A stretch of DNA of 64,000 nt from a virus: the IMG/VR virus record IMGVR_UViG_3300033148_004385, positions 1 to 64,000 of that record; one strand, written 5' to 3'. The translations under genes and the position numbers were made by a program. The notes below the pieces were generated by a model. The model searched no databases, was not told the DNA's origin, and saw only the letters and a list, made by a program, of their open reading frames with translations. Positions 1 through 64,000 of the stretch are shown piece after piece; within the stretch, counting starts at the first letter, position 1; the number at the start of each line of letters is the position of its first letter.

Positions 1-54
1 AAATAAAAAAAAAATGTAATAATATTTCATGATATACTATAGTGAGGTAAATGA

Positions 55-1065
55 ATGACTAAAAAAAAGGATGGTAAAAAAATAAACATTAAGGAAGTGG
101 TTGATAAAATGAAAGCATCAAAAGATTGGGTGGATAGATACCATCCTGAAGATTTAAATGAATATGTTTTTCCAGAAAAATATAAACAATTAGTGAAGAA
201 TTGGATTAGTTTGGAAAAGAAAAGAAATGGTTCATATAAATTAGATATGCCAAATATAATGTTAATTGGATATCAAGGTTTAGGTAAAACAACACTTGCA
301 AAAATAATAACAAAAGAATTAAATATAAAACCATTATTCATTAATGCATCCACACAAAATGGTATAGATGTTGTTAGAAAACAATTACAAGAATTTGCTA
401 CTAGAAAATCAGTACTCGCATATACACAAAATGATATAGACAAAAAGATAATTGTATTGGACGAATTTGATAATTTTACAGTAGAAGCACAAAAATCATT
501 AAGGGGTTTTATAGAAGAATATAAAGACAGGGTTAGGTTTATTGCAACACTTAATTATCCAGAAAAAATAATACCACCAATTAGAAGTCGGTTTAAATCT
601 GGGGAATTATTTTTAGATAAAATATATAAAGAAAATCAGAGTGAAATAATCACACAATTATTACATAGAATATTTTCAATATTAAAAAAAGAAAGTATAG
701 AATATGAAGAAAGTGTTGTTGTTGATGCCATTAAAATGTTTTATCCTGATTTTAGAAGTATTCTTTCTATATTATACCAGGAATATATTAGAAACGGGGA
801 TTTAAAGAATAAAATACAAAATATTGATAGTAAATTATTAATAGATATTTTAAAAAAAGGTGACATAAGAGAGTTACACGAATATGCGAAAAATACATAT
901 GTTGAGAATCAAATTTTTGTTGAATTAAGAAAATATTTTGTAGAAAAAGGTGAACACCAGGCTATTGTTGAATTGGCACGTGCAAGCTGGGAAATTTCAT
1001 TTAGTGTGGATAAAGTAATTACTATTACAAATTTATTATTAATATTAAGTAAGTTGGTTAAATAA
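55..1065 (+). CDS. gp44: Sliding-clamp loader large subunit (T4 gp44-like AAA+ ATPase)
   Basis: This is the ATPase that opens the sliding clamp and loads it on primed DNA during phage replication. An AAA+ module is plain: Walker A GYQGLGKTT at residues 72-80, Walker B IIVLDEFD at 132-139, sensor-1 Asn about 167 in ATLNY, and an arginine-finger SRF at 178-180. Length (336 aa) is close to T4 gp44 (319 aa). The start follows a gtgaggtaa ribosome site. It heads a replication cluster with the SSB and clamp genes downstream. No separate gp62-like small subunit is recognisable in the window; it may lie outside or be too diverged to see. The assignment to the clamp-loader family is secure; orthology with gp44 rests on context. 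Confidence 0.93.
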   Translation: MTKKKDGKKINIKEVVDKMKASKDWVDRYHPEDLNEYVFPEKYKQLVKNWISLEKKRNGSYKLDMPNIMLIGYQGLGKTTLAKIITKELNIKPLFINASTQNGIDVVRKQLQEFATRKSVLAYTQNDIDKKIIVLDEFDNFTVEAQKSLRGFIEEYKDRVRFIATLNYPEKIIPPIRSRFKSGELFLDKIYKENQSEIITQLLHRIFSILKKESIEYEESVVVDAIKMFYPDFRSILSILYQEYIRNGDLKNKIQNIDSKLLIDILKKGDIRELHEYAKNTYVENQIFVELRKYFVEKGEHQAIVELARASWEISFSVDKVITITNLLLILSKLVK

Positions 1066-1128
1066 AAAGTTTATTAAATAATGAAAAAATGTATTATATT
1101 AACAATCATATTATTACAAAGGAGTAAA

Positions 1129-2001
1129 ATGATATCATTAAAAGATTATGCAAAGAAATCTGAAACAGAAGCACAAAATAAATCAAACACAGGATTCCCC
1201 GGTTTGTATCGTTTTGAGACACCAAAGACAGGAAAAAAGCACGTATTTAAAGCACGTATTCTACCATCAATTTGTGATGGTAAGGCGATTGATAACGAAT
1301 TGTTTTTTATCGAAAGTATTACGCATAAGGCATACCAAAAAAAGGTTGATGGTAAATTCACTTCTGAATTATATTGTGTATGTCCTACACTGTTTGGAAA
1401 AGATTGTCCTATTTGTACAAAAGAAGAAGGTAAGACTAAGGCTTTAATTTCAGAAATATTTCAGTCTTATCCTGAAGATATGGAAAATAAGGATAAGGAA
1501 TTATATCAAGAATTAAAAAGTAAAAAATCACAGTATGCTTTTATTTATGTAACTGAAGATAGTAGCAACCCTGATAATGTTGGTAAAATATTTAGATGGT
1601 ATTTTTCAAAAACCGTAAAAGAAAAATTATGGGAATTATATGCTGATGAAGATGTGGGTACACCTTATTTTGCAGAAAAAGGTAAGATATTAAAAGTAGT
1701 TGTTACAGTACCAGACCAAAATAAATTGAATTGGAATATTGCTGTTCTACCCAAAGACCACCATCTTAGTGAATTAGATGTTGAATATACAGCTTTACCA
1801 TCCATCACTGAAGTTGTTACTAAGATGGAACAAAATTTAAAACCATATAATGATATTGTAACAGATGTTCAAAAAATTCTTGATGGACATAAGGAAGAAG
1901 TTAATATTAACCCAAAACAGGATGAAGTTAAAAATGAAAAAGCTAAAAGTGATATTGTGGTAAATAAGAATACGGTAAATGATTTAATTACAGACATTTA
2001 G
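1129..2001 (+). CDS. gp32: Single-stranded DNA-binding protein (T4 gp32-like)
   Basis: This protein coats single-stranded DNA and organises the replisome. I choose ATG 1129 (290 aa) rather than the in-frame ATG at 1081, because 1129 follows an aaaggagtaaa ribosome site and the upstream extension reads like untranslated leader. A gp32-type zinc site is visible: His66, Cys85, Cys93 and Cys96, with CPIC as the second knuckle. A basic, aromatic-rich core follows, then a charged linker and an acidic-leaning tail ending NDLITDI. In T4 the acidic gp32 tail contacts partner proteins. The gene lies between the clamp loader and the clamp, as expected for co-expressed replication genes. Confidence 0.85.
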   Translation: MISLKDYAKKSETEAQNKSNTGFPGLYRFETPKTGKKHVFKARILPSICDGKAIDNELFFIESITHKAYQKKVDGKFTSELYCVCPTLFGKDCPICTKEEGKTKALISEIFQSYPEDMENKDKELYQELKSKKSQYAFIYVTEDSSNPDNVGKIFRWYFSKTVKEKLWELYADEDVGTPYFAEKGKILKVVVTVPDQNKLNWNIAVLPKDHHLSELDVEYTALPSITEVVTKMEQNLKPYNDIVTDVQKILDGHKEEVNINPKQDEVKNEKAKSDIVVNKNTVNDLITDI

Positions 2002-2012
2002 GATAGAAAAAA

Positions 2013-2297
2013 ATGAAAGATGTGTTAAAAGAATTGTATGAGTTATTAAATGATTATGGTGTAACTGATTATATAGCACTTGTTGGTGATATTAACCGAA
2101 AGCTAGTAATGCTGCAACCATTTTTAACTGATATGGTTCTTTTAAACACACTTTTTAATAGTGTTGAGGGTTTTGCAATGAATGTAACAATTAAAAGGCA
2201 ATCAGCAAGGGAAATTATTTTTAATATGGGTCGTTTATCAACCTTGACCGAAATGGTCATAATCAGTCTTGATGGAGATAAAAATGAAAACAATTAA
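2013..2297 (+). CDS. Small unknown protein in the replication cluster
   Basis: A 94-aa protein I do not recognise. The start is 11 bases after the SSB stop and follows a weak agga site. The sequence is mostly helical with a hydrophobic middle (MLQPFLTDMVLLNTLF) and no catalytic motif. Its place between SSB and clamp genes suggests a replication or late-transcription accessory role; T4 has small clamp-binding coactivators such as gp33, but I see no convincing similarity. Its end overlaps the next start by 14 bases, so the two are probably translationally coupled. Confidence 0.7.
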   Translation: MKDVLKELYELLNDYGVTDYIALVGDINRKLVMLQPFLTDMVLLNTLFNSVEGFAMNVTIKRQSAREIIFNMGRLSTLTEMVIISLDGDKNENN

Positions 2298-2478
2298 AGA
2301 AATAAAAACAGGTCGTATTGTTAGAAAATCTGATGGTATTGCAGAAAACTTAGTTAGACTTGGTGGTTTTAAATATGTACCAAAACATACATATAAACAC
2401 CAGGTGAATATTGACAAAAAAACAAAGAATGCTGAAACTAAAAACAAGAAAAATAATAGGGGTGAAAATGTTAATTAA
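2284..2478 (+). CDS. Very small basic protein upstream of the sliding clamp
   Basis: A 64-aa lysine-rich protein starting at ATG 2284 behind a tggagata ribosome site located inside the preceding gene. The N-terminal half (KTGRIVRKSDGIAENLVRLG) looks folded; the C-terminal half is Lys/Asn-rich and probably disordered. It overlaps the start of the clamp gene by 11 bases, and the clamp's ribosome site lies inside its last codons. It may be a real peptide or mainly a translational coupler for the clamp. Function unknown. Confidence 0.55.
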   Translation: MKTIKEIKTGRIVRKSDGIAENLVRLGGFKYVPKHTYKHQVNIDKKTKNAETKNKKNNRGENVN

Positions 2479-3184
2479 TTTAAGAAAATTAAGCAATTAC
2501 ACAGATTTATTAAAATTAGAACATAGTGTTGCAATTAGTGATGAACATGGTTCTATTTTTGTTAAAACAACATTAGATGGTTTTGGTGATTTTGAGGGTA
2601 AAGAGTTACATTCTATCAAAGATTTTTTAAATAAAATGGCTTTGTTTACTGTTGTAACACCAGATAAATTACCAACACTGGAATTTGAAACGGTTGTTAA
2701 TGAAGAAAGTCATCTAAAAATTAAAAATAATGAAAGAAGTATGGTATATACTTTTAGCACTGATGAAACAGATAATCATTTAACAAAGAATAAAAATGGT
2801 GATGACATAACCGTTATGAGCGCAGTGGATACTTTAGAAAAAAATGTGTTTTCAGGTGCTAAAAAAACAACAGTTTCACTATCTTCTGAAAGATTTAAAG
2901 AATTAAAAAAATTGAATGATATGTTTCATTCATATGAAGGTGAATATCAATTCACTATCAAAGATGGTAATGTATCTTTTATTAAAACAACTGGTACTGG
3001 AAATGAAATTAAGGAAAAGATTTCTGAATCTTCAGAAGCATTTGAAGAAAATACACACACATTAAATTGGTTTCCACATGTTGATTCTTGGGATATAACT
3101 TTTTATGAAAATATTAGATTAGTTAAATGGGAATCTACAGAAACAGATTTCATAATAATCATGAATACCGTATTGGATGAATAA
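2468..3184 (+). CDS. gp45: DNA polymerase sliding clamp (T4 gp45-like)
   Basis: A 238-aa protein matching T4 gp45 (228 aa) in length, context and layout: two similar beta-rich halves joined by a linker, and a C-terminus rich in beta strands. ATG 2468 with a taggggtg ribosome site is preferred over an in-frame ATG at 2411, which would add 19 lysine-rich residues overlapping the previous gene. In T4 the clamp tethers the polymerase and also activates late transcription with gp33 and gp55, which matches the many T4-type late promoters here. Identity rests on weak sequence similarity plus position next to the clamp loader. Confidence 0.72.
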   Translation: MLINLRKLSNYTDLLKLEHSVAISDEHGSIFVKTTLDGFGDFEGKELHSIKDFLNKMALFTVVTPDKLPTLEFETVVNEESHLKIKNNERSMVYTFSTDETDNHLTKNKNGDDITVMSAVDTLEKNVFSGAKKTTVSLSSERFKELKKLNDMFHSYEGEYQFTIKDGNVSFIKTTGTGNEIKEKISESSEAFEENTHTLNWFPHVDSWDITFYENIRLVKWESTETDFIIIMNTVLDE

Positions 3185-4157
3185 AATGAAAGAATATGCA
3201 GTAAATGATAAAACCTTGATTATTCATGATAAAGGTGACTTGGATGGAAAAGGTAGTGGTGCATTAGTAAAGTTTTTACTATCCCACCAATACAATTTTA
3301 ACCCTGAATTAATCGAGTTTAAGCCACTTAGATATTATGAAAATTATGAAAATGTTATATTAGACATACAGGAGTTTAACCCAGTTCATATTTTTATGAC
3401 AGATTTATCTTTTCCACAAGAATATATGGATAAATTAAATAGTGGTGAATATTGTAAAAGTTTTACATGGATTGACCACCACGAAAAAACTTATTTAGAA
3501 ATGGAAGGTGTGTTTGAGGGTATAAGGGATACTAACTTTTCTGCAATAGAATTAGTTTGGAAATACTTCAGAGGTGACGAAAAAATACCACGTGTTATTA
3601 ATTTATTAGGTCGTTATGATGTATTTGATAAATCTGATATGAACAAATGGAAAAATAAAATATTACCGTTTCAATTTGGTATGAAAAAACAGAGTTTAAG
3701 TACTATTTTCAATTATGAAAATTGGGAAGATATATATAGTGCTGGTATTTATAACAGAAAACCTAATAAATGGTTTTTAGATATAGATAGAATTTTAAAT
3801 GAAGGGAAATCTTTATTGTATTACCAACAAGTAAAAGATAAAATAAACGTTCATTCTTATTCTTATACAAGAGAAGTTTATGCAGAACAATTGGATAAAA
3901 AACTTAAAGCTTTGGTTTTAAACACTAGTGATAGAACATCACTAACATATGATTCAAAATGGGACTCAGAGAAATGGGATTTGATGATTGGGTATATCTT
4001 TGATGGTGATAAATATAGGTGTTCCATTTGGTCGGATAAAGAAGGAATAGATGTATCTTATATAGCAGCTCAATTTGTGTATAATGGAAATAAAGGTGGT
4101 GGACACGCTGGGGCTGCTGGGTTTATTGTTAGTGATATCAATACCGTTTTTGTGTAG
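3177..4157 (+). CDS. DHH/DHHA1-family phosphoesterase
   Basis: A 326-aa metal-dependent phosphoesterase of the DHH superfamily (RecJ, NrnA and oligoribonuclease relatives). Visible motifs: HDKGDLDGKGSGA at residues 17-29 (motif I aspartates), MTDLSF near 74-79, the signature IDHH at 99-102, and a C-terminal DHHA1 motif GGGHAGAAG at 307-315. Such enzymes degrade short oligonucleotides, cyclic dinucleotides or ssDNA ends. In a phage replication cluster, nucleotide salvage from nanoRNA or a 5' exonuclease role is plausible. Destruction of cyclic-dinucleotide defence signals is also possible, but nothing in the sequence separates these. The start overlaps the clamp stop; an alternative ATG is at 3186. 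Confidence 0.9.
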   Translation: MNKMKEYAVNDKTLIIHDKGDLDGKGSGALVKFLLSHQYNFNPELIEFKPLRYYENYENVILDIQEFNPVHIFMTDLSFPQEYMDKLNSGEYCKSFTWIDHHEKTYLEMEGVFEGIRDTNFSAIELVWKYFRGDEKIPRVINLLGRYDVFDKSDMNKWKNKILPFQFGMKKQSLSTIFNYENWEDIYSAGIYNRKPNKWFLDIDRILNEGKSLLYYQQVKDKINVHSYSYTREVYAEQLDKKLKALVLNTSDRTSLTYDSKWDSEKWDLMIGYIFDGDKYRCSIWSDKEGIDVSYIAAQFVYNGNKGGGHAGAAGFIVSDINTVFV

Positions 4158-4182
4158 GGCTTAAAGCATAGTTACCTAATTT

Positions 4183-4524
4183 TTAATTAACTAAAAATAA
4201 TTTAACTAATACAGGTGTATCAGTTGATTCATTTTCTATATTAATAGTAGTTAAACCGTCCGTGTTATCCAATATTAACTTTTTTCCTTTCGCCAACACA
4301 ATACTATCCGCATTATCATGTTTAATTGTTACAGCATTTTCAGCAAAAATAAACAATTTAGTAGAATTTTCAAATACAATATCCTTATTCGTTGCTGCTG
4401 CAATACTTAATTCTATTTTATTATAATAAGTATATCCACTAACAGTTTCAGGAAATAATTCTTTAATATCTGTAACACCTTCTACAATTTTTTTTAATGT
4501 TATTTCACTTTTAAAATCACTCAT
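4183..4524 (-). CDS. Unknown late protein, probably a small virion component
   Basis: A 113-aa protein with an N-terminal charged helix and a long beta-rich, Thr/Asn-rich C-terminal half, a composition common in phage decoration or fibre-associated proteins. It reads leftward from a divergent late promoter (palindrome at 4544-4559) and has an aaggtaaa ribosome site. No family recognised. It is convergent with the phosphoesterase gene, with only 25 bases between the two stops and no visible terminator. Confidence 0.7.
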   Translation of the reverse strand: MSDFKSEITLKKIVEGVTDIKELFPETVSGYTYYNKIELSIAAATNKDIVFENSTKLFIFAENAVTIKHDNADSIVLAKGKKLILDNTDGLTTINIENESTDTPVLVKLFLVN

Positions 4525-4543
4525 ATTTTACCTTATTAAAATT

Positions 4544-4559
4544 TATAAATATATTTATA
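4544..4559. promoter_or_regulatory. Palindromic bidirectional late promoter
   Basis: The 16-base sequence TATAAATATATTTATA is a perfect palindrome made of two T4-type late -10 elements (TATAAATA) facing opposite ways. It lies between divergent genes starting at 4524 (minus) and 4582 (plus), at fitting distances from both. The identical palindrome recurs at 31327-31342 between another divergent pair. Confidence 0.75.
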
Positions 4560-4581
4560 TTATTGATAAAGAGGTTATATA

Positions 4582-5097
4582 ATGGATTTAATTAAAGAAA
4601 TTGATGGATTACAAAAAATAGTAGCTGAAAAGCTACTAATAGAAAAAGAAAACATAGACATTATTACTATTAAAATGAATGAATATAAAGAATTATTAAA
4701 AAAAGATAATTTATCAGTTAATGTTTTAGAAGACATAAGAAATAATGTAGAGAAATTAAAGGAAGCCTATATATTGAACCCATTAACATATGATGAAGTT
4801 AAGCTTATATTATTATATTCAGATTTAGACGAAGAAGTTGAAGATATGATAGATTCCGTTGAGCCCGAATGGAATGGTTTTGGGTGGGTTAAATTTAAGG
4901 ATTTGGAATCAATTTGGTATAATAAAAAAAATAATACATACGCTTTTGTTGGTACTTTTGATACTGAATCATCAGGCCAAAAAACATACCACATTATGTT
5001 TAATATTTTAAAAGGTGATGAAATTAATTTAATTGATAAACTAGAAGATGAAAGAAGCCTTAAACGTCACGGATACAAGCCTTTATTAAATAAATAA
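4582..5097 (+). CDS. Unknown late protein
   Basis: A 171-aa protein, unrecognised. The first half is a charged, probably coiled-coil helix (residues 1-75). The second half is mixed alpha/beta with an acidic segment (DLDEEVEDMIDSVEPEW) and aromatic motifs WNGFGWVKF. It is preceded by a gaggttatata ribosome site and the bidirectional late promoter, so late expression is likely. No catalytic motif is evident. Confidence 0.72.
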   Translation: MDLIKEIDGLQKIVAEKLLIEKENIDIITIKMNEYKELLKKDNLSVNVLEDIRNNVEKLKEAYILNPLTYDEVKLILLYSDLDEEVEDMIDSVEPEWNGFGWVKFKDLESIWYNKKNNTYAFVGTFDTESSGQKTYHIMFNILKGDEINLIDKLEDERSLKRHGYKPLLNK

Positions 5098-5136
5098 ATT
5101 ATACTATAATTTGTTTTTAAATGGGGTTTTTTTTAA

Positions 5137-5316
5137 ATGAATGAAGACAATATAGTTGAATTAAGAACAGAATATCGTAAAAGATTGGTTAATTTAATTG
5201 AAGATTTAAGTCTATTAGAAGAATATGATGAAGATAAAATTGATAAATCAGTCGACGCATATTTCGCAATCAGTTATTTTAATGAAAATATGGCAATTTT
5301 ACATGTAAATACTTGA
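5137..5316 (+). CDS. Small acidic unknown protein
   Basis: A 59-aa open frame beginning MNEDNIVELRTEYRKR and ending HVNT. It is amphipathic and mostly helical, with an acidic middle (LLEEYDEDKIDKS). The upstream ggggttttt is a poor ribosome site, so expression is uncertain. Its last codons overlap the -35 box of the early promoter at 5313-5341. Composition matches neighbouring genes, which is the main support. Confidence 0.5.
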   Translation: MNEDNIVELRTEYRKRLVNLIEDLSLLEEYDEDKIDKSVDAYFAISYFNENMAILHVNT

Positions 5317-5341
5317 CATTACTTGCTTCCTATATTATAAT
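5313..5341 (+). promoter_or_regulatory. Consensus sigma70-like early promoter
   Basis: TTGACA at 5313-5318 and TATAAT at 5336-5341 are separated by exactly 17 bases, a perfect consensus host promoter. It faces the gene at 5371 and the primase behind it. Unlike most other early promoters here, I see no clear stem-loop at the expected transcript start. Confidence 0.9.
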
Positions 5342-5370
5342 TCTTAGGGTATTTATAGGGGCCGGATAAA

Positions 5371-6273
5371 ATGGAAAACAAATTTAATTTACCAACAAAA
5401 AACAGAAAGACAGCAAACGAAAATTTAGTGATTATCAAATCACTTTTATATGCAAATAATATCACAAAAATCAACCAAAGAAATTATAAATTTTTTTGGC
5501 AGTTATTAGATATAACTTTTCCAAATGGTATATTTAATATCTATAAATATATCGAAGAATTTAAAAAAAGTAAAGGGGTTTTTGATTTCACCGCATTGAT
5601 GGAAAACCCTGAAATTGAGGTTGATGATGGTATTGGTTTTGTTATATACAATAAACCTTCTAATAAAAACATCAGTCTTTTTTTTGATAAACTATTTCCA
5701 GAATATTTACACAACAATAAGATACAAAGAATCCCAAGTGGAGATTTGAATAAATTAATACTAGATGTTTCGGGAAAATTGCTTGGTGAAAAGTATAGAA
5801 TATTTAGAAAATATGAAGTAAATAAAACTAGGTTAAAAAGGTATAAAGTAAAGGGATTTTATAACTTTAATAAATATCACCCAAGTGTAAAAAAACAATT
5901 AATGATGCAATTTGGTGAAGATGATTTTAAAGAACAATATAGTGTTTATAATAAATACGATTCCTTATATTTTAAATCTGAAGATGGAATAATTGATTAT
6001 AATAATATAATAATAAACCCAGTTGACAATAGAAAGATAACACCAAAACTATTTTTTAAATATAAAGAATTAATTGAACGTTCTAATTTTTATAAAACAC
6101 CTGGTAATACAGATGTGGAGATAGAAGTTTCAGGGGAAATTATGAATTATATGAATGCTGATAAATATGAAAATATTGATATTGATGGTTACAACCAAAA
6201 ATTGAATACTGAATTAGATAAAATTGAAATGGATTTTAAAATAAAATTAAAGAGATTAGAAAATGGTAAATGA
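5371..6273 (+). CDS. Unknown protein co-transcribed with the primase
   Basis: A 300-aa lysine- and tyrosine-rich protein, not recognised. It is globular at the N-terminus (helical; WQLLDITFPNGIFNIYKYI) and ends in a charged helix. It is first in the operon served by the consensus early promoter and overlaps the primase start by 11 bases. T4-like phages often pair primase with helicase or loader genes, but no Walker A motif is present, so it is not a helicase. A replication accessory role is inferred from position only. Confidence 0.72.
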   Translation: MENKFNLPTKNRKTANENLVIIKSLLYANNITKINQRNYKFFWQLLDITFPNGIFNIYKYIEEFKKSKGVFDFTALMENPEIEVDDGIGFVIYNKPSNKNISLFFDKLFPEYLHNNKIQRIPSGDLNKLILDVSGKLLGEKYRIFRKYEVNKTRLKRYKVKGFYNFNKYHPSVKKQLMMQFGEDDFKEQYSVYNKYDSLYFKSEDGIIDYNNIIINPVDNRKITPKLFFKYKELIERSNFYKTPGNTDVEIEVSGEIMNYMNADKYENIDIDGYNQKLNTELDKIEMDFKIKLKRLENGK

Positions 6274-7243
6274 TAGAACATCAGTTTTTTGTACCTTTTG
6301 CGGTAATGGTTCAAGAGGGGATAACCCCAAAGATTATAGAGCATATGTTTTAGGCTTAGACAAACACCCAAAGGGGATTTGGTATAAGTGTTTTAGGTGT
6401 AAAACAAGCATACACGCAGAACAATATTATAAACGAATCGGGGAAGATTACCATACAGAAACAGACACCAATATAAACCTAGAATTATTAACATATGTTA
6501 AACCCAAAGAAGTTATAATTAAAAAAAAACGTGTTGAACATAATTTTAATGTATTTACTAAAGAAGAAATGATTTATTATAATAATGCCACTAATGATAA
6601 TAGTAATTTATTAAACATATTCTTAAAAAAAAGAATGATACCCAAAAATAAACACCACTTTTTTACATATTCAGAAAACTTTATGCAGCTATATTATAAT
6701 ATTAATAAAATAAATAAAAAGTTTTATTTCCCTGATAAAAGGATTTTAATTAAATACTTAGACTACAAGGGGGATATATATGCTTTAAAAGGCCGTTCAT
6801 TATTACAAAAACCTAAACTTAAATATCTAACAATCAAAAAGGAATTACCACCAGAATTAACATTTTTTAATATGGATGGTATAGATATTAATCAACCAAT
6901 TTTTATATTGGAAGGTGAGATTGATTCAATTTTTTTTGATAATAATATTGCATTAGGTAGCATAAGTAAAACAGATTTATTTCTTGAATATTGTATAAAT
7001 AATGAGATTCCAAAAAAGAATTTATATTTTATTTTGGATAATGATGAAGCTGGTTACGAAACATCAAATGAATTAATTCTAAATGGATATCATGTATTTA
7101 GTTGGAAGTTATTTGCTAAAAGTAATTTTAATATTATTTTAATTAAAGATGTAAATGAATTAATCCAAAACAATATTGATTTCAATTCTGAAATTGTGTT
7201 GAGAAACTCAATAAATACACCAACGGAAAGTTTTTTATTGTAA
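6263..7243 (+). CDS. DNA primase (DnaG/T4 gp61-type, zinc finger plus TOPRIM)
   Basis: This protein makes RNA primers for lagging-strand synthesis. An N-terminal zinc-binding domain has CTFC at residues 10-13 and CFRC at 43-46. A TOPRIM catalytic core follows with EGEID at 217-221 (acidic motif 1) and LDNDEAG at 258-264 (metal-binding DxD). The length of 326 aa fits T4 gp61 (342 aa). The start ATG lies inside the end of the preceding gene. A strong intrinsic terminator follows the stop. Confidence 0.9.
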   Translation: MVNDRTSVFCTFCGNGSRGDNPKDYRAYVLGLDKHPKGIWYKCFRCKTSIHAEQYYKRIGEDYHTETDTNINLELLTYVKPKEVIIKKKRVEHNFNVFTKEEMIYYNNATNDNSNLLNIFLKKRMIPKNKHHFFTYSENFMQLYYNINKINKKFYFPDKRILIKYLDYKGDIYALKGRSLLQKPKLKYLTIKKELPPELTFFNMDGIDINQPIFILEGEIDSIFFDNNIALGSISKTDLFLEYCINNEIPKKNLYFILDNDEAGYETSNELILNGYHVFSWKLFAKSNFNIILIKDVNELIQNNIDFNSEIVLRNSINTPTESFLL

Positions 7244-7259
7244 TTACAACTTGGGTCTT

Positions 7260-7287
7260 AGCCCTACCAAAAGGCAGGGCTTCTTTT
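7260..7287 (+). terminator. Intrinsic terminator after the primase operon
   Basis: A stem AGCCCT (7260-7265) pairs with AGGGCT (7276-7281), extended inward by CC/GG around an AAAA loop, followed by the T-rich tract ttctttt. It lies 17 bases after the primase stop and separates early replication genes from the late baseplate block. Confidence 0.9.
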
Positions 7288-7341
7288 AACCAATTAAGTT
7301 ACTATCAAATATGTGCCTTATTATAAGATTTTTTCTATATT

Positions 7342-7351
7342 TAATAAATAG
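7342..7351 (+). promoter_or_regulatory. T4-type late promoter (TAATAAATAG)
   Basis: The late -10 core ATAAATA lies 31 bases upstream of the gp6-like start. The same extended sequence, tttaataaatagttt, recurs at 20221-20235 before gp25, which supports it as a functional late element. Confidence 0.7.
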
Positions 7352-7381
7352 TTTTAGATTAAATTTTAAAAAAGGTTGAAT

Positions 7382-9184
7382 ATGGATATAAATTACTTAC
7401 ATGATACACCTGAAAATGTTTCAATTTTAATTAAAAAGTATTTTTTAGAAAAAGCTGCTGAAAATAATTCACAACTAAAAGATGTAAATTTTGATGGTTC
7501 TAACATATCAACACTGATTTCAGCACTTACATATGTTTTTACTACTTTATCTATAAAGACTGATTTGATGATAAACGAAGTCACACCAAACGCAAAAATA
7601 GAAAGTAGTATCATGAGTTTAATCAAAAAATATGGGTATGAACCAAGACGGATGATTTCCAGCAGAATTACACTAGAATTAAGACTTTCTGATACTAATT
7701 TAGATGCTAGTGTAACAAGTAAAACATTAGATAAGGGTGATGTAATTATTGTAAAGGCTGATGACACTGAATTTTACCATATTTTAGAAAATGATACTGT
7801 GTTTGATGAAACATATTCTAAGTATGAATTCAAACAAGGTAAATTAGTAGAAAAAACTTATTTTATATCTACAAACGATAATGAAATAATTATAGATACA
7901 CATAAATGGAATATTGATAATGATAGTTTAGTTGTAACACACAATCCAACTGATTCTGAAATAGAGTTTCTAGCAAACAATAAAACTATTGAAGACACTA
8001 GTGATATTTTAGTTGATGGAATGTTTTATTATTTAGATTACACTGAAGATGATAAATTATTAATCAAACTTTCTAATGATGAATTGGGTAAAAATGTATA
8101 TGGTAGCGTTTCGGTATCTTTTTATGAAACTTTAGGTAATGAGGGTAATAATATATCTGAAAGTAATTTGATAATTGAGAACACTGATGCTGACATATAT
8201 TCAACCGAATTAATACATGTTAGTGCGGGTGGTGCGGGTGCTGAAGGATTCGAGGTAATTAAAGAATTAATGGGCCGATTCTACCAAACACAAGATAGGA
8301 TTGTAACAAAATCGGATTTAAATACTTTTATTGAATATTTATTTCCAAATTGGCAATATAATGTATTAGATTCTAATGATTTACCCATTGCAAACGCTAA
8401 TGCAGGGATGGTTTATGTATCTTTGTATAAAGTATCTGATTCGGGTGTAGTAGAACGAATGAATTATGATAATTATGTAAATGAAATTGATATAATTAAT
8501 AAAAAAGCAAGATTTGGTATTAACATAGTTTTTAATGATATACAATATAATAATTTATTAATTAAATATAGCTCTTACCTGAATAAAAATGTTGTTGGTA
8601 ATTACCCTACACCATTAAAAAATAACATCAATAATATTTTACTAAGCAACATAAATAATAATAATATTTCGTATATTAATAAAAGTATTTTACAAATGTA
8701 TATTGTGCAAGAAAACATAAATGGAATGGTTGATTTCAAAATTGATTCTGTTGGTTTTGGTTTAACAATAGATAGTGATTATGATGACACAAAAAGTTTT
8801 GTTAACTATATTGGTAGTGATGCATTAAATTTATTAGATAATTATGATGTAAATATTACATACAATGGTATAACAACAACCATTAATAATAGCAATTTAG
8901 AAGTAACGACTTTTGGTTCATCTTTTTATATTAGAAATACTGTTATAATAGATGGGTTAATCCCACAATACACCAATTTAATAACTTTTACTGAAGTTGT
9001 TGGTAGTACATATGGTAAAACAACATATCACATAAACTTTAATGATATCAGTGTAGTTACAAGAGATAGTTTTAATATATCTATAGATGTAACTGATAGT
9101 AATCCAACTTTCCAAGGTTTTGAACCAAAACCCATATTGAATGTAAATAATATCGATTCTAACATCACTTTAATTGAAATTTGA
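7382..9184 (+). CDS. gp6: Baseplate wedge protein (T4 gp6-like, baseplate J superfamily)
   Basis: A 600-aa structural protein forming the wedge ring of the contractile baseplate. The N-terminus is typical of the gp6 family: a helical segment with FDGSNISTLISALTY near residues 36-50, then KTDLMINE and a KYGYEPR motif near 85 marking the helix-rich domain, followed by beta-rich modules. The start is ATG 7382 with an aaaaaagg site, six bases inside the longest possible frame, which would begin at TTG. It is the first gene of a late block, followed by another baseplate or tail gene. Confidence 0.85.
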   Translation: MDINYLHDTPENVSILIKKYFLEKAAENNSQLKDVNFDGSNISTLISALTYVFTTLSIKTDLMINEVTPNAKIESSIMSLIKKYGYEPRRMISSRITLELRLSDTNLDASVTSKTLDKGDVIIVKADDTEFYHILENDTVFDETYSKYEFKQGKLVEKTYFISTNDNEIIIDTHKWNIDNDSLVVTHNPTDSEIEFLANNKTIEDTSDILVDGMFYYLDYTEDDKLLIKLSNDELGKNVYGSVSVSFYETLGNEGNNISESNLIIENTDADIYSTELIHVSAGGAGAEGFEVIKELMGRFYQTQDRIVTKSDLNTFIEYLFPNWQYNVLDSNDLPIANANAGMVYVSLYKVSDSGVVERMNYDNYVNEIDIINKKARFGINIVFNDIQYNNLLIKYSSYLNKNVVGNYPTPLKNNINNILLSNINNNNISYINKSILQMYIVQENINGMVDFKIDSVGFGLTIDSDYDDTKSFVNYIGSDALNLLDNYDVNITYNGITTTINNSNLEVTTFGSSFYIRNTVIIDGLIPQYTNLITFTEVVGSTYGKTTYHINFNDISVVTRDSFNISIDVTDSNPTFQGFEPKPILNVNNIDSNITLIEI

Positions 9185-9191
9185 TAAATAT
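9183..9191 (+). promoter_or_regulatory. Probable late promoter (GATAAATAT)
   Basis: A late-like core ATAAATA overlaps the end of the gp6-like gene, about 40 bases before the next start at 9231. It may give independent late expression of that gene. Support is the motif and spacing only. Confidence 0.5.
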
Positions 9192-9230
9192 CTTATATGT
9201 GTTATGATAATGGATAATTAAAGGAAGTGT

Positions 9231-10223
9231 ATGTTATATGATAGTGGTGAAAACAAGAAGTGGGTATCCACTCAGATAGAAAATTTCTTTAATAATAATA
9301 TAAATAATAATGGAAAAAACTTATTAGATTTTTTTACATTTTATCTTGATAGTATGCAGGATGAAAATTATCTGAATGATAAAATAAACCCAATTTATTT
9401 CATAGAAAACATTAAAAAATTTATAGATATTGATAAAAATCCAGATAAAAACTTATATGAAAATTTAATACCTGTTGAACTAAAAAGTATAGTAGATAAA
9501 AATATGACTTGGCAGAAATTTGTACTGTTTAGTAAAAGAATTTTCAACACAAAAGGGAGTACATATGGAATTAATTTTTGGACAACTCTTGTAAGTAATA
9601 TAAACATTAAAGAATTGTATTATGATAACATCGAAGATGTCGCCTTATTAACTACTTTGGGTTTTGAGTCGAGTGTTTATTCACAAGATGGTTTTTTAGT
9701 CTATGACAAGGCTATTTACAATAAAATACCTAATATCTTTCTAATAGAAAACCTAGATATTAATAGTGATTACACATTAAAAGATTTAATTAGTTTATTA
9801 AATTATTTGAAACCATTAGGTGTAATTTTTTTAATGTTAAAATTCATATTAATTGATAGTCTTTCTATTAACATAACACCACAAAGTGTGATACATACAC
9901 AACTGGATAGTAATCTACAAATATACCCAGATTATGAAAATGTAACACTAGAAGAGAATCATTATACATTAATGGATTATTATTTGGATGAATTAAAACA
10001 TGTTCAATTAAGTAAGATTGAAGATGAAGATTTATATATCGCATATTTAGAATATGGGTATGATGGGGTATTACAATATATTGCATCACCACCATCAACA
10101 CCATTTGCGTTTAATGATAATATGGTTATTTTCGATTTTAATGTTATCGAATACGAATCTGAATCTAACCAAATTGATGATAATATTGATGGTGGTGAGA
10201 ATATTGATTTTAATGATTTTTAA
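9231..10223 (+). CDS. Baseplate/tail protein, tail-protein-I or gp7 N-terminus-like
   Basis: A 330-aa structural protein. Residues 25-125 resemble tail protein I/wedge proteins: a conserved run of hydrophobic helices with NPIYFIENIKKFID at 53-66 and the family's KG[ST]..G motif at 108-113 in RIFNTKGSTYGINF. The C-terminus is acidic (DDNIDGGENIDFNDF). T4 gp7 is far longer (about 1,030 aa), so if related this is a minimal version. Its place directly after gp6 matches gp7's position in T4. Confidence 0.55.
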   Translation: MLYDSGENKKWVSTQIENFFNNNINNNGKNLLDFFTFYLDSMQDENYLNDKINPIYFIENIKKFIDIDKNPDKNLYENLIPVELKSIVDKNMTWQKFVLFSKRIFNTKGSTYGINFWTTLVSNINIKELYYDNIEDVALLTTLGFESSVYSQDGFLVYDKAIYNKIPNIFLIENLDINSDYTLKDLISLLNYLKPLGVIFLMLKFILIDSLSINITPQSVIHTQLDSNLQIYPDYENVTLEENHYTLMDYYLDELKHVQLSKIEDEDLYIAYLEYGYDGVLQYIASPPSTPFAFNDNMVIFDFNVIEYESESNQIDDNIDGGENIDFNDF

Positions 10224-10232
10224 GGGGTTAAA

Positions 10233-10475
10233 ATGAAAAAACTATATAAGATTTTAAGTGTTGTTAGTCTATTATTCATTTTGGAATTTATTTTGAAATT
10301 ATTTGTAAAACAAAGTACTATAAAAAAAGGTGATATACTTAAAACAAAATTAAAAAAGACAAAAACTATTATTAGAAAAACGAAAACATATAAAACAGTG
10401 TTAACAACTAAAGAAGAAAATGATATTAATAATGCAAGTTTTTTTGAATTAGTTGATAGATTAAAAAACAAATAG
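10233..10475 (+). CDS. Small membrane-anchored lysine-rich protein
   Basis: An 80-aa protein with one N-terminal membrane segment (residues 4-26, LYKILSVVSLLFILEFILKL) followed by a very basic linker and a short helical tail. A single signal anchor with a charged stalk would fit a spanin-like or tail-chaperone role, but no defined motif is present. Located in a late block with an aaggggtt ribosome site, 9 bases after the preceding stop. Confidence 0.65.
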   Translation: MKKLYKILSVVSLLFILEFILKLFVKQSTIKKGDILKTKLKKTKTIIRKTKTYKTVLTTKEENDINNASFFELVDRLKNK

Positions 10476-10486
10476 GGGTAATAAAA

Positions 10487-12793
10487 ATGAGTTTAATTTT
10501 AAAAAAAGGAACTGATGTAGTGAGACAGACACTATTATTAGAAGATGGTCGTCCATTCTGGACAACAGACACCAAGAGGCTTTTTATTGGGGATGGAATT
10601 ACATTAGGTGGAAACCCAACTTCTTTGGTCTCAGGGGTTTCAGGGGTAACACAAGAAACATTAACTAACTTAACAATTCAACCAAATCAAGCTATTGAAT
10701 TCCCTCATGTTCTTGGTGTAAAACCAAAACAAGTTAGTGCATATAAAACCAGTGCATTGAGTGAAATATCTTTAGATGCATCAAATATGTCACTCTCAAA
10801 TTCCACATATGCAAATAAAAAACTCACATCAGAAAAAACTGAAAGTAATGCAATAAAGAATTTAACATATGACTTGTGTAATACTGTAAATGTCAAACCA
10901 GTTTTTATGGCTACACCCAATTCAAGTAGCACAACTTATTTTAGTAACCCTGTTTTGAGTGAAAGTGATTCGACTAAAGTCACAAACCCACTAAATACTT
11001 ATAATATGCCGGCCGATGCACAATATCGTGGAGCTTATGAATTACCCGAAAAACAAATAATGATGATATCGAGTTTTGCGATAGTATCAGGACAAAATAT
11101 CACAAATGCTTTCCCTGAATTAATGTTATTCGACATAACAAATAGGAGTGTATTATATCAATATAATTTGGGTGAAATATTTGGGGATAGAGGTGTTATT
11201 TGCTACTATATACAAGGTGCAACCAGCGCAAGTGTTAGGGGTCGACTAACCATTATCGGTGACTATGACGAAGACACCGGAATTGGTCTAATTGCTAGAA
11301 ATGATTCGCTTGGAACAGTATTTGCTGAATTTAATTTTTATACTGGGAAATTAATTGAATATATCAATAATCCCCTTGTGAGTAATCGAATAATTACAAG
11401 CATAAACTATATAAATGATAGAATATTTATAACATTAAAGGACGCCGACTATTCTATTTATGAATATAAACCAAATAAAGAATTGGTATTCATTACCGGT
11501 TTTATGGGGGCTGGTACTTATAATATGTTAACTAGGATTTACGGATTTGATGATGGTTCATATTTAATAAGTATAGACCAAAATATAAGATATATGGATG
11601 TTGCCGGTGATGTGCATTTAGTTTCAAGTGGAGTTGGAACAATGGGCGCAAAAGCTATTGCAATTGATTGGAATGGTCGGAAGTATATGAGTATAACCTT
11701 CCAGGATGGTTGGTATTATTTATACCATATTGTTAATGATAGCACATATAATTTATTACACTCTGAACAATTACAAGTTCGGCAACATTATATATCAGTT
11801 TTACAAACATGGGGTGAAAATACAGGTGAATTATATATTGAATTATTTTATTTTGGTGGCACAAATGGTGCAACAGTGGATAAGACACAGAGAGTAGTTA
11901 TTGATGCAACTGGAATAAGTGCAAGTGGTGTTGGCGTAAAGAATATTTTCACAGCCGATTCAGGTACTGCTTTAGAAGTAGATATTCCCTGTATTATAGC
12001 AAGTTTGTCACCAACATTTTCTACATCTGCTGGTACTGGAACAAAAAACATATTAGTAAAAGTTGATTCTTGGGATGAAATCACTGATGTACAAACGGTC
12101 GCAAGTGATTCAGGTGAAACATTGGATATTAAATTTTTAGCAAATGATGGGGCTTCTGATTTACCATCCCCGTATGACGGTATATTAGCTTGTGATTCAA
12201 CTTTATATGATAATATAAAAGGAATTGATGCTGTTGGAAAGTATGAATTAACAGGTGGTTCAGGTACATGGAATTTAGAAATTGATGGCGATTCAATTAT
12301 GAGTGGTGATATAACATTTGATACAGATTTAAATCTAACAGCCCAAAAAATAGTTGCCAATATTAATGCAAATTCTAAAACATCAGACTATAACAATCAA
12401 GTCTATGCTGAAATAACAAACGGGGTTTCAGAAATAACAATAACAGTACCAAATTATGCGGGGATAGCAGCTGATTTAAATACTACAAACATCGTTAATG
12501 GTGGAACTGGTACCGGAACACAGACACCATTTTCAGGAGCAAAAGAATCTTTGTTAAATGTGGTTAAATCACAAGCAGGTATTAAAGGATTTAGTTATCA
12601 AATCCAATTACAAACATCTGATGTCGATATAACACCAGTATTCAAAGAACTAAAATTAATAGTTAGTGAAATTGCTTATGATAAATTAATAGATAAAAAT
12701 GATAATATTGATATATATGTTAATGACACAAACGTTAAGATAAAAAACAATTCTAGTAAAAACATTACAATGAACTTGGAATTAATTACTTAA
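10487..12793 (+). CDS. Large tail fibre / receptor-binding protein with Mtd-type N-terminus
   Basis: A 768-aa virion protein. Residues 1-45 match the N-terminal domain of the major-tropism-determinant family: KKGTDVVRQ, then a Trp-Thr-Thr-Asp-Thr-Lys run and a GDG-T-GG turn. This domain usually anchors a fibre or spike to the baseplate. The middle is beta-rich with repeated aromatic and Asp/Gly turns, reminiscent of a beta-propeller (residues 190-480). Residues 560-700 look like fibre stalk modules. No Mtd-type C-terminal variable cassette or reverse transcriptase is seen in the window, so diversity generation is not indicated. Start has a ggggtaataaaa site. Confidence 0.75.
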   Translation: MSLILKKGTDVVRQTLLLEDGRPFWTTDTKRLFIGDGITLGGNPTSLVSGVSGVTQETLTNLTIQPNQAIEFPHVLGVKPKQVSAYKTSALSEISLDASNMSLSNSTYANKKLTSEKTESNAIKNLTYDLCNTVNVKPVFMATPNSSSTTYFSNPVLSESDSTKVTNPLNTYNMPADAQYRGAYELPEKQIMMISSFAIVSGQNITNAFPELMLFDITNRSVLYQYNLGEIFGDRGVICYYIQGATSASVRGRLTIIGDYDEDTGIGLIARNDSLGTVFAEFNFYTGKLIEYINNPLVSNRIITSINYINDRIFITLKDADYSIYEYKPNKELVFITGFMGAGTYNMLTRIYGFDDGSYLISIDQNIRYMDVAGDVHLVSSGVGTMGAKAIAIDWNGRKYMSITFQDGWYYLYHIVNDSTYNLLHSEQLQVRQHYISVLQTWGENTGELYIELFYFGGTNGATVDKTQRVVIDATGISASGVGVKNIFTADSGTALEVDIPCIIASLSPTFSTSAGTGTKNILVKVDSWDEITDVQTVASDSGETLDIKFLANDGASDLPSPYDGILACDSTLYDNIKGIDAVGKYELTGGSGTWNLEIDGDSIMSGDITFDTDLNLTAQKIVANINANSKTSDYNNQVYAEITNGVSEITITVPNYAGIAADLNTTNIVNGGTGTGTQTPFSGAKESLLNVVKSQAGIKGFSYQIQLQTSDVDITPVFKELKLIVSEIAYDKLIDKNDNIDIYVNDTNVKIKNNSSKNITMNLELIT

Positions 12794-12843
12794 TCCCCAT
12801 AAAAACATATCAAAATAATATTAAAAAAAAAACAATGAAACAC

Positions 12844-12871
12844 TTGACAAATCCAGAAAAATAAGTATACT
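12844..12871 (+). promoter_or_regulatory. Sigma70-like early promoter
   Basis: TTGACA at 12844-12849 and TATACT at 12866-12871 with a 16-base spacer. The -35 region cTTGACAAATCnnGAAAA is shared with the promoters at 24252 and 26289. Faces the gene at 12912. Confidence 0.85.
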
Positions 12872-12877
12872 CTAAAT

Positions 12878-12906
12878 AGATGGTAATTAAGCCATAGTCT
12901 GGGAGG
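12878..12906 (+). promoter_or_regulatory. Conserved 5'-terminal leader hairpin plus ribosome site
   Basis: The predicted transcript start coincides with AGATGG (12878-12883), which can pair with CCA (12892-12894) and TCT (12898-12900) around the loop TAATTAAG with a 3-base bulge. GGGAGG follows directly. Near-identical leaders occur on the minus strand at 42645-42660, 43412-43441 and 54425-54455. Confidence 0.7.
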
Positions 12907-12911
12907 ATAAG

Positions 12912-13214
12912 ATGAGTAAACCACTATTAAAAAAAGATATAATTGAAAGGTTGAATGAAAGATTAGACACTAAATCGAGTGTCTTTGTTTATAAACCTTT
13001 GCCGCTTCCAAGTGGTAAAGATTGCTTTTTACAAATAACAGAAGGCAGTGTTAGGATTCTTACTTTTTCTGGAAAAGAGATATACGGAATTGAAGGAATT
13101 GATAATGAAAAATTTTATAATGCTGTACGTATTATTGTAGAAAAATCACTAGATAAATACCCAACAGATGGGGAGGAGGTGAAACTTTTCATGAAAACCT
13201 TGCTAAAAAAATAA
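12912..13214 (+). CDS. Unknown early protein
   Basis: A 100-aa protein, unrecognised, with mixed alpha/beta character and no catalytic motif. It has its own sigma70-like promoter and the conserved structured leader with a gggaggataag ribosome site, so strong early expression is likely. It stands alone: the following genes run in the opposite direction and their stops abut. Early single-gene units in T4-like phages often encode host-takeover factors, which is inference here. Confidence 0.75.
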   Translation: MSKPLLKKDIIERLNERLDTKSSVFVYKPLPLPSGKDCFLQITEGSVRILTFSGKEIYGIEGIDNEKFYNAVRIIVEKSLDKYPTDGEEVKLFMKTLLKK

Positions 13215-13216
13215 AA

Positions 13217-13612
13217 TCAATCACCACAATCATCACCACCATCACCACCACAAAGACAAAGCCTTTTACCTATCTCATGTAACTTAAGAACCAATAAGTA
13301 AGTTAGAATCATAATCAAAAGTGGAAAGTAATACCCATTAAAAAATAGAACACCAAACATGTAAATATTTACACTAATAAACACAATATTTATAATCAAT
13401 TTCTTATATAATGGTAATTGAGTTCTTTTCTTAACATCACGGTAAATACTTTTATAATCCTTATCAGTTCCAAATAACATTGCAGCTAGTATTGTAATAA
13501 ATAAAAAAATAAAATAACCTGTGAATACTATTTCAAATAATACACTACCAGCCACAAACCCAATATAAAAGACTAAAAGCATTGTTAAATTATATAATAC
13601 ATTATATGTCAT
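13217..13612 (-). CDS. Polytopic membrane protein, paralog of the adjacent gene
   Basis: A 131-aa protein with about four membrane segments (residues 7-28, 30-46, 72-88, 92-112) and a conserved cytosolic loop DKDYKSIYRDVKKRTQLPLYKK. It resembles the next gene upstream: both have the same segment order and a loop of pattern [DG]YK-x3-[RD]D-x7-LP-[LK]Y. The C-terminus ends with a Cys/Gly/Asp stretch (CLCGGDGGDDCGD). Function unknown; tandem membrane paralogs in an early operon suggest modification of the host membrane or superinfection control. Confidence 0.75.
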   Translation of the reverse strand: MTYNVLYNLTMLLVFYIGFVAGSVLFEIVFTGYFIFLFITILAAMLFGTDKDYKSIYRDVKKRTQLPLYKKLIINIVFISVNIYMFGVLFFNGYYFPLLIMILTYLLVLKLHEIGKRLCLCGGDGGDDCGD

Positions 13613-13989
13613 TTTTCACTCCTTATTTTTGATAATATTTTATGTTTAAGTAATATAGAACCAAAATCACTAACAATATATAATGCAAGAACTAGGTATT
13701 GTTGTTGTGTTATTAAAACATAAATCACCAATAATCGTGATAATGTTTCTGAAATATTAATAATGTATTGTTGATATTTTGGCAACTTAAGATAATGACT
13801 AATATCATCTTCAAGATTCTTGTAACCCTCACCTTTCAATATTTTCAATAAAATAAATGAGATTGCACCAATTAAATAAAACCCGACAAAAACTGTTTGG
13901 AATAATAAAACACCTTTTATAAAACCAAAGTAAAGAATAACCTGCATTATTATTATTATAAATGTATTGTTTTGTAAATTATATTTCAT
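13609..13989 (-). CDS. Polytopic membrane protein, paralog of the adjacent gene
   Basis: A 126-aa protein with about four hydrophobic segments and the loop EGYKNLEDDISHYLKLPKYQQ, matching the neighbour's loop in spacing. It overlaps that gene by four bases, indicating translational coupling after a tandem duplication. It sits in the leftward operon behind thyX. No transporter or holin family is recognised. Confidence 0.75.
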   Translation of the reverse strand: MKYNLQNNTFIIIIMQVILYFGFIKGVLLFQTVFVGFYLIGAISFILLKILKGEGYKNLEDDISHYLKLPKYQQYIINISETLSRLLVIYVLITQQQYLVLALYIVSDFGSILLKHKILSKIRSEK

Positions 13990-13998
13990 TATTTACTC

Positions 13999-14388
13999 CT
14001 ATTCCCATGTAAAACATCTAAGTTTTTTTGATTTAAAATTATTGATTTTTTCACTACCAATCTTAGTAATAAAGTCTTCATTCAAATTCTTTTTGCCACT
14101 ATAACAATTTTTGGTGTATTTTAAATAAGCATCCTTTATGTCTACCACCTTATATTGACAAGTTTTTTTCTTAAATGGGTCACCACCAATCAAAGGTGTA
14201 TCAATATAGTAACCATTTTTATGTATTATACTATCACTTGTGAGTTTTAATGTACTTTTACATTTTTTATACTCAACCATCACCACATTCTTTGAAAGAA
14301 GATTGATGCTATTATGCAAGCTTATACTAAAAGCCACAACAAGAGAAGTGATTAGTATGATTATCATACTTTTTTTAATTTTTTTCAT
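13999..14388 (-). CDS. Single-pass membrane-anchored or secreted protein
   Basis: A 129-aa protein starting at ATG 14388 behind a tggagttaaac ribosome site; the longer frame upstream only overlaps thyX. It has a KKIKK N-terminus, one hydrophobic segment (residues 6-23) and then a soluble domain with five cysteines that could form disulfides outside the cytoplasm. The start lies inside the end of thyX. Role unknown. Confidence 0.68.
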   Translation of the reverse strand: MKKIKKSMIIILITSLVVAFSISLHNSINLLSKNVVMVEYKKCKSTLKLTSDSIIHKNGYYIDTPLIGGDPFKKKTCQYKVVDIKDAYLKYTKNCYSGKKNLNEDFITKIGSEKINNFKSKKLRCFTWE

Positions 14389-15019
14389 GTTTAACTCCAT
14401 AAACCTCGTTAAAACCATAAAGTTCATTTATTTTTTTATGATTCTTTAATAAATTCTTATAATCTTCTAGCAATTGTTCCATCAGCTCAAAACTTAAATC
14501 CCTAATGTTTTTATGTGCTGATTTATCCAATCTTAATATTAAAAAATTAACTAAACTCCTAAGGTTAAAAGTAAGTTGCATTTTATAAATATAAGAAGCT
14601 GGTAACATCATAGATATGTCATCCATTGTATTTTTTTTATCTTCTAATAATTCAAGTATTTTATTAATATAATTACTCATTGTTTCATCAATTTCATGGA
14701 CACCAGTCTTTTCAAACTCAATTAAATCTTTTCTAAGTGTATACCTACTTGATTGAACCGTCATTGAAACACCTATTCTATGCCTTGACAGCTCTAATAA
14801 ACATTTTGCGGAACATTCTACATCAAATGTCAATAAAGAGTGTTCAAGAACACTACTATGGTTTCTACCAAAAGCAACTTTTCTAATTAATTCTAAGTCT
14901 TTTTTTCCGATATAGGTTTTATTTTTTGTGTCACTTCTGGAATGTGTTTTTCTTGAATACCTTATAGCATTGGCTATCAATAAAAGCGGTGTGTATTCTA
15001 ATAATTCTACTTTCATCAT
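14375..15019 (-). CDS. thyX: Flavin-dependent thymidylate synthase ThyX
   Basis: This enzyme makes dTMP from dUMP using methylene-tetrahydrofolate, FAD and NAD(P)H, supplying thymidine for phage DNA synthesis. At 214 aa it is normal for the family. The ThyX signature is present: RHR at 79-81, then SSRY at 90-93. The spacing is one residue longer than the textbook RHRX7S. H59/E60 (VLEH) match the conserved 'HxSxxEH' region. It is first in a leftward operon with a promoter and 5' stem-loop at 15036-15089. Confidence 0.92.
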   Translation of the reverse strand: MMKVELLEYTPLLLIANAIRYSRKTHSRSDTKNKTYIGKKDLELIRKVAFGRNHSSVLEHSLLTFDVECSAKCLLELSRHRIGVSMTVQSSRYTLRKDLIEFEKTGVHEIDETMSNYINKILELLEDKKNTMDDISMMLPASYIYKMQLTFNLRSLVNFLILRLDKSAHKNIRDLSFELMEQLLEDYKNLLKNHKKINELYGFNEVYGVKHEKN

Positions 15020-15035
15020 AATCCTTTTTTAAATT

Positions 15036-15089
15036 ACGCAACAACATTATTACGTGATTAATTATATATATATATTTTTATTTTGTAAA
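15036..15089 (-). promoter_or_regulatory. Early promoter and 5'-terminal hairpin of the thyX operon
   Basis: On the minus strand, TTTACA (15084-15089) and TATAAT (15061-15066) are 17 bases apart. The expected transcript start near 15054 coincides with an 8-bp stem-loop at 15036-15055: ACGTAATA, loop ATGT, TGTTGCGT, including two G-U pairs. The ribosome site and ATG follow about 20 bases later. Confidence 0.75.
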
Positions 15090-15108
15090 GGGTTTATTTT
15101 TTTAGATG

Positions 15109-15192
15109 TTATCCGAAAACAACTATATAGATTATTAAAAATTTTAATATGAACATCGTACCAACAAACATTAAAGATTTTAATATATCCAT
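15109..15192 (-). CDS. Tiny single-span membrane peptide
   Basis: A 27-aa open frame, MDILKSLMFVGTMF at the start and IIYIVVFG at the end, almost entirely one hydrophobic helix. It has a strong agggggc ribosome site 4 bases upstream and its own putative promoter (TTGACA at 15250-15255). Such peptides are often regulators of membrane enzymes or small toxins. Support comes from the combination of promoter, leader hairpin, ribosome site and coherent membrane helix, not from homology. Confidence 0.5.
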   Translation of the reverse strand: MDILKSLMFVGTMFILKFLIIYIVVFG

Positions 15193-15210
15193 GTAGCCCC
15201 CTAAAAAAAA

Positions 15211-15255
15211 TAACCAAGTTATATATATAATGATAAAATAAATTGAATTTGTCAA
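15211..15255 (-). promoter_or_regulatory. Putative early promoter with 5' hairpin for the tiny membrane peptide
   Basis: TTGACA at 15250-15255 is followed, 17 bases on, by a weak CATTAT (15227-15232), within a run of alternating TA that offers other -10 options. At the expected start lies TAAC-TTG-GTTA (15211-15221), a 4-bp hairpin. The -10 is only 4 of 6 matches, so this is less secure than the other early promoters. Confidence 0.5.
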
Positions 15256-15272
15256 GGATAATAGTAAAAAAA

Positions 15273-15280
15273 CATAAATA
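15273..15280 (+). promoter_or_regulatory. T4-type late promoter (CATAAATA)
   Basis: CATAAATATATTA lies 22-29 bases upstream of the head-completion gene. The same CATAAATATATT precedes the late gene at 45086. Confidence 0.7.
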
Positions 15281-15301
15281 TATTAAAATTAGGGATATAA
15301 A

Positions 15302-15742
15302 ATGGGAAGATTTAAACAAGGTAGGTATGAGGTACAAAATCCTAAAAAATATAAAGGAAATCCTCATAAAGTTGTGTATCGTTCAGGATGGGAAAGGGAT
15401 GTTTTTATATTTTTAGATAATAGTGATTCTGTTGTTGAATGGAATTCTGAATGTGTTATTTTGCCATATTTTGATAGTACTAAAGTAAAGAATCGTAAAT
15501 ATTTGGTTGATGTTTATGTGGAATTTACAAATGGTAAAAAATATCTATGGGAAATAAAACCAGCAAATAAACTAATAAAACCACCAAATAATAAAACAAA
15601 CCAATTAATTGAACATATTAATATAATGGAAAAAAAGGTTGCAGCAATGAATTATTGTAAAGCTTTAAGGATTCAAGGGATAGATATTAGTTATAAGTTT
15701 GTTTCAATAATTAAAGGTAAATTCAGAATAATAAGCCCTTAA
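15302..15742 (+). CDS. gp4: Head completion protein / nuclease-like (T4 gp4)
   Basis: A 146-aa homologue of T4 gp4 (150 aa), needed to finish DNA-filled heads before tail joining. The N-terminus carries the family pattern: KNP/QNPKKYKGNP near 12-21, then a V-x-YRSGWER motif at 24-32. An acidic and lysine catalytic-like set follows: EWNSE near 45-49, VDVYVEF near 73-79 and WEIKP at 86-90, a PD-(D/E)XK-style arrangement. It has its own late promoter. Confidence 0.88.
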   Translation: MGRFKQGRYEVQNPKKYKGNPHKVVYRSGWERDVFIFLDNSDSVVEWNSECVILPYFDSTKVKNRKYLVDVYVEFTNGKKYLWEIKPANKLIKPPNNKTNQLIEHINIMEKKVAAMNYCKALRIQGIDISYKFVSIIKGKFRIISP

Positions 15743-15811
15743 TTTTTCATACTATTCCTTGAATCCTGTTTAAGGTATCTGTAATTTCACTCATAAACCC
15801 TCAAAAATAAA

Positions 15812-15819
15812 TATAAATA
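15812..15819 (+). promoter_or_regulatory. T4-type late promoter (TATAAATA)
   Basis: An exact TATAAATA, followed by TATTTATT, lies 23-30 bases before the gene at 15842. The sequence is partly palindromic like the two bidirectional late promoters. Confidence 0.75.
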
Positions 15820-15841
15820 TATTTATTACATAAAGGAAATT

Positions 15842-16528
15842 ATGAATAACTTAAAAAAAATAAAACTACCAATTACAAATATTGAAATAACACTTAAATA
15901 TATTACTTTAGAAAACCATAAAAAATTAAGAAAAATGTATGATGTTAAAAAAAATGAAATTGAACAAAGTGAAATAATAAATGATTTTTTAAAAAAACAT
16001 GTAATAAATATTCCTGAAGAATTTGACTGGAATTTTATTGATAGGAATTACTTATTATTTCACTTATATAAATTCAGTAATGATGGTGTTAATTTATTTG
16101 GTTTTGAAAGATGTCCACATTGTGGTGATAAGGTTTATTCTACACATTTTTTAACTAATTATGATATACCATCAGAGCTTAAGAAAAATAGTTTTTATAC
16201 ATTTGTTGTTGGTGATGACATTATTAAAATAAGAACCCCTGAAGGTGATAAAATTGGTAATATATATAATTGGATTTCAAGCATCGAAAATTTAAATACT
16301 AATACTAAAATTGAAGAATTAGAAACCATTAAAGAATATATTAATACAGGAATTAAATTAAGTAATGGAAATCAGATTGTAAACATTCTTAGAGATAAAT
16401 TAAAAAAATGTATGGATATAGGTGGTTTTAATTTTAGTAAAAATAAATCTTGTATGAATTGTAAAAAAGAAATAAAAAACACAAAAGTTAGTTATCGTTT
16501 AATTTTTAATTGTTATTTGGAGATATGA
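15842..16528 (+). CDS. Baseplate hub assembly protein, T4 gp26/gp51-type with zinc motifs (tentative)
   Basis: A 228-aa late protein resembling the T4 baseplate (gp26/gp51) family in architecture: the N-terminus opens with beta strands of form IKLPITNIEITLKYIT, followed by a helical body. It also has two CxxC pairs: CPHC near 97-100 and CMNC near 207-210, probably binding zinc. The next gene shares the same layout, so the pair may correspond to gp26 and gp51, which assist assembly of the central hub. The link to that family rests on context and general pattern. Confidence 0.5.
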   Translation: MNNLKKIKLPITNIEITLKYITLENHKKLRKMYDVKKNEIEQSEIINDFLKKHVINIPEEFDWNFIDRNYLLFHLYKFSNDGVNLFGFERCPHCGDKVYSTHFLTNYDIPSELKKNSFYTFVVGDDIIKIRTPEGDKIGNIYNWISSIENLNTNTKIEELETIKEYINTGIKLSNGNQIVNILRDKLKKCMDIGGFNFSKNKSCMNCKKEIKNTKVSYRLIFNCYLEI

Positions 16529-17241
16529 TTTACACTAAAAGAATTAAATTACCATTATCACAAAAGGATATCACCTTTAAAAGGCTTAATTTTAAGGATT
16601 TCAAGGCTTTCTTGTATATACCTGACACAAACAACACCTTTAATGATTTTCAGGTTGTAGCGAACAATTTTTGTGATGTAGACTTATTAAATAATGCAAT
16701 AAATGATATTGATAAATTATATTATATGTATAGTTTGATTTTTTATGCAATGGAAAATTATATTGAGTTTAATTTAGAGTGTCACAACCAAAGATGTAAG
16801 ACTATTAATAATTTTGATTTGGATGTAGATGTAACAGAAATAAATACAGATATTGGTTTTGATGATTATAAGATAAAAAATATAAATGGTGATATTCAAG
16901 GGTTGGTGTTAAGCAATATGCGTTTAGGGGATGCTAAAAAAATACAAAATAAAATAGACAATAAAATAAATGAAATCAAAAACCATGTGTTTGTGAAATT
17001 TGATAAAAAAATAAATTGTAATTATTGCAAAAAAGAAATAAAACTAGATTTAGAATTAATGACATTTAAGGATTTGTATCTGTTAATAAATCACTACTTT
17101 TCCTTAAAATGGTACTATCAAAACATACAGATTCTAAAGAAATTTAATTATTCTATGTTAGAAATAAATGATATGTATTTGTTTGAAGTTGATATAATTA
17201 AAACAAGTGAAATCTTAAATATGGAGAGACAAGCAAAATGA
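16525..17241 (+). CDS. Second gp26/gp51-type baseplate assembly protein with zinc motif (tentative)
   Basis: A 238-aa paralog-like partner of the preceding gene: N-terminus RIKLPLSQKDITFKRL mirrors KIKLPITNIEITLKYI, and a Cys pair set (C-x4-C near 97-102, CNYC near 170-173) occupies equivalent positions. ATG 16525 sits in a tttggagat ribosome context and overlaps the previous stop as ATGA, so translation is coupled. Probably a baseplate assembly factor. Confidence 0.5.
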   Translation: MIYTKRIKLPLSQKDITFKRLNFKDFKAFLYIPDTNNTFNDFQVVANNFCDVDLLNNAINDIDKLYYMYSLIFYAMENYIEFNLECHNQRCKTINNFDLDVDVTEINTDIGFDDYKIKNINGDIQGLVLSNMRLGDAKKIQNKIDNKINEIKNHVFVKFDKKINCNYCKKEIKLDLELMTFKDLYLLINHYFSLKWYYQNIQILKKFNYSMLEINDMYLFEVDIIKTSEILNMERQAK

Positions 17242-17603
17242 ATATAAAATGTGTGCAAGAAGCAATAAATGATAAAAGAATTGAAGCTGGAAACCTATCT
17301 GATGGGTATCATACTTTTAATGAACTATATGAATTTAGAAAAGTATATAATGCAGCATTGTTTAATGAATGGGGAAAATTAGGAAAATATGATGTTCACA
17401 AAAGTAAAAAACACTTTGATGGAAATGATTGTTTTGATGGTGGGTGGTTTATTGTTGTTGCTATATTACCAAGTGGACAAATTACCAATCATTACGAATT
17501 AAAAGATTGGGATTTATTTAATATACCTGTTTTTGAAACTGCTAAATATCCGTTCGATGGTCATACACCACAAGATGTTATCACACGTTTAAAAAACATA
17601 TAA
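17238..17603 (+). CDS. WDGH-motif phage protein
   Basis: A 121-aa protein of a small family common in phage genomes, recognised by the C-terminal pattern FDGHTPQDVITRL (usually WDGHTPxxVxxRL; here Phe replaces Trp) and an upstream FNELYEFRK helix. It also has HFDGNDCFDGGWFIVVA in the middle. The biochemical role is not established to my knowledge. It overlaps the previous gene as ATGA, so it is carried in the late baseplate operon. Confidence 0.6.
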   Translation: MNIKCVQEAINDKRIEAGNLSDGYHTFNELYEFRKVYNAALFNEWGKLGKYDVHKSKKHFDGNDCFDGGWFIVVAILPSGQITNHYELKDWDLFNIPVFETAKYPFDGHTPQDVITRLKNI

Positions 17604-17613
17604 TTATTTATTG

Positions 17614-17642
17614 TTGGCATATCTCTAAAAGTATGTTATTAT
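17614..17642 (+). promoter_or_regulatory. Sigma70-like promoter before a methyltransferase
   Basis: TTGGCA (17614-17619) and TATTAT (17637-17642) are 17 bases apart; each differs from consensus by one base. A weak stem AATC/GATT (17648-17651 and 17659-17662) spans the expected start and leaves the gaagga ribosome site in its loop. Confidence 0.6.
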
Positions 17643-17666
17643 TGGGTAATCGTTGAAGGATTGATT

Positions 17667-18596
17667 ATGAAAGTGAAATGTGAAATAATGAATGGGGATG
17701 CACTACAAAAACTGAAGGAATTGAAAACAAACTCGGTTGACATTTGTGTTACTTCACCACCATATTGGGGATTAAGAGATTATGGTGTTAATGGACAAAT
17801 AGGTCAAGAATCTGATTTTAGAGATTACCTAAAGAATTTGATTATAATATTTGATGAAACAAAAAGAGTTTTAAAATCTGAAGGTTCTTTGTATGTTAAT
17901 TTGGGTGATACATATGCTGGAACTGGGAATAAAAAAAACCATAAAGACCCTAAAAACAAGAAGGGGCGGACCGGTCAAGAAATTGCTAAAAACAACAAAG
18001 TAAAGGGTGTTCAAAGAAAGTCTCTTATTGGGATACCTGAACGTTTTATGATAGCAATGATTGATTCTGGCTGGATTTGTAGAAATACTATTATATGGGA
18101 AAAACCGAACGCCATGCCTTCCCCTGTGAAAGATAGATACACAAGTAGTTTTGAGAAGATATTCTTTTTTACAAAACAACAAAAATATTTTTTCAAACAA
18201 CAACTTGAACAATATACCGCACCATTAAATAGGTGGGGTGGTAATGATATGGATGGCGTTGAATCTAAATGGGATGATGGTGTTGGACAATCACTTGGTA
18301 GAAAAAGAAATCTTAGACCAAACCCTAAAGGTAGAAATAAAAGAGATGTATGGAAAATAAACACTAAAGGATATAAAGATGCTCATTTTGCTGTTTATCC
18401 ATTAGAGTTAATTAACCCTATAATACAAGCTAGTTGTCCACCAAATGGTGTAGTTCTTGACCCATTCGCTGGAAGTGGTACAACTGGTGTTGCTGCATTA
18501 CAACAAAATAAAAATGCCATATTAATTGAATTAAATTCAGAATATGTAGAACTAATAAAAAAAAGAACAAAAAACACTCTTAAGCCATTATTTTAA
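17667..18596 (+). CDS. Site-specific DNA methyltransferase (beta-class, SPPY motif)
   Basis: A 309-aa amino-methyltransferase. Motif IV TSPPYW is near residues 29-34, and motif I DPFAGSGT is near 265-272, so the order IV then I marks the beta group. SPPY is typical of N4-cytosine enzymes and some N6-adenine enzymes. The start is ATG 17667 behind gttgaagga. No restriction gene is adjacent. A solitary phage methylase with its own early-type promoter usually modifies phage DNA to evade host restriction; that role is inferred. Confidence 0.88.
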   Translation: MKVKCEIMNGDALQKLKELKTNSVDICVTSPPYWGLRDYGVNGQIGQESDFRDYLKNLIIIFDETKRVLKSEGSLYVNLGDTYAGTGNKKNHKDPKNKKGRTGQEIAKNNKVKGVQRKSLIGIPERFMIAMIDSGWICRNTIIWEKPNAMPSPVKDRYTSSFEKIFFFTKQQKYFFKQQLEQYTAPLNRWGGNDMDGVESKWDDGVGQSLGRKRNLRPNPKGRNKRDVWKINTKGYKDAHFAVYPLELINPIIQASCPPNGVVLDPFAGSGTTGVAALQQNKNAILIELNSEYVELIKKRTKNTLKPLF

Positions 18597-18608
18597 TAAA
18601 AAACCTCA

Positions 18609-18616
18609 AATAAATA
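18609..18616 (+). promoter_or_regulatory. Late promoter (AATAAATA)
   Basis: AATAAATATATTATA lies 29-36 bases upstream of the gene at 18645. It has one mismatch from TATAAATA and standard late spacing. Confidence 0.6.
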
Positions 18617-18644
18617 TATTATAGAACTTTAGGATTTTAAAAAT

Positions 18645-20225
18645 ATGAATGAAGATAATATTTTATTTGAAATACAAAAACAATTAAATAACATGGTACT
18701 AGAATACACACAGGGTGGTTTAAAAATTGGTGCAAAATTAGATGTGATAACAGAAATGAAATCACAGCTAGAAAAAGATTCTGATGCAATAGGTTTTTTT
18801 AAAAAATATGCAACAAAAAAAGGTAGGGAAACAAGCAAGGGAATTGATAACCGTTTAACTATGTTGGACAAAGAATTTGAAGAATTAAAAAAAGGTAAAC
18901 TATTACAGGAACAATTGATTGAAAGAGCTAAATTACAAAGTGATACATCAGATTTCAGGCAGCTTGATATTGAAACACAAGAAAAACTAATTGCACAACA
19001 AGAAACAACTAATGATAAGTTTGAAGATTTCACTCGTTTCATGAAAGATGATTTTACTGATATGATAGCAAAACAGGGAAGTTTTAATCCTGAAGAGTTT
19101 ATTGATAATTTAAATGCACGGATGGACGAAAGTAAACCTGAAAAAACTGAAAAAAAAGATGTTGATGATTCTGGTTTTTTTGATGCTTTGGTTGGAATGA
19201 CATTGATGTTTTTACCACAAATTAAAGAAGGTATTAAGTATTTAAAAATGTTTACAACAGGTCTTTCAGAATCGATAAAAAATATGTTAGGTTTAACACA
19301 ACAAAAAGAAATTTATGATAATGCAAGTAAAGTTATTAACCAAAACTATGATAATTTTATTGATACACAAGATAGATATGCTAAAAAGTTTTTAACAATG
19401 GAAAGTGAACTTGATGATTCACAACAAAAAGAATTATTAGAAAAAGCTAAGAAATCACAATTTGAATTAGAAGCTTCTGGTGTTGCTGGAAAACTTGGAA
19501 TAAGTAAGAGATTTACTGATGAAAATATGATAAAACAAGACATCCAACTTGGTAGTGTTTTCCAAAAAGAATTTAAAAATATAGCACAAAACTTTGAACA
19601 GTTTAAAGATAATGATTATGCATATCAAGAATTTATAGATAAAGCATATAAAAGAGCTGAAAAGATATATGATATTGATGATAGAAAAAAGACTGAACAA
19701 CTTTTTAATGAATATCTGAACGAATTAAAAGAAATAAAAACAGAACAAAAACAACAAACAAAAGAAGAAACAATGAGGCGTGCATTTTATTCAAAAGGTT
19801 TTGAGAAAAAATTATCAGAACAAGAAGAAGAAAAGTTAAAAGAATTAACTAAAATAACACAAGAACAATCGAAAGAAAGAAAGGGTATAAGAGAGTTAGA
19901 AGAAGAAGGTTACACAAGAGAAGAAGCTATAGATGTATATAGAGATAGAACACAAGTTGATGAACAAATATCAGTTCGTGGGAAAACAGATTTTGGTGAT
20001 GTATTTAAAACTAAAACACAAGAAAATTCATTAATGAATAAAATGAATAATAATAAGAAAGTAATTGAAAAACAAAATGATACATCAAAGGGAACAAAAA
20101 AAGTTGAAGAAATACAGCAAAATAATGTAGTATCAAGTAACCAAACTGTTGTTAATAAATCAAACCCAACTTTTATTGTTGCATCACAAGATAATATAAC
20201 TGGTTCAAAGGGTGAATCATTTTAA
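18645..20225 (+). CDS. Long coiled-coil tail protein, candidate tape measure/hub (gp29-like)
   Basis: A 526-aa late protein dominated by charged helices. It has heptad-like Glu/Lys/Leu segments (residues 20-170 and 220-470), one hydrophobic stretch at about 181-205 (FFDALVGMTLMFLPQIKEG), and a Gln/Asn/Ser-rich C-terminal tail. This layout, with coiled coils and a single hydrophobic patch, fits tape-measure or internal tail proteins; T4 gp29 is 590 aa. No enzymatic motif. Position between assembly genes and gp25 supports a tail role, but the exact assignment is inference. Confidence 0.5.
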   Translation: MNEDNILFEIQKQLNNMVLEYTQGGLKIGAKLDVITEMKSQLEKDSDAIGFFKKYATKKGRETSKGIDNRLTMLDKEFEELKKGKLLQEQLIERAKLQSDTSDFRQLDIETQEKLIAQQETTNDKFEDFTRFMKDDFTDMIAKQGSFNPEEFIDNLNARMDESKPEKTEKKDVDDSGFFDALVGMTLMFLPQIKEGIKYLKMFTTGLSESIKNMLGLTQQKEIYDNASKVINQNYDNFIDTQDRYAKKFLTMESELDDSQQKELLEKAKKSQFELEASGVAGKLGISKRFTDENMIKQDIQLGSVFQKEFKNIAQNFEQFKDNDYAYQEFIDKAYKRAEKIYDIDDRKKTEQLFNEYLNELKEIKTEQKQQTKEETMRRAFYSKGFEKKLSEQEEEKLKELTKITQEQSKERKGIRELEEEGYTREEAIDVYRDRTQVDEQISVRGKTDFGDVFKTKTQENSLMNKMNNNKKVIEKQNDTSKGTKKVEEIQQNNVVSSNQTVVNKSNPTFIVASQDNITGSKGESF

Positions 20226-20232
20226 TAAATAG
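20223..20232 (+). promoter_or_regulatory. Late promoter (TAATAAATAG)
   Basis: Identical in extended sequence to the element at 7342-7351. It overlaps the stop of the coiled-coil gene and lies 24-33 bases before the gp25-like start. Confidence 0.7.
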
Positions 20233-20255
20233 TTTATAGATACTAGGGGTTTTAA

Positions 20256-20642
20256 ATGACAACAGTAAATGAAGCAGTTAACAATTTATATGTGGATTTT
20301 GATATTGATTTTACTATCAACGATAAAAAAGATATTTCATTAATAACTGGTATAGATTCAATAAATAATTCCCTTAATAATATTATATTTTCAAACTGGG
20401 ATGAAACACCATTTAACCCAAATTTTGGTAGTGATTTAGGTAACCTAATTGGTGATAATCACAGTAAAGGGATGGTAAAATTTTTAAAAGATAATATAAT
20501 AGAACAAATTAAAAATAATGAAAATAGAGTTGAAGTAATAAATGTAAAAGTAGAATATCATAAATCAGATTATTTATATTTTATAACAGTGTTTTATAAG
20601 TATAAAAACTTAGAATATGATTATTCAGTTTATTTCAAATAA
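20256..20642 (+). CDS. gp25: Baseplate wedge protein gp25-like
   Basis: A 128-aa homologue of T4 gp25 (132 aa), the lysozyme-like wedge subunit that contacts the sheath. Characteristic segments: DIDFTIN near 16-22, SINNSLNNIIFS near 35-46, and ETPFNPNFGSDLGNL near 50-64, the family's most conserved stretch. Late promoter upstream; the lysin gene follows after 20 bases. Confidence 0.9.
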   Translation: MTTVNEAVNNLYVDFDIDFTINDKKDISLITGIDSINNSLNNIIFSNWDETPFNPNFGSDLGNLIGDNHSKGMVKFLKDNIIEQIKNNENRVEVINVKVEYHKSDYLYFITVFYKYKNLEYDYSVYFK

Positions 20643-20662
20643 TTTTTAAATGAGGTAATAAT

Positions 20663-21277
20663 ATGGCTAATGATGTAGCACCATTTTTAATAAAAAAAAT
20701 AAAATATCTTTTCATTCATTGTACTGCTGAAAGTATGAATCCAAATGCAAGTAATTTTGATGCTGATGTATCACATTGGGATAAATTACATAGAAGTGAA
20801 GACTTTAAATTTAGACCCGTTTGTGTAGATGGTAAAAAGATGTATTTTGGATATCATTATTTAATTCATAAAGATGGTACAATCGAAAAAGGTCGACCTG
20901 ATACGGATGCTGGTCAACAAACATCTGGATTTAATCAATATTCATTGGGTATTGCTATTTCTGGAAATGGCAAAGGGAAATTAAAAAATAACCGTAAAGA
21001 TTTTTGGGATGCACCAAATGGTGTACATGATGTTGCAACTACACAACAAGTTACAGCATTAAAACAGTTAATTAAAAAGTTAATAGCAGAACACGGGTTA
21101 TCAATAAATGATGTAAGAGCGCACCATGATTCTTATAAAATGTTGGGTAAAGAAAAGATGAAAAAAACGTGTCCTACTTTCTCTGTTAGAAAATTTATGA
21201 CAGGTGAATTTTTAACCGGAAACCCTGCTGATGGTGAATATTATGAATATGAATATAATAGTGTTGGAACTAAATAA
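20663..21277 (+). CDS. N-acetylmuramoyl-L-alanine amidase (Amidase_2/PGRP fold)
   Basis: A 204-aa zinc amidase that cuts the peptide from the glycan in peptidoglycan. Zinc ligands are visible: His19 in FIHCT, His154 or 155 in RAHHD, and Cys170 in KTCP, with the typical YHYLIHKDG strand at 64-72. There is no signal peptide. It lies inside the late tail operon, ending in ATGA overlap with the next gene, so it could be either the cytoplasmic endolysin or a tail-tip lysin. T4 carries its baseplate lysozyme gp5 in the comparable region. The window also holds a transglycosylase at 37169. Confidence 0.9.
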   Translation: MANDVAPFLIKKIKYLFIHCTAESMNPNASNFDADVSHWDKLHRSEDFKFRPVCVDGKKMYFGYHYLIHKDGTIEKGRPDTDAGQQTSGFNQYSLGIAISGNGKGKLKNNRKDFWDAPNGVHDVATTQQVTALKQLIKKLIAEHGLSINDVRAHHDSYKMLGKEKMKKTCPTFSVRKFMTGEFLTGNPADGEYYEYEYNSVGTK

Positions 21278-21873
21278 TGAAGATACCTTATAGCTCTGAT
21301 TTTGAAATAGCAATGCATGTTGTGAAATCTATTTTGAAAAATTTAGTTGAATATGAAACAGATGGTATTTATAAAAATGTTGAAGTTGTTTTAGATAATC
21401 AAAGTAAAACAGTTAATGATATTTTATATAACCTTAATAGAACTAAAAAAGGTAACTTTGAATTATCCAGCATATTACCTATTTGTAGTTTGAAATTAAC
21501 TGAAATATCACCAATACCAGAGTTTAAATTCCAAAAAAACTTGAAAGTTAATAGACAATATACACCTATTATAACAAAATTAAGGTTTAATGGAACTTAT
21601 TGGTCGGAAAGCTTTAGAACTATATTGAATATATATCAGCAATTAATTACAACTTTCGATATTGATTATAATGTTAATGTTAATTATGAAAATGAAACAG
21701 TACAAACACATATAGGAATGCCAACAAAAACTTTGCAACTTAAGGAAGAAATGAGTGAAGATGATATTGTATATCACAAAATTGAATTTGAATTAACTAT
21801 ATCACCAATCTTTGTATATAAACACAAAGCAGATTATAAACAAATCGATATCACAGTTAGATATTTAAATTAG
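21277..21873 (+). CDS. Tail completion / sheath-stabiliser-like protein (tentative gp15-like)
   Basis: A 198-aa late structural protein. The middle reads ILPICSLKLTEISP (residues 63-76), then a beta-rich region RQYTPIITKLRFNG, then a helix at the position where gp15-type proteins have NPVPY...L-x-I and a following 'IVEQILPYF'-like helix. The similarity is of pattern rather than identity. It starts as ATGA overlap with the amidase gene and its end overlaps the convergent tail-tube-fold gene by four bases. Other tail-tube-cap roles are possible. Confidence 0.4.
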   Translation: MKIPYSSDFEIAMHVVKSILKNLVEYETDGIYKNVEVVLDNQSKTVNDILYNLNRTKKGNFELSSILPICSLKLTEISPIPEFKFQKNLKVNRQYTPIITKLRFNGTYWSESFRTILNIYQQLITTFDIDYNVNVNYENETVQTHIGMPTKTLQLKEEMSEDDIVYHKIEFELTISPIFVYKHKADYKQIDITVRYLN

Positions 21874-22409
21874 TAATATTCATTCACATCTGTAAATTTA
21901 AAAGTAACATCAAAAGAACCTATTTCACCTTCTTCAGTACCAAGAACCAAATCACCAATACTACTAGGATATATTCCTATAAATTCAGTCTCAAATAAAA
22001 CATCCCTATCTTCATTATTTGCCTTTAAATAATTAATAATGACACCCTGATATGTGCTTGGTAGATTTAGTAGACCAACAACAGTTTTTGAGGGTTTAAC
22101 AGCATATCTTAACTTGTGCCAATCTTTAAACATTTTAAATATTAATAACTCACTATCACACAAAACATTGATTGTAAAGTTATCAACATCCATTCCAGAT
22201 TTAACAATATATTGTGCATCACCTGTATATGTAAAATCCACAAATTCTGAAGAAACAGAAGGCAATGATGTATTTTTAAAATATATACTGTTGTCATTTA
22301 ATTGTGGTAAAATATTAGAATATTTATCTGTTATAAAAGATGGTGCTTCAAGGTAGAATTCCCAGTTAAAATTTATATAAAAATCATTTACTGTGTAGCT
22401 ATGTTTCAT
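21870..22409 (-). CDS. Tail-tube fold protein (T4 gp19/gp54 family)
   Basis: A 179-aa protein whose pattern follows T4 gp19 (163 aa): N-terminal strand then FKNTSLPSVSSEFVDF (45-60) like gp19's 'cKATaLPaGivEkiPV'. DVDNFTINVLCD at 75-86 is like 'tFDDWTVTVmnD'; FKMFKDWHKL follows. The C-terminal FIGIYPSSIGDL-x5-EGEIGSFDVTF resembles gp19's GLWPTNVGEL and EIQTFEVTL. It is the tail tube subunit or the related initiator gp54. It is transcribed opposite to the surrounding late genes, sharing the promoter region at 22427-22442. Confidence 0.75.
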   Translation of the reverse strand: MKHSYTVNDFYINFNWEFYLEAPSFITDKYSNILPQLNDNSIYFKNTSLPSVSSEFVDFTYTGDAQYIVKSGMDVDNFTINVLCDSELLIFKMFKDWHKLRYAVKPSKTVVGLLNLPSTYQGVIINYLKANNEDRDVLFETEFIGIYPSSIGDLVLGTEEGEIGSFDVTFKFTDVNEYY

Positions 22410-22426
22410 TTCAATACCAAAATAAT

Positions 22427-22442
22427 TATAAATATATTTATT
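22427..22442. promoter_or_regulatory. Near-palindromic divergent late promoter
   Basis: TATAAATA on the plus strand (22427-22434) is directly followed by TATTTATT, whose complement is AATAAATA. It can serve the hub gene (22460, plus) and the tail-tube-fold gene (22409, minus). The layout equals the exact palindromes at 4544 and 31327 with one base changed. Confidence 0.7.
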
Positions 22443-22459
22443 AATAAATAAGGTTTTTA

Positions 22460-23470
22460 ATGAAAACTAAAAAGATAACAACAATATATTACGATAAGTT
22501 TAACTTAACACCTTATCTAATTTCAGGAAACTTTCATGAATCTTTAAGTTCTTACTTGTTAAGTGGTAATTTAATTATATCAAAACAGAAAGAATTCCAC
22601 AAAATGCAACTTGATATAAGAGATATTTTAACAATAAATTTTAAGGCTGATGATGATACAATTGTTGTAAGAAATTTTGTTGTTACTAAAACAGAGATAA
22701 GAGAAGCAACACAGCAAAATGATATATATCGACAAGTATATATTATACATTTAATTGATGCTGATGTATTTAGTTTAACTTATCGTTCCAAGTGTGTTTT
22801 TTTGCCATCAAATTACACTCATAATCACATAACTAATTTATTAATAGAAAATAGGATTAAGAAGTTCACAACAGGAAATATTAAAAATAAAGTAACACCA
22901 TATGAATTTTTAACACCATTAAAACCACATTCTTTAACCATCAATTTTTTAATTAATAAAGAAGTTTCACTATTAGTATATCAAACACTTTCAGGAAATA
23001 AAATTCTTATTGATGATTTATCAAATTTATTCACAAAAAAAGAAATTGAAATTATAAATATACAGAAAGATAAATATAATGTTGTTAATATTGCCAATTA
23101 TGATTTTTATGAATTATATCAAAATGGAACTTTTGGTTATATTACTACAAACTATAATATTAAAAATTCTGAAACTACATATGATTTAATTGAAACAATT
23201 GATGAAATTGAAGTAAAAACACCGCCTTTATATAAACAAAAAATACAAAGATTTGCTTTTTTAAATACTAATGCAATTAAAATAAATTTACCAGCAAATG
23301 TAGATTATAAAGTTGGGGAAATAGTTAAAGTAGTAAATAATAATGAATCCCTGTATGATGGTAAATATCTAATATTTAAAATTGAGCATTTATTAGATAA
23401 TAAAGGTAATTGGATGCAAACAATTATATTAAGTAATCTTGACAATATAACAAAAGATTTAAGGGGATAA
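22460..23470 (+). CDS. gp27: Baseplate hub protein (gp27/tail-hub family-like)
   Basis: A 336-aa beta-rich protein with the layout of contractile-tail hub subunits. The first half has paired beta domains with S-x-YLLSGNLIIS and polar loops. The C-terminal region reads VDYKVGEIVKVVNN, then YDGKYLIFKIEHLLDNKGNW and I-I-LSNLD, the typical last domain of gp27/gpD-like hubs ('GdxVxv...l.GkYlV..v.H'). T4 gp27 is 391 aa. It is followed two bases later by gp53. Confidence 0.6.
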   Translation: MKTKKITTIYYDKFNLTPYLISGNFHESLSSYLLSGNLIISKQKEFHKMQLDIRDILTINFKADDDTIVVRNFVVTKTEIREATQQNDIYRQVYIIHLIDADVFSLTYRSKCVFLPSNYTHNHITNLLIENRIKKFTTGNIKNKVTPYEFLTPLKPHSLTINFLINKEVSLLVYQTLSGNKILIDDLSNLFTKKEIEIINIQKDKYNVVNIANYDFYELYQNGTFGYITTNYNIKNSETTYDLIETIDEIEVKTPPLYKQKIQRFAFLNTNAIKINLPANVDYKVGEIVKVVNNNESLYDGKYLIFKIEHLLDNKGNWMQTIILSNLDNITKDLRG

Positions 23471-23471
23471 A

Positions 23472-24212
23472 ATGAGTTTAAATTATTATGATTTTTTAGA
23501 TGTTGTTACTATAGATGGTTATAATCTACCTGATGTTTTTAAAAACAAAAGACTATATATAGAAAATAACCAAATAATTGAGAAATTTATAAATATTAAT
23601 TCAAGGGAAAGGATAGACAATATATCCAGCCAAAATTTTGATGATGAATTATTATACTGGTTAGTTTTATTGTTGAATAATGATACTATAGATAACCCTT
23701 TAATTTTAAATCTTTCCAACTCTGATAAATATAAATCTTTAGTTAAAACTCTTATATATAATCCTGTTAGATTTATTAGAGATTTTGTAGTTAAAAAAAA
23801 TAGATTATTACTTAATTACTTATATCAGTTACAAAATGATTCTGAAGTATCTTTTACAGATGCTTATACAGAGGATTATATTAAAACAGCTTTTACAGCA
23901 GTGGAACATTTAAATGATTTTTTAATATCTAATTTACCATATAAGTCTGAAGTTGATATAGATACTGATATTGAAGATGGTGTAAATGGATTAGATAATT
24001 ATAGAAAGTTAATTTATTATATATTAAACACATATAATATACCACAAAACCTTGTATTATTCGATTCAGGCACACTTAACCACGAAAGTAATGCAAACAT
24101 ACAGGTAACACCCAGTTTCAGCCTACAATCAGACATTAACCTTGAAAATGATGTTGATTATATTAAGTTTTATATGATGTTTTTAGTTTATTGGTCTATT
24201 ATAAATACTTAG
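23472..24212 (+). CDS. gp53: Baseplate wedge protein gp53-like
   Basis: A 246-aa wedge protein; T4 gp53 is 196 aa. The family signature near residues 38-75 is visible: a strand-turn R-x-DNISSQNFDDELLYWLVLLLNN, then DNP, equivalent to the 'RPdxlsxxlYgxpdYwWvlllyN...dP' pattern. The C-terminus adds a helical segment ending SIINT. The stop overlaps an 8-bp inverted repeat at 24204-24228. Confidence 0.7.
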   Translation: MSLNYYDFLDVVTIDGYNLPDVFKNKRLYIENNQIIEKFININSRERIDNISSQNFDDELLYWLVLLLNNDTIDNPLILNLSNSDKYKSLVKTLIYNPVRFIRDFVVKKNRLLLNYLYQLQNDSEVSFTDAYTEDYIKTAFTAVEHLNDFLISNLPYKSEVDIDTDIEDGVNGLDNYRKLIYYILNTYNIPQNLVLFDSGTLNHESNANIQVTPSFSLQSDINLENDVDYIKFYMMFLVYWSIINT

Positions 24213-24228
24213 CTTACCTGTAAGTATT
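24204..24228 (+). repeat. Strong inverted repeat at the end of the late baseplate block
   Basis: AATACTTA (24204-24211) pairs perfectly with TAAGTATT (24221-24228) around a 9-base loop; inside the loop CTTAC can alternatively pair with GTAAG. It overlaps the gp53 stop and lies just left of the tnpB element. There is no T tract, so it is either a weak terminator or the left-end hairpin of the element. Confidence 0.6.
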
Positions 24229-24251
24229 CATATGATTACTACAATATTAAC

Positions 24252-24279
24252 TTGACAAATCCTGAAAACATATTATAAT
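24252..24279 (+). promoter_or_regulatory. Sigma70-like promoter of the tnpB element
   Basis: TTGACA (24252-24257) and TATAAT (24274-24279), 16-base spacer. The -35 region shares cTTGACAAATCnnGAAAA with 12844 and 26289, so the element uses a phage-type early promoter. Confidence 0.85.
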
Positions 24280-24297
24280 TATAATATTGGAGGTTTT

Positions 24298-24402
24298 ATG
24301 CAGCAAATAAGAATATCAAAATTAGCTAAAGACTTAGGAATAACTAAGCAAACTCTTTGGGTTTGGAAGAGAGAAGGAAAAATCGAAAAACAGAAGAATT
24401 AA
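24298..24402 (+). CDS. Mini helix-turn-helix protein (MerR/IS607 TnpA N-terminus-like)
   Basis: A 34-aa open frame behind tggaggtttt. Its sequence (ISKLAKDLGITKQTLWVWKR then EGKI) is a MerR-type helix-turn-helix, the domain that begins IS607-family TnpA serine recombinases, but the catalytic domain is absent. If one extra A is read in the AAAAA run at 24376-24380, a -1 frame would add a few residues and stop at TGA overlapping the tnpB ATG (ATGA). It is either a remnant, a tiny DNA-binding regulator of tnpB, or a frameshift-coupled leader. Confidence 0.6.
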   Translation: MQQIRISKLAKDLGITKQTLWVWKREGKIEKQKN

Positions 24403-24421
24403 TTAAGGTGTTATCCGAAAA

Positions 24422-26041
24422 ATGATTAAAAATAAACAGGTATTATCTAAATTTTTATATATTGATAATCTAAATGATAAAAAATATCAAGAGATTTATC
24501 AAAAAGCAAAAGATATAAACTTGTTTAAAAATAAAATTTCTAAATTAATTCAAGAAGATATTATTATACATAGTAATATGAGTAAATTCGATTTTATTAA
24601 AAAATACACAAAAGGAAAAATCAATAATCTTACAGGAAAAGACAAAGAGTGGGCAGTTACTGAAGTTATGACAACTTATCAAAATAGTTTTAAAAGCGTA
24701 AAAACTAACTTAAGCTTTAAAATACAAAAGTCAATAAATATTAAATATTATAAAAAAAATACTTCATTTCATAAGAAAAATGATTTAAAATCTTTTGAAC
24801 TGAAATATAAAACAACAAGATTAACAAAAACCTTGTCTTTTCTATCTAAATATGGATATGAAGAGATAGAAAGATATTTAAATAATAAAATAAAAGAAGA
24901 TGATTTCAAGAATGAAAGTATAAAAATATTTTACATTCAAGTACTTGATACTATTAATAAGTTTAGCTTAAATAGATTATTAAAACTAGCTTTATCTAAA
25001 AGAAATAGATTATTGAAAACAATAATAGTACACAATTTCAAATCATTATCTTTTAAATCTCAAAGTAGGATAAAAATAAATATTATCAATGATAATAAAA
25101 ATAATAAATCTAAAGTAAATGGATTTATATCTGTTGGTGGATATGATAATTATAAAAAAGGTTTACATGTTCCAGTAAAAATATCTAATAAATATCATGG
25201 AAATAAAAAAGAATTTTCTAAAATTTATACTATTCATTTTAATGGTAAAAAAATAGAAAGAATTATCCTTTCAAAGAAAGGAATTGAAGAAATTCCTACT
25301 AATAATTTTAATTTTCTAGGAATAGATGTTAATATTAAACATAATTTATTTTCTACATCAGGTGGTTTCACAATAGATTATGATAGAGACTTGATGAGTA
25401 GATATACTGAATTCTTAAAAAAAATAGATAATAGAAAATCTAAGGCATTGTCAGTAAAACGAAGAAAGAAATATGATAGATGGTTACTTGTTATTCAAAA
25501 TATGATTATTGAAAAATCAGTAGAATTAATCAAAAAAGCTAAGTCCAAAGGCTTTAATCATTTAGTTCTTGAAGATTTAGATTTAATATCAAAATTAAGA
25601 AGTAATAATAAAGAATTTAATATTAATAATGGCAGACTGATAAGATTACTAAATTTAAGTTCTTTAAAAACAAAAATAAGAAAAATAGCTCACAAACATA
25701 ATGTAAATGTTTCTTATATTCATCCGGAATATACATCTCAGGGATGTAATTCTTGTGGAAATATAGATTCTAATAATAGAAAAGAGCAAGAAGTTTTCAA
25801 ATGTACAAAATGTAATAAAACTTTAAATGCTGATTATAATTCATCCATTAATATTAAAGAAAGAATAACTTTAGATGTTCTAAATAAAAAACTTCTTGAA
25901 TTTAATGGATATGAATGGAATTGTAAAAAGAATTTAAAACATTCTGCAGTAAAGAAAATTATAACAGATTTTTTTGAAAGTGGAAAAGAGGGTCATATAA
26001 TAAGGAAGACTTGGGAACCTTCCAGGTTCTTACAAGTTTAG
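24422..26041 (+). CDS. tnpB: TnpB-like RNA-guided nuclease (IS200/IS605/IS607 OrfB)
   Basis: A 539-aa TnpB, longer than the usual roughly 400 aa because of an extended N-terminal region. RuvC catalytic acids appear intact: Asp302 in LGIDVN, Glu384 in LVLEDL, and Asp471 in NADYNSS. A zinc ribbon sits between the last two with Cys442/445 (GCNSCG) and Cys461/464 (CTKC). Family members are RNA-guided DNA endonucleases that use an omegaRNA overlapping the gene's 3' end (established for several TnpBs). Here the last codons encode a nested hairpin fitting that role. In a phage it may act as a homing-type or competitor-excluding nuclease, which is inference. Confidence 0.9.
   Translation: MIKNKQVLSKFLYIDNLNDKKYQEIYQKAKDINLFKNKISKLIQEDIIIHSNMSKFDFIKKYTKGKINNLTGKDKEWAVTEVMTTYQNSFKSVKTNLSFKIQKSINIKYYKKNTSFHKKNDLKSFELKYKTTRLTKTLSFLSKYGYEEIERYLNNKIKEDDFKNESIKIFYIQVLDTINKFSLNRLLKLALSKRNRLLKTIIVHNFKSLSFKSQSRIKINIINDNKNNKSKVNGFISVGGYDNYKKGLHVPVKISNKYHGNKKEFSKIYTIHFNGKKIERIILSKKGIEEIPTNNFNFLGIDVNIKHNLFSTSGGFTIDYDRDLMSRYTEFLKKIDNRKSKALSVKRRKKYDRWLLVIQNMIIEKSVELIKKAKSKGFNHLVLEDLDLISKLRSNNKEFNINNGRLIRLLNLSSLKTKIRKIAHKHNVNVSYIHPEYTSQGCNSCGNIDSNNRKEQEVFKCTKCNKTLNADYNSSINIKERITLDVLNKKLLEFNGYEWNCKKNLKHSAVKKIITDFFESGKEGHIIRKTWEPSRFLQV
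26009..26037 (+). ncRNA. Candidate omegaRNA scaffold / right-end hairpin of the tnpB element
   Basis: ACTTG (26009-26013) pairs with CAAGT (26033-26037) and, inside, GAACC (26015-26019) pairs with GGTTC (26025-26029) around the loop TTCCA. The structure lies within the last codons of tnpB, as omegaRNA scaffolds do. The guide would begin just downstream, near 26038-26060. Only structure and position support this. Confidence 0.5.
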
Positions 26042-26055
26042 TATGACTCTGAAGT

Positions 26056-26175
26056 TTAACCTAAAAGTATTTTAACATTTTCTTTGTTTCCACACCCACA
26101 TTCATAAACAGTTTTGTTTTCGTTTAAAAACATTGTTTTACCACATTTATTACATTTACTTTTTTTCTCATTCAT
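26056..26175 (-). CDS. Tiny zinc-ribbon protein
   Basis: A 39-aa protein starting at 26175 with a ttggagtgata ribosome site. It has CNKC near residues 8-11 and CGC at 26-28, enough for one zinc knuckle (MNEKKSKCNKCGKTMF at the start). A TATAAATA late element on the minus strand (26209-26216) lies 34 bases upstream. The stop is close to the end of tnpB on the other strand. Small zinc ribbons in phages often bind nucleic acid or RNA polymerase; function unknown. Confidence 0.65.
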   Translation of the reverse strand: MNEKKSKCNKCGKTMFLNENKTVYECGCGNKENVKILLG

Positions 26176-26208
26176 TTTATCACTCCAATTAAAAAATATA
26201 TATAATAA

Positions 26209-26235
26209 TATTTATATAATTTAATTATATAAATA
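26209..26235. promoter_or_regulatory. Divergent late promoter (near-palindrome)
   Basis: Minus-strand TATAAATA (26209-26216) and plus-strand TATAAATA (26228-26235) flank an AT-rich centre, giving a near-perfect 27-base inverted repeat. The minus copy fits the zinc-ribbon gene at 26175. The plus copy lies upstream of the early promoter at 26289 and could add late transcription there. Confidence 0.55.
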
Positions 26236-26288
26236 TTACCCCCAAATGTGAAATAATTGTGAAAAGTGGATATTTTTTAAAATAAGTC

Positions 26289-26317
26289 TTGACAAATCAA
26301 GAAAAGTAATGTATATT
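26289..26317 (+). promoter_or_regulatory. Sigma70-like early promoter
   Basis: TTGACA (26289-26294) and TATATT (26312-26317) with a 17-base spacer; shares cTTGACAAATCnnGAAAA with two other promoters. It drives the leader at 26337-26386 and the gene at 26389. Confidence 0.85.
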
Positions 26318-26336
26318 AAAACATAGCAAGCACGGG

Positions 26337-26386
26337 ATACCCTGACCGCTGCCAGCTTTCACTTAAGGGTATATGACTGGGAGGTC
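26337..26386 (+). promoter_or_regulatory. GC-rich structured leader, candidate ribosome-site switch or pseudoknot
   Basis: Two pairings are possible. ATACCCT (26337-26343) pairs with AGGGTAT (26366-26372), 7 bp. GACC (26344-26347) pairs with GGTC (26383-26386) together with CCAG (26352-26355) and CTGG (26377-26380), and this second stem buries the GGGAGG ribosome site. The two interleave, so they form either an H-type pseudoknot or mutually exclusive states. This is the most GC-rich short stretch in the surrounding kilobases. Confidence 0.6.
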
Positions 26387-26388
26387 TT

Positions 26389-26910
26389 ATGAGTACTACA
26401 TTAACAATCACACAAGAAAAGAAAGAAATCACCATTACTGTAAAAGGTTACTTTAATGGTGACACATCAAATAATGCTGTTATGGCTTTACACCTAACAG
26501 GCTTTAAAACAGTTGGTTTTAATTACAAAGGTGATGAAATAGTAACAGATGGGATTAAAAATTATAAAATTGAAAATCAGTGGAGCAACCATTATCAATA
26601 TGAAATGGAAATAACATTGGTTGAAACAAAGAATCAAATCAAAAAGTACTATGAAAGTGACAAAATGGACTTAGAACATGAAAACATGAAAGAAATTGTA
26701 GAAATGGCAAAAATAGGGTTGAAGATTGAATCAGTTCTTACAAAAAAACAACATGAAAACTTAGGTTTTTATACAAATACAACTCTTTGTGTATGGGATA
26801 ATGAGAAAAAATTGTATATTGATACTAAAAAAACTGATTTAAAATCACACTACTCAAAATTATTAAATATGAAAAAACATGGTTTACTAAAAACTGTTAT
26901 TAATTACTAA
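26389..26910 (+). CDS. Unknown early protein under a structured leader
   Basis: A 173-aa protein, unrecognised. The N-terminal 80 residues are beta-rich (TLTITQEKKEITITVKGYF then polar strands); the rest is helical with a basic end. It is a monocistronic unit: own early promoter, structured leader with gggaggtctt ribosome site, and a strong intrinsic terminator right after. That isolated, individually controlled arrangement suggests tight expression control. Confidence 0.75.
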   Translation: MSTTLTITQEKKEITITVKGYFNGDTSNNAVMALHLTGFKTVGFNYKGDEIVTDGIKNYKIENQWSNHYQYEMEITLVETKNQIKKYYESDKMDLEHENMKEIVEMAKIGLKIESVLTKKQHENLGFYTNTTLCVWDNEKKLYIDTKKTDLKSHYSKLLNMKKHGLLKTVINY

Positions 26911-26920
26911 ATCAAATTCA

Positions 26921-26943
26921 AGCCCCTTAAATGGGGCTTTTCT
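26921..26943 (+). terminator. Intrinsic terminator
   Basis: AGCCCC (26921-26926), loop TTAAAT, GGGGCT (26933-26938), then ttttct. It lies 10 bases after the stop of the 26389 gene and closes that unit, though readthrough into the next gene 25 bases on is possible. Confidence 0.92.
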
Positions 26944-26967
26944 AAAAAAAAATAAATGGAGGGTAAA

Positions 26968-27330
26968 ATGAAGATTAAAGAATTATTTGCAATAAAAGAT
27001 AATTGCAAGAAAATAACATTTTCACACATGGCCTTAAATGGTTCTATATATAGAACCATTGTGCTTAATGATGGGAAATATTACATGGAGGAATCATATA
27101 TTGGTGGACCTGCTAATTTTCAAGATTATAGAGGTAGTGCTGTTGAGGTGGAAATAACTTCTAATGTAGCAGAAGTTATTTTAAAATCACTAGAAAATGA
27201 TGATGATGAATATGATTTTGACTGGTCTTTTTGTTTTGGGGAAGAGTATTGGACGGAAAAAATAAATAAAAAACAAAAGGAAACCATTAATAGTGAAATT
27301 CTTAAAAAATTAAATACTAACGCATATTAA
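26968..27330 (+). CDS. Unknown acidic protein
   Basis: A 120-aa protein starting at ATG 26968 after tggagggtaaa; an in-frame ATG at 26956 lies inside that ribosome site and is less likely. It has beta strands and an acidic middle (LENDDDEYDFDWSFCFGEEYW). No family recognised. It is first of a small group with the pyrophosphatase gene, which begins 17 bases downstream. Confidence 0.7.
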   Translation: MKIKELFAIKDNCKKITFSHMALNGSIYRTIVLNDGKYYMEESYIGGPANFQDYRGSAVEVEITSNVAEVILKSLENDDDEYDFDWSFCFGEEYWTEKINKKQKETINSEILKKLNTNAY

Positions 27331-27347
27331 TAATAGAGGGAAATAAA

Positions 27348-28202
27348 ATGGAATTATTTATTGCAACAAAAAATAAAGGAAAAATACGTGAATTTGAAAG
27401 AATGCTTAAACCTTTTGGTATTAAAATAAAAACGCTATATGATACAAATCTTGATGACATAGAAGAAACTGGTGTAACTATTTATGAAAATGCATTAATA
27501 AAGGCAAAGGCTGGTTTTGAAACTACCTCTTTATTAACATTGGCTGATGATTCTGGTTTAGAAGTTGATTTCTTAAATGGTGAACCTGGTGTTTATTCTG
27601 CAAGATATGGGGGAACTGGGAAATCAGATAAAGACAGGATTGATTTTTTATTGAAGAATATGGAAGATGCCACAAATGCAAATCAAAGAACCGCTCGTTT
27701 TAAAACATGCCTTGTGTTATATGGGAAAGATGGATTTTTATGTGATTTTAATGGTGAATGGAATGGAGAAATTTTAAAAAGTGCAATTGGCGGAAATGGC
27801 TTTGGTTATGACTCAATATTTTTTGATGTTGAATTACAGAAATCAGCAGCACAATTAACAAATGAAGAAAAATCGTTAGTATCGCATAGGGGTAAAGCTA
27901 TTGGTTTATTTCTTAATAATTTACCTGGAATTATTGAAAAATATGGGGTATTAAGTAATGATATAAAAAAAGAATTATTAAGATTAAGTCGTACTATAAA
28001 TCTTTCAGCACCATTATCACACCCATTGGATTATAACAAAGCAGTGGATGTTTTAAAGGAATTAAAAAATAAAGAATTTTATTTAAACACTAATTTAATT
28101 AAAACATTTTTAATAGAAAATAGGTGGTCAATGAAATCTGCTAAAAGACTTACTGAAATAGCTGAAAAGATACAATGTGGTGAAACACTTAAAAGAACAT
28201 GA
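27348..28202 (+). CDS. rdgB: XTP/dITP pyrophosphatase (HAM1/RdgB family) with C-terminal extension
   Basis: This enzyme hydrolyses non-canonical purine triphosphates (dITP, XTP) to monophosphates, keeping damaged bases out of DNA. The N-terminus ATKNKGKIREFE (4-15) is the family signature. LADDSGLEVD near 64-73, GEPGVYSARYGG near 76-87, GFGYDSIF near 149-156 and SHRGKA near 182-187 are all conserved. The canonical protein is about 190-200 aa. This one continues for some 80 more residues of helical sequence that I do not recognise. The extension has no frameshift signature and is in the same frame, so it is a genuine fusion or extra domain. Phages also use such enzymes when genomes carry modified bases. 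Confidence 0.93.
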   Translation: MELFIATKNKGKIREFERMLKPFGIKIKTLYDTNLDDIEETGVTIYENALIKAKAGFETTSLLTLADDSGLEVDFLNGEPGVYSARYGGTGKSDKDRIDFLLKNMEDATNANQRTARFKTCLVLYGKDGFLCDFNGEWNGEILKSAIGGNGFGYDSIFFDVELQKSAAQLTNEEKSLVSHRGKAIGLFLNNLPGIIEKYGVLSNDIKKELLRLSRTINLSAPLSHPLDYNKAVDVLKELKNKEFYLNTNLIKTFLIENRWSMKSAKRLTEIAEKIQCGETLKRT

Positions 28203-28244
28203 AATACAATTATACTTATCTTAATTTACCCAAGGGGGGTTAAA

Positions 28245-28562
28245 ATGTCAAAATTCAAAAAAAATGATAAAATATCATACAAAAATAAACTTGCTATTTT
28301 CATAGAGAATAGGGGAACCAGAACATTAATAAAAATTGTTAATGGGAAATATAAAAATGTCAAAAATAAAGACATAAAAAAAATTGATAAAGATACTGAA
28401 TTGGTTAAATCAGAGATTTATTTCAAAGATGTTATTAATTTCATTTTTGAAAGAAGTGGAAATGAAAATATTCCGTCAGGGTATTCACTACACCGTGGTG
28501 GGTATTCACCTCATGTAGATATGTCGGGGTTATTCCCCAAAACATATTATAAATTAAGATAA
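28245..28562 (+). CDS. Small basic unknown protein
   Basis: A 105-aa protein with a lysine-rich N-terminus (SKFKKNDKISYKNKLAIFIENRG), probably an SH3-like beta barrel of nucleic-acid-binding type, and a tail with Tyr/Gly/His (GYSLHRGGYSPH). It has an excellent aaggggggttaaa ribosome site. The convergent minus-strand gene ends five bases later. Function unknown. Confidence 0.68.
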   Translation: MSKFKKNDKISYKNKLAIFIENRGTRTLIKIVNGKYKNVKNKDIKKIDKDTELVKSEIYFKDVINFIFERSGNENIPSGYSLHRGGYSPHVDMSGLFPKTYYKLR

Positions 28563-28566
28563 GTCA

Positions 28567-28800
28567 TCACACATGTAAAGTTTCACTTCCAATTTTTTCA
28601 AGAATAGTATACCTAATATTATATAAAGTTTCATCCCTAAATGTTTTTGTTTTAATAACATTCCAATTATTAATAATTAAAAAATTCTTTTGTGATGCAA
28701 GATTATTAATATATACAATATCAGATTCTTTTTTATTTTCAGTATTATTTAATATCTCAATTTCTCTTTTTATTATTTTTTTTGCAACTCTTTTTTTCAT
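28567..28800 (-). CDS. Small basic unknown protein
   Basis: A 77-aa protein with an N-terminal Lys-rich helix (MKKRVAKKIIKREIEILN). ATG 28800 is chosen over an in-frame TTG at 28809. It overlaps the preceding gene's stop region by a few bases and sits last in the leftward operon that begins with the prohead protease. Not recognised. Confidence 0.6.
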   Translation of the reverse strand: MKKRVAKKIIKREIEILNNTENKKESDIVYINNLASQKNFLIINNWNVIKTKTFRDETLYNIRYTILEKIGSETLHV

Positions 28801-28801
28801 A

Positions 28802-29278
28802 TTATTCAATCCCTTTTTTTGATAATTTTGCTTGCATTTTAGCTATTTTATCATCAATATCATCATCACTTTTTACAACGGCTTTTTTCCAAGCATCATT
28901 TATTTCTTCCTTTGTGAAATTTGTTTTTAAATCAACGTTGGCTTTTTTTAAAAGCTCGCTTAAATCATCAGTGTTATAGCTGTAAGGTTCTTTTGACTCA
29001 AAAACTTTATCAAAAGCAGCATCTAAACTCTCATCTATAATAGCACTTATTTCGTCACTCATTTTAGATTTTGAATTAAAATTTACATCTGAATAACTTC
29101 TTTTATTCTCATTTCCCACATTTTTTAGCGAAACACTTTTGTTACCTATTAAAATATTATTTTCTAATTTCATTTTAATAATATTTTGATTTCTTAATAT
29201 TTTTATTAAAACAATCCCTAAAACAACTAATGCAATAGCTATTAAAAATAGTGGGTAAAATTGTGTTATGATAAACAT
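28802..29278 (-). CDS. Membrane-anchored late protein
   Basis: A 158-aa protein with one N-terminal membrane segment (residues 8-27, YPLFLIAIALVVLGIVLIKI) and a charged helical cytosolic region with repeated Glu/Asp/Lys and a C-terminal helix KIAKMQAKLSKKG. Strong aggaggttt ribosome site. It lies between the adenine methylase and the basic protein in the late leftward operon. A role in lysis control or head assembly at the membrane is conceivable but not shown. Confidence 0.7.
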   Translation of the reverse strand: MFIITQFYPLFLIAIALVVLGIVLIKILRNQNIIKMKLENNILIGNKSVSLKNVGNENKRSYSDVNFNSKSKMSDEISAIIDESLDAAFDKVFESKEPYSYNTDDLSELLKKANVDLKTNFTKEEINDAWKKAVVKSDDDIDDKIAKMQAKLSKKGIE

Positions 29279-29296
29279 AAACCTCCTATGTTTTTT

Positions 29297-30091
29297 TTAT
29301 AAAAAACTGCTGATATTATTACTTCTTACTTTATTTACTTTAATTAATGTTTTACTGGCTTCACTCATTCTTTTTACACCTATATCAAAATATTCTTTAT
29401 CTATTTCAATACCTATAAATTTTCTTTCAATATTAACAGCAGCTACACCAGTAGAAAAACTTCCAGCGGTAAAGTCTAATATTATTTCGCCTTTATTTGT
29501 ATATGTTTTAATTAAATATTCCATCAACTTAACCGGTTTTTGTGTTGGGTGATATCTTTCTTTATCATATTTAAACTTAATAATATTTAATGGAAATCTT
29601 TCACCATTTTTAGATTGTGTTGAATGGGGTTTATAATCACCATATAAAGATGTTGAATTTTTTGATGTTGTTTTATATGCTTTAAAACCAGTTCGCATTT
29701 GAGGATTATAGATTGATTGACTACCATAAAACACACTAATCAATTCAAAACTTCTTAATGGTTGTTTATTAGCATTTAAAAAACCTGTTGCTCGACCTTT
29801 TTGCCATATCCAATCATATTTATAATTTTTTATATTACTCATTCTTAAATAACTACTAAAAGGTTCAATACCAAATAAAATTATTGCACCATTTTTTTTA
29901 ATTAATTTATTTAAGCGAACCCATAATTTATTAAATGGTAATACTTTATCCCAATGAGCAGCAGTTGCTCCATACGGAGGGTCTGTTATTATTGCATCAA
30001 CTTTAACACCTTCTTCTATCAAATAATCCATAACATTTAACGCTTCACCATTAAATACATTTATATTGTCTTTGGTACAATATTTATCCAT
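29297..30091 (-). CDS. DNA methyltransferase (beta-class, DPPY motif)
   Basis: A 264-aa amino-methyltransferase, probably N6-adenine. Motif IV is TDPPYGA near residues 36-42. Motif I is degenerate: ILDFTAGSFSTG near 204-215 replaces the usual LDPFxGSGTT, so the Pro and the second Gly are changed while Asp, Gly and Thr are kept. HPTQKP near 177-182 is the typical upstream motif. I choose ATG 30091 because the longer frame overlaps the previous gene; a ggagg lies 12 bases upstream. It is carried in the late operon, so it may methylate progeny DNA just before packaging. Confidence 0.85.
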   Translation of the reverse strand: MDKYCTKDNINVFNGEALNVMDYLIEEGVKVDAIITDPPYGATAAHWDKVLPFNKLWVRLNKLIKKNGAIILFGIEPFSSYLRMSNIKNYKYDWIWQKGRATGFLNANKQPLRSFELISVFYGSQSIYNPQMRTGFKAYKTTSKNSTSLYGDYKPHSTQSKNGERFPLNIIKFKYDKERYHPTQKPVKLMEYLIKTYTNKGEIILDFTAGSFSTGVAAVNIERKFIGIEIDKEYFDIGVKRMSEASKTLIKVNKVRSNNISSFL

Positions 30092-30095
30092 ATTA

Positions 30096-30392
30096 TTAAT
30101 AAACCTCCACTTCATTTTTATCTCTAATGTCAATCAAAAATTCCATATCTTCTTCTGTTAAAATTTTACCATTCATTTTTATACAACGAACCTCAATCAT
30201 TTCTTCAGCATGTGTATATCCCCTTTTAATTTCAAGAAAATCAATGATAGACATAAAATTATCGTCATCTTCTTTTTCAGCATCAATTATACCATTAACA
30301 CTATCAATACCTTGTACACCTTCAAGTGATGCTTTAATAGCATCCATAATACCATTATTTTTATTTCGTATTTTCTTGTTTTGATTCTTCAT
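30096..30392 (-). CDS. Small acidic protein of the prohead operon
   Basis: A 98-aa protein with a basic N-terminal 15 residues and an acidic remainder (DAEKEDDDNF and EEDMEFLIDIRD). It lies two genes downstream of the prohead protease; T4 has small prohead core genes 67 and 68 beside gp21, so a scaffold-core role is possible. It overlaps the preceding basic gene by 32 bases. The ribosome site aaggttaaaa fits ATG 30392. No homology recognised. Confidence 0.6.
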   Translation of the reverse strand: MKNQNKKIRNKNNGIMDAIKASLEGVQGIDSVNGIIDAEKEDDDNFMSIIDFLEIKRGYTHAEEMIEVRCIKMNGKILTEEDMEFLIDIRDKNEVEVY

Positions 30393-30558
30393 TTTTAACC
30401 TTAATGCTATTTTGTATCTTTTTATTTCTTGCTAATGCTAATACATATTTTTTAATCTTTTTATCAAGTATTTTTTTGTCTCTTGCTTTTTTAAACCCAG
30501 CATACAATTTTAAGTTTTTTTGTGACTTCTTTTTTGTTCTACTTTTACTTTCTCTCAT
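30361..30558 (-). CDS. Very basic small protein of the prohead operon
   Basis: A 65-aa protein, about one third Lys/Arg (SRTKKKSQKNLKLYAGFKKARDKK). It resembles in composition the internal or core proteins packaged in phage heads and cut by the prohead protease, but there is no certain cleavage motif. It has an agaggttaac ribosome site and lies directly downstream of the protease gene. Confidence 0.6.
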   Translation of the reverse strand: MRESKSRTKKKSQKNLKLYAGFKKARDKKILDKKIKKYVLALARNKKIQNSIKVKNEESKQENTK

Positions 30559-30611
30559 GTTAACCTCTATTAAAAAATAAAGTGTAACATGAAATTGATA
30601 TTTAAGGAATA

Positions 30612-31304
30612 TTAAGAATGTTTTTTTGTGAATTCGATTACTTTATTGATTAGTTCTATAAATTCACTCTCTCTAAGCTGAACATCAAATGTACTTTTAA
30701 TAATTTCATTTTGTTGTAACTGCAATTTCTTTTCTTCATGTAAAGATAGTATTCCACACTTACTATATAAGCTCTCATTTATGCTTGTCATCATTGCTTC
30801 AACAACACTTGGGTCGGATACTACGTCTATAGCTCTTAAAACATATTCATCAACCATATAAGCGTTACTGGATTCAGTTACAGAGCCTTCACCTCGACTT
30901 GAAACACCCATGTTAACATCTTTCAGTAAAGATTTTAATAATAAACCTTGTTTTGATTCTAAAACCAAAGCTTTTCCAAAATAAAAATTTGAACCTGGAG
31001 ATTCTTTTCGTAATTCAACTATTTTGATAGCAGCATTTTTTAAGTCCAAGGATAAATAATCTGGGTGCATAATTTCACCTGTAGCCCTATCATCTTTTAT
31101 TAGTTTTTGATAAGTTTGAACGGCTGGTTCTAAAACAGTGTCAGGATATATTCGATGGTTTCCGTTGATTAGATTTTGCTTCAACATAACACCTTCAATG
31201 TATAACCTTTTTTCTGTTTGTTCCGTTATTTTATTTTTAGTGTTTTCATACAATGGTTTCATTTTTATGTCGTCTGTTACATCCATTATTAAACTATGAT
31301 TCAT
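30612..31304 (-). CDS. gp21: Prohead core protein protease (T4 gp21-like)
   Basis: A 230-aa serine protease that cleaves prohead core and capsid proteins during head maturation. Family pattern is clear: LYIEGVMLKQNLINGNHRIY near 34-53, then VLEPAVQTY, the catalytic His in GEIMHP (His80), and the catalytic Ser region GVSSRGEGS near 133-141. T4 gp21 (212 aa) shows the same spacing. ATG 31304 has a gaggtgaga site; a GTG two codons upstream is less likely. A bidirectional late promoter lies upstream. Confidence 0.93.
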   Translation of the reverse strand: MNHSLIMDVTDDIKMKPLYENTKNKITEQTEKRLYIEGVMLKQNLINGNHRIYPDTVLEPAVQTYQKLIKDDRATGEIMHPDYLSLDLKNAAIKIVELRKESPGSNFYFGKALVLESKQGLLLKSLLKDVNMGVSSRGEGSVTESSNAYMVDEYVLRAIDVVSDPSVVEAMMTSINESLYSKCGILSLHEEKKLQLQQNEIIKSTFDVQLRESEFIELINKVIEFTKKHS

Positions 31305-31326
31305 TCTCACCTCTTTTAAAAAATAA

Positions 31327-31342
31327 TATAAATATATTTATA
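31327..31342. promoter_or_regulatory. Palindromic bidirectional late promoter
   Basis: The exact 16-base palindrome TATAAATATATTTATA occurs here as at 4544. It serves the prohead protease (start 31304, minus) and the fibre-domain gene (start 31358, plus), at 23 and 16 bases from the two starts. Confidence 0.8.
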
Positions 31343-31357
31343 AACTCTGGGGTGAAT

Positions 31358-31615
31358 ATGAGTAAAACAAGTATAAATACAAGATTAAACACTTTTTTGA
31401 CGGACTTGGGTACATTAAAGGCGACAAGTAAAATTAAATATGTGCGTGTTGTAGAAAAAACAAGTGAATATATTAATATCATAAAAGCTGAAGAAGAAAA
31501 TTATAAAACTGGTAGTGATTTAGATGTAAAATATTCTACATATTTAGATTATTGTGAAAGCATTTTAACAACTTTTACAGGTCTTACAATAAACCATTTG
31601 GAATACTGGAAATAG
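31358..31615 (+). CDS. Standalone copy of the tail-fibre N-terminal domain
   Basis: An 85-aa protein. ATG 31358 follows ctggggtgaat; a longer in-frame reading runs back through the promoter and is rejected. It aligns over its whole length with residues 1-78 of the large fibre immediately downstream: MSK[TA]S-x2-TR at the start, V-[VS]-EKTS/EKVS in the middle, GSD[LY]DV, then a C-terminal YLD-x3-[SE]. It may cap or compete for the fibre's attachment site, or act as a trimerisation adaptor. Confidence 0.75.
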   Translation: MSKTSINTRLNTFLTDLGTLKATSKIKYVRVVEKTSEYINIIKAEEENYKTGSDLDVKYSTYLDYCESILTTFTGLTINHLEYWK

Positions 31616-31627
31616 GAGTTAAAAAAC

Positions 31628-34033
31628 ATGAGTAAAGCAAGCGTAACAACACGGTTTAACATATTTAAAGCAACTTTAGACGCAGAAGCAAATATACATG
31701 TTAAATTAAGAACTTTAGAAAAAGTTAGTTATCATATTGGTAAAATAAGCAATAAACTTGATGAATATCCTAATTTTTATGATGGTTCTGATTATGATGT
31801 AGAATTAATTTATTATTTAGATTTAATAGAAGAAATATATGCTTATTTTTCAGGTGGTTTAGATTTACCAGGCGGTAGTACTACTTTTGTTGATTTAATA
31901 GATACACCAGCAAATATGTCAAATATGTCCGGAAAGCTACTAAAGGTTAATAGTGCTGAAAATGCGATTGAATTTTCAAACATTCTTGAAACAACACAAA
32001 TGAAAAGTGTGGTTAGAAATTCAACAGTGGGTACATTAAACCAATACAAAATTGTTAAAACCGATACTATATATAATACCGAAATACCTAATATTGTTTA
32101 TTTGGAAAACATTGCAAATGATAAACCGATTGGTATATTAGCAACAGATGTTTTAACGGATACAACATCTAAAATTGTAACATATGGGCTTTTACAGGTA
32201 AATGGTTTTAATACAGCTAGTGCCAATATTGGTGATAAAGTGTATGTTGACGATAATGGTGATTTAACTTTATCTTCAGGAAATCTTTCTATTGGTCGTG
32301 TTGCTAGTTTAAGCGCTAATGGGGTTATATTTTTTGATTTCAGTACTAATGATTCAACCGAGTTTGAAAATATGACTGAAACATCAAGTAAAACATTTTA
32401 TATTTCACCAACTGGAAATGATAGTACTGGGGATGGTAGTATTGGTAACCCATATCTTACAATAAATCCAGCTAAAAATAGTTTAAAACCTATAATTAAA
32501 ACTGATATTAATTTTATATATGTAGCTGGCAACCATACCATTGGCAAGGATGATTTTGATTTTAGTAGATTCACAATTGACACCACTTTCACCCAATATT
32601 TTTGGATTGCTGGTAGTTTAAACCAAATCGAAACGACTAGTTTAACAAACACTACAAACTGGTATAAAACAGATGCAACAAAAACTTGGACTGATGATGA
32701 ACATAAAGGTCGTTTTTTATCCACATCTGATGATGCATCTTCATTTCCTACTTTAAAACCTATTTTTGGGAATAACGCAACCGTACTAAAATCTGGTTAC
32801 GGTGCGGTTGGTGGTGCATATACACCAAACCAAATAGTTGAATTAACTACTATTTTAACATTACCAGATGGCAATAAATTAGAGTTTCAAGCACCAAATT
32901 CAAGCGATTTATTTAAAACATCAATATATTTTAACTACATGAATTTGGATAGTGGTAATGACACGTTATTACTTCAATCAAATGATGATTTAGGTAAAAT
33001 TTCAATTTCAAATAATTATATTCTTAATGCAGATGATACCCAATCAATAACAATAAATGGTAGGATAGATTTAACTAACAATTATCTTGAACTAAGAGGT
33101 AGGATATACAACGCAAATGAATTTGTTAGGAATATATTTATAGATGGTAATGCATTTCACATGTTAATGCCAAGGAATTTAGGAGAAAATATTCCGATAT
33201 GGTTTGATGGTTCATTTTTTGATGTTAGGAATGAAATGACGTTTGGGTACCAAAATTCATTCCAATATTTCCAAAGTGTTCTAGCTGCCGGTTACTTTGA
33301 TAATCTTGAAAATCTGTTTGAAGTAAATAGACATTTTCATGTTGAAAATTGTGGGTGTGTTATCGAAACAAGAGGTCAATGCTCTATTGAATTTAAAGGT
33401 GCAACTGATATGATATTAGTTAATACACCTTATTTTATTTGGCATAAATATGGAACATCAAATATGCATATAAAAGCAGATTTAATTAACCTAAATGGCA
33501 CATTACCAACAAAAGAATGGGTAACACCAGATGGTAGTGCAACATGGGATTTTGATTATGATGCTGGGGATGGGAATGTTAGTCATAATATACCAATGCC
33601 GAAAATAAGTGGTATAAATTCAAAATACACTAGCTTACCAAGACATATATCATTTATCGTTCCAAATGTTTACCCAGAAAATTCACCTGAAGAAATTTTA
33701 TCTATTACAAATGGTAATAATTCAGATGTTGTCATTGGTAATTTGGACAATAGAAGTATATTTATTAGGTTAAACGCTGAAAACACTGGAAATACTGAAG
33801 CATGTGTGTGTGATTTTATTATTATAAACATTGATGATACAACGATATCACTTCAAAATAACACTGATTTAACAACCGTTGAAACTGATTCAAATTTAAC
33901 ACCTCAATTATCCGGTTCTGGTGGTATAATATTTACAACATCTGTTAGTGGGAACAACTTGATATTAAACATTAATAATGATACTGGATTAGATATTGAT
34001 ATTAAATATATAATTAACAGAACCTTCAAATAG
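31628..34033 (+). CDS. Large tail fibre/tailspike with parallel beta-helix
   Basis: An 801-aa late protein. Residues 1-78 are the attachment domain shared with the previous small gene. Residues 150-245 form a beta-rich fibre module (GILATDV...GDKVYVDDNGDLT). From about residue 257 the segment YISPTGNDSTGDGSIGNPY begins a pectate-lyase-type right-handed beta-helix (residues 257-640), the usual tailspike fold that binds or cuts surface polysaccharide. The C-terminus is Asn/Thr/Ile-rich beta. No catalytic acid pair can be assigned by eye. Confidence 0.8.
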   Translation: MSKASVTTRFNIFKATLDAEANIHVKLRTLEKVSYHIGKISNKLDEYPNFYDGSDYDVELIYYLDLIEEIYAYFSGGLDLPGGSTTFVDLIDTPANMSNMSGKLLKVNSAENAIEFSNILETTQMKSVVRNSTVGTLNQYKIVKTDTIYNTEIPNIVYLENIANDKPIGILATDVLTDTTSKIVTYGLLQVNGFNTASANIGDKVYVDDNGDLTLSSGNLSIGRVASLSANGVIFFDFSTNDSTEFENMTETSSKTFYISPTGNDSTGDGSIGNPYLTINPAKNSLKPIIKTDINFIYVAGNHTIGKDDFDFSRFTIDTTFTQYFWIAGSLNQIETTSLTNTTNWYKTDATKTWTDDEHKGRFLSTSDDASSFPTLKPIFGNNATVLKSGYGAVGGAYTPNQIVELTTILTLPDGNKLEFQAPNSSDLFKTSIYFNYMNLDSGNDTLLLQSNDDLGKISISNNYILNADDTQSITINGRIDLTNNYLELRGRIYNANEFVRNIFIDGNAFHMLMPRNLGENIPIWFDGSFFDVRNEMTFGYQNSFQYFQSVLAAGYFDNLENLFEVNRHFHVENCGCVIETRGQCSIEFKGATDMILVNTPYFIWHKYGTSNMHIKADLINLNGTLPTKEWVTPDGSATWDFDYDAGDGNVSHNIPMPKISGINSKYTSLPRHISFIVPNVYPENSPEEILSITNGNNSDVVIGNLDNRSIFIRLNAENTGNTEACVCDFIIINIDDTTISLQNNTDLTTVETDSNLTPQLSGSGGIIFTTSVSGNNLILNINNDTGLDIDIKYIINRTFK

Positions 34034-34043
34034 GAGATAAAAA

Positions 34044-36488
34044 ATGAAAAAAACATTCCATAAACCCATTTTTATAGGGCATGATTATATTGCACCAACT
34101 TCTGATAATGAGGTGATAGTTAAAAAATATGCTGATGATAATTTTTGGAAAAAAAATGTTGTTGCGGTAATAAATAACACAGGTGACACCCTGTTAAAAG
34201 GGAAAATAGTCCACCCAATTGGTGGTGTTGGTGGTCTGGCTGAAATAGAATACGCGGATGCAACATCTTATATAAAGTCCAGATTTATTGGTATGATTAA
34301 TAGTACTATCCTAAATGGTGAAACAGGGGATGCTATTTTATTTGGTCCAGTAACTGGCATAGATACATCAACATTGGCTGTTGGACCTGCTTATCTGGAT
34401 ACTGATGGTGATTTAACATCAGTCAGACCAATTGGTGATAAATTTAACATTGTATGTGGTTTCGTAGATGTTGTTGATGATACAAATGGTGTTATAATTA
34501 TGGATAAAACAATATCCGAATTAACAGCAGAAATAACAGATACAAACGGGTTTCCAGCAAACCAAGTAGTAGCAACAACAATAGCGTTTGTGAATGCAAC
34601 AAGGACGTTTGCAATAGCACCAACAGGTGCTATATTTCATTTTTATCAAAATGGGATTAAATATATAAAAACAACTCAACAAGATATTATTCTGCCTGAT
34701 GTTGAAGGTTTATATTCAATTTACTTTCACGAAGGTGTACTTACATCTGAATTTATTACAACTGGTGAACAAATCAGAATTATAATTCTAAGTAAATGTT
34801 TGGTTACTAATATATATTGGGATGCCACTAATAAAAAGAAAATATATTTCCCTGACGAACGGCATGGTATCAGCATGTCACCAGTAATTCATTCGTATTT
34901 ACATACTACCAGGGGGGCGCAATTTCTATATGGATTAGGATTAGATAATTTCGTCATTGATGCATCCGGCGATGTAGATTCACATGCACAATTTAGTATT
35001 AGTGCTGGTGCAATTATAGATGAAGATTTGGTAACAACTGTAAATTCAATCGGTTCAACAACGGGTATACCAATTTATTACCTTGAAGGCGCTGAACTAA
35101 AAAGATATCAATTTAACGGTGGGTTTCCAGTTTTAAACGCCGGTACTGGAAGATTAGCATTCAATGAAAATGTTGGTGGTAATTGGCAACTAACAGAAGT
35201 TATTAATAATTATTTCGTATTGTACCATATTTTTGCCGTTAATTCAGCAGAAGACAATTTTAAAATAGTTGCTGCAATGGGTCAAACTCAGTACAATACG
35301 TTAAGTAGTGCAAGGGATGGGGCTGGTACTGAAATATCGAATTTGTTAAATGTATTAATTACGGCCGAAGTTGTACCAGTTGGTACTGTGATATACCAAA
35401 CAAGCGATAGTTATACAAATACCGTTAAAGCAAAAACAAGGACAAATTCAGCAGGTGAAGATTATACTGATTGGCGAACCTCAGAGATAGCGCAAGGAGC
35501 GAATCCTAGTTCACATTTGAATTTGTCCAATTTACAATTAGCTGGTCCTGGTATAACTTGGGGTCATATTAATGACCAAACGCAAACAATTGAAGGTGAA
35601 AAAACATTTGATAAACCAATTGCAATAAAAGATTCAATACCAGGTGATGTTACTGCACCAGCGGGTGAATCTAAAATGGGTATAGATGATAATTTGGTAC
35701 CTTGGGTTAAAAATTCTGGTGGTGCGATTAAACACATGTTATCCAGTCGATATAACACCATTGGTATTACCGCAAATCACATTCTTGATTTTGAAAATGA
35801 TAATGTTATAATGTGTAATAATACAATAGATATAACAATAACAATACCAAACACTGATACAATTACTAATGATGGTATTTTTAGAGAATTTTTTATTTTT
35901 AACTTATCAAGTAATGATAGTAAAGTTAATATGACAACATCTGATGGTCAATCATTTATTCAAAATGGTTTAAGTTCAATAAGGTTGAATAAAAATGAAT
36001 TATTCAATTTTGGTGCTGCATACCCAAATGTTGGTGATGGTTTAGCAACAACAGCAACAAGAGCCGTAATTGCACAATTAAGATATAATGGTGCTTGGTC
36101 TTCTGCTTCGTTCACTAGTGCTACACCCGTACCATTTAATACAACCGATAAAGAATGGGACCCAAACGTAATTGAACATAATGATACAACTATATCTAGG
36201 TTAGATTTCAAAGCTGGTGGGTTAGTTGCATTATCGTATTGGTTAGGTATTAATAGTACTGGTGGCAGTACCTATAATGTCACTGGATATTTAAGAAAAA
36301 ATGGAACTACTATTATATCAGGTACCGAGCTACCACCTGGTAATTATGGTGGTGAAGACCAAAGCCTTAGTATTGGAGTGATTTATGAAACTGTTAATGC
36401 AGGTGATTATATCGAATTAATGCTGGTGAATACTAGTTTAACAGGTGATGCAAATAATATTGTATTAACCGCTAAAATGGAAATATAA
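34044..36488 (+). CDS. Large tail fibre / receptor-binding protein
   Basis: An 814-aa late protein starting 10 bases after the tailspike. The N-terminus (KPIFIGHDYIAPTSDNEV then VKKYADDNFW) resembles fibre connectors. Residues 45-155 hold a module like that in the preceding spike: LLKGKIVHPIGG, then YLDTDGDLTS, then FNIVCGFVD. The C-terminal 150 residues (IAQLRYNGAWSS, then FKAGGLVALSYWLGINSTGG, ending ITAKMEI-like) have the look of a jelly-roll C1q/TNF-type receptor-binding head. It is the likely host-range determinant with its neighbour. Confidence 0.75.
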   Translation: MKKTFHKPIFIGHDYIAPTSDNEVIVKKYADDNFWKKNVVAVINNTGDTLLKGKIVHPIGGVGGLAEIEYADATSYIKSRFIGMINSTILNGETGDAILFGPVTGIDTSTLAVGPAYLDTDGDLTSVRPIGDKFNIVCGFVDVVDDTNGVIIMDKTISELTAEITDTNGFPANQVVATTIAFVNATRTFAIAPTGAIFHFYQNGIKYIKTTQQDIILPDVEGLYSIYFHEGVLTSEFITTGEQIRIIILSKCLVTNIYWDATNKKKIYFPDERHGISMSPVIHSYLHTTRGAQFLYGLGLDNFVIDASGDVDSHAQFSISAGAIIDEDLVTTVNSIGSTTGIPIYYLEGAELKRYQFNGGFPVLNAGTGRLAFNENVGGNWQLTEVINNYFVLYHIFAVNSAEDNFKIVAAMGQTQYNTLSSARDGAGTEISNLLNVLITAEVVPVGTVIYQTSDSYTNTVKAKTRTNSAGEDYTDWRTSEIAQGANPSSHLNLSNLQLAGPGITWGHINDQTQTIEGEKTFDKPIAIKDSIPGDVTAPAGESKMGIDDNLVPWVKNSGGAIKHMLSSRYNTIGITANHILDFENDNVIMCNNTIDITITIPNTDTITNDGIFREFFIFNLSSNDSKVNMTTSDGQSFIQNGLSSIRLNKNELFNFGAAYPNVGDGLATTATRAVIAQLRYNGAWSSASFTSATPVPFNTTDKEWDPNVIEHNDTTISRLDFKAGGLVALSYWLGINSTGGSTYNVTGYLRKNGTTIISGTELPPGNYGGEDQSLSIGVIYETVNAGDYIELMLVNTSLTGDANNIVLTAKMEI

Positions 36489-36562
36489 TCCAAAAAGCAC
36501 TGATAGGGGGTGAACTGGTACTACAATAACAGTGCCAAATATACAATATCGAATTAAGTAAT

Positions 36563-37138
36563 TTATACAGGGTATACTTCACGAGGTATAGTTGTATTAA
36601 GTTTAATCCTCATTATTACTGTTTTATCCCCATAATAATAATTATTACGATTACGTTCAGCTTTTAACACACCATCAACCATTTTGCTTTGTTTGTCTTC
36701 TTCAGTTGGTGATATATTTAAGAATTCCATTAACTTTATCCATCCACCAAAATAACCTTCATATGCACTAGAAGTAAAAACAAATATATCTTCGTTTGGT
36801 CTTAATTTTTCATCAATTTTAACACCAACTTGTTCAAGCCACAAAGAATATGTGAGGTGTTTGATTTCTTTACCTTTTTTTAATTGATTTAACTCTTTAG
36901 TGGTAAATCCTTCAACTGGGTTAAAAATATTACTTTTAGGGAAACGATTATTCCCTTTTTTATTTGCACCATTATAATCTAAAAAGTATTTAATTTCTTT
37001 ATGTGAATCAAATACATTTCTATAAATCTCTTTTCCACCTTCTCTTACATGTAAAACACAAACTTGTTATGTTTTACCTACACCCTCATTTAATATTTTA
37101 ATAATATTATTTAAGTGTTCTGTAATGCCATTAAACAT
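36563..37138 (-). pseudogene. Unknown protein interrupted by one in-frame TAA
   Basis: ATG 37138 with a perfect ggaggtaaag ribosome site opens a frame that reads 23 codons (ends GVGKT) to TAA at 37067-37069. It then continues open in the same frame for about 165 codons (QVCVLHVREGGKEIYRNVF onward) to the stop at 36563. A late-like GTAAATA lies 28 bases upstream. The C-terminal part (FVFTSSAYEGYFGGWIKLME) is unrecognised. It is either a nonsense mutation, a sequence error, or readthrough; the context TAA-C is relatively leaky. Confidence 0.7.
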
Positions 37139-37168
37139 CTTTACCTCCAAAAAAAAATATAAAAGTAT

Positions 37169-37639
37169 TTACAAATATTTACTCACTTTATTATAATAAA
37201 TAATTCCCCATTTCAATCTAACTTGTTTTTTTGCATTTAATCCAGTGTTATAACTAATTATTGCATTCTTCCAATTACCTTTATGTTGTTTTCTTAACCA
37301 TAATATATATTTTTTTACTAAAAACTTGTTAATATTTGGATTAAGCAATAATTTTTCTATCCCAAAAAAGTTATAATAAGCCTGTAAAAAAAATCTTTGA
37401 TATTTAGATTGTACTATTCTTTTATTAAAAATAACCCACTCACCTGTTTTAAGTCTTATCTGACCAAGCCCAACAGAATAATTATCTTTACTAAAACTGT
37501 CACCTATAGCACTAGAAAGCCCACCTGACTCTACTTTTATTATAGCATCGACGACTTTGTCGGCTTTTTTATTTTCGGCTCTTAGAAACGACGTCACTGA
37601 CATCAGTAATAGAATTAATGTTATTATTTTTGTTTGCAT
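37169..37639 (-). CDS. Secreted lytic transglycosylase (SLT-like)
   Basis: A 156-aa enzyme that would cleave the peptidoglycan glycan backbone. A signal peptide is evident: Lys4, a hydrophobic stretch 5-18, and a possible cleavage after Ala21 (FLRA-E). SLT motifs follow: IIKVESGG with catalytic Glu37, SVGLGQIR at 55-62, and AIISYNTG near 125-132. A signal-bearing lysin suggests export by the host Sec system, as with SAR-type endolysins, and complements the cytoplasmic amidase at 20663. Ribosome site aggaagtaaat. Confidence 0.85.
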   Translation of the reverse strand: MQTKIITLILLLMSVTSFLRAENKKADKVVDAIIKVESGGLSSAIGDSFSKDNYSVGLGQIRLKTGEWVIFNKRIVQSKYQRFFLQAYYNFFGIEKLLLNPNINKFLVKKYILWLRKQHKGNWKNAIISYNTGLNAKKQVRLKWGIIYYNKVSKYL

Positions 37640-37735
37640 ATTTACTTCCTATTTAAAAATTTAAAATATATATGTTATATTTATATTTTAATTAATAAAG
37701 AAAAAAATGTATAATATATTTTTGAGGTTATTAAA

Positions 37736-38503
37736 ATGACAAGTAGAAAATTCAATGTAAAAAAACTTAAAAAAGAAGTAACTCTTTTTAACATAGATAA
37801 GAATGGTTTAACCATCTATGAATTATTTGATAAGTATAAAGATAATAATAATTTTGTACTTCCAAAGAAACCTAAATATAAAGCATATGCCAGCAACCTA
37901 TATATTGATAAAAAAGTTAATAATGAAATCATATTGTCACATGCACCAGAAATAGGTTTTACATGGGAAGAAATATTAAAGAAATATCCAAAAATAAAAA
38001 TGAATGATTGGGATGTCTCAAATCTTCATAATATGAGTTGGATGTTTTATAATGCAAAATCCTTTAATCAAGATATAAGTAACTGGAACGTTTCAAATGT
38101 TACTAATATGAGTAGTATGTTTAGTGATGCTACTTCTTTTAATGCTGATATAAGCAACTGGGATATATCAAGTGTTACTGATATGAAATATATGTTTTAT
38201 AATGCTAATTCATTCAAGCAGGATTTAACTAAGTGGAATATAAACAGAGTTGAAGAAATATATGGAATCTTTGATTTATGTGAACATAAATATGAAATTA
38301 ATAAATTTAGTAAATATAAAATAAAAATATATTTAAATCACATCAACCCCAAAATAATACACATCGGTGGTTTTGCCGGTACACAAGAAGAAAGTATTAA
38401 ATTCATTAAAAAATATTATAAAACAAAAGTTGAAATAGATGGAAATATAAAAATGATGAATGAATTATTTGATATGGTTAAAAATGAAAATATTATTAAT
38501 TGA
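37736..38503 (+). CDS. BspA-type (DUF285) repeat protein
   Basis: A 255-aa protein with about three and a half ~23-residue repeats at residues 90-160 of the form W[DN][VI]S[NS][VL]-x2-M-x2-MF-x2-A-x-SFN-x-D[IL]S, the BspA/DUF285 'lipoprotein' repeat. The family is common on surfaces of low-GC bacteria. There is no signal peptide. The N-terminus and the C-terminal 90 residues are unrelated, the latter ending with a helical domain. A paralog with the same KKYP-x-I-x2-[ND]DWDVS entry motif is at 56848. Function in a phage is unknown. Confidence 0.85.
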   Translation: MTSRKFNVKKLKKEVTLFNIDKNGLTIYELFDKYKDNNNFVLPKKPKYKAYASNLYIDKKVNNEIILSHAPEIGFTWEEILKKYPKIKMNDWDVSNLHNMSWMFYNAKSFNQDISNWNVSNVTNMSSMFSDATSFNADISNWDISSVTDMKYMFYNANSFKQDLTKWNINRVEEIYGIFDLCEHKYEINKFSKYKIKIYLNHINPKIIHIGGFAGTQEESIKFIKKYYKTKVEIDGNIKMMNELFDMVKNENIIN

Positions 38504-39458
38504 TGTGGATAGTAAAACCCCAAATATCGCAATAATGAAACTATCGACATATTACAAGAAAAATGGTGATGACGTAGATTTCTTACAATTGAAATTAAAC
38601 GGCTACCCATCAAATAAACGTGTTATAAAAATAGATGCTAAAAATTATAATGCCGTTTATGTTTCTAATATTTTCACAATCAATCAAAAAGGTAGTATTA
38701 ACCAATTAAACCAACTTCCTGAAGAAATTGATTCTTGTGATTTAGATTATAGTTTATATCCACAAAATAAAACAGGATATGGATTTATAACAAAAGGTTG
38801 TATCAGAAAATGTTCTTTTTGTTTTGTTCCAAAAACAGAAGGTAAATTACATTTTTATCAGGAAATTGATGACATCACAAAATATGGTTTTAAAAAAATA
38901 TCATTTATGGATAATAATATATTATCATACCCAGAACACCTAAAAATATTACAGGAAATAATAGATAAAAAAATAAAATGTGATTTCAATCAAGGACTGG
39001 ATATAAGACTAATAAACAATAAAAACATGAAACTCTTAAATAATATTCGCTATAATGGGAAATTAACTTTTGCGTTTGATAATTGGAGTTTTAAAAAAAT
39101 AATTGATTCAAAATTGGTGATTATACAAAAACATGTAAAAACTAATTGGATGTTGAAGTTTTTTGTTTATTATAACCCTATTAATATGGATATCAAGAAA
39201 CTTTTTTTAAGGATAGAATATCTTAAGAATAAAAAAATATTACCCTATTTTATGAGAGATAAAGTTTGTTGGGATGTTGAATTAAAATATTTTTTTATTG
39301 ATTTTGCAGCATGGATTAATCAACCAAGTTTTTTTTGTAATGTAGATTTTTTTACATTCTTAAAAAAGAGATATAAAAATAAAGAATTAAAATATATATT
39401 AAAAAAACGTAATTATACAAATGTCATAATAAATCTAATAACAGAGTTTGATTTTTGA
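38484..39458 (+). CDS. Radical SAM protein with B12-binding-like N-terminus
   Basis: A 324-aa enzyme. A [4Fe-4S]-binding motif CIRKCSFC (Cys106, 110, 113) lies after an N-terminal ~85-residue domain (MKILLIDVDSKTPNIAIMKLS, then FLQLKLNG) that resembles the cobalamin-binding-like fold of methylthiotransferases and BchE-type enzymes. The later segment FAFDNWSF and acidic/basic loops are typical of the TIM-barrel. The likely chemistry is radical-based modification of RNA, protein or a small molecule; the substrate cannot be told. Similar radical SAM genes are known from AT-rich T4-like phages. It starts inside the end of the repeat protein gene. Confidence 0.85.
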   Translation: MKILLIDVDSKTPNIAIMKLSTYYKKNGDDVDFLQLKLNGYPSNKRVIKIDAKNYNAVYVSNIFTINQKGSINQLNQLPEEIDSCDLDYSLYPQNKTGYGFITKGCIRKCSFCFVPKTEGKLHFYQEIDDITKYGFKKISFMDNNILSYPEHLKILQEIIDKKIKCDFNQGLDIRLINNKNMKLLNNIRYNGKLTFAFDNWSFKKIIDSKLVIIQKHVKTNWMLKFFVYYNPINMDIKKLFLRIEYLKNKKILPYFMRDKVCWDVELKYFFIDFAAWINQPSFFCNVDFFTFLKKRYKNKELKYILKKRNYTNVIINLITEFDF

Positions 39459-39472
39459 TATGATTTACATTA

Positions 39473-39503
39473 AGGAGTGAATAATTCGACCTGTTTCACT
39501 CCT
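39473..39503 (+). repeat. Intergenic hairpin
   Basis: AGGAGTGA (39473-39480) pairs perfectly with TCACTCCT (39496-39503) around a 15-base loop containing attcgacctg. It sits 15 bases after the radical SAM stop in a 189-base gap. Without a T tract it is not a classical terminator. The first arm contains a ribosome-site-like aggag. Confidence 0.6.
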
Positions 39504-39647
39504 GAATAATAAACCAAAATTTACATTTATTATGTTGTAACAAATATATCACATTCATATCATTTAATAAAATATTTTAATAAATTTATTAAATTCATAA
39601 AAAAATATATTATATTAAATAGATGTGATGTTTTAATAGGAGTTAAA

Positions 39648-40022
39648 ATGTTTAAATTAATAAGAACAATTAAAAGATTTAAATATACTGTAACACATAT
39701 ATTTACGACTGGAACAATGCCTGAAGAAATGTGGGATTTAAGAACATATATGGCTAAATTCCTTTATACAAGAATAAAACAATTTAGAAAAAGAACCCAT
39801 TCATACCCTTTTAATTTAACACCTAAAGGTTGGAATAGGAAATTAAGAAAAATGGAGCGTGGTTTCTATAAATTAGCTCATTGGGATGATATAATTAGTG
39901 ATTTACATGATAAATATTACAATGATACAAAAAAAGAAAATAAAGCAATTGAACAAGTGGATAAAGACATTAAAGAAGCTTTTAGATTATTACAAGTTTA
40001 TTTTCATGATATGTGGGTTTAA
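39648..40022 (+). CDS. Unknown basic phage protein
   Basis: A 124-aa basic, aromatic-rich protein. Conserved-looking features: PEEMWDLRTYMAKFLYTRIKQF near 25-46 and a GWNRKLRKMERGF segment. It is likely all-helical. I recall similar short proteins in T4-like phages but cannot give a function. Strong taggagttaaa ribosome site. First of three consecutive unknown genes. Confidence 0.7.
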   Translation: MFKLIRTIKRFKYTVTHIFTTGTMPEEMWDLRTYMAKFLYTRIKQFRKRTHSYPFNLTPKGWNRKLRKMERGFYKLAHWDDIISDLHDKYYNDTKKENKAIEQVDKDIKEAFRLLQVYFHDMWV

Positions 40023-40035
40023 AAAAAGGGGATAT

Positions 40036-40407
40036 ATGAAAAGATACGATATAGATTTATGTGGTTATAATGATGTATTAGAAGTGCAAATAACAGACAC
40101 GAAAAAGAATAATTATTTAACGCTAATTTACTTAAAAGAATCGGCACAATTTAGCTTTACAATTGATGTAATACCTAAGGGATTTAGTATTGAAATGTAT
40201 ACATATAAGACAGGTTTTATTTTAGAAAAACATAGTTTATTAAAACATTTATTTAAACATAGAGATATTAAGACTCTTATAGATATTAGAATCCCAATAA
40301 AAAATAAATATGATAAAAATTATTTCATTTTTAAATTAAAAGATAAAGGTTTCTTTTTTACAAGTGAAGTTCTCAAAAAACAATTAAAAAAATTATTTAA
40401 GAGGTAG
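40036..40407 (+). CDS. Unknown protein
   Basis: A 123-aa protein beginning at ATG 40036 behind ggggatat; a longer in-frame extension over the previous gene is rejected. It is beta-rich (VLEVQITDTKKNNYLTLIYL) with a basic C-terminal helix (KKQLKKLFKR). No motif. Separated from its neighbours by 13 and 4 bases. Confidence 0.65.
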   Translation: MKRYDIDLCGYNDVLEVQITDTKKNNYLTLIYLKESAQFSFTIDVIPKGFSIEMYTYKTGFILEKHSLLKHLFKHRDIKTLIDIRIPIKNKYDKNYFIFKLKDKGFFFTSEVLKKQLKKLFKR

Positions 40408-40411
40408 GAAG

Positions 40412-41008
40412 ATGGAAATAGTTAATGTTTTATTTTTAATGGCAAGGAAAAAAGAAAACCCATTTTTAAAAAATGATATTGTATTAAGACAAATAACAGG
40501 ACACAATTATATAACATACGAAGATAATAATAACATGGATGTTAGTATATTAAAATCAAAAGCTTTACATATCAGTTATAAATATCTAAATGAAAAAATT
40601 AAATGGAGGTTATACATATCTGTTGATGCAAGAGATGTTAAAAAAGCTAAAATAACTTTGGTTAAAAAAATGATTGATGAAATACATGAAGACAATGAAA
40701 AATTTAATATTAGTGCTATTTGGAAATCTATTTTAATGCAACAAGGGAATAGATTAACTAGGAATTTTTTATTAGATGTAGACACAACAGATAAAAATAA
40801 AATTCAATTCCTTTGGGATAAAATCAAGGAACATGATATTAATATATTACACTTTAAATCAACACCAAACGGCAAACACATAATAACACAAGGTTTCAAC
40901 CCTAATTTAATTAAAGATTTTGATTTTGTTGAGATTAAAAAGAATGCTTTATTTTTCTTAAATTATGTTGATGTGGATGCTAAAGTAAACATGAAACTAT
41001 TCAGTTAA
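40412..41008 (+). CDS. Unknown protein, possible primase/nucleotidyltransferase-like fold
   Basis: A 198-aa protein. The C-terminal half, FLLDVDTTDKNKIQFLWDKI followed by HFKSTPNGKHIITQGFNP, has the acidic-strand then [ST]-x-NG-x-H pattern seen in archaeo-eukaryotic primase-like and related phage proteins. The N-terminal half (RLYISVDARDVKKAK) lacks a clear second acidic motif. Tentative only. It overlaps the convergent methyltransferase gene by 12 bases. Confidence 0.6.
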   Translation: MEIVNVLFLMARKKENPFLKNDIVLRQITGHNYITYEDNNNMDVSILKSKALHISYKYLNEKIKWRLYISVDARDVKKAKITLVKKMIDEIHEDNEKFNISAIWKSILMQQGNRLTRNFLLDVDTTDKNKIQFLWDKIKEHDINILHFKSTPNGKHIITQGFNPNLIKDFDFVEIKKNALFFLNYVDVDAKVNMKLFS

Positions 41009-42622
41009 CATCAAAATTTCATCATTTTCAGTCATCAGATTAAGTGATGTATTGTTAAAAAGCTTTTTAGCTTGTTTTTCAGATACATCAAATTCACTCA
41101 TAATATCGGTTGGTTTTTTTAACCATCCATTCAGTTTACCAACTTCAATATTCAATATTTTTAAAAATCTTTGGTTTAATTTGAAATGAACATTTTTATT
41201 TTTATGTATTTTATATTCAAATAAAACCTTGCCGTCAACATCATAACAATTATGTTTGCCGTAATCAATTGAATCAATTCCGTTATTCAGAAAACCCAAA
41301 GATTCCGCTACTATAGTTAAATCCATTATAGTGTTATTGTCAATTTTACTTTCATCAATTTTTTCATTCCATAAATCAAGGATTTGATGTCCTAAGTTTT
41401 GTATAATTCTATAATCTAAACTGTATTTAGTTGGGACTGGTTTTGTATATCTCCAATTAGCATCTAACCATTTTTCGTTAGATTTATATGCTTTAACATT
41501 TTCTAGGTTTGTTAAATCTTTGAATACTTGAACCATCTGTTCTTTTCTCATTTTATTAAAGTTTTCAACAACCCATATTATAATAGTATAAATGTTGTTT
41601 GCATTGAAATCTAACTTTTGAAACCAAGTTATTTCTTCCAATATTTCTTTTCTTTTTTTGAATGTTAAACGCCTATTTATTGCCTTTAATGTATTAAACG
41701 TTTTTTTCCAATACTTATTCTTTAATTCTTTTATATCTTTCTTGATAGTTTTAATTACACTTTTTTTATTCATACCTAAGTGTTCCAAAAGTTTCATATC
41801 TATTTTAGCTAAAGAAGTATATGTATTCATTAGTTCACTCATTTCTTCTTTATAATTTTCTAATAATATTTTAATATTATCATCACTATTTCTACTTTCT
41901 AATTTGTTTTCTTTCTCTTTTTCTCCATCATTTAAAAATTCAGGTTCTTCATTTACTTCAAAAGAACCAATATTATCTTCAATCCATTCATTAAAAGTAT
42001 CAGATTCACTATTATTTCGTGTTATTTTAATAACATCAACTTTTGCCCTTGCTGGTCTATCACCACCAGAAAAATTAAATGTTCCTAAAATTTCAACATC
42101 ACCCTTTTCATCAATCATTGTTTTTAAAATATTATCATTTTTCCACCTGATTGGTATCACTAGATATATAATGTATGAATTTATTTCTTGTAAAATCTTT
42201 TTAGTCCATTCCTTATAAACACTGTAAGGTGGGTTTGAAAAAGTAATATCAAACTTATGTTCTATTAAAGTTGTTTCAAAATAATCACGACCTAATAGTT
42301 TAACACCATCTTTAATTAAATTATTGCCATGAATAGTTGATAATTCAATACCAAATTTCTCATCTATTTTTATTTTTCTTCCTACATTTGGAAGTTCAAA
42401 CATCCTTCCATCACCAGCGCCAATATCAAGAAAACTACCAATATTTATTTCGTAATACCTTCTATCAATCGTGATATCGGTTTTATGTAAGTAATTGTCT
42501 ATATATAAAGTACCAATGTCTTCACTTATAACATCAATTATTTCCTGTGTGGTTGGATACCACTCGAAATCTTGACCAGCATTTTTTAGATTATTGATGA
42601 AACTATTTGTTGAATTACTCAT
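40997..42622 (-). CDS. DNA methyltransferase with DUF4942-type C-terminus
   Basis: A 541-aa protein. The N-terminal methyltransferase domain has WYPTTQEII near 21-29 (entry motif), SAM-binding DIGAGDG at 66-72 and catalytic SNPPY at 129-133, a gamma-like order used by N6-adenine methylases. The C-terminal 300 residues, with KNKNVHFKLNQRFLKILN near 475-492, match the DUF4942 family, which accompanies such methylases on mobile elements and phages. An acidic linker (about 210-240) joins them. It is driven by an early promoter with the conserved leader. Likely role is DNA modification against restriction; the target site is unknown. Confidence 0.8.
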   Translation of the reverse strand: MSNSTNSFINNLKNAGQDFEWYPTTQEIIDVISEDIGTLYIDNYLHKTDITIDRRYYEINIGSFLDIGAGDGRMFELPNVGRKIKIDEKFGIELSTIHGNNLIKDGVKLLGRDYFETTLIEHKFDITFSNPPYSVYKEWTKKILQEINSYIIYLVIPIRWKNDNILKTMIDEKGDVEILGTFNFSGGDRPARAKVDVIKITRNNSESDTFNEWIEDNIGSFEVNEEPEFLNDGEKEKENKLESRNSDDNIKILLENYKEEMSELMNTYTSLAKIDMKLLEHLGMNKKSVIKTIKKDIKELKNKYWKKTFNTLKAINRRLTFKKRKEILEEITWFQKLDFNANNIYTIIIWVVENFNKMRKEQMVQVFKDLTNLENVKAYKSNEKWLDANWRYTKPVPTKYSLDYRIIQNLGHQILDLWNEKIDESKIDNNTIMDLTIVAESLGFLNNGIDSIDYGKHNCYDVDGKVLFEYKIHKNKNVHFKLNQRFLKILNIEVGKLNGWLKKPTDIMSEFDVSEKQAKKLFNNTSLNLMTENDEILMLTE

Positions 42623-42644
42623 ATGATTCTCCTACGAAATCAAG

Positions 42645-42693
42645 GCTTAATTGCCATCTGCTTATAATATACGGTTTTTTTTGGATTCGTCAA
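42645..42693 (-). promoter_or_regulatory. Early promoter and conserved leader of the DUF4942 methyltransferase
   Basis: On the minus strand TTGACG (42688-42693) and TATATT (42666-42671) are 16 bases apart. The transcript would begin at CAGATGG-C-AATTAA-G-CC (42645-42660), the conserved leader box. Here the stem is reduced to GGC/GCC, but the box sequence is kept. A tcgtaggagaatc ribosome site follows. Confidence 0.8.
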
Positions 42694-42711
42694 GGATTAT
42701 TTTAGTTTTTT

Positions 42712-43101
42712 TTAGAATTTCAGTGTCTTTCTCATTTTAGTCCAAAATGAACTGAAATTATTCCTGTCTTTTATTTCGCCTCTTTTATTAATGAAATATT
42801 GTGCACTGTCATTTTGGATAACATCATTTAGGTCAGTCAATAAATAAACCATGATGTCATCTTTTGTTTTTTGGGTAATCACTCTTCCGTAATCCCCTTG
42901 TGCGTTAATTGTAGTGAAAATTTTTTCACTCTTTTTTAAAAAACCACTAGTAAAACTTGACCGTATATCGTCAGCCCACTTTATTTGTTTTAAAGTCCCC
43001 ACTAATTCAGGTAATTGCGGGATATTGATTTTACCCCATGTAGCAGTTTTTCCTTTTTTAAGTTCGCTAAGTTCTTTCATAACATTTTCATAATCACTCA
43101 T
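42712..43101 (-). CDS. Unknown protein, probably late
   Basis: A 129-aa protein with a helical N-terminus (MSDYENVMKELSELKKGK) and basic body. A GTAAATA late-like element on the minus strand at 43126-43132 lies about 25 bases upstream, and the ribosome site is aggtggtaaa. No family recognised. Its start lies 53 bases below the end of the small membrane-protein gene. Confidence 0.65.
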   Translation of the reverse strand: MSDYENVMKELSELKKGKTATWGKINIPQLPELVGTLKQIKWADDIRSSFTSGFLKKSEKIFTTINAQGDYGRVITQKTKDDIMVYLLTDLNDVIQNDSAQYFINKRGEIKDRNNFSSFWTKMRKTLKF

Positions 43102-43154
43102 TTTACCACCTATATAAATATAATATATTTACATCACAAAATAATTTTGGAGAT

Positions 43155-43406
43155 TTAATTTAAATTCTTTTTTTGATACATCTTTTTAACGTCTGCCTTT
43201 ATATCAACAAACATTTTTTCAATACTAAATTTTATGAAAAAACCTAACAGTAAAATTATAATAATTGCAATAACATGCATCTTTATTACCATATCAGGTT
43301 GTGTGTTATATAGCTTAATAGAGCTATAAACATCTAATATTAAAAATGGTGATGTAAATAATATATATTCACCAAGTTCTTTAAGTTTTCTCAATACAGT
43401 ATTCAT
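43155..43406 (-). CDS. Small two-span membrane protein (early)
   Basis: An 83-aa protein with membrane segments at about residues 14-33 and 42-62, a short outer loop and a basic cytosolic tail (KKMYQKKNLN). It has a strong early promoter with the conserved leader at 43412-43475. Early two-span phage proteins often alter the host envelope or block superinfection, which is inference here. Confidence 0.72.
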   Translation of the reverse strand: MNTVLRKLKELGEYILFTSPFLILDVYSSIKLYNTQPDMVIKMHVIAIIIILLLGFFIKFSIEKMFVDIKADVKKMYQKKNLN

Positions 43407-43411
43407 ATTAT

Positions 43412-43475
43412 CCTCCCAGATTATGGTTTAATTTCCATCTGCTTATAATATACGGATTTTTTTCGAGTTTGTCAA
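43412..43475 (-). promoter_or_regulatory. Early promoter and conserved 5' leader hairpin
   Basis: TTGACA (43470-43475) and TATATT (43447-43452), spacer 17. The leader hairpin is CAGATGG (43435-43441) paired with CCA and TCTG (43417-43426) with a TAA bulge, then GGGAGG (43412-43417) and ATG. It is almost identical to the leaders at 12878 and 54425. Confidence 0.85.
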
Positions 43476-43543
43476 GTGTTTTATGGTTTTTTTTAAATAT
43501 TTTTAAAATGTTATAATATTTTTTTGGGTTCACTTGGAGGGAT

Positions 43544-44002
43544 ATGGAAAAACATAATATAATATTTTTAGATTTGGATGGTGTTGTTAACAGTCAATTA
43601 TTTTATAAAAAGAGACACGAATTAAATCAAAGAGAACTTGAATTTGATAAAGATGCTTTTGAACTAATAAATGAATTTATAGACGAATATAATTGTAAAG
43701 TTGTAATATCTTCAACTCACCGAGCTGATGGTATTGATAAATTACAAAAAAAATTAAATTCATATGGTTTTAAACATGATATATTTGGTATAACAGGTGG
43801 TTCTAAATGTAGAATTAGGGGATATGAAATTAAAAACTGGATTAGTGAAAACATAGATATAATTAAAAACTATGTGATTTTTGATGATGATTCTGATATG
43901 CTATTATATCAAGCAAAACATTTTTTTCGGTGTGATACATACACAGGAATCACACCTAATATTTTATATCGAGCTGGTAGGTTTTTAGATGGGAAACTAT
44001 AA
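43544..44002 (+). CDS. HAD-superfamily phosphatase (Swiss-army-knife RNA-repair type)
   Basis: A 152-aa HAD hydrolase. Motif I is FLDLDGV with nucleophile Asp10 and Asp12; motif II VVISSTHR near 52-59; and motif IV FDDDSDM near 112-118. It belongs by pattern to the compact HAD domain found in RNA-repair fusions. The reaction is probably removal of a terminal or 3' phosphate. T4 repairs cleaved tRNA with Pnkp; this could be a partner in an equivalent repair path, but no ligase is in the window. Strong ttggagggat ribosome site; a TATAAT at 43512-43517 lies upstream without a clear -35. Confidence 0.8.
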   Translation: MEKHNIIFLDLDGVVNSQLFYKKRHELNQRELEFDKDAFELINEFIDEYNCKVVISSTHRADGIDKLQKKLNSYGFKHDIFGITGGSKCRIRGYEIKNWISENIDIIKNYVIFDDDSDMLLYQAKHFFRCDTYTGITPNILYRAGRFLDGKL

Positions 44003-44031
44003 AATGAAATTCTTAAAAAAGAGGTAAAATA

Positions 44032-44667
44032 ATGAATGAAATTGAATTTGAAGAAATTTTAAAACTTGAACCTAAAGATATTAAGAACCAAAGCGTTTTT
44101 ATATCATTTATTAGAAAACATAAAGATAGTTTTCTAATAAATACCCCAATGAATAATAACGAAACAATATTTAACCAAAAATACAACACATTATTTGTAA
44201 TAGACGCTGATTGGTGGGTAATTATTAAAATCATTAAGAATGAATTAATGATAATGGAATATATCACAAATTTCAATAAAAAATATCAGAATAAAATAAC
44301 CAAAAACAATCAGATTATAAAAATTCCTAAAACTGCTATTGATGGATATAAGGCAGTAAGATTTATTAAAATGTATATTGATAGATTGGTTATAGAATAC
44401 CCAACCAGTCGAATAATATTGAACCAGAACTCAGACTTCCATGAATTGGAATTTACTGTTGTTATTGATTCTGATGAACATTATACTGAAATCAGAGAGT
44501 ATTTAGTTGAAAACCTATATTTCATCACTGATTTCCATCAAAAATACCCATTTAATTCTATTCTGATAACATCACACACCGAAACAATTTATTTTGGTGA
44601 AGAACAAATGCATGAAGAAATTGGAAAAGAATATATAAATAAAGAAAATAAAACAATGGAGGTTTAA
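44032..44667 (+). CDS. Unknown protein
   Basis: A 211-aa protein, unrecognised. It has an acidic N-terminal helix, a middle beta region (TLFVIDADWWVIIKIIKN) and a basic helix IKMYIDRLV. An agaggtaaa ribosome site. It is followed after 2 bases by another unknown gene; the two may act together. Confidence 0.65.
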   Translation: MNEIEFEEILKLEPKDIKNQSVFISFIRKHKDSFLINTPMNNNETIFNQKYNTLFVIDADWWVIIKIIKNELMIMEYITNFNKKYQNKITKNNQIIKIPKTAIDGYKAVRFIKMYIDRLVIEYPTSRIILNQNSDFHELEFTVVIDSDEHYTEIREYLVENLYFITDFHQKYPFNSILITSHTETIYFGEEQMHEEIGKEYINKENKTMEV

Positions 44668-44669
44668 TT

Positions 44670-45032
44670 ATGAAAATGTATAGAATGAAAATACAAACAA
44701 ACACAGAAATAGATGCAAGTATGATTGACGAAAGCGAACCTATAATAATCACTCAATTCAAAAAAGATGGTGATATTAATTATATATATGGAATAGCTTA
44801 TGATAAAAAGAAATTTAAAAAAATAATCAGACCAATATTAGTAAAAAATGAATGCACATTCAAATATGAAAGCATTAAAACAATAGTAAAAGATGTTGGT
44901 GGTTTTAATCAGGGTATTGCTTTAATTATGATATCAACCACTGATAGGGGTTATGGAACTAACAATAATGTCATTATTCCTGATAATTTTAAGTGGGATG
45001 GTTTTTTTGTAACGGATAAAGAAGAGGTATAA
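44670..45032 (+). CDS. Unknown protein
   Basis: A 120-aa protein with alternating strands and short helices and no motif I recognise. It begins two bases after the previous stop, behind a tggaggttta site, so it is translationally linked. The C-terminus ends with a WDGFFVTDKEEV segment. Confidence 0.65.
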   Translation: MKMYRMKIQTNTEIDASMIDESEPIIITQFKKDGDINYIYGIAYDKKKFKKIIRPILVKNECTFKYESIKTIVKDVGGFNQGIALIMISTTDRGYGTNNNVIIPDNFKWDGFFVTDKEEV

Positions 45033-45053
45033 AAAACATGAAATATAAAAACA

Positions 45054-45061
45054 CATAAATA
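45054..45061 (+). promoter_or_regulatory. Late promoter (CATAAATA)
   Basis: CATAAATATATT lies 25 bases before the gene at 45086; the identical 12-mer stands before the gp4-like gene at 15302. Confidence 0.7.
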
Positions 45062-45085
45062 TATTCTTTTAAGTGAGGTAAAAGG

Positions 45086-45424
45086 ATGGGTGAAAAAACA
45101 TTAGGAAACACAGATGCAAATGGAACTAAAAAAAATGTAAAAGATGTAGTATTTTGGGGTGATGGAGATTTAATGGAATTAATATCAAAAGCTTCTTCAA
45201 AAAATGAAAAGTGGATGAAATCAACCAAAGCTATGGAAATAAAGGGATTAGGTGTTTTAGTACAAGCAACAACACAACAAGATAAAAACGTTGCTGAAGC
45301 AATTCATTTTATTAAAGGTGCTGAAATTCTTAGAGTTGTAAAAGATGGTAAAGTAATTAAAAGAGTTATTGTTAAAAGTAAAAAAAGTTTACTGAAAAGG
45401 TTGCTAGAATTATTAGGGTTATAA
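45086..45424 (+). CDS. Unknown small late protein
   Basis: A 112-aa protein with a late promoter and a gaggtaaaagg site. The N-terminus is polar (GEKTLGNTDANGTKK), the middle a helical segment, and the C-terminus has a very basic helix (KRVIVKSKKSLLKRLLELLGL). Possibly a virion or head-associated protein. Its end overlaps the convergent kinase gene by six bases. Confidence 0.65.
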   Translation: MGEKTLGNTDANGTKKNVKDVVFWGDGDLMELISKASSKNEKWMKSTKAMEIKGLGVLVQATTQQDKNVAEAIHFIKGAEILRVVKDGKVIKRVIVKSKKSLLKRLLELLGL

Positions 45425-45991
45425 AATCATCCTAATTAAATGCCATTTAACTTTATTGACACATTTTTCAACATCATCATTCAAAAATGAAACATAAGAA
45501 CCCAATGCTTTAAGCCCCCAATCAAAATCTTTTTTATCGGCTAAAAAACGTCTGCAAACTTCACTATAATTACCCTCTTCACCTTTTAATTTTTCACGTT
45601 TAATAGCACGTTCAATTAAATCATCTTCAGGTACATCTATATATATTGGTATAATTTGTGTATCAATCTCTTTTTCAAAAAAAGTTTTTAAATCCAAGAC
45701 ACCACGAATAGAAGTTATTAATATATAATCGTCTTCTTTATTTTTTAATATTTCGTCATATGGGATTATATAATAGTTATCGTTATAATATAGCTTTGTT
45801 ATGCTTGTAAGACTATCTACATCCTTTTTTGATATAAAACGATAATTCACACCTTCAATTTCACTTGGTCGCTTAGCCCGTGTTGTGTACTCTAACAAAT
45901 GTGTCAATTTAATTCTTTTATCACTAAGAATTTCTTTTAATATACTATCTTTTCCTGATGCTGATTTACCTATTATACAAAATATTTTCAT
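45419..45991 (-). CDS. Guanylate-kinase-like deoxynucleotide kinase
   Basis: A 190-aa P-loop kinase. The Walker A GKSASGKDS is at 8-16, and YTTRAKRPSEIEGVNYRFIS near 35-54 matches the guanylate-kinase GMP-binding signature (TTR-x-[PK]R-x2-E-x-G-x-[DN]Y-x-F). A lid-like Arg/Lys region is near 135-145. It would phosphorylate dGMP/GMP toward triphosphates for phage DNA. It lies three bases after the SLOG-like gene, at the end of the leftward array region. Confidence 0.82.
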   Translation of the reverse strand: MKIFCIIGKSASGKDSILKEILSDKRIKLTHLLEYTTRAKRPSEIEGVNYRFISKKDVDSLTSITKLYYNDNYYIIPYDEILKNKEDDYILITSIRGVLDLKTFFEKEIDTQIIPIYIDVPEDDLIERAIKREKLKGEEGNYSEVCRRFLADKKDFDWGLKALGSYVSFLNDDVEKCVNKVKWHLIRMIL

Positions 45992-45993
45992 CG

Positions 45994-46605
45994 TTACCTA
46001 TTTTTATTAAACTCAATTAATTTATTAAATAAAAAACCACTATAAGAATATGTTTCATTAGCTGAATTTAATTCTTCTTTTTTGATGTTGTCTATATTAA
46101 ACACCAATTCAATTTTATTAAGTTCCTCATATTTATATTTATAAAGTGGTAAAAATATAACTGGAATGTCATTTTTTAAAGCAATATTAAAACTCTCTTG
46201 TGTACCTGGTGTTAAACCATTAATACCATCATTTCTATAATCAATTATTATTAAAACATTTATTTTAGATGTGAATTCTTTTTTAACATCAATTTCCTTA
46301 GCAATAATTAAATTAGAACCCTCATTATAATATTTTTTATTAAGATGGTTGTTATATTCTAATTCAGACATAATAAGTGTTAATGGTTGTACGTTATTTG
46401 TTTTAAATCGTTGTGATTGTTTTATTAACATAGGTGTTAAATATGGGTGTGAATCATGTGTTATTCTTGCACCATATTTAAAGACTAATCCACTAAATAC
46501 CTGTAAAAACTCTAAAATTTCGTAACCTAAGTTATTATTAGAATTTATTTCAGGAATATTATCAGATATCCCAATATTTAAACCACTTAATAACATTTTA
46601 CTCAT
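45994..46605 (-). CDS. SLOG/Rossmann-like nucleotide-derivative-binding protein (tentative)
   Basis: A 203-aa protein. The pattern GLNIGISDNIPEI at 8-20, GARITHDSHPYLTP at 45-58 and GLTPGTQESFNIALKNDIPV at 131-150 is that of SLOG-superfamily (TIR-like, LOG-like) domains, which bind NAD, ADP-ribose or related nucleotides. PGTQ[DE] corresponds to the usual 'PGGxGT' type loop. In bacteria such domains sense signals in anti-phage systems. A phage copy may hydrolyse, sequester or mimic such a signal, but no sequestration fold is proven. Ribosome site aaggagttgat. Confidence 0.55.
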   Translation of the reverse strand: MSKMLLSGLNIGISDNIPEINSNNNLGYEILEFLQVFSGLVFKYGARITHDSHPYLTPMLIKQSQRFKTNNVQPLTLIMSELEYNNHLNKKYYNEGSNLIIAKEIDVKKEFTSKINVLIIIDYRNDGINGLTPGTQESFNIALKNDIPVIFLPLYKYKYEELNKIELVFNIDNIKKEELNSANETYSYSGFLFNKLIEFNKNR

Positions 46606-46621
46606 ATCAACTCCTTATTTA

Positions 46622-47956
46622 TTATTCATTCCCTTCGGATTCTTTAGTAACCACCGGAAATGGTGGGAATATTAAACAACCGTCTGTTTCATTGTCATAA
46701 TCTATTTCATAAATTAGTGAACCCTCTTCATCCCAATGAAAACCCATTCCATGTAACAGGCCATTTTTATAATTTAATTCCGTTTTTTTATTACCATTTT
46801 CATGCCATTCAATGTGTTTACCGTGTCTTTTACCATCTTTATAACTCACTTCACTTCTCTTATTGCCATCTTCATACCAAGTGGTTAACACACCATGTTC
46901 TTTACCATCATTATAATTTATTTGTGAAGACTTCTTACCATTTTCATGATACTTTAATTGTCTACCATCTAATTTCCCATCCTTAAATTCATATTCAGAC
47001 ATTTTAGTGCCATCAGCAATATCATCTTCAATGCTATAATAATAGTGAATAGATTTACCATTTAACACATCATTCATATAATTTTCTTCTGTTTCTTTAC
47101 TTCCATCTTTATACCAAAGAAGTCTTTTACCATATTTTTTTCCAACAATATATTCAACGAAACTTCTTTTGTTGCCAGTGTTCCACCATGTACGAACAAC
47201 ACCATGTAATATATCATTTTCATAATTCTTTTCTGATATTAAAAGACCTTTTTCATATATTCTAGCTATTGTTTTAATATAATGCCATGTAGTAGATTCA
47301 CCATCTTGTTTTCCTTCCTTCCATGTAGTTTCAAATACCTTTTTACCTTCTTCATTCCAAATTACTTCATCACCATCTTTAACACCATTTACAATATAAT
47401 ATGTCTTTTTTTTAGTTCCATCACTCCAAAAATAATCAACCTGTCCATTAACTTCAATGTTATTTTCAAATTTCCTACAAAACCCTAATAAACCATTTTT
47501 ATACCAGAATTTGAATTCACCATCTACTAAACCTTTCTTGTAGTCTATTTCAGTATGTTTTGAACCATCTGAATAATATAAAATTTCTTTACCATGGAAA
47601 AAACCATCTTTGTAATCAATATCCATTTGTTTTACACCATGTTCATTAAATACTAGTTTTTTACCATCTAAAATATCATTTTTGTATGTAGCACGTTCAG
47701 ATACTCCACCACCCTGATGGTATTTAATTCTTTCACCTTCCAGTAACCCATTTTTAAACCTTGTGGTCATTTTTTTATTTCCATCTTCATACCATTCTTT
47801 ACAAACACCATGTGGTGAACCATCTTTAATAACATCTTTAAAAAAAACACCACTCTCATCATCACTTTCAATTATACCAGTGAATGGATTTTGTCTTACT
47901 TCATATATCAGACCATCTTTTTTTGTAACAACATCCTTAAAACCAACTCTTTTCAT
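46622..47956 (-). CDS. MORN_2/YwqK repeat protein, 444 aa (largest of the array)
   Basis: This is the largest intact member. It starts with an N-cap (DGLIYEVRQNPFTGII, residues 14-29) followed by about 15 repeats of 23-24 residues with core G-x4-W[YH]-x2-GNK-x3-x2-YK[DN]G. The repeat register is broken twice by insertions (near 230 and 330). Repeats of this kind form beta-solenoid surfaces. B. subtilis YwqK is annotated as the antitoxin of the YwqJ deaminase toxin, which gives the family its usual label; no YwqJ-like toxin is recognisable here. The array starts here. The aaggggtaaa site is part of a 37-base repeat shared with the next gene. Confidence 0.92.
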   Translation of the reverse strand: MKRVGFKDVVTKKDGLIYEVRQNPFTGIIESDDESGVFFKDVIKDGSPHGVCKEWYEDGNKKMTTRFKNGLLEGERIKYHQGGGVSERATYKNDILDGKKLVFNEHGVKQMDIDYKDGFFHGKEILYYSDGSKHTEIDYKKGLVDGEFKFWYKNGLLGFCRKFENNIEVNGQVDYFWSDGTKKKTYYIVNGVKDGDEVIWNEEGKKVFETTWKEGKQDGESTTWHYIKTIARIYEKGLLISEKNYENDILHGVVRTWWNTGNKRSFVEYIVGKKYGKRLLWYKDGSKETEENYMNDVLNGKSIHYYYSIEDDIADGTKMSEYEFKDGKLDGRQLKYHENGKKSSQINYNDGKEHGVLTTWYEDGNKRSEVSYKDGKRHGKHIEWHENGNKKTELNYKNGLLHGMGFHWDEEGSLIYEIDYDNETDGCLIFPPFPVVTKESEGNE

Positions 47957-47992
47957 TTTACCCCTTAAATAAAATTATTATATATGTTATTC
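47956..47992 (-). repeat. 37-base identical intergenic unit (copy 1)
   Basis: This stretch contains the ribosome site of the 444-aa gene and the stop of the next gene. It is identical, base for base, to 48610-48646. It therefore marks a recent duplication boundary between adjacent array genes. Confidence 0.9.
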
Positions 47993-48607
47993 GCCCTTAG
48001 TACCATCTTTGACTTCCGTGTAATAAACCATCTTAACACCATCTTTGTAAATCATTTCACTTTCTTTATTGCCATCTTCACCCCAAATAATATATTTTCC
48101 ATTGAGTTCACCATTTTGATATGTTTCCAAAAAATGTTTACTATCATTTTCGTACCAATGGCTCTGAATTCCATCCTTTTTTCCATCAATATAATTTTCT
48201 TCACACATTTTATCACCATTTTCCCAACATAAAATATGTTTACCATGTTTTTTTCCATTTACATAGTTTTCTTCCATATTCAAAACACCTTTTTTATTCC
48301 ACTCTAAACTACACCCATGTTCTTTTCCATCTTTATAATTATATTCAAGTCTTTTAGTTCCATCTTCATCCCATATATATTTTTTACCATTCAATTCACC
48401 ATTTTCGTAATTACATTCAGATAGTATAACACCATCTTCATACCTAGTAATTTCTTTGCCATGCCTCTTTCCATCCACATAAATTGTTTCACGTGTTCGT
48501 CCATTTTGAGCCGTATAAATACCCTTCCCAGTAAACACAAGTGGTGTCAACTCATATACCACACCATTTTCAACCACAAGATTCTTATCATCTACTACTA
48601 TTTCCAT
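47987..48607 (-). CDS. MORN_2/YwqK repeat protein, 206 aa
   Basis: N-cap NGVVYELTPLVFTGKG near residues 14-29, then about seven repeats. The C-terminus ends in a basic-acidic tail (YTEVKDGTKGE). It is bounded on both sides by the same 37-base intergenic sequence, so it is the clearest member of a tandem duplication. Confidence 0.88.
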   Translation of the reverse strand: MEIVVDDKNLVVENGVVYELTPLVFTGKGIYTAQNGRTRETIYVDGKRHGKEITRYEDGVILSECNYENGELNGKKYIWDEDGTKRLEYNYKDGKEHGCSLEWNKKGVLNMEENYVNGKKHGKHILCWENGDKMCEENYIDGKKDGIQSHWYENDSKHFLETYQNGELNGKYIIWGEDGNKESEMIYKDGVKMVYYTEVKDGTKGE

Positions 48608-48609
48608 TT

Positions 48610-48646
48610 TTTTACCCCTTAAATAAAATTATTATATATGTTATTC
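48610..48646 (-). repeat. 37-base identical intergenic unit (copy 2)
   Basis: Identical to 47956-47992. It joins the 206-aa gene's ribosome site with the end of the 225-aa gene. Confidence 0.9.
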
Positions 48647-49318
48647 ACCATCTGAAGCATCAATTAATTCACCTTGACTATACAGATAAGTTTTGATTAA
48701 TTTCCCATCAGTATCATAATTACTTTGTAGACCATCTTCAAGACCATTTTTATAAAACAATTTAATATGAAGTTCACCATTTTCATGATACCTTCTTGTT
48801 TCACCTTCCTGTACACCATTTTCATAGTTTACAATTAGATTCACATTCCCATTTTCATACCATTGTTTATATTGCCCGATTGATTTACCATTTTCATATT
48901 CTTCTTCGATGTGTCTTTTATTATTCTCAAAATTATTAAAACATTTCCCATGTTTTTTTCCATCATCATTAAATAATATTTTTCGTTCAATATTACCATC
49001 TTCATAATAATCAGTGAACTCATTAATTGGTTTGCCATCTTTATAATTATATATATATTCGACAAGACCTTCCCCATACATTCGATGTTGTCGACCATGT
49101 TTTAACCCATTTCTGTAATTTTTCTCTGATAATAAAACCCCGCCATCATTCCACTGTGAATATTTTCCATCCTTCAAACCATCTTTATAGTATTCTTCAG
49201 ATTTAATGTTGCCATCAGCGAATCTAGTTCTTAAAACACCTGTGTATGGCTTTTGGTTTATTTCATGTAATAAGCCGTCACTCATTTCTGTTAAATATTT
49301 TGGATTTCCTTCTTTCAT
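48641..49318 (-). CDS. MORN_2/YwqK repeat protein, 225 aa
   Basis: N-cap DGLLHEINQKPYTGVL near 14-29 and about eight repeats, the third and fifth drifted (RQHRMYGEG, GKCFNNFENN). It has an acidic end (LIDASDGE). A 45-base gap with a T/A-rich tract separates it from the 316-aa gene upstream; I see no clear promoter there. Confidence 0.88.
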   Translation of the reverse strand: MKEGNPKYLTEMSDGLLHEINQKPYTGVLRTRFADGNIKSEEYYKDGLKDGKYSQWNDGGVLLSEKNYRNGLKHGRQHRMYGEGLVEYIYNYKDGKPINEFTDYYEDGNIERKILFNDDGKKHGKCFNNFENNKRHIEEEYENGKSIGQYKQWYENGNVNLIVNYENGVQEGETRRYHENGELHIKLFYKNGLEDGLQSNYDTDGKLIKTYLYSQGELIDASDGE

Positions 49319-49363
49319 TTTATTCCTTATAAGTAAAATCTAATTATATTATATTTTTTATAT

Positions 49364-50314
49364 TTACCAAAATTTTCTTAAACCAAAAGAAAACCATTTT
49401 TTCCTGCGTTTTTTTTCTACATCAAATTCATAATAATCTTCATATTCTTTATTACCATTTTCATAATACACCATTGTTTTACCATGTTGTAAATTATCTT
49501 TATAATTAATTTCAAGCCAAGGGTTACCATTTCGATAGTAACTTAAATAAAGACCATCCAATTTACCATATTTATAGTTTTCTTTGCTAGATATTATTCC
49601 ATTTTCATACCAACAAAAACATTCGCCATGTCTTTCCCCATCCAAGTAATTTGAAAGAATGTGTTTATTGCCATCACGGTACCATTGTTTATATTGACCA
49701 TGATTTTCACCATTTTTATAGTCTATATCAAATTCTTTATTACCATTCCAATACCATCCTAATTCTTTACCATCTTTTTTACCATTTTTATAGTCTATTA
49801 ATCTCAATACACTTCCAAATTCATCACAAACAATATATTTCCCATGTTTCAAGCCATCTTTATAATCAACCTCAATTTCTTTATTCATCTTTCTATAATA
49901 CCATATTTCTTTACCATGTTTTTTTCCATTCTTATAATTAATTTCAACTTCTTTTTTACCACCAACACGATATGTAATACATGTTCCATCTTCATACCAC
50001 CAAAATTCCTTACCTTCTTGTAACCCATCCACAAAAAAGAGTTCATATTTTTTATTTCCATTTCTATATCTATCGATAAATTTACCATGTTTTTTATTAT
50101 ACTTGTAATTCCTTTCGGATATTATTTCACCAGTGTCATAATACCAAATTTCTTTACCATGTTCTTTCCCATCTTTGTAACTTGTCTCAACACGTTTTTC
50201 ACCACTAACAGAATTATACACAATTACACCTGTATATGGTTTTGTCGTTAATATATGTAATAAGCCATCTTTAATAACCACATTTTTACCATTATTTACA
50301 ATCTTTTCAGTCAT
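49364..50314 (-). CDS. MORN_2/YwqK repeat protein, 316 aa
   Basis: N-cap DGLLHILTTKPYTGVI near 16-31 and about eleven repeats with unusually many charged and aromatic positions. The C-terminus departs from the repeat and ends in a basic stretch (FDVEKKRRKKWFSFGLRKFW), unlike the other members; that tail could be a nucleic-acid or membrane contact. Only eight bases separate its start from the stop of the upstream 152-aa gene, so it is operonic. Confidence 0.88.
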   Translation of the reverse strand: MTEKIVNNGKNVVIKDGLLHILTTKPYTGVIVYNSVSGEKRVETSYKDGKEHGKEIWYYDTGEIISERNYKYNKKHGKFIDRYRNGNKKYELFFVDGLQEGKEFWWYEDGTCITYRVGGKKEVEINYKNGKKHGKEIWYYRKMNKEIEVDYKDGLKHGKYIVCDEFGSVLRLIDYKNGKKDGKELGWYWNGNKEFDIDYKNGENHGQYKQWYRDGNKHILSNYLDGERHGECFCWYENGIISSKENYKYGKLDGLYLSYYRNGNPWLEINYKDNLQHGKTMVYYENGNKEYEDYYEFDVEKKRRKKWFSFGLRKFW

Positions 50315-50322
50315 TATATCCC

Positions 50323-50781
50323 CTATACATTATCTTGTTTAACACCATTAACAAAATTAATAAAATATTCAATTTCACCATCTTCAAGCCAACTAGTAAA
50401 CCTACCTTCTTTTTCACCATCGATATAATTACCTTCATATTCTATTTTACCATTATAGAACCACCAAGTAGCCTTACCATGTTTTTTACCATCTTTATAA
50501 TTTACTTCTGATTCCTTATTGCCATTGTAATACCAAGAAGTTTCTAATCCATGCCTTTTACCATCCTTAAAAAATTTAACAACATCTTTTTCTCCAAACC
50601 AAACCCATTCACAAAATTTACCATCCAATAAACCATTTTTATAATTTATTAAATTCTTCATATTTCCATTACTATACAATATTATTTCTGTACCATCTTT
50701 TAAACCATCTTTATATTCAATCTTATATTCACCACTTTTTTCAACCACACCTGTGAAGTTTTCACCATTTATTTTAAACAT
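50323..50781 (-). CDS. MORN_2/YwqK repeat protein, 152 aa (short)
   Basis: A short member with a minimal N-cap INGENFTGVV near 4-13, lacking the usual preceding Y[ES]-x motif, and about five repeats. It ends NFVNGVKQDNV. It lies in the same leftward run, between the 255-aa and 316-aa members. Confidence 0.85.
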   Translation of the reverse strand: MFKINGENFTGVVEKSGEYKIEYKDGLKDGTEIILYSNGNMKNLINYKNGLLDGKFCEWVWFGEKDVVKFFKDGKRHGLETSWYYNGNKESEVNYKDGKKHGKATWWFYNGKIEYEGNYIDGEKEGRFTSWLEDGEIEYFINFVNGVKQDNV

Positions 50782-50804
50782 GTTTTACACCTTATCATAT
50801 TTTA

Positions 50805-51572
50805 TTATTTAATATATCCATCAACATAAACACACATATTTTTTTTTCTTCCATCTTTATAATATTCAATGCTATCACCATGGAAATAACCATCTTTATG
50901 ATTACGTTCATATCGTATATTACCATTCTCAAAAAATTCTAATTCTTTACCGTGTTTATCCCCATCTTTATAATTACATTCATATCTTTTCTTACCATTT
51001 TCATACCATTCACTATCGTTACCATGAAATTTATCATCCTTATAATTTGCAACACATTTTATATTCCCGTAATAATACCATTTTATTTCTTTACCGTGTC
51101 GTTTACCCTCATTATAATTTCGTTCTAATTCCTTGTTTCCATTCTCATGCCATCTTGTTTGAAGCCCATGCGACAAACAACCCTTATAATTAAATTTGCA
51201 GTGGCTACCACCATTTTTATAAAACCAAAGTTCTACACCATCCAATTTACCATTAACATATGATGAATCAATTTTTATATTTCCATTTTCCCACCATACA
51301 ATATGTTTACCATTTACTACACCATTATCAAAATTAGTTTCAGATTCTTTATTTCCATTATCATACCATTTCGTATATTTACCATCAAATTCGCCATCTT
51401 TAAATATAACCTCATATTTCACTTTACCATTCTCATAAAAACTTTTAAATTTTCCATTTCTCAAACCATTTTTATAACTACCATCTTCACCCACAACATT
51501 AATTGCTTGACCTGTATATGTAATTTCTTTTAGTTCATAAAATTTACCGTTATATTCTGCAACTATTTTCAT
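50805..51572 (-). CDS. MORN_2/YwqK repeat protein, 255 aa
   Basis: N-cap NGKFYELKEITYTGQA near 8-23, then about ten repeats. It ends with KNMCVYVDGYIK, a complete last repeat. It is coupled to the upstream gene through a TAATG overlap at 51572-51574. Confidence 0.88.
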   Translation of the reverse strand: MKIVAEYNGKFYELKEITYTGQAINVVGEDGSYKNGLRNGKFKSFYENGKVKYEVIFKDGEFDGKYTKWYDNGNKESETNFDNGVVNGKHIVWWENGNIKIDSSYVNGKLDGVELWFYKNGGSHCKFNYKGCLSHGLQTRWHENGNKELERNYNEGKRHGKEIKWYYYGNIKCVANYKDDKFHGNDSEWYENGKKRYECNYKDGDKHGKELEFFENGNIRYERNHKDGYFHGDSIEYYKDGRKKNMCVYVDGYIK

Positions 51573-52396
51573 TATAACACCTCACCATTTTTATATTCAT
51601 ATTCACATTCTTTCTTACCATTTCTATACCACCAAGTTTGTATACCATGTTTTTTTCCATTTACATAGTTTTCTTCTACATCTATTTTACCATTTCTATA
51701 CCACCATGTTTCTTTACCATGTTTTAAACCATTTTTATAATTTGTTTCTATGTATTTGCAGCCATTATTATACCACTGAATTTGAAGACCATGTTTTTCA
51801 TCATTTACATAATTTGTTTCACATTCTTTCTCACCATTTCTATACCATTCTGTGTGTCTGAAATCCCCATTACCATCAGTATAGTATAAGTCTTTTTTAT
51901 TACCATCCATATAAAAGACTATTTTTTCACCGATATGTTTATCATTCACATAACATGATACCATCTTGATTTCACCGTTTTCATGCCACCAAATTTCTTT
52001 ACCCTCTTGTATGCCAGATTTATAATTTCGTTCTATATATTTATTCCCATTTTCATACCAAGTTTCATGTGTTCCATTTTTATCATCATCTAAATATGGG
52101 ATTTTTTCATGAATTGCACCACTTTTGTGATATGTATTAATATAACCATCCCTTTTACCATTTACATAATCACATTCATAACTTCTGTTGCCATTTTCAT
52201 GCCACCAAATTTCTTTACCGTGTCTTTTACCATTTTCATATTTTATATTAAATTTCATCCCACCAGAAGGGAATTTTTCAATAATACTTCCTGTAAATAT
52301 TTCACGTTTTTTTAATGTATATAAAATACCACCTAATTTAAATACATCTTTTTTATATAAAATATTATCTGTTTTAAGATTGTTTTTGACACTCAA
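51572..52396 (-). CDS. MORN_2/YwqK repeat protein, 274 aa, TTG start
   Basis: N-cap GGILYTLKKREIFTGSI near 22-38 and about ten repeats, including a nearly perfect run GKETWWYRNGK...GIQTWWYRNGK at the end. The frame opens at TTG 52396, six bases after GGGGG; no ATG is available near the N-cap, so a TTG start is likely. A TATAAT lies upstream on the minus strand, without a good -35. Confidence 0.82.
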   Translation of the reverse strand: MSVKNNLKTDNILYKKDVFKLGGILYTLKKREIFTGSIIEKFPSGGMKFNIKYENGKRHGKEIWWHENGNRSYECDYVNGKRDGYINTYHKSGAIHEKIPYLDDDKNGTHETWYENGNKYIERNYKSGIQEGKEIWWHENGEIKMVSCYVNDKHIGEKIVFYMDGNKKDLYYTDGNGDFRHTEWYRNGEKECETNYVNDEKHGLQIQWYNNGCKYIETNYKNGLKHGKETWWYRNGKIDVEENYVNGKKHGIQTWWYRNGKKECEYEYKNGEVL

Positions 52397-52522
52397 AGTG
52401 ATACCCCCAAAAGGAATATTATAATGTGTTTTGATTATTTAATGAAATGTGTATTGTTTTTAATTATTTTGATTCTTTAGTCGTACCAGAAACCAGTTGC
52501 ACCATCTTCCCTTGTTGAATCA

Positions 52523-52969
52523 TTATCGTATAACCACCAACAAACCATTTTCATATTTTTCTTTAGTTACTTCATTACCTTTGTTATCCCATTCGGTATA
52601 TATTCCATGTTTTACACCATCTTTATAATTAGATTCATTTTTTTTATTTCCATTATTATAATATACGTTAACAACACCCTCTATTTTATCATTTTTAAAA
52701 AAACATTTTATGAATACATTACCATTTCCATGCCATTCTGTGTGTTCACCATTTCGTTTACCATTTTTATAATTTAATTCAGTTTTTTTATTACCATTTT
52801 CATACCAATAAATTTCTTTACCATCTTTTAAACCATTGTTATAGTTTGTCTCACTACATTTTGCACCATTACCCCATTATTCAGTAACAACACCAGTATA
52901 TTCATTATCAACAATTTGATATAATACACCATCAATTACCATACAATCATTAATATCAATTTTATTCAT
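52523..52969 (-). pseudogene. Decayed MORN_2/YwqK repeat gene
   Basis: ATG 52969 (behind aggagattaaa) reads MNKIDINDCMVIDGVLYQIV then DNEYTGVVTE and meets TAA at 52877-52879 (codon 31). The frame then continues as five more repeats (WGNGAKCSETNYNNGLKDGK onward) to a second stop at 52523. A shift to another frame near the end would continue to 52477. So at least one nonsense change, and probably a frameshift, have broken it. Confidence 0.8.
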
Positions 52970-52978
52970 TTTAATCTC

Positions 52979-53767
52979 CTATAAACTATAATTTTTCTTG
53001 CCATTTTCATAATAAAAAAGACTTTTTGTTTTCCCATCTTCATACCAAGACATATAATCACCATTTAATACACCCTTTTTGTAATTCATTTCTTTTTTCC
53101 TATTCCCATTTTCATGATATAAATTAACCTTCCCAATTGGCATATCATTTCTATAATTAGTTTCACTTTTTTTGTTACCATTACTAAACCAAATAATTTC
53201 TTTACCATTTAATCTATCATTTCTATAATTCGCCTTACTTTTTTTCTTACCATCTTTATACCATTCTTTTTGAACACCATGCAATAAACCATTTTCATGG
53301 TTATTTTCACTTTTGATGTTTCCATCTTCATACCAACGAATTTCTTTACCATATTTATTATTGTTTTTTAAGTTACACTCACATTTTTTATTACCATTTT
53401 CATACCAATGTGTGTGTTTATTATTATAATTTATTTCACGTCTTTTATTTCCATTTTCATCCCACTCAATAAGTATGCCATCTAATTTACCATCAGCATA
53501 AAACATTTGCGTTTGTTTCCCACCATTATCAAACCATTTAGTGTATTCACCATGTTGTTTTCCATTCTTATAATTAATTTCATATTCTTTTTTACCATTT
53601 TCATCATAATGAATGTTTTTACCATGTATTAAACCATTTTTATAAACCCCTTCACTAATTATTTTATCATCATATTGTCTAATGACAACCCCAGTGTAAC
53701 CACTGTTTTTTATTTCGTATAATACACCGTTTTTTATCACACAATTGTCGAAATCAGTTTTATTCAT
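52979..53767 (-). CDS. MORN_2/YwqK repeat protein, 262 aa
   Basis: Starts at ATG 53767 behind ataggggatatt; longer frames upstream are rejected. N-cap NGVLYEIKNSGYTGVV near 12-27 and about ten repeats, one of which lost a turn (TNYNNKHTHWYENGNKK region is shortened). It has its own early promoter and 5' hairpin at 53784-53836 and heads the transcript that includes the decayed gene. Confidence 0.88.
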   Translation of the reverse strand: MNKTDFDNCVIKNGVLYEIKNSGYTGVVIRQYDDKIISEGVYKNGLIHGKNIHYDENGKKEYEINYKNGKQHGEYTKWFDNGGKQTQMFYADGKLDGILIEWDENGNKRREINYNNKHTHWYENGNKKCECNLKNNNKYGKEIRWYEDGNIKSENNHENGLLHGVQKEWYKDGKKKSKANYRNDRLNGKEIIWFSNGNKKSETNYRNDMPIGKVNLYHENGNRKKEMNYKKGVLNGDYMSWYEDGKTKSLFYYENGKKNYSL

Positions 53768-53783
53768 AATATCCCCTATAAAT

Positions 53784-53836
53784 AGTGACTTGATTATCAC
53801 TTATTGATATTATACAGATTTTTTTGGGATTGTTAA
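53784..53836 (-). promoter_or_regulatory. Early promoter and 5'-terminal hairpin
   Basis: Minus strand TTAACA (53831-53836) and TATAAT (53809-53814), spacer 16. AGTGA (53797-53801) pairs with TCACT (53784-53788) around TAATCAAG, right at the predicted start. The ribosome site follows. Confidence 0.78.
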
Positions 53837-53854
53837 GTTTTTTTTTAGATTTAT

Positions 53855-54418
53855 TTAAGATTCTTTAATTTTAACACCATTTTCGTATAGTGTTTCTGAT
53901 TCTTTATTGCCATCTTCATCCCACCAAATTTCTTTACCATGCTTTTTTCCATTTACATACGTTGTTTCACAAGCTTTAGTGCCATCTTCATAAAACATTT
54001 GACTTAAACCATGAGGTAAATCGTTTTTATGTGTAAGAATATGTTTTTTTCCTTTATCCCCATCTTTATAATATTTAACCATAATACCATCTGATTTTCC
54101 ATTCTTAAAATTATATTCTCTTATTAAGCTTCCGTCCCATTCCCATTCAGTATATTTACCATGATATTCACCATCTTTATAATTAGTTTCTTCTGAAACC
54201 ACACCTTTTTCATAACAATGGTATTTTATGCATTTACCATCTTTCAACCCATTCTTGAAGTTATATATACTTCTAATTTCACCATCATCAGCAGCATCTT
54301 CATCATCCCAACGCCTTATTATTGACCCTGTATAACCTTTTTGTTGTCTTTCGTATATAACACCACCTTTTACAACAAAGTCGCTAAATTCGCTTGATTT
54401 ACTGTTTTCATTACTCAT
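53855..54418 (-). CDS. MORN_2/YwqK repeat protein, 187 aa
   Basis: N-cap GGVIYERQQKGYTGSI near 18-33 followed by RRWDDEDAADDGEI, an acidic insertion, then about six repeats ending in a strong GKEIWWDEDGNKESE repeat. Promoter and conserved leader at 54425-54489 make it a separately started early unit. Confidence 0.88.
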   Translation of the reverse strand: MSNENSKSSEFSDFVVKGGVIYERQQKGYTGSIIRRWDDEDAADDGEIRSIYNFKNGLKDGKCIKYHCYEKGVVSEETNYKDGEYHGKYTEWEWDGSLIREYNFKNGKSDGIMVKYYKDGDKGKKHILTHKNDLPHGLSQMFYEDGTKACETTYVNGKKHGKEIWWDEDGNKESETLYENGVKIKES

Positions 54419-54424
54419 ATTATC

Positions 54425-54489
54425 CTCCCTTGGATTATGGCTTAATTACCATCTGCTTATAATATACGGATTTTTTTCGGATTTATCAA
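54425..54489 (-). promoter_or_regulatory. Early promoter and conserved 5' leader
   Basis: Minus strand TTGATA (54484-54489) and TATATT (54461-54466), spacer 17. The leader begins with CAGATGG-T-AATTAA-G-CC (54439-54455) and leads into GGGAGG. It is near-identical to the leaders of the genes at 43406 and 12912, although its distal stem bases differ. Confidence 0.82.
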
Positions 54490-54497
54490 GGGTTATT

Positions 54498-54980
54498 TTA
54501 CTTTTTATTATTATCTTTTAATATTTCATCATTTTCCCAAAATTCTTTAAATTCGATACTACCATCTTCATGGTATCTAATATATTCACCATCTTTTAAA
54601 CCATCTTTGTAATTACATTCTGTTTCTTTATTCCCATTTTCATGCCATCTTATATACTTACCATTTATACCATCATTTACAAGAGTACACTCAACTTTTT
54701 TATTACCATTTTCATAAAAAGATTTTAATTGACCATTTAATAAATCGTCTTTGTAATAAGCGATTCTTTTTATTGCACCATTTAGGTGATATTCAATATA
54801 TTTCCCTTCTAATTTTCCATCCTTGTACTGCTGTATTGAAAACAAAAGATTGTTATTTAACCATGTGGTATATTTGCCATCCAACTTCCAGTTAAGAAGT
54901 GTGTAATCAGTTTTTTTATTCTCATGTTCTTCATCAAAAAAAGTAGTGATGTGAACTTTGTTAAGATTATCTTTACGCAT
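54498..54980 (-). CDS. MORN_2/YwqK repeat protein, 160 aa, no N-cap
   Basis: ATG 54980, overlapping the end of the upstream gene, behind ttggggctta. No Y-x-TG cap is seen; it begins RKDNLNKVHITTFFDEEHENKK, then DGKYTTW starts about five repeats. The lack of a cap, with a shared TLLN/TLVN motif also seen in the 249-aa gene, suggests a subgroup. Confidence 0.82.
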   Translation of the reverse strand: MRKDNLNKVHITTFFDEEHENKKTDYTLLNWKLDGKYTTWLNNNLLFSIQQYKDGKLEGKYIEYHLNGAIKRIAYYKDDLLNGQLKSFYENGNKKVECTLVNDGINGKYIRWHENGNKETECNYKDGLKDGEYIRYHEDGSIEFKEFWENDEILKDNNKK

Positions 54981-55557
54981 AATTAAGCCCCAAATTAAAT
55001 GATATAATTTCTTTACCATCTTTGTAGTATTTTTCTAATTTTTTATTACCATCTTCATCCCACCAAATTTGTAAACCATCTTCTTCACCATCTTTATAAT
55101 TTATTTCCAGTTTTTTATTACCATTCTCATACCACCATGTTTTCTTACCATGTTCTTTCCCATCTTTGTAATTTGTTTCTATATATTTATTTCCATTTTT
55201 GTACCAATCAATTTGTAAACCATCTTGTTTCCCATCTTTATAATTTTCTTCAGATTTGTTATTACCATTTTTAAACCATTCAGCTTGTTTACCTACCAAA
55301 ACATCATTTAAATAATCCCTTTCCAGTTTCTTTACCCCATTACTAAACCAAACAATTTCTTTCCCATGTTTAAGACCATCTTTATAATTTTCTTCACTTT
55401 CTTTTTGGGTTTCCATTGAAAAATAATATTCAATCCATAAGCCATGTTTTAAACCATTTTTAATGTAACCAGTTGTATATTTCTCATTAACTTCACCTGT
55501 AAATGGTTTTTCTTTTAATTCATAAAATTTTCCATCATCAACTGCTATTCTACACAT
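54973..55557 (-). CDS. MORN_2/YwqK repeat protein, 194 aa
   Basis: ATG 55557 behind acaggaggatatt. N-cap DGKFYELKEKPFTGEV near 7-22 and about seven well-preserved repeats (YKDGKEHGKKTWWYENGNKK). It has its own early promoter and a perfect 5' hairpin at 55575-55591. Confidence 0.88.
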   Translation of the reverse strand: MCRIAVDDGKFYELKEKPFTGEVNEKYTTGYIKNGLKHGLWIEYYFSMETQKESEENYKDGLKHGKEIVWFSNGVKKLERDYLNDVLVGKQAEWFKNGNNKSEENYKDGKQDGLQIDWYKNGNKYIETNYKDGKEHGKKTWWYENGNKKLEINYKDGEEDGLQIWWDEDGNKKLEKYYKDGKEIISFNLGLNYA

Positions 55558-55574
55558 AATATCCTCCTGTGAAT

Positions 55575-55629
55575 GGTGGTATAATACCACCTATATAATA
55601 CATTGTATATTTAAAAATTAATTTGTCAA
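55575..55629 (-). promoter_or_regulatory. Early promoter and perfect 5'-terminal hairpin
   Basis: Minus strand TTGACA (55624-55629) and TACAAT (55602-55607), spacer 16. The leader hairpin GGTGGTATTATACCACC (55575-55591) is a perfect 7-bp stem with a 3-base loop, beginning about four bases after the expected start. AGGAGG and ATG follow. Confidence 0.85.
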
Positions 55630-55633
55630 GGAA

Positions 55634-56383
55634 TTATACTATGATATCATCTAAATATTCATATTCATATTGTTTACTTCCATCTTTGTAGAACCAAACA
55701 CATGCACCATGTTTTTTATCATCTTTATAATTTAATTCGTATTGTTTGTTACCATTATCATACCACCCTAATATAACACCCTCTTGTTTGTCGTCATTTA
55801 AAAAACCTTTGTATTCCAACTCACCATTTTTATGCCATCTTAAAGTGATACCATATACTATACCATTTTTTGTGTTTACTTCGTGTTTTTTATTCCCATT
55901 TTTATAAAACATTTTTTGAATACCATCAGCTAAACCCCTTTTATAAAACTCTATAAATTCAGTGTTACCATTTTCATACCATGTTATTAACTCAAAATCA
56001 CTCTTATTGTTTTTATTTTTATAGAAAACTTCAGATTTCCTTTTACCACTTCTATACCAACTTTTTAAATCTAAAAGAGCACATGAAATACCAATTCTTT
56101 TTTTGTTACCATTATCCCACCATTCACAAAACTCACCACGTTTTTTACCATTCACAAAATTATAAACACTTCTTTTATTACCCTTTTTATACCAATAGGT
56201 TCGTTTACCATTTAATTTACCATATTGATAATATTCTTCATAATACAAAACATTGTTGTATTTCCATTTTGTATATTTGCCTTCACGTTTATAATTAACA
56301 AGTGTGCATTCCGATTTCTTGTTAAAATCATCATAATAATTTATAATTTCACGTGTATTTGTGTTGTCTATCTTTCTATCCAT
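55634..56383 (-). CDS. MORN_2/YwqK repeat protein, 249 aa, no N-cap
   Basis: ATG 56383 behind aaggggtgtgaaa; the first ten residues of the longest frame are not needed. It lacks the usual cap and begins MDRKIDNTNTREIINYYDDF, then enters repeats at KREGKYTKW. About nine repeats, with one interrupted by a Cys/Trp insertion (ISCALLDLKSWYRSGK). It ends YEYLDDIIV. Confidence 0.83.
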   Translation of the reverse strand: MDRKIDNTNTREIINYYDDFNKKSECTLVNYKREGKYTKWKYNNVLYYEEYYQYGKLNGKRTYWYKKGNKRSVYNFVNGKKRGEFCEWWDNGNKKRIGISCALLDLKSWYRSGKRKSEVFYKNKNNKSDFELITWYENGNTEFIEFYKRGLADGIQKMFYKNGNKKHEVNTKNGIVYGITLRWHKNGELEYKGFLNDDKQEGVILGWYDNGNKQYELNYKDDKKHGACVWFYKDGSKQYEYEYLDDIIV

Positions 56384-56837
56384 TTTCACACCCCTTTTTA
56401 AGTAAACCACCATCTTTATAATAATATTTTACTACTTCCTTACCACTTTTATCCCAATGTATTTCTTCCCCATCTTTTAAACCAAATACATAATTTCGTT
56501 CTATATGTTTACCACCATTTTCATACCAAATAAATTCATAACCATTTTTAAAATAATTAAGATAATTTCTTTTTATATGAATATCCCCATTTTTATGCCA
56601 ATAAGTTTGTTCACCATTTCGTTTACCATTTTCGTAATTACATTCTTTATATCTTTTACCATTTTCATACCAATGAATTTCTTTACCATGTTTTTTACCA
56701 TCTACATAATCTATCTCACAAAATTTATTACCATCATCATATAAATCGACAAACTTACCAGTAAATGGGTTTTCTTTTAATTCATACATTAAACCACCCT
56801 TCAACCCAGTGTTCTCATAATTGACAACATTTTCCAT
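56376..56837 (-). CDS. MORN_2/YwqK repeat protein, 153 aa
   Basis: N-cap GGLMYELKENPFTGKF near 14-29, followed by VDLYDDGNK, then about five repeats. The cap is nearly the same as that of the 121-aa member at 58102 (LAYELKQEPFTGKFIDLYD). It is last in the transcript containing the DUF262 and BspA-type genes. Confidence 0.87.
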   Translation of the reverse strand: MENVVNYENTGLKGGLMYELKENPFTGKFVDLYDDGNKFCEIDYVDGKKHGKEIHWYENGKRYKECNYENGKRNGEQTYWHKNGDIHIKRNYLNYFKNGYEFIWYENGGKHIERNYVFGLKDGEEIHWDKSGKEVVKYYYKDGGLLKKGCENG

Positions 56838-56847
56838 TTTTTTTACC

Positions 56848-57387
56848 TCATAATATATTACCTAACATTTTTTTTACCCTAATGTGTTTCTTTACATCCC
56901 AGTTACTTAAATCTTGTTTAAAGGATTTTGCATTTAAAAACATCCATTCCATATAAATTACATTGCTAACATTCCAACCACCAATATCACTATTAAAAGA
57001 ATCAGTATCCTTAAACATAGCAGTCATATCATAAACATTACTCACATCCCATTTACTTAAATCACCATTAAAAGAAGTAGCACCATAAAACATACTATTC
57101 ATATTGGTAGCACCACTTACATCCCAATTACTTATATCACAATCAAAAGTATTTGCATCCATAAACATATGACTCATGTTGTGAAGTTTTGATACATCCC
57201 AATCACTGATGTTTATGTTAGGGTATTTCTTGAAAATATTATTAATACCCAATGTGTCACCTTTGTTTTGATATCGTTGTACTTTTTTTGTTAAAAAACC
57301 TGTACGATAATCGGTAACAAATAAAGATTTAAGAAAATCACGAATTATTAATTTTCCGTTACTAAATTCTACTTGATATTTCATCAT
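56848..57387 (-). CDS. BspA-type (DUF285) repeat protein, 179 aa
   Basis: Residues 52-170 hold about five BspA/DUF285 repeats (WDVS[KN]-[LV]-x2-M-x2-MF-x-[DG]A-x-[TS]F-x-D[IL]S-x-W). The entry KKYPNINISDWDVSKLHNM parallels the 37736 paralog. The N-terminal 50 residues differ. It is coupled by ATGA to the DUF262 gene, so the two are probably made together; a role as a partner is inferred. Confidence 0.85.
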   Translation of the reverse strand: MMKYQVEFSNGKLIIRDFLKSLFVTDYRTGFLTKKVQRYQNKGDTLGINNIFKKYPNINISDWDVSKLHNMSHMFMDANTFDCDISNWDVSGATNMNSMFYGATSFNGDLSKWDVSNVYDMTAMFKDTDSFNSDIGGWNVSNVIYMEWMFLNAKSFKQDLSNWDVKKHIRVKKMLGNIL

Positions 57388-58031
57388 AAAGTTATATCAT
57401 CAATCAAAAATCTATTTAATAATATAGATATATCATCATATATAGAAAGAATGTCATTAGAATCTTTTTTAACATCTACTGCTACAAGATTTAATGTTCT
57501 ATTATTAAATAATCTCTTTATGTCATCACCAAAAGCCTGGTAGCTAATAACTACATTTTTATCATTATTTAAATCTAAATAAGAGAATTCTTTAAACTCT
57601 AAACCAAAAGAATTTTCTAATTTCACCTCTATTTCTTTCTTTTCTTTTTGTGATTTACTGCTTCCATGTTTATCAATTAATTCACTAATTACATCAAATT
57701 TATAATAAAATGTTCTGTGTATTGATATAGGAAATACACCTTTCATAAAAAAGAATAAATATACAATCCTTTGTTGTCCATTAATAATATTATATCTATA
57801 ATCATTTATATTATAATACATATAAATGCTTGGGATTGGTATATTTTTTAGTAATGATACAACCAAATAGATTACAATTTTCTCTTCCCATACATATTTT
57901 TTTTGATGTTTTGGTATAAAATATGTACCTGAAGACATTCTGTCTATGATTGTATCAATTGGTGTCTTTGAGTCACTATATCCAATATCAGCATTCATTA
58001 AATCACCTATATTAACACTTTTATTTTTCAT
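57384..58031 (-). CDS. Standalone DUF262 domain protein
   Basis: A 215-aa protein. The DUF262 signature IPKHQKKYVWEE at 39-50 and SLLKNIPIPSIYMYY near 59-73 leads to INGQQRIVYLFF at 83-94, the NGQQR ParB/Srx-like nucleotide-binding core. DUF262 is the N-terminal domain of GmrS-type and related anti-phage nucleases, where it hydrolyses NTP. Those proteins are about 500-700 aa with a nuclease part (DUF1524 or others), but here nothing follows the N-terminal domain. It could be a regulator, decoy or inhibitor of host DUF262 nucleases, or a relic. Confidence 0.8.
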   Translation of the reverse strand: MKNKSVNIGDLMNADIGYSDSKTPIDTIIDRMSSGTYFIPKHQKKYVWEEKIVIYLVVSLLKNIPIPSIYMYYNINDYRYNIINGQQRIVYLFFFMKGVFPISIHRTFYYKFDVISELIDKHGSSKSQKEKKEIEVKLENSFGLEFKEFSYLDLNNDKNVVISYQAFGDDIKRLFNNRTLNLVAVDVKKDSNDILSIYDDISILLNRFLIDDITL

Positions 58032-58101
58032 TTTTTTTACCTCATGACATTGAAATCAACTATTTTAATTCATTGGGTTTTTGTGTTTATTTTACCGTTA
58101 T

Positions 58102-58467
58102 CTAACCACCACATTTAAAACCATTTTTATAATCTATTTCACTTTTTTTATTGCCATTTTTATACCATTTAGTTTCCTTACCATTTAATTCACCATTTAA
58201 ATAAAATCTCTCAAATACTTTACACCCATTATCATAATACAATATTTCTTTCCCATGTTTTTCACCATTTTTATAATCCACACTTTTTTGTTTATTCCCA
58301 GTATAACCCCATAATATACAAATACCATGTTTTATGCCACTTTCGTATTCTATTTCATGATGTTTATTACCCTTATCATATAAATCAATGAATTTACCAG
58401 TAAAAGGTTCTTGTTTTAATTCATATGCTAAACCGTTGTGTTCGCCTATTTTATCAGTTGTTGTCAT
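58102..58467 (-). CDS. MORN_2/YwqK repeat protein, 121 aa (shortest)
   Basis: N-cap NGLAYELKQEPFTGKF near 11-26, then IDLYDKGNK and about four repeats, ending FKCGG. Own early promoter and hairpin at 58487-58535. It is the smallest intact capped member, which marks the minimal unit of the family. Confidence 0.87.
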   Translation of the reverse strand: MTTTDKIGEHNGLAYELKQEPFTGKFIDLYDKGNKHHEIEYESGIKHGICILWGYTGNKQKSVDYKNGEKHGKEILYYDNGCKVFERFYLNGELNGKETKWYKNGNKKSEIDYKNGFKCGG

Positions 58468-58486
58468 AATATGCTCCTATAAAAAC

Positions 58487-58535
58487 AACAAAATCATTGT
58501 TATAATACTATATCATTTGTTTATTATTTTGTCAA
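58487..58535 (-). promoter_or_regulatory. Early promoter and 5'-terminal hairpin
   Basis: Minus strand TTGACA (58530-58535) and TATAGT (58507-58512), spacer 17. AACAA (58497-58501) pairs with TTGTT (58487-58491) around a 5-base loop at the predicted start. Confidence 0.78.
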
Positions 58536-58572
58536 TTTGAAAGATTATTTTACTGAAGATGTCTTTTTATAT

Positions 58573-58938
58573 TCATTTTTTACACAAAACATTTTTTAAT
58601 GTTTTAATGACAGACTCTTTAACTATATCAATGTTATCAACCATAGTTTTTGTCTTTGGGTTTTCAGAAATAAGACCAATGCTACCATCATTATAATATT
58701 CTAAATAAACAATTTTATATGTATTGCGAAAGACTAAACAAACCCCTTCATCAGCAGAAGTAGTAACACGAAACGGTATTAATTTATTAGAAACAAATTC
58801 AGGTATCATTTTTCTTAAACCATCTAAAATTTCTTTAGATGGTTTTTCACCCATTTCTTCATGTGGGTAATTACCACCAGATAACCAATTTTCTAAATCA
58901 TCAATTTTTTTTAATAATATTTCATTAAAATCAATCAT
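58573..58938 (-). CDS. Unknown protein inside the array
   Basis: A 121-aa protein starting at ATG 58938, which overlaps the previous gene's end. It is not a repeat protein: helical N-terminus with GGNYPHEEMGEKPS near 21-34, then TTSADEGVCLVF and VYLEYYNDGSIGLI, a strand pattern like small bacterial proteins that pair with toxin or defence genes. No known domain can be assigned. Confidence 0.72.
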   Translation of the reverse strand: MIDFNEILLKKIDDLENWLSGGNYPHEEMGEKPSKEILDGLRKMIPEFVSNKLIPFRVTTSADEGVCLVFRNTYKIVYLEYYNDGSIGLISENPKTKTMVDNIDIVKESVIKTLKNVLCKK

Positions 58939-60058
58939 CACCAATTATTTCCCCATTTTTATATTCTTTTTTATATTCTACTTCCCCATATCTCCAAGTA
59001 CTTTGAATACCATCTTTTCTATCATTCACATAATCTACTTCGGATTCTTTTTTACCATCTTCATACCAAGTTTCAAATTTACCATGTTTATCACCATTTT
59101 TATAATTTAATTCACATTCTTTATTACCATTTTCATACCATTCTGTATATTTACCATCCAAACAACCTTTCACATAGTTTCGTTCATATTTTTTATTACC
59201 ATTTCTATGCCACACAGTATATTTACCTTCGTATCCATCGTGACCACGAAAACCCTTACACTCAATTTTACCATTTAAATAATACCAACTTAAAGAACCA
59301 AATCTTTTACCAAAATTATAATTTACTTCAGATTCTTTTTCACCATTATCATACCACTTTGTTTGTTTACCATCCTTATCACCATCTTTATAATTATATT
59401 CTAACTCTTTTTTACCATTACTATACCAAATTATTGTTGTACCATGTTCTTTTCCATTCACATAATTCCCATCACGTCTTTTATTTCCATTTCCCCACCA
59501 TTCAATATATTTCCCATTTTCTTTACCATTTTTATAATGTATTTCATATTCTTTACGACCACTATCATACCATTTTATTTCTAAGCCATGTATTAAACCA
59601 TCTTTATGGTAAAGTTCATTTTTTATGTGTCCACTCTCATACCACCATGTTTCTTTACCATTTAATTCACCATCAATATAATTTTTTTCTACGTTTTTTT
59701 TACCATTTTCATACCAATAAATTTCTTTACCGTGTTTCATTCCATTCTTAAAATTAAGTTCAACCATTTTTTGACCACGACCATAATATTGTGTATATTT
59801 ACCATGTTTCAAACCATCCTTGTAATATACCTCCATTTTTATTACATCACCAGGATATTCATGATATTCAATAAGTACACCAGTAAATGGTTTGGGTTCT
59901 AAACTATACATTATATCATCAATTTGAATTGGTTTTTTTTTAGTTTTATATTCGTTAATGTGTATAATATTATTGCATCCATTTTTTTTATATTCATTTG
60001 TTGGTGTTATTGCATGTGTTAAACCATTAATTTCTATAATTTTATTTGTAATTTTCAT
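58931..60058 (-). CDS. MORN_2/YwqK repeat protein, 375 aa, duplicated N-terminal region
   Basis: It begins with an extra 40-residue part (INGLTHAITPTNEYKKNG then HINEYKTKKKP), followed by the canonical cap DDIMYSLEPKPFTGVL near 47-62 and about twelve repeats with one Cys/Gly-rich drifted unit (KGFRGHDGYEGK). The two-part start (INGLTHAITP, then the true cap) suggests a fusion of two cap-type starts. Confidence 0.88.
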   Translation of the reverse strand: MKITNKIIEINGLTHAITPTNEYKKNGCNNIIHINEYKTKKKPIQIDDIMYSLEPKPFTGVLIEYHEYPGDVIKMEVYYKDGLKHGKYTQYYGRGQKMVELNFKNGMKHGKEIYWYENGKKNVEKNYIDGELNGKETWWYESGHIKNELYHKDGLIHGLEIKWYDSGRKEYEIHYKNGKENGKYIEWWGNGNKRRDGNYVNGKEHGTTIIWYSNGKKELEYNYKDGDKDGKQTKWYDNGEKESEVNYNFGKRFGSLSWYYLNGKIECKGFRGHDGYEGKYTVWHRNGNKKYERNYVKGCLDGKYTEWYENGNKECELNYKNGDKHGKFETWYEDGKKESEVDYVNDRKDGIQSTWRYGEVEYKKEYKNGEIIGDD

Positions 60059-60068
60059 AGTCTCTACC

Positions 60069-60974
60069 CTATTTTATATAGCCATATTCATATGTTCCTT
60101 TCTCACAAATAGAACCATCTTGATTATAAATTGTATATTCTCCGTTTTCTAAACCTTTTTCATAATACCGTTCATTTTTTTTATCACCATTTTCATACCA
60201 TTTTGTTTGTTTACCATGTTTATTTCCATCTACATAATCTACTTCACTTTTTTTATTTCCGTTTTCATCCCAAATACTCTCTAAACCATTTGATTTGCCA
60301 TCAACAAAATTTCTTTCCCAATGTTTTACACCATTTTCATGCCACCTCTTTTCTTTACCGTTTAATTTACCATTTTCGTAAACCTCTTCACTCATTTTCT
60401 TTTTAAGCGAATACGAAAACCAAACAATCTTTTTCCCGTGTCTCTGACCATTTTTATAATTAGTTGTTATATGTTGTGTACCATCAGGTGAAACATCAAT
60501 CATAATACCATGTATTTGACCATTTTCATAGTTTATTACAGTACTTTCGCCACCACTTGGGTAATAAGAAATGCTCTTACCATGTTCTTTCCCATCTACA
60601 TAATCTATATCATGGCTTTTACTTCCATTTTTCCACCATAAAATATGTTTACCATTTAATACACCATTATCAAAATCACTTTCAGATTGTTTATTACCAT
60701 TTTCATACCATTTAGTTTGTTTACCATTTTCTTTACCATTTGTATAATTTAATTCAATTTTCTTTTGTCCATTTTTATGCCATTCTGTGTGTTTGCCATT
60801 TAAAACACCATCTTTATAATTAGTATTATATTTCATAGAACCATCTTTACGGTATTCAATTTCAACCCCATCTAACACACCATCTTTATAATTACTTCGT
60901 TTTTTTACATTACCATTTTTTTTATATGTTTCTATTAATTCACCATTTACTGGAACACCATTTAATTTAATCAT
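60069..60974 (-). CDS. MORN_2/YwqK repeat protein, 301 aa
   Basis: ATG 60974 with a TAATG overlap to the previous gene. A reduced cap (LNGVPVNGELIETYKKNGN) precedes about twelve repeats, with one insertion that changes register (PSGGESTVINYENG region). It ends KGTYEYGYIK. Confidence 0.86.
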   Translation of the reverse strand: MIKLNGVPVNGELIETYKKNGNVKKRSNYKDGVLDGVEIEYRKDGSMKYNTNYKDGVLNGKHTEWHKNGQKKIELNYTNGKENGKQTKWYENGNKQSESDFDNGVLNGKHILWWKNGSKSHDIDYVDGKEHGKSISYYPSGGESTVINYENGQIHGIMIDVSPDGTQHITTNYKNGQRHGKKIVWFSYSLKKKMSEEVYENGKLNGKEKRWHENGVKHWERNFVDGKSNGLESIWDENGNKKSEVDYVDGNKHGKQTKWYENGDKKNERYYEKGLENGEYTIYNQDGSICEKGTYEYGYIK

Positions 60975-61843
60975 TATTTTACCCACCACTTTATATCGCC
61001 ATCTCTTTTACCATCTTTATAATTTTCTTCACAAGCTTTTTTTCCACTATCATGCCACCAAATTTCTTTACCATTTTTTTTACCATCTTTATGATTTGTA
61101 TTTGATTCGATTTTACCATTAGGATGCCAAGTAAAACCGAAACCCTGCATATCACCATCTTCATATTCTGATTCTAATTGCTTATTACCATTAGGATAAA
61201 ACCTAGTAAATGTACCATGTAATTGACCGTTTTTATACATCTTATAGCTTTTTTTCTCACCACCCTGATACCAAGACATAGAAACACCATCTTGTACACC
61301 ATCCTTAACATTTATTTCCATTGATTTAATACCATTTTCATACCAGATAGTTTCTTTACCATTTATTTTATTATCTATATAAGTTAATTCCCTTTCTTTA
61401 TTTCCATTTTCATGATATTTAATTTGTTTTCCATGCAGAATGTGACATTTTTTATAATTATATTCACTTTGGATATTGCCATTTTCATACCAGATTGTTT
61501 CTAATCCATCCATAACATCATTTAGATAATTTGTTTCCTTTCTTTTTTTACCATTACTATACCATATTGTATATAACCCATTTTTTTTACCATTCTCATA
61601 ACTTACTTCTATCCATTTCTTTCCATTTTCATTCCACCATGTTTCTTTACCATGTTCTTTCCCATCTTTGTAATCAACTACATTGTATATCTCACCTTCA
61701 TCATTATAATTGGTAATTTTCCCATGTAGCTTTCCATCCTTAATAAAACCTTTAATTTTATTATTTTTAATTTCACCTGTATAGGGTTTAATCATAACTT
61801 GACGATAAACCCCACCAACAAAACACACTTTCATTTCATCCAT
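60974..61843 (-). CDS. MORN_2/YwqK repeat protein, 289 aa
   Basis: Cap GGVYRQVMIKPYTGEI near 10-25, then about eleven repeats. One lies across an insertion KKCHILHGKQ. It has a ggggtaaaat ribosome site. The last repeats GKEIWWHDSGKKACEENYKDGKRDG lead to a short WWVK tail. Confidence 0.88.
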   Translation of the reverse strand: MDEMKVCFVGGVYRQVMIKPYTGEIKNNKIKGFIKDGKLHGKITNYNDEGEIYNVVDYKDGKEHGKETWWNENGKKWIEVSYENGKKNGLYTIWYSNGKKRKETNYLNDVMDGLETIWYENGNIQSEYNYKKCHILHGKQIKYHENGNKERELTYIDNKINGKETIWYENGIKSMEINVKDGVQDGVSMSWYQGGEKKSYKMYKNGQLHGTFTRFYPNGNKQLESEYEDGDMQGFGFTWHPNGKIESNTNHKDGKKNGKEIWWHDSGKKACEENYKDGKRDGDIKWWVK

Positions 61844-61846
61844 ATT

Positions 61847-62299
61847 TTACCCCTGTTTTAATATTAATATAAAAAAATTATTTTCTTTTAGGAATTCAGA
61901 ATATTCACTCAAATTATAAATACCATTTCTATAACGCATTTCATTAAGTAATTCTTTATTAGCTAAATAATTGTTATATGCATCATTCAAATACGTTTTA
62001 AAATCATCCAAAATCCCTACCTCATTGTGACCAAAAACTACTAAATCATAACCATCAATCTCACCAAACAATTCACCAGTTTCATACCCTGATATTTTAA
62101 GTTCTAATTTATTTTTTAATTTTATATTAGAAATTGAGTCTATATATAATATTGTTTCTTGTGGTTTGGCAAGACAACCCCTAGAATTTAAATTCGCTTC
62201 CATTGCTAAAATTAATTTATGAATAGAATAAAAAACAACTGCTAATGGTAATGATAATAAACCCCAAACCACAAGGCTTTCCAATTGAGATTGAGTCAT
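61847..62299 (-). CDS. Membrane-anchored unknown protein
   Basis: A 150-aa non-repeat protein. One N-terminal membrane segment (residues 8-32, SLVVWGLLSLPLAVVFYSIH) then a soluble domain with ETGELFGEIDGYDLVVFGHNE. It starts as ATGA overlap with the frameshifted repeat gene, so it belongs to the same transcript. Function unknown. Confidence 0.7.
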   Translation of the reverse strand: MTQSQLESLVVWGLLSLPLAVVFYSIHKLILAMEANLNSRGCLAKPQETILYIDSISNIKLKNKLELKISGYETGELFGEIDGYDLVVFGHNEVGILDDFKTYLNDAYNNYLANKELLNEMRYRNGIYNLSEYSEFLKENNFFILILKQG

Positions 62300-63073
62300 A
62301 TTTTTTCACCCTTAATATATTCACTAATATTTTTTATTTCACCATTTTCATGCCATTCTGTATATTTACCATGAAGTATACACTTCTTAAAATTCCGTTC
62401 AAATCTTTTATTTCCATTCTCATACCAAGCAATTTGAATACCATCTTCTACATCATTCACATAATTTGTTTCAGATTGTTTATTTCCATTCTTATACCAA
62501 TAAGTATGAACACCATACCTATTACCATTTTCATACTGCAATTCACATTTTATCTTGCCATCATAATACCATCTTATTTCTTTACCATTTTTTTTACCAG
62601 CTTCATAGTTTATTTCATTTTCTTTATTTCCATTCTCATACCAAAGAAAAGATTTCCCAATCGGCTTGGCGTTTTCGTAAATTGATTCAAAACTTTTCTT
62701 ACCATTTTCATGCCATTCAGAGTGTTTACCATGTCTTTTACCATGCTTATAAAATATTTCAGTTTGTTTATTGCCATTATGATACCACCAAGTTTGTATA
62801 CCATGGCTTTCCCCATTCTCGTTATTTAATTCATATAGTTTACTACCATATTCGTTCCATTCAATTTCAACCCCATGTAGTAACCCATCTTTATAAGTTT
62901 CTTCTGATGCTTTATCACCATTTTTATGCCAAAAAAACTCTTTACCATCTTTTTTTCCATCTTTATAGTTTATTTCCCATTCTTTTCTCCCATTCTTATT
63001 GTAATAAACCTCTTTACCATTTTTTTTTTTCGGCTAAATAACCACCTTCTGGTATTAAATTGTTTTTACACAT
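62296..63073 (-). pseudogene. MORN_2/YwqK repeat gene with an A11 homopolymer frameshift
   Basis: ATG 63073 with aaaggagaaat opens MCKNNLIPEGGYLAE and reads into an 11-A run (63020-63030 on the minus strand); the frame then gives Lys-Lys-Lys-Trp-stop. The next frame is open from just after a TAG to 62296 and carries about ten repeats (KNGKEVYYNKNGRKEW onward) without any ATG near its start. Removing one A (or adding two) joins them exactly. So the gene is either phase-variable, recently broken, or a homopolymer sequencing error. Its promoter is at 63097-63150. Confidence 0.82.
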
Positions 63074-63096
63074 AGATTTCTCCTTTGAAAATAAAT

Positions 63097-63150
63097 AATT
63101 GCATAATTACAACCACAATTTATTATATATTTTATTTCATATTTTGTCAA
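63097..63150 (-). promoter_or_regulatory. Early promoter of the frameshifted repeat gene
   Basis: Minus strand TTGACA (63145-63150) and TATAAT (63122-63127), spacer 17: a full consensus. The leader contains AATTG/CAATT or TAATT/AATTA pairings (63096-63120); several alternatives are similarly weak. Confidence 0.85.
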
Positions 63151-63188
63151 TTACTTTTATGATTTCATTTATTAAGAGAAAAGAAATA

Positions 63189-63983
63189 TTAAATATCCAT
63201 TTCCATAGCAATTTCAGCACTTCCCACATTAACTTTTTTTAAATGTTTATTTATTATAACCTTACGCTCATGTGTATATTTTGCAATTTGAAGACCATGT
63301 TTTTTTCCATTTTTGTAATTACAGGTGGTTTTCAATTTTTCAAATAATGACATACCATCATCGGGTATAAAATCGTAAATTTCTACCTTAAATCTGTGAA
63401 CACCAGTAACCCATTTGGTATAGAGACCCTCTATTAATCCATTATTATAAAAACATTCAATATCAAGTTCCTTATATCTATCATGCTTTTTGTATTCACC
63501 ATGTAATAGCCCCTGTTTATATGTTGTCTTAACATCTATTCTTCCGTTTTCATGCCAAGATTTATATTCACCATGTCTTTTCCCATTTTCATATCTGACA
63601 TCTGATTTCTTTTGTCCACTCACATACCAAAAGAAAGATTTTCCATGTGGTTTATTATTTTTAAATTCCTGAATGGATTTTAACTTATCATTTTCATAAC
63701 GTAATATTGACACCCCATCTTTTTTATTGTTTTTATATTCAATATTTGAAATCATTACATTATTGTCATCCCATTCAATTTGTTTACCATGTAATTTCCC
63801 ATATTTGAACATTTTCTCTGTTTTTAATAGCCCATTTTTACAATATTTCTCTTGCCGTCCATGTAATTTATTATTTTTAAAATTTTGAATTAAATTTCTT
63901 TCACCATTTTTGAAATTCCTAATAATCCTTATACCACCATCTTCATGATATAATTCATCGAAAAAAATGTTTTCTTCAATCAT
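63189..63983 (-). CDS. MORN_2/YwqK repeat protein, 264 aa
   Basis: The first member at the right edge of the window, starting MIEENIFFDELYHEDGGIR without the usual cap, behind tggggcaaac. About nine repeats; a long drifted insert near residues 170-215 (DRYKELDIECFYNNGLIEG and VTGVHRFKVEIYDF). It ends NVGSAEIAMEMDI, unlike other members. Upstream sequence is cut off by the window end. Confidence 0.85.
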   Translation of the reverse strand: MIEENIFFDELYHEDGGIRIIRNFKNGERNLIQNFKNNKLHGRQEKYCKNGLLKTEKMFKYGKLHGKQIEWDDNNVMISNIEYKNNKKDGVSILRYENDKLKSIQEFKNNKPHGKSFFWYVSGQKKSDVRYENGKRHGEYKSWHENGRIDVKTTYKQGLLHGEYKKHDRYKELDIECFYNNGLIEGLYTKWVTGVHRFKVEIYDFIPDDGMSLFEKLKTTCNYKNGKKHGLQIAKYTHERKVIINKHLKKVNVGSAEIAMEMDI

Positions 63984-64000
63984 GTTTGCCCCACTAATTT

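Follow-up and report, generated by a model that had tools for sequence, protein, structure and literature searches.

Origin and gene content of the array

The locus raises the question of why a phage should carry a long run of related MORN_2 (PF07661) repeat genes, and what their products might do. The window analysed was a stretch of 64,000 nucleotides (positions 1 to 64,000 of IMG/VR record IMGVR_UViG_3300033148_004385) from a 74-kb contig. Within its interval 46622-63983, 18 intact minus-strand MORN_2 ORFs and two broken genes of the same strand were found (Table 1), in agreement with the initial annotation, which had also listed a BspA-type gene, a DUF262 gene and two unknowns as the only interruptions; these correspond to a DUF285 gene, a GmrSD_N gene and two genes without a confident family. 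Four of the 18 intact proteins were scanned against Pfam, and all four scored above the MORN_2 gathering cut-off of 29.6 bits (78.5, 89.4, 94.9 and 45.7 bits). On the 74-kb contig, 150 of 157 candidates were scored and yielded 88 MORN_2 matches at E ≤ 0.001; none of 14 control genomes gave a match.

Beyond the window, the contig continues with a radical-SAM-like ORF, followed by further MORN_2 genes. Three additional MORN-like ORFs are located elsewhere in a sister record, giving six outside the interval overall; one of these three (353 aa) remained under the Pfam cut-off with 15.6 bits. The phage carries about 25 related MORN-repeat genes in total, and the family takes approximately 18 kb of a 153-kb genome (hand sum of ORF lengths, broken genes counted).

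Table 1. Features of the MORN_2 interval, and MORN_2 genes beyond it (the last three rows are contig positions)
Feature	Position	Strand	Basis or remark
MORN_2 protein, 444 aa	46622..47956	-	78.5 bits
MORN_2 protein, 206 aa	47987..48607	-	repeat ORF; spacer upstream almost the same as for the 46622 gene
MORN_2 protein, 225 aa	48641..49318	-	repeat ORF
MORN_2 protein, 316 aa	49364..50314	-	repeat ORF
MORN_2 protein, 152 aa	50323..50781	-	repeat ORF
MORN_2 protein, 255 aa	50805..51572	-	Pfam scan; model pLDDT 92.7
MORN_2 protein, 274 aa	51572..52396	-	repeat ORF
MORN_2 pseudogene (in-frame nonsense codon within first repeat)	~52430..52970	-	sister record has the same open part
MORN_2 protein, 273 aa as listed, start probably further in	52979..53800	-	repeat ORF
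sigma70-like promoter, 11/12	53809..53836	-	consensus match only
MORN_2 protein, 187 aa	53855..54418	-	repeat ORF
MORN_2 protein, 173 aa as listed	54498..55019	-	repeat ORF
MORN_2 protein, 205 aa as listed	54973..55590	-	repeat ORF
sigma70-like promoter, 11/12	55602..55629	-	consensus match only
MORN_2 protein, 259 aa as listed	55634..56413	-	repeat ORF
MORN_2 protein, 153 aa	56376..56837	-	repeat ORF
DUF285 (BspA-type) gene inside array	56848..57387	-	E 1.6e-50
GmrSD_N (DUF262) gene; C-terminal nuclease domain not matched	57384..58031	-	domain match
MORN_2 protein, 121 aa	58102..58467	-	repeat ORF
sigma70-like promoter, 11/12	58507..58535	-	consensus match only
Array-internal gene without confident family	58573..58944	-	Pfam and PHROGs scans
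MORN_2 protein, 375 aa	58931..60058	-	94.9 bits
MORN_2 protein, 306 aa as listed	60069..60989	-	repeat ORF
MORN_2 protein, 289 aa	60974..61843	-	repeat ORF
Array-internal gene without confident family	61847..62299	-	Pfam and PHROGs scans
MORN_2 gene, frameshifted	~62296..63080	-	homopolymer run near start; 258-aa intact copy in sister record
sigma70-like promoter, 12/12, before frameshifted gene	63122..63150	-	consensus match only
MORN_2 protein, 264 aa	63189..63983	-	45.7 bits
MORN_2 gene outside interval	64993-65853	-	profile search
MORN_2 gene outside interval	68077-68556	+	profile search
MORN_2 gene outside interval	69493-69774	-	profile search

The source phage is T4-like, as had been proposed: genes for replication, head, tail and late transcription are all present, among them a late sigma factor and an exonuclease (matched in PHROGs) and a clamp loader, SSB, head protease and tail sheath of T4 type, together with a gp23-like protein and a terminase with tblastn matches to 2,457 and 2,523 phage records. 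The sister record (153.5 kb, with overlapping ends) is near-identical to the window contig and holds the same MORN_2 array amid T4-type genes. Three mismatches were counted across 20.8 kb, and two mismatches plus one gap across 11.5 kb; the ends of the sister record overlap via approximately 114 bases of the window contig. A chimera of phage DNA with a host chromosome, named beforehand as an outcome that would undo the interpretation, was ruled out by these two non-identical assemblies, both of which have phage genes on either side of the array. The MORN_2 array is a true phage feature. In single-protein pattern scans, the clamp loader matched the sister record as sole hit, gp23 matched this phage alone, in three samples, and the terminase matched the same phage plus 15 relatives at 22-25%. 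A TnpB-like gene of this phage had distant matches only, in phages and plasmids, and no tRNA was detected in the window or the other scanned pieces. Two GmrSD_N genes, one inside and one near the array, matched PADLOC defence models.

Sharing of repeat units, and selection

A set of 163 repeat units from 22 genes was collected with a profile that favours the structural positions, at which conservation was G 0.90, G 0.94, Y 0.79 and W 0.62. Unit pairs of at least 75% identity numbered 57, vs a mean of 5.1 and a maximum of 18 in 300 shuffles. Adjacent units had collinear best matches in 1 of 128 cases (null 0.9) and best matches within one and the same gene in 10 (null 9.1), mean unit identity was 0.545 within and 0.539 between genes, and the unit pairs flanking those of at least 75% identity averaged 0.584 vs 0.553 overall. 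The units thus behave as a single shuffled pool, in which similar units occur singly and without collinearity between genes; since mean unit identity is 54%, the missing collinearity could partly reflect saturation.

Strong diversifying selection, presumed in the initial annotation, was not seen in Nei–Gojobori counts, which gave a pooled dN/dS of 0.67-0.88 for unit pairs and six long tracts; synonymous sites are in part saturated, and the pairs are non-independent and were selected by identity. Taken singly, two tracts out of the six reached 1.20 and 1.33, on 13 and 17 changes.

All 18 intact genes of the interval are open in the sister record, with identical protein for 17. In both records 117 aa of the nonsense gene stay open, the same remainder in each, and the frameshift of the other broken gene falls within a homopolymer close to the gene start. 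These data bear on a weakly constrained expansion, in which repeats would multiply by recombination and the genes would bring little benefit and serve as genome filler. A pooled dN/dS near 0.7-0.9, the stop shared by both records, the duplicated spacer upstream of the 46622 and 47987 genes and the mosaicism at unit level are all consistent with it. Set against it are the 18 of 20 genes open in the interval (and 19 of them in the sister record) despite heavy divergence, and the structural positions kept in the 163 units, though the profile used for picking units favours them; on balance, this explanation is rather unlikely.

Predicted fold and location

The 255-aa paralog was modelled with AF2 (pLDDT 92.7), and the model predicts a MORN-type beta-hairpin row for this paralog. 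Its best PDB matches were eukaryotic MORN1 structures, ranked first at Z 14.0-15.2, and it also matched junctophilin-2 bound to a CaV1.1 peptide (Z 12.5), MORN4/Myo3a (Z 10.1), engineered OspA (Z 12.6) and TCP10 domains (Z 12.3). The junctophilin-2/CaV1.1 and MORN4/Myo3a complexes are examples of protein-binding MORN rows. Many of the top PDB matches are MORN rows of eukaryotic structural assemblies, e.g. radial spokes, so a scaffold role is possible.

Hydropathy maxima were too low for a usual signal peptide or a membrane helix in 25 of 25 proteins, and the array proteins are on this basis probably soluble and cytoplasmic. DNA mimicry was considered and rejected, as uniform acidity was not seen (pI 5.1-9.6 across 25 proteins).

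The hydropathy result speaks against virion or cell-surface adhesins, e.g. tail-fibre-like or superinfection-blocking binders. Such a role had been suggested by the NCBIfam LIC20035 adhesin model (NF033566), which weakly matches 21 of 21 proteins, and by MORN2 proteins of Fusobacterium, described in the available text of PMC12940168 as linked to adhesion and mostly equipped with signal sequences. For the member shown, the NF033566 match stays far under the cut-off (37.9 vs 250 bits); the best E-value of the set is 1.8e-21, and the match probably reflects the shared repeat. We regard the adhesin role as very unlikely.

Promoters and expression timing

The four best minus-strand sigma70-like sites (12, 11, 11 and 11 of 12 consensus positions) are all located in intergenic gaps of the array, which make up 3.8% of it. 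As a control, sites were counted up to 120 bases upstream of and 30 bases inside ORFs of at least 90 aa, using starts as first listed. Sites of at least 11/12 precede 3 of 20 intact MORN ORFs vs 14 of 157 other phage ORFs, and sites of at least 10/12 precede 8 of 20 vs 33 of 157; the 12/12 site precedes the frameshifted gene, which this control does not count with its site-bearing MORN ORFs. A cruder first pattern had given 1 of 20 vs 17 of 160 (row count). Since sites of at least 11/12 also occur before other phage ORFs, the array is not special in its sigma70-like promoters. In bulk, 184 promoter-like sites were counted vs 143.5 (sd 13.0) after shuffling. The plus-strand matches listed mostly recur within repeats and probably arise from the repeat sequence itself, as judged on the sites listed, with 124 weaker sites outside this list.

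The T4 late motif TATAAATA occurs 35 times in the window vs 30.7 expected, i.e. without overall excess. It was found 30-46 bases upstream of 7 of 160 non-MORN ORFs, a count in which ORFs in overlaps of pieces enter twice and two of the seven have adjacent sites in one divergent gap, and before 0 of 20 MORN ORFs, which is weak evidence because only about one would be expected among 20. The same absence counts against adhesins, with the same reservation. The proposal of early sigma70-like rather than late promoters is therefore sustained in the position of the top four sites, but neither in their specificity to the array nor firmly in the lack of late motifs. Judged by consensus matches, expression of the array from host-type promoters is probably early.

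Candidate functions

Strictly taken, an antitoxin or immunity arsenal of YwqK type would have each protein neutralise a specific toxin of the host or a rival phage. Related bacterial proteins are annotated "YwqK family antitoxin" by database naming, Bacillus ywqJ-ywqK is given as a putative pair of polymorphic toxin and antitoxin in the accessible part of PMC8321402, and the early-type promoters in the array would suit such a use. On the other side, the scan of the four interrupting genes and of two genes flanking on the left showed no toxin-like family, in line with the earlier remark that no cognate toxin lies in the window; PADLOC was blank for the single MORN protein scanned, and NCBIfam antitoxin models matched 0 of 21 proteins at E 0.01. 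This arsenal appears distinctly unlikely. A phage-borne antitoxin could, for its part, act on host toxins without a toxin gene of its own nearby.

Of the functions suggested initially, a family of binding surfaces fits best. Our preferred reading, held tentatively and at less than an even chance, is a recombining set of soluble binders, probably produced early and aimed at host factors. The array's numerous MORN_2 products would be soluble and probably cytoplasmic, with expression probably early and from host-type promoters, and each protein would present a row of beta-hairpins of ~24 residues as a long binding surface. Units would be duplicated and exchanged among genes, a single repeat each time, so that every gene would have its own unit mix. 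The likeliest use would be against defence effectors, toxins or other host proteins targeted during takeover, which the array proteins would bind and either neutralise or redirect; numerous or variable targets may explain the many copies. We infer three points here, namely that host proteins are bound, that the purpose is anti-defence, and why the copies are so many. Counted in favour of the set of soluble binders, besides the array's presence in two assemblies, the hydropathy and fold predictions, the unit sharing and the promoters, are the two GmrSD_N genes in and near the array and the Campylobacter Cj0424 findings given below. Counted against it are the pooled dN/dS below 1, which gives no sign of an arms race, the early-timing evidence, which is non-specific to the array and consists of consensus matches, and the possible scaffold role suggested by PDB matches from eukaryotic structural assemblies; the promoter control lowered our confidence in this reading slightly.

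An evolvable binder library would go further: unit exchange among the ~25 genes, with the homopolymer perhaps switching one gene, would generate new surfaces against variable host defence proteins. We consider this extension unlikely. Such a library would resemble, in viral form, a repertoire of receptors that recombine.

Comparison with known systems

The MORN_2 search of 14 records gave matches in five. Three are T4-type contigs that the repeat had already turned up, one is a fragment of the present phage, and one is a terminase relative that gave just one weak match; many of the 14 records are short fragments. On the three T4-type contigs (IMG/VR 3300037809_000382, 3300032138_000524 and 3300037635_004823), MORN_2-like ORFs lie in tandem or nearly so within ~10 kb of a T4-type clamp loader, as here, but they number two to four per contig vs ~25, with weaker scores, none of them over the Pfam cut-off. 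The Helicobacter equorum prophage BK070118 holds three adjacent MORN_2 genes with 33 matches, a few genes away from the integrase; it differs in being a 33-kb prophage with three genes, whose repeats are more uniform by eye.

Orpheovirus and the marseilleviruses likewise carry many divergent MORN paralogs per virus but, unlike the present phage, infect eukaryotes. Orpheovirus proteins made up 18 of the 50 BFVD matches listed. Its genome has 55 MORN-repeat sequences (PMC5786535, text as available), and in marseilleviruses the MORN proteins rank with the paralogous families of highest abundance (PMC8208085, text as available). Fusobacterium genomes resemble the array in their many MORN_2 matches (61 in a F. 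vincentii record), but these are bacterial genes with signal sequences on most products (PMC12940168, same text). YwqK and Cj0424 are bacterial MORN-type repeat proteins as well; Cj0424 differs by its three-gene operon and YwqK by being named with the toxin YwqJ, as far as the accessible passages go. The operon with the YwqK-like Cj0424 was the most upregulated host operon on infection of Campylobacter by a T4-like phage (PMC6024767, available excerpt), and recombinant Cj0424 pulled down 93 proteins (PMC11595200, available excerpt). No description of such a phage MORN array was found in the literature searched on MORN and phage, with thin coverage of subscription journals and preprints.

The array represents an extreme version of a known phenomenon, seen in small phage MORN_2 clusters and in the parallel expansion of Orpheovirus, to which it forms a phage counterpart. 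In a marine long-read study, MORN-repeat proteins were 37 times higher in the long-read viral set than in assemblies (PMC9238414, in the text available), and arrays of this kind may therefore be undercounted. Should host defence factors prove to be what the proteins bind, new inhibitors could be drawn from the array, which would also make repeat shuffling in a phage tractable.

Array composition and coding integrity

The region at 46622-63983 was found to hold 18 intact minus-strand ORFs with the 24-residue MORN_2 (PF07661) repeat and two broken ones, as counted in the initial annotation, and its interrupting genes were likewise recovered as a DUF285 gene, a GmrSD_N gene and two unknowns. The ORFs are tightly packed, with small gaps or overlaps between neighbours; intergenic gaps make up 662 of the 17,362 array bases (3.8%). 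All four MORN_2 proteins subjected to a Pfam scan scored above the MORN_2 cut-off, and 88 matches at E ≤ 0.001 were obtained in the 74,258-base contig that contains the window, vs none in any of 14 control genomes. In one broken gene, the first repeat holds an in-frame stop; in the other, the frameshift lies within the contig's longest stretch of A or T. The latter gene is intact in the sister record, a second assembly of the same phage (IMGVR_UViG_3300033153_007754, 153,500 bases); phase variation, a population variant or a sequencing error are possible explanations.

Genome setting

The sister record was 99.99% identical to the contig over the 20.8 kb compared, and is probably a complete circular map, since its two ends overlap by approximately 114 bases of the contig. 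All 18 intact array genes are open in it, 17 of them with an identical protein, and it carries three further MORN-like ORFs, the 353-aa one being under the Pfam cut-off. Fragments of the same phage were present in samples 3300033141 and 3300033148. The T4-like assignment was confirmed by a late sigma factor, exonuclease, clamp loader, SSB, head protease, tail sheath, and gp23-like and terminase proteins. Judged by sequence, the phage is deeply divergent, since terminase relatives found in IMG/VR were 22–25% identical and the top matches from the phage collection 33–35%.

Past the window, the array is intermixed with a radical-SAM-like ORF, the late sigma factor, the exonuclease and a gp30.3-like gene. 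Other genes of the phage include a second repeat family (DUF285), a TnpB-like ORF and a type IV-like CRISPR effector module, in which one protein matching BrxP/DndC models was read by us as CysH-like; a direct-repeat search of L019:10500-18000 (L019, a piece of the sister record) gave no CRISPR-like array. The two GmrSD_N (DUF262) ORFs are possibly inhibitors of GmrSD-type restriction.

Coordinates of array genes and accompanying features (L009, analysed piece taking in the extended array)
Feature	Position	Strand	Remarks
Frameshifted MORN_2 gene	62296-63080	minus	frameshift in homopolymer run close to gene start
MORN_2 gene past window	contig 64993-65853		
MORN_2 gene past window	contig 68077-68556		
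MORN_2 gene past window	contig 69493-69774		
Radical-SAM-like ORF	L009:1009-1983		weak Pfam match (20.1 bits, cut-off 29.5)
GmrSD_N ORF	57384-58031		~200 aa; C-terminal part unmatched
GmrSD_N ORF	L009:7436-8029		~200 aa; C-terminal part unmatched
DUF285 (BspA-type) gene	37736-38503		
DUF285 (BspA-type) gene	56848-57387		
TnpB-like ORF	24422-26041		matches in phages and plasmids distant only
Type IV-like CRISPR effector module	L019:12090-15966 (sister record 128,090-131,966)		PADLOC: Cas6, Csf1/Cas8, Csf2/Cas7 with Cas11-like N-terminal part, BrxP/DndC-model match, Csf3/Cas5

Distribution of relatives

With one paralog as tblastn query, 3 of 50,697 phage records matched; one of these is a Helicobacter equorum prophage in which three MORN_2 genes lie side by side. 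A repeat-pattern scan of IMG/VR, using short patterns that relatives can escape, returned three other contigs; all three carry a clamp loader gene, and the number of MORN_2-like ORFs per contig ranges from two to four. The repeat is widespread in bacterial and archaeal genomes (best 80 of 116 relatives), a Fusobacterium record alone giving 61 MORN_2 matches. In the BFVD search, Orpheovirus accounted for 18 of the 50 rows listed and phages for two of the named rows.

Probable repeat exchange, and selection

From 22 genes, 163 repeat units were cut. At least 75% DNA identity was reached by 57 unit pairs; 300 shuffles keeping the codons of each column averaged 5.1 such pairs and never exceeded 18. 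Units flanking these pairs had a mean identity of 0.584 (0.553 overall), and identity within genes (0.545) barely differed from that between genes (0.539). For neighbouring units, best matches were collinear in 1 of 128 cases and fell within a single gene in 10, each as frequent as under the null; saturation could partly account for the lack of collinearity. Tracts chosen as maxima spanned 60–119 bases at 80–88% identity, with 19–48 bases in common across their full 72-base flanks (25 of 32 tracts listed). The spacers upstream of two adjacent array genes are nearly identical (39/42 bases). Duplication followed by single-repeat exchange fits this pattern.

The diversifying selection proposed initially was not supported: pooled dN/dS was 0.76 for unit pairs of at least 75% identity (52 pairs between genes). 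Lower identity bands gave 0.77, 0.83 and 0.88 (400 sampled pairs each for the last two) and six long tracts 0.67, a range (0.67–0.88) of weak constraint. Conserved G, W, Y and G positions together with open frames argue for selection acting on the MORN_2 fold.

Promoters

Early-type promoters had been proposed for the array, and the four highest-scoring sigma70-like sites on the minus strand of 46000-64000 are all located in its intergenic gaps, but similar sites occur elsewhere in the phage. Sites matching at least 11 of 12 consensus positions stood upstream of 3/20 MORN ORFs vs 14/157 other phage ORFs, so that host-type promoters are present in the array without being confined to it. T4-type late motifs 30–46 bases upstream were detected at 7/160 non-MORN and 0/20 MORN ORFs, too slight a difference to carry weight by itself.

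Predicted fold and function

Hydropathy gave no usual signal peptide or membrane helix in 25 proteins, and many array proteins begin with a cap readable as [ND]G-x-x-[YH]-E-x4-[FY]-T-G. The AF2 model of one 255-aa paralog (alignment of 21 sequences) is a row of strands with a mean pLDDT of 92.7. Using Foldseek and VIA-align, parasite MORN1 ranked first (Z 14.0–15.2, rmsd 6.2–6.7, 195–210 residues), and junctophilin and MORN4 complexes were also matched; engineered OspA (Z 12.6) and TCP10 domains (Z 12.3) matched too, and part of the similarity is therefore general shape.

A YwqK-type antitoxin role for the proteins is putative, and we consider it unlikely. None of the array-interrupting genes scanned fell in a toxin-like family, and the link between a bacterial YwqK-like gene and phage infection rests on induction of the cj0423-cj0425 operon (PMC6024767). 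MORN rows are able to bind proteins, as the MORN4/Myo3a and junctophilin-peptide complexes among the PDB matches exemplify. An evolvable binder library seems less probable than the reading we favour. This reading, held at somewhat less than even confidence, is that the array encodes soluble binders of exchangeable units, which would be aimed at host proteins and probably made early.
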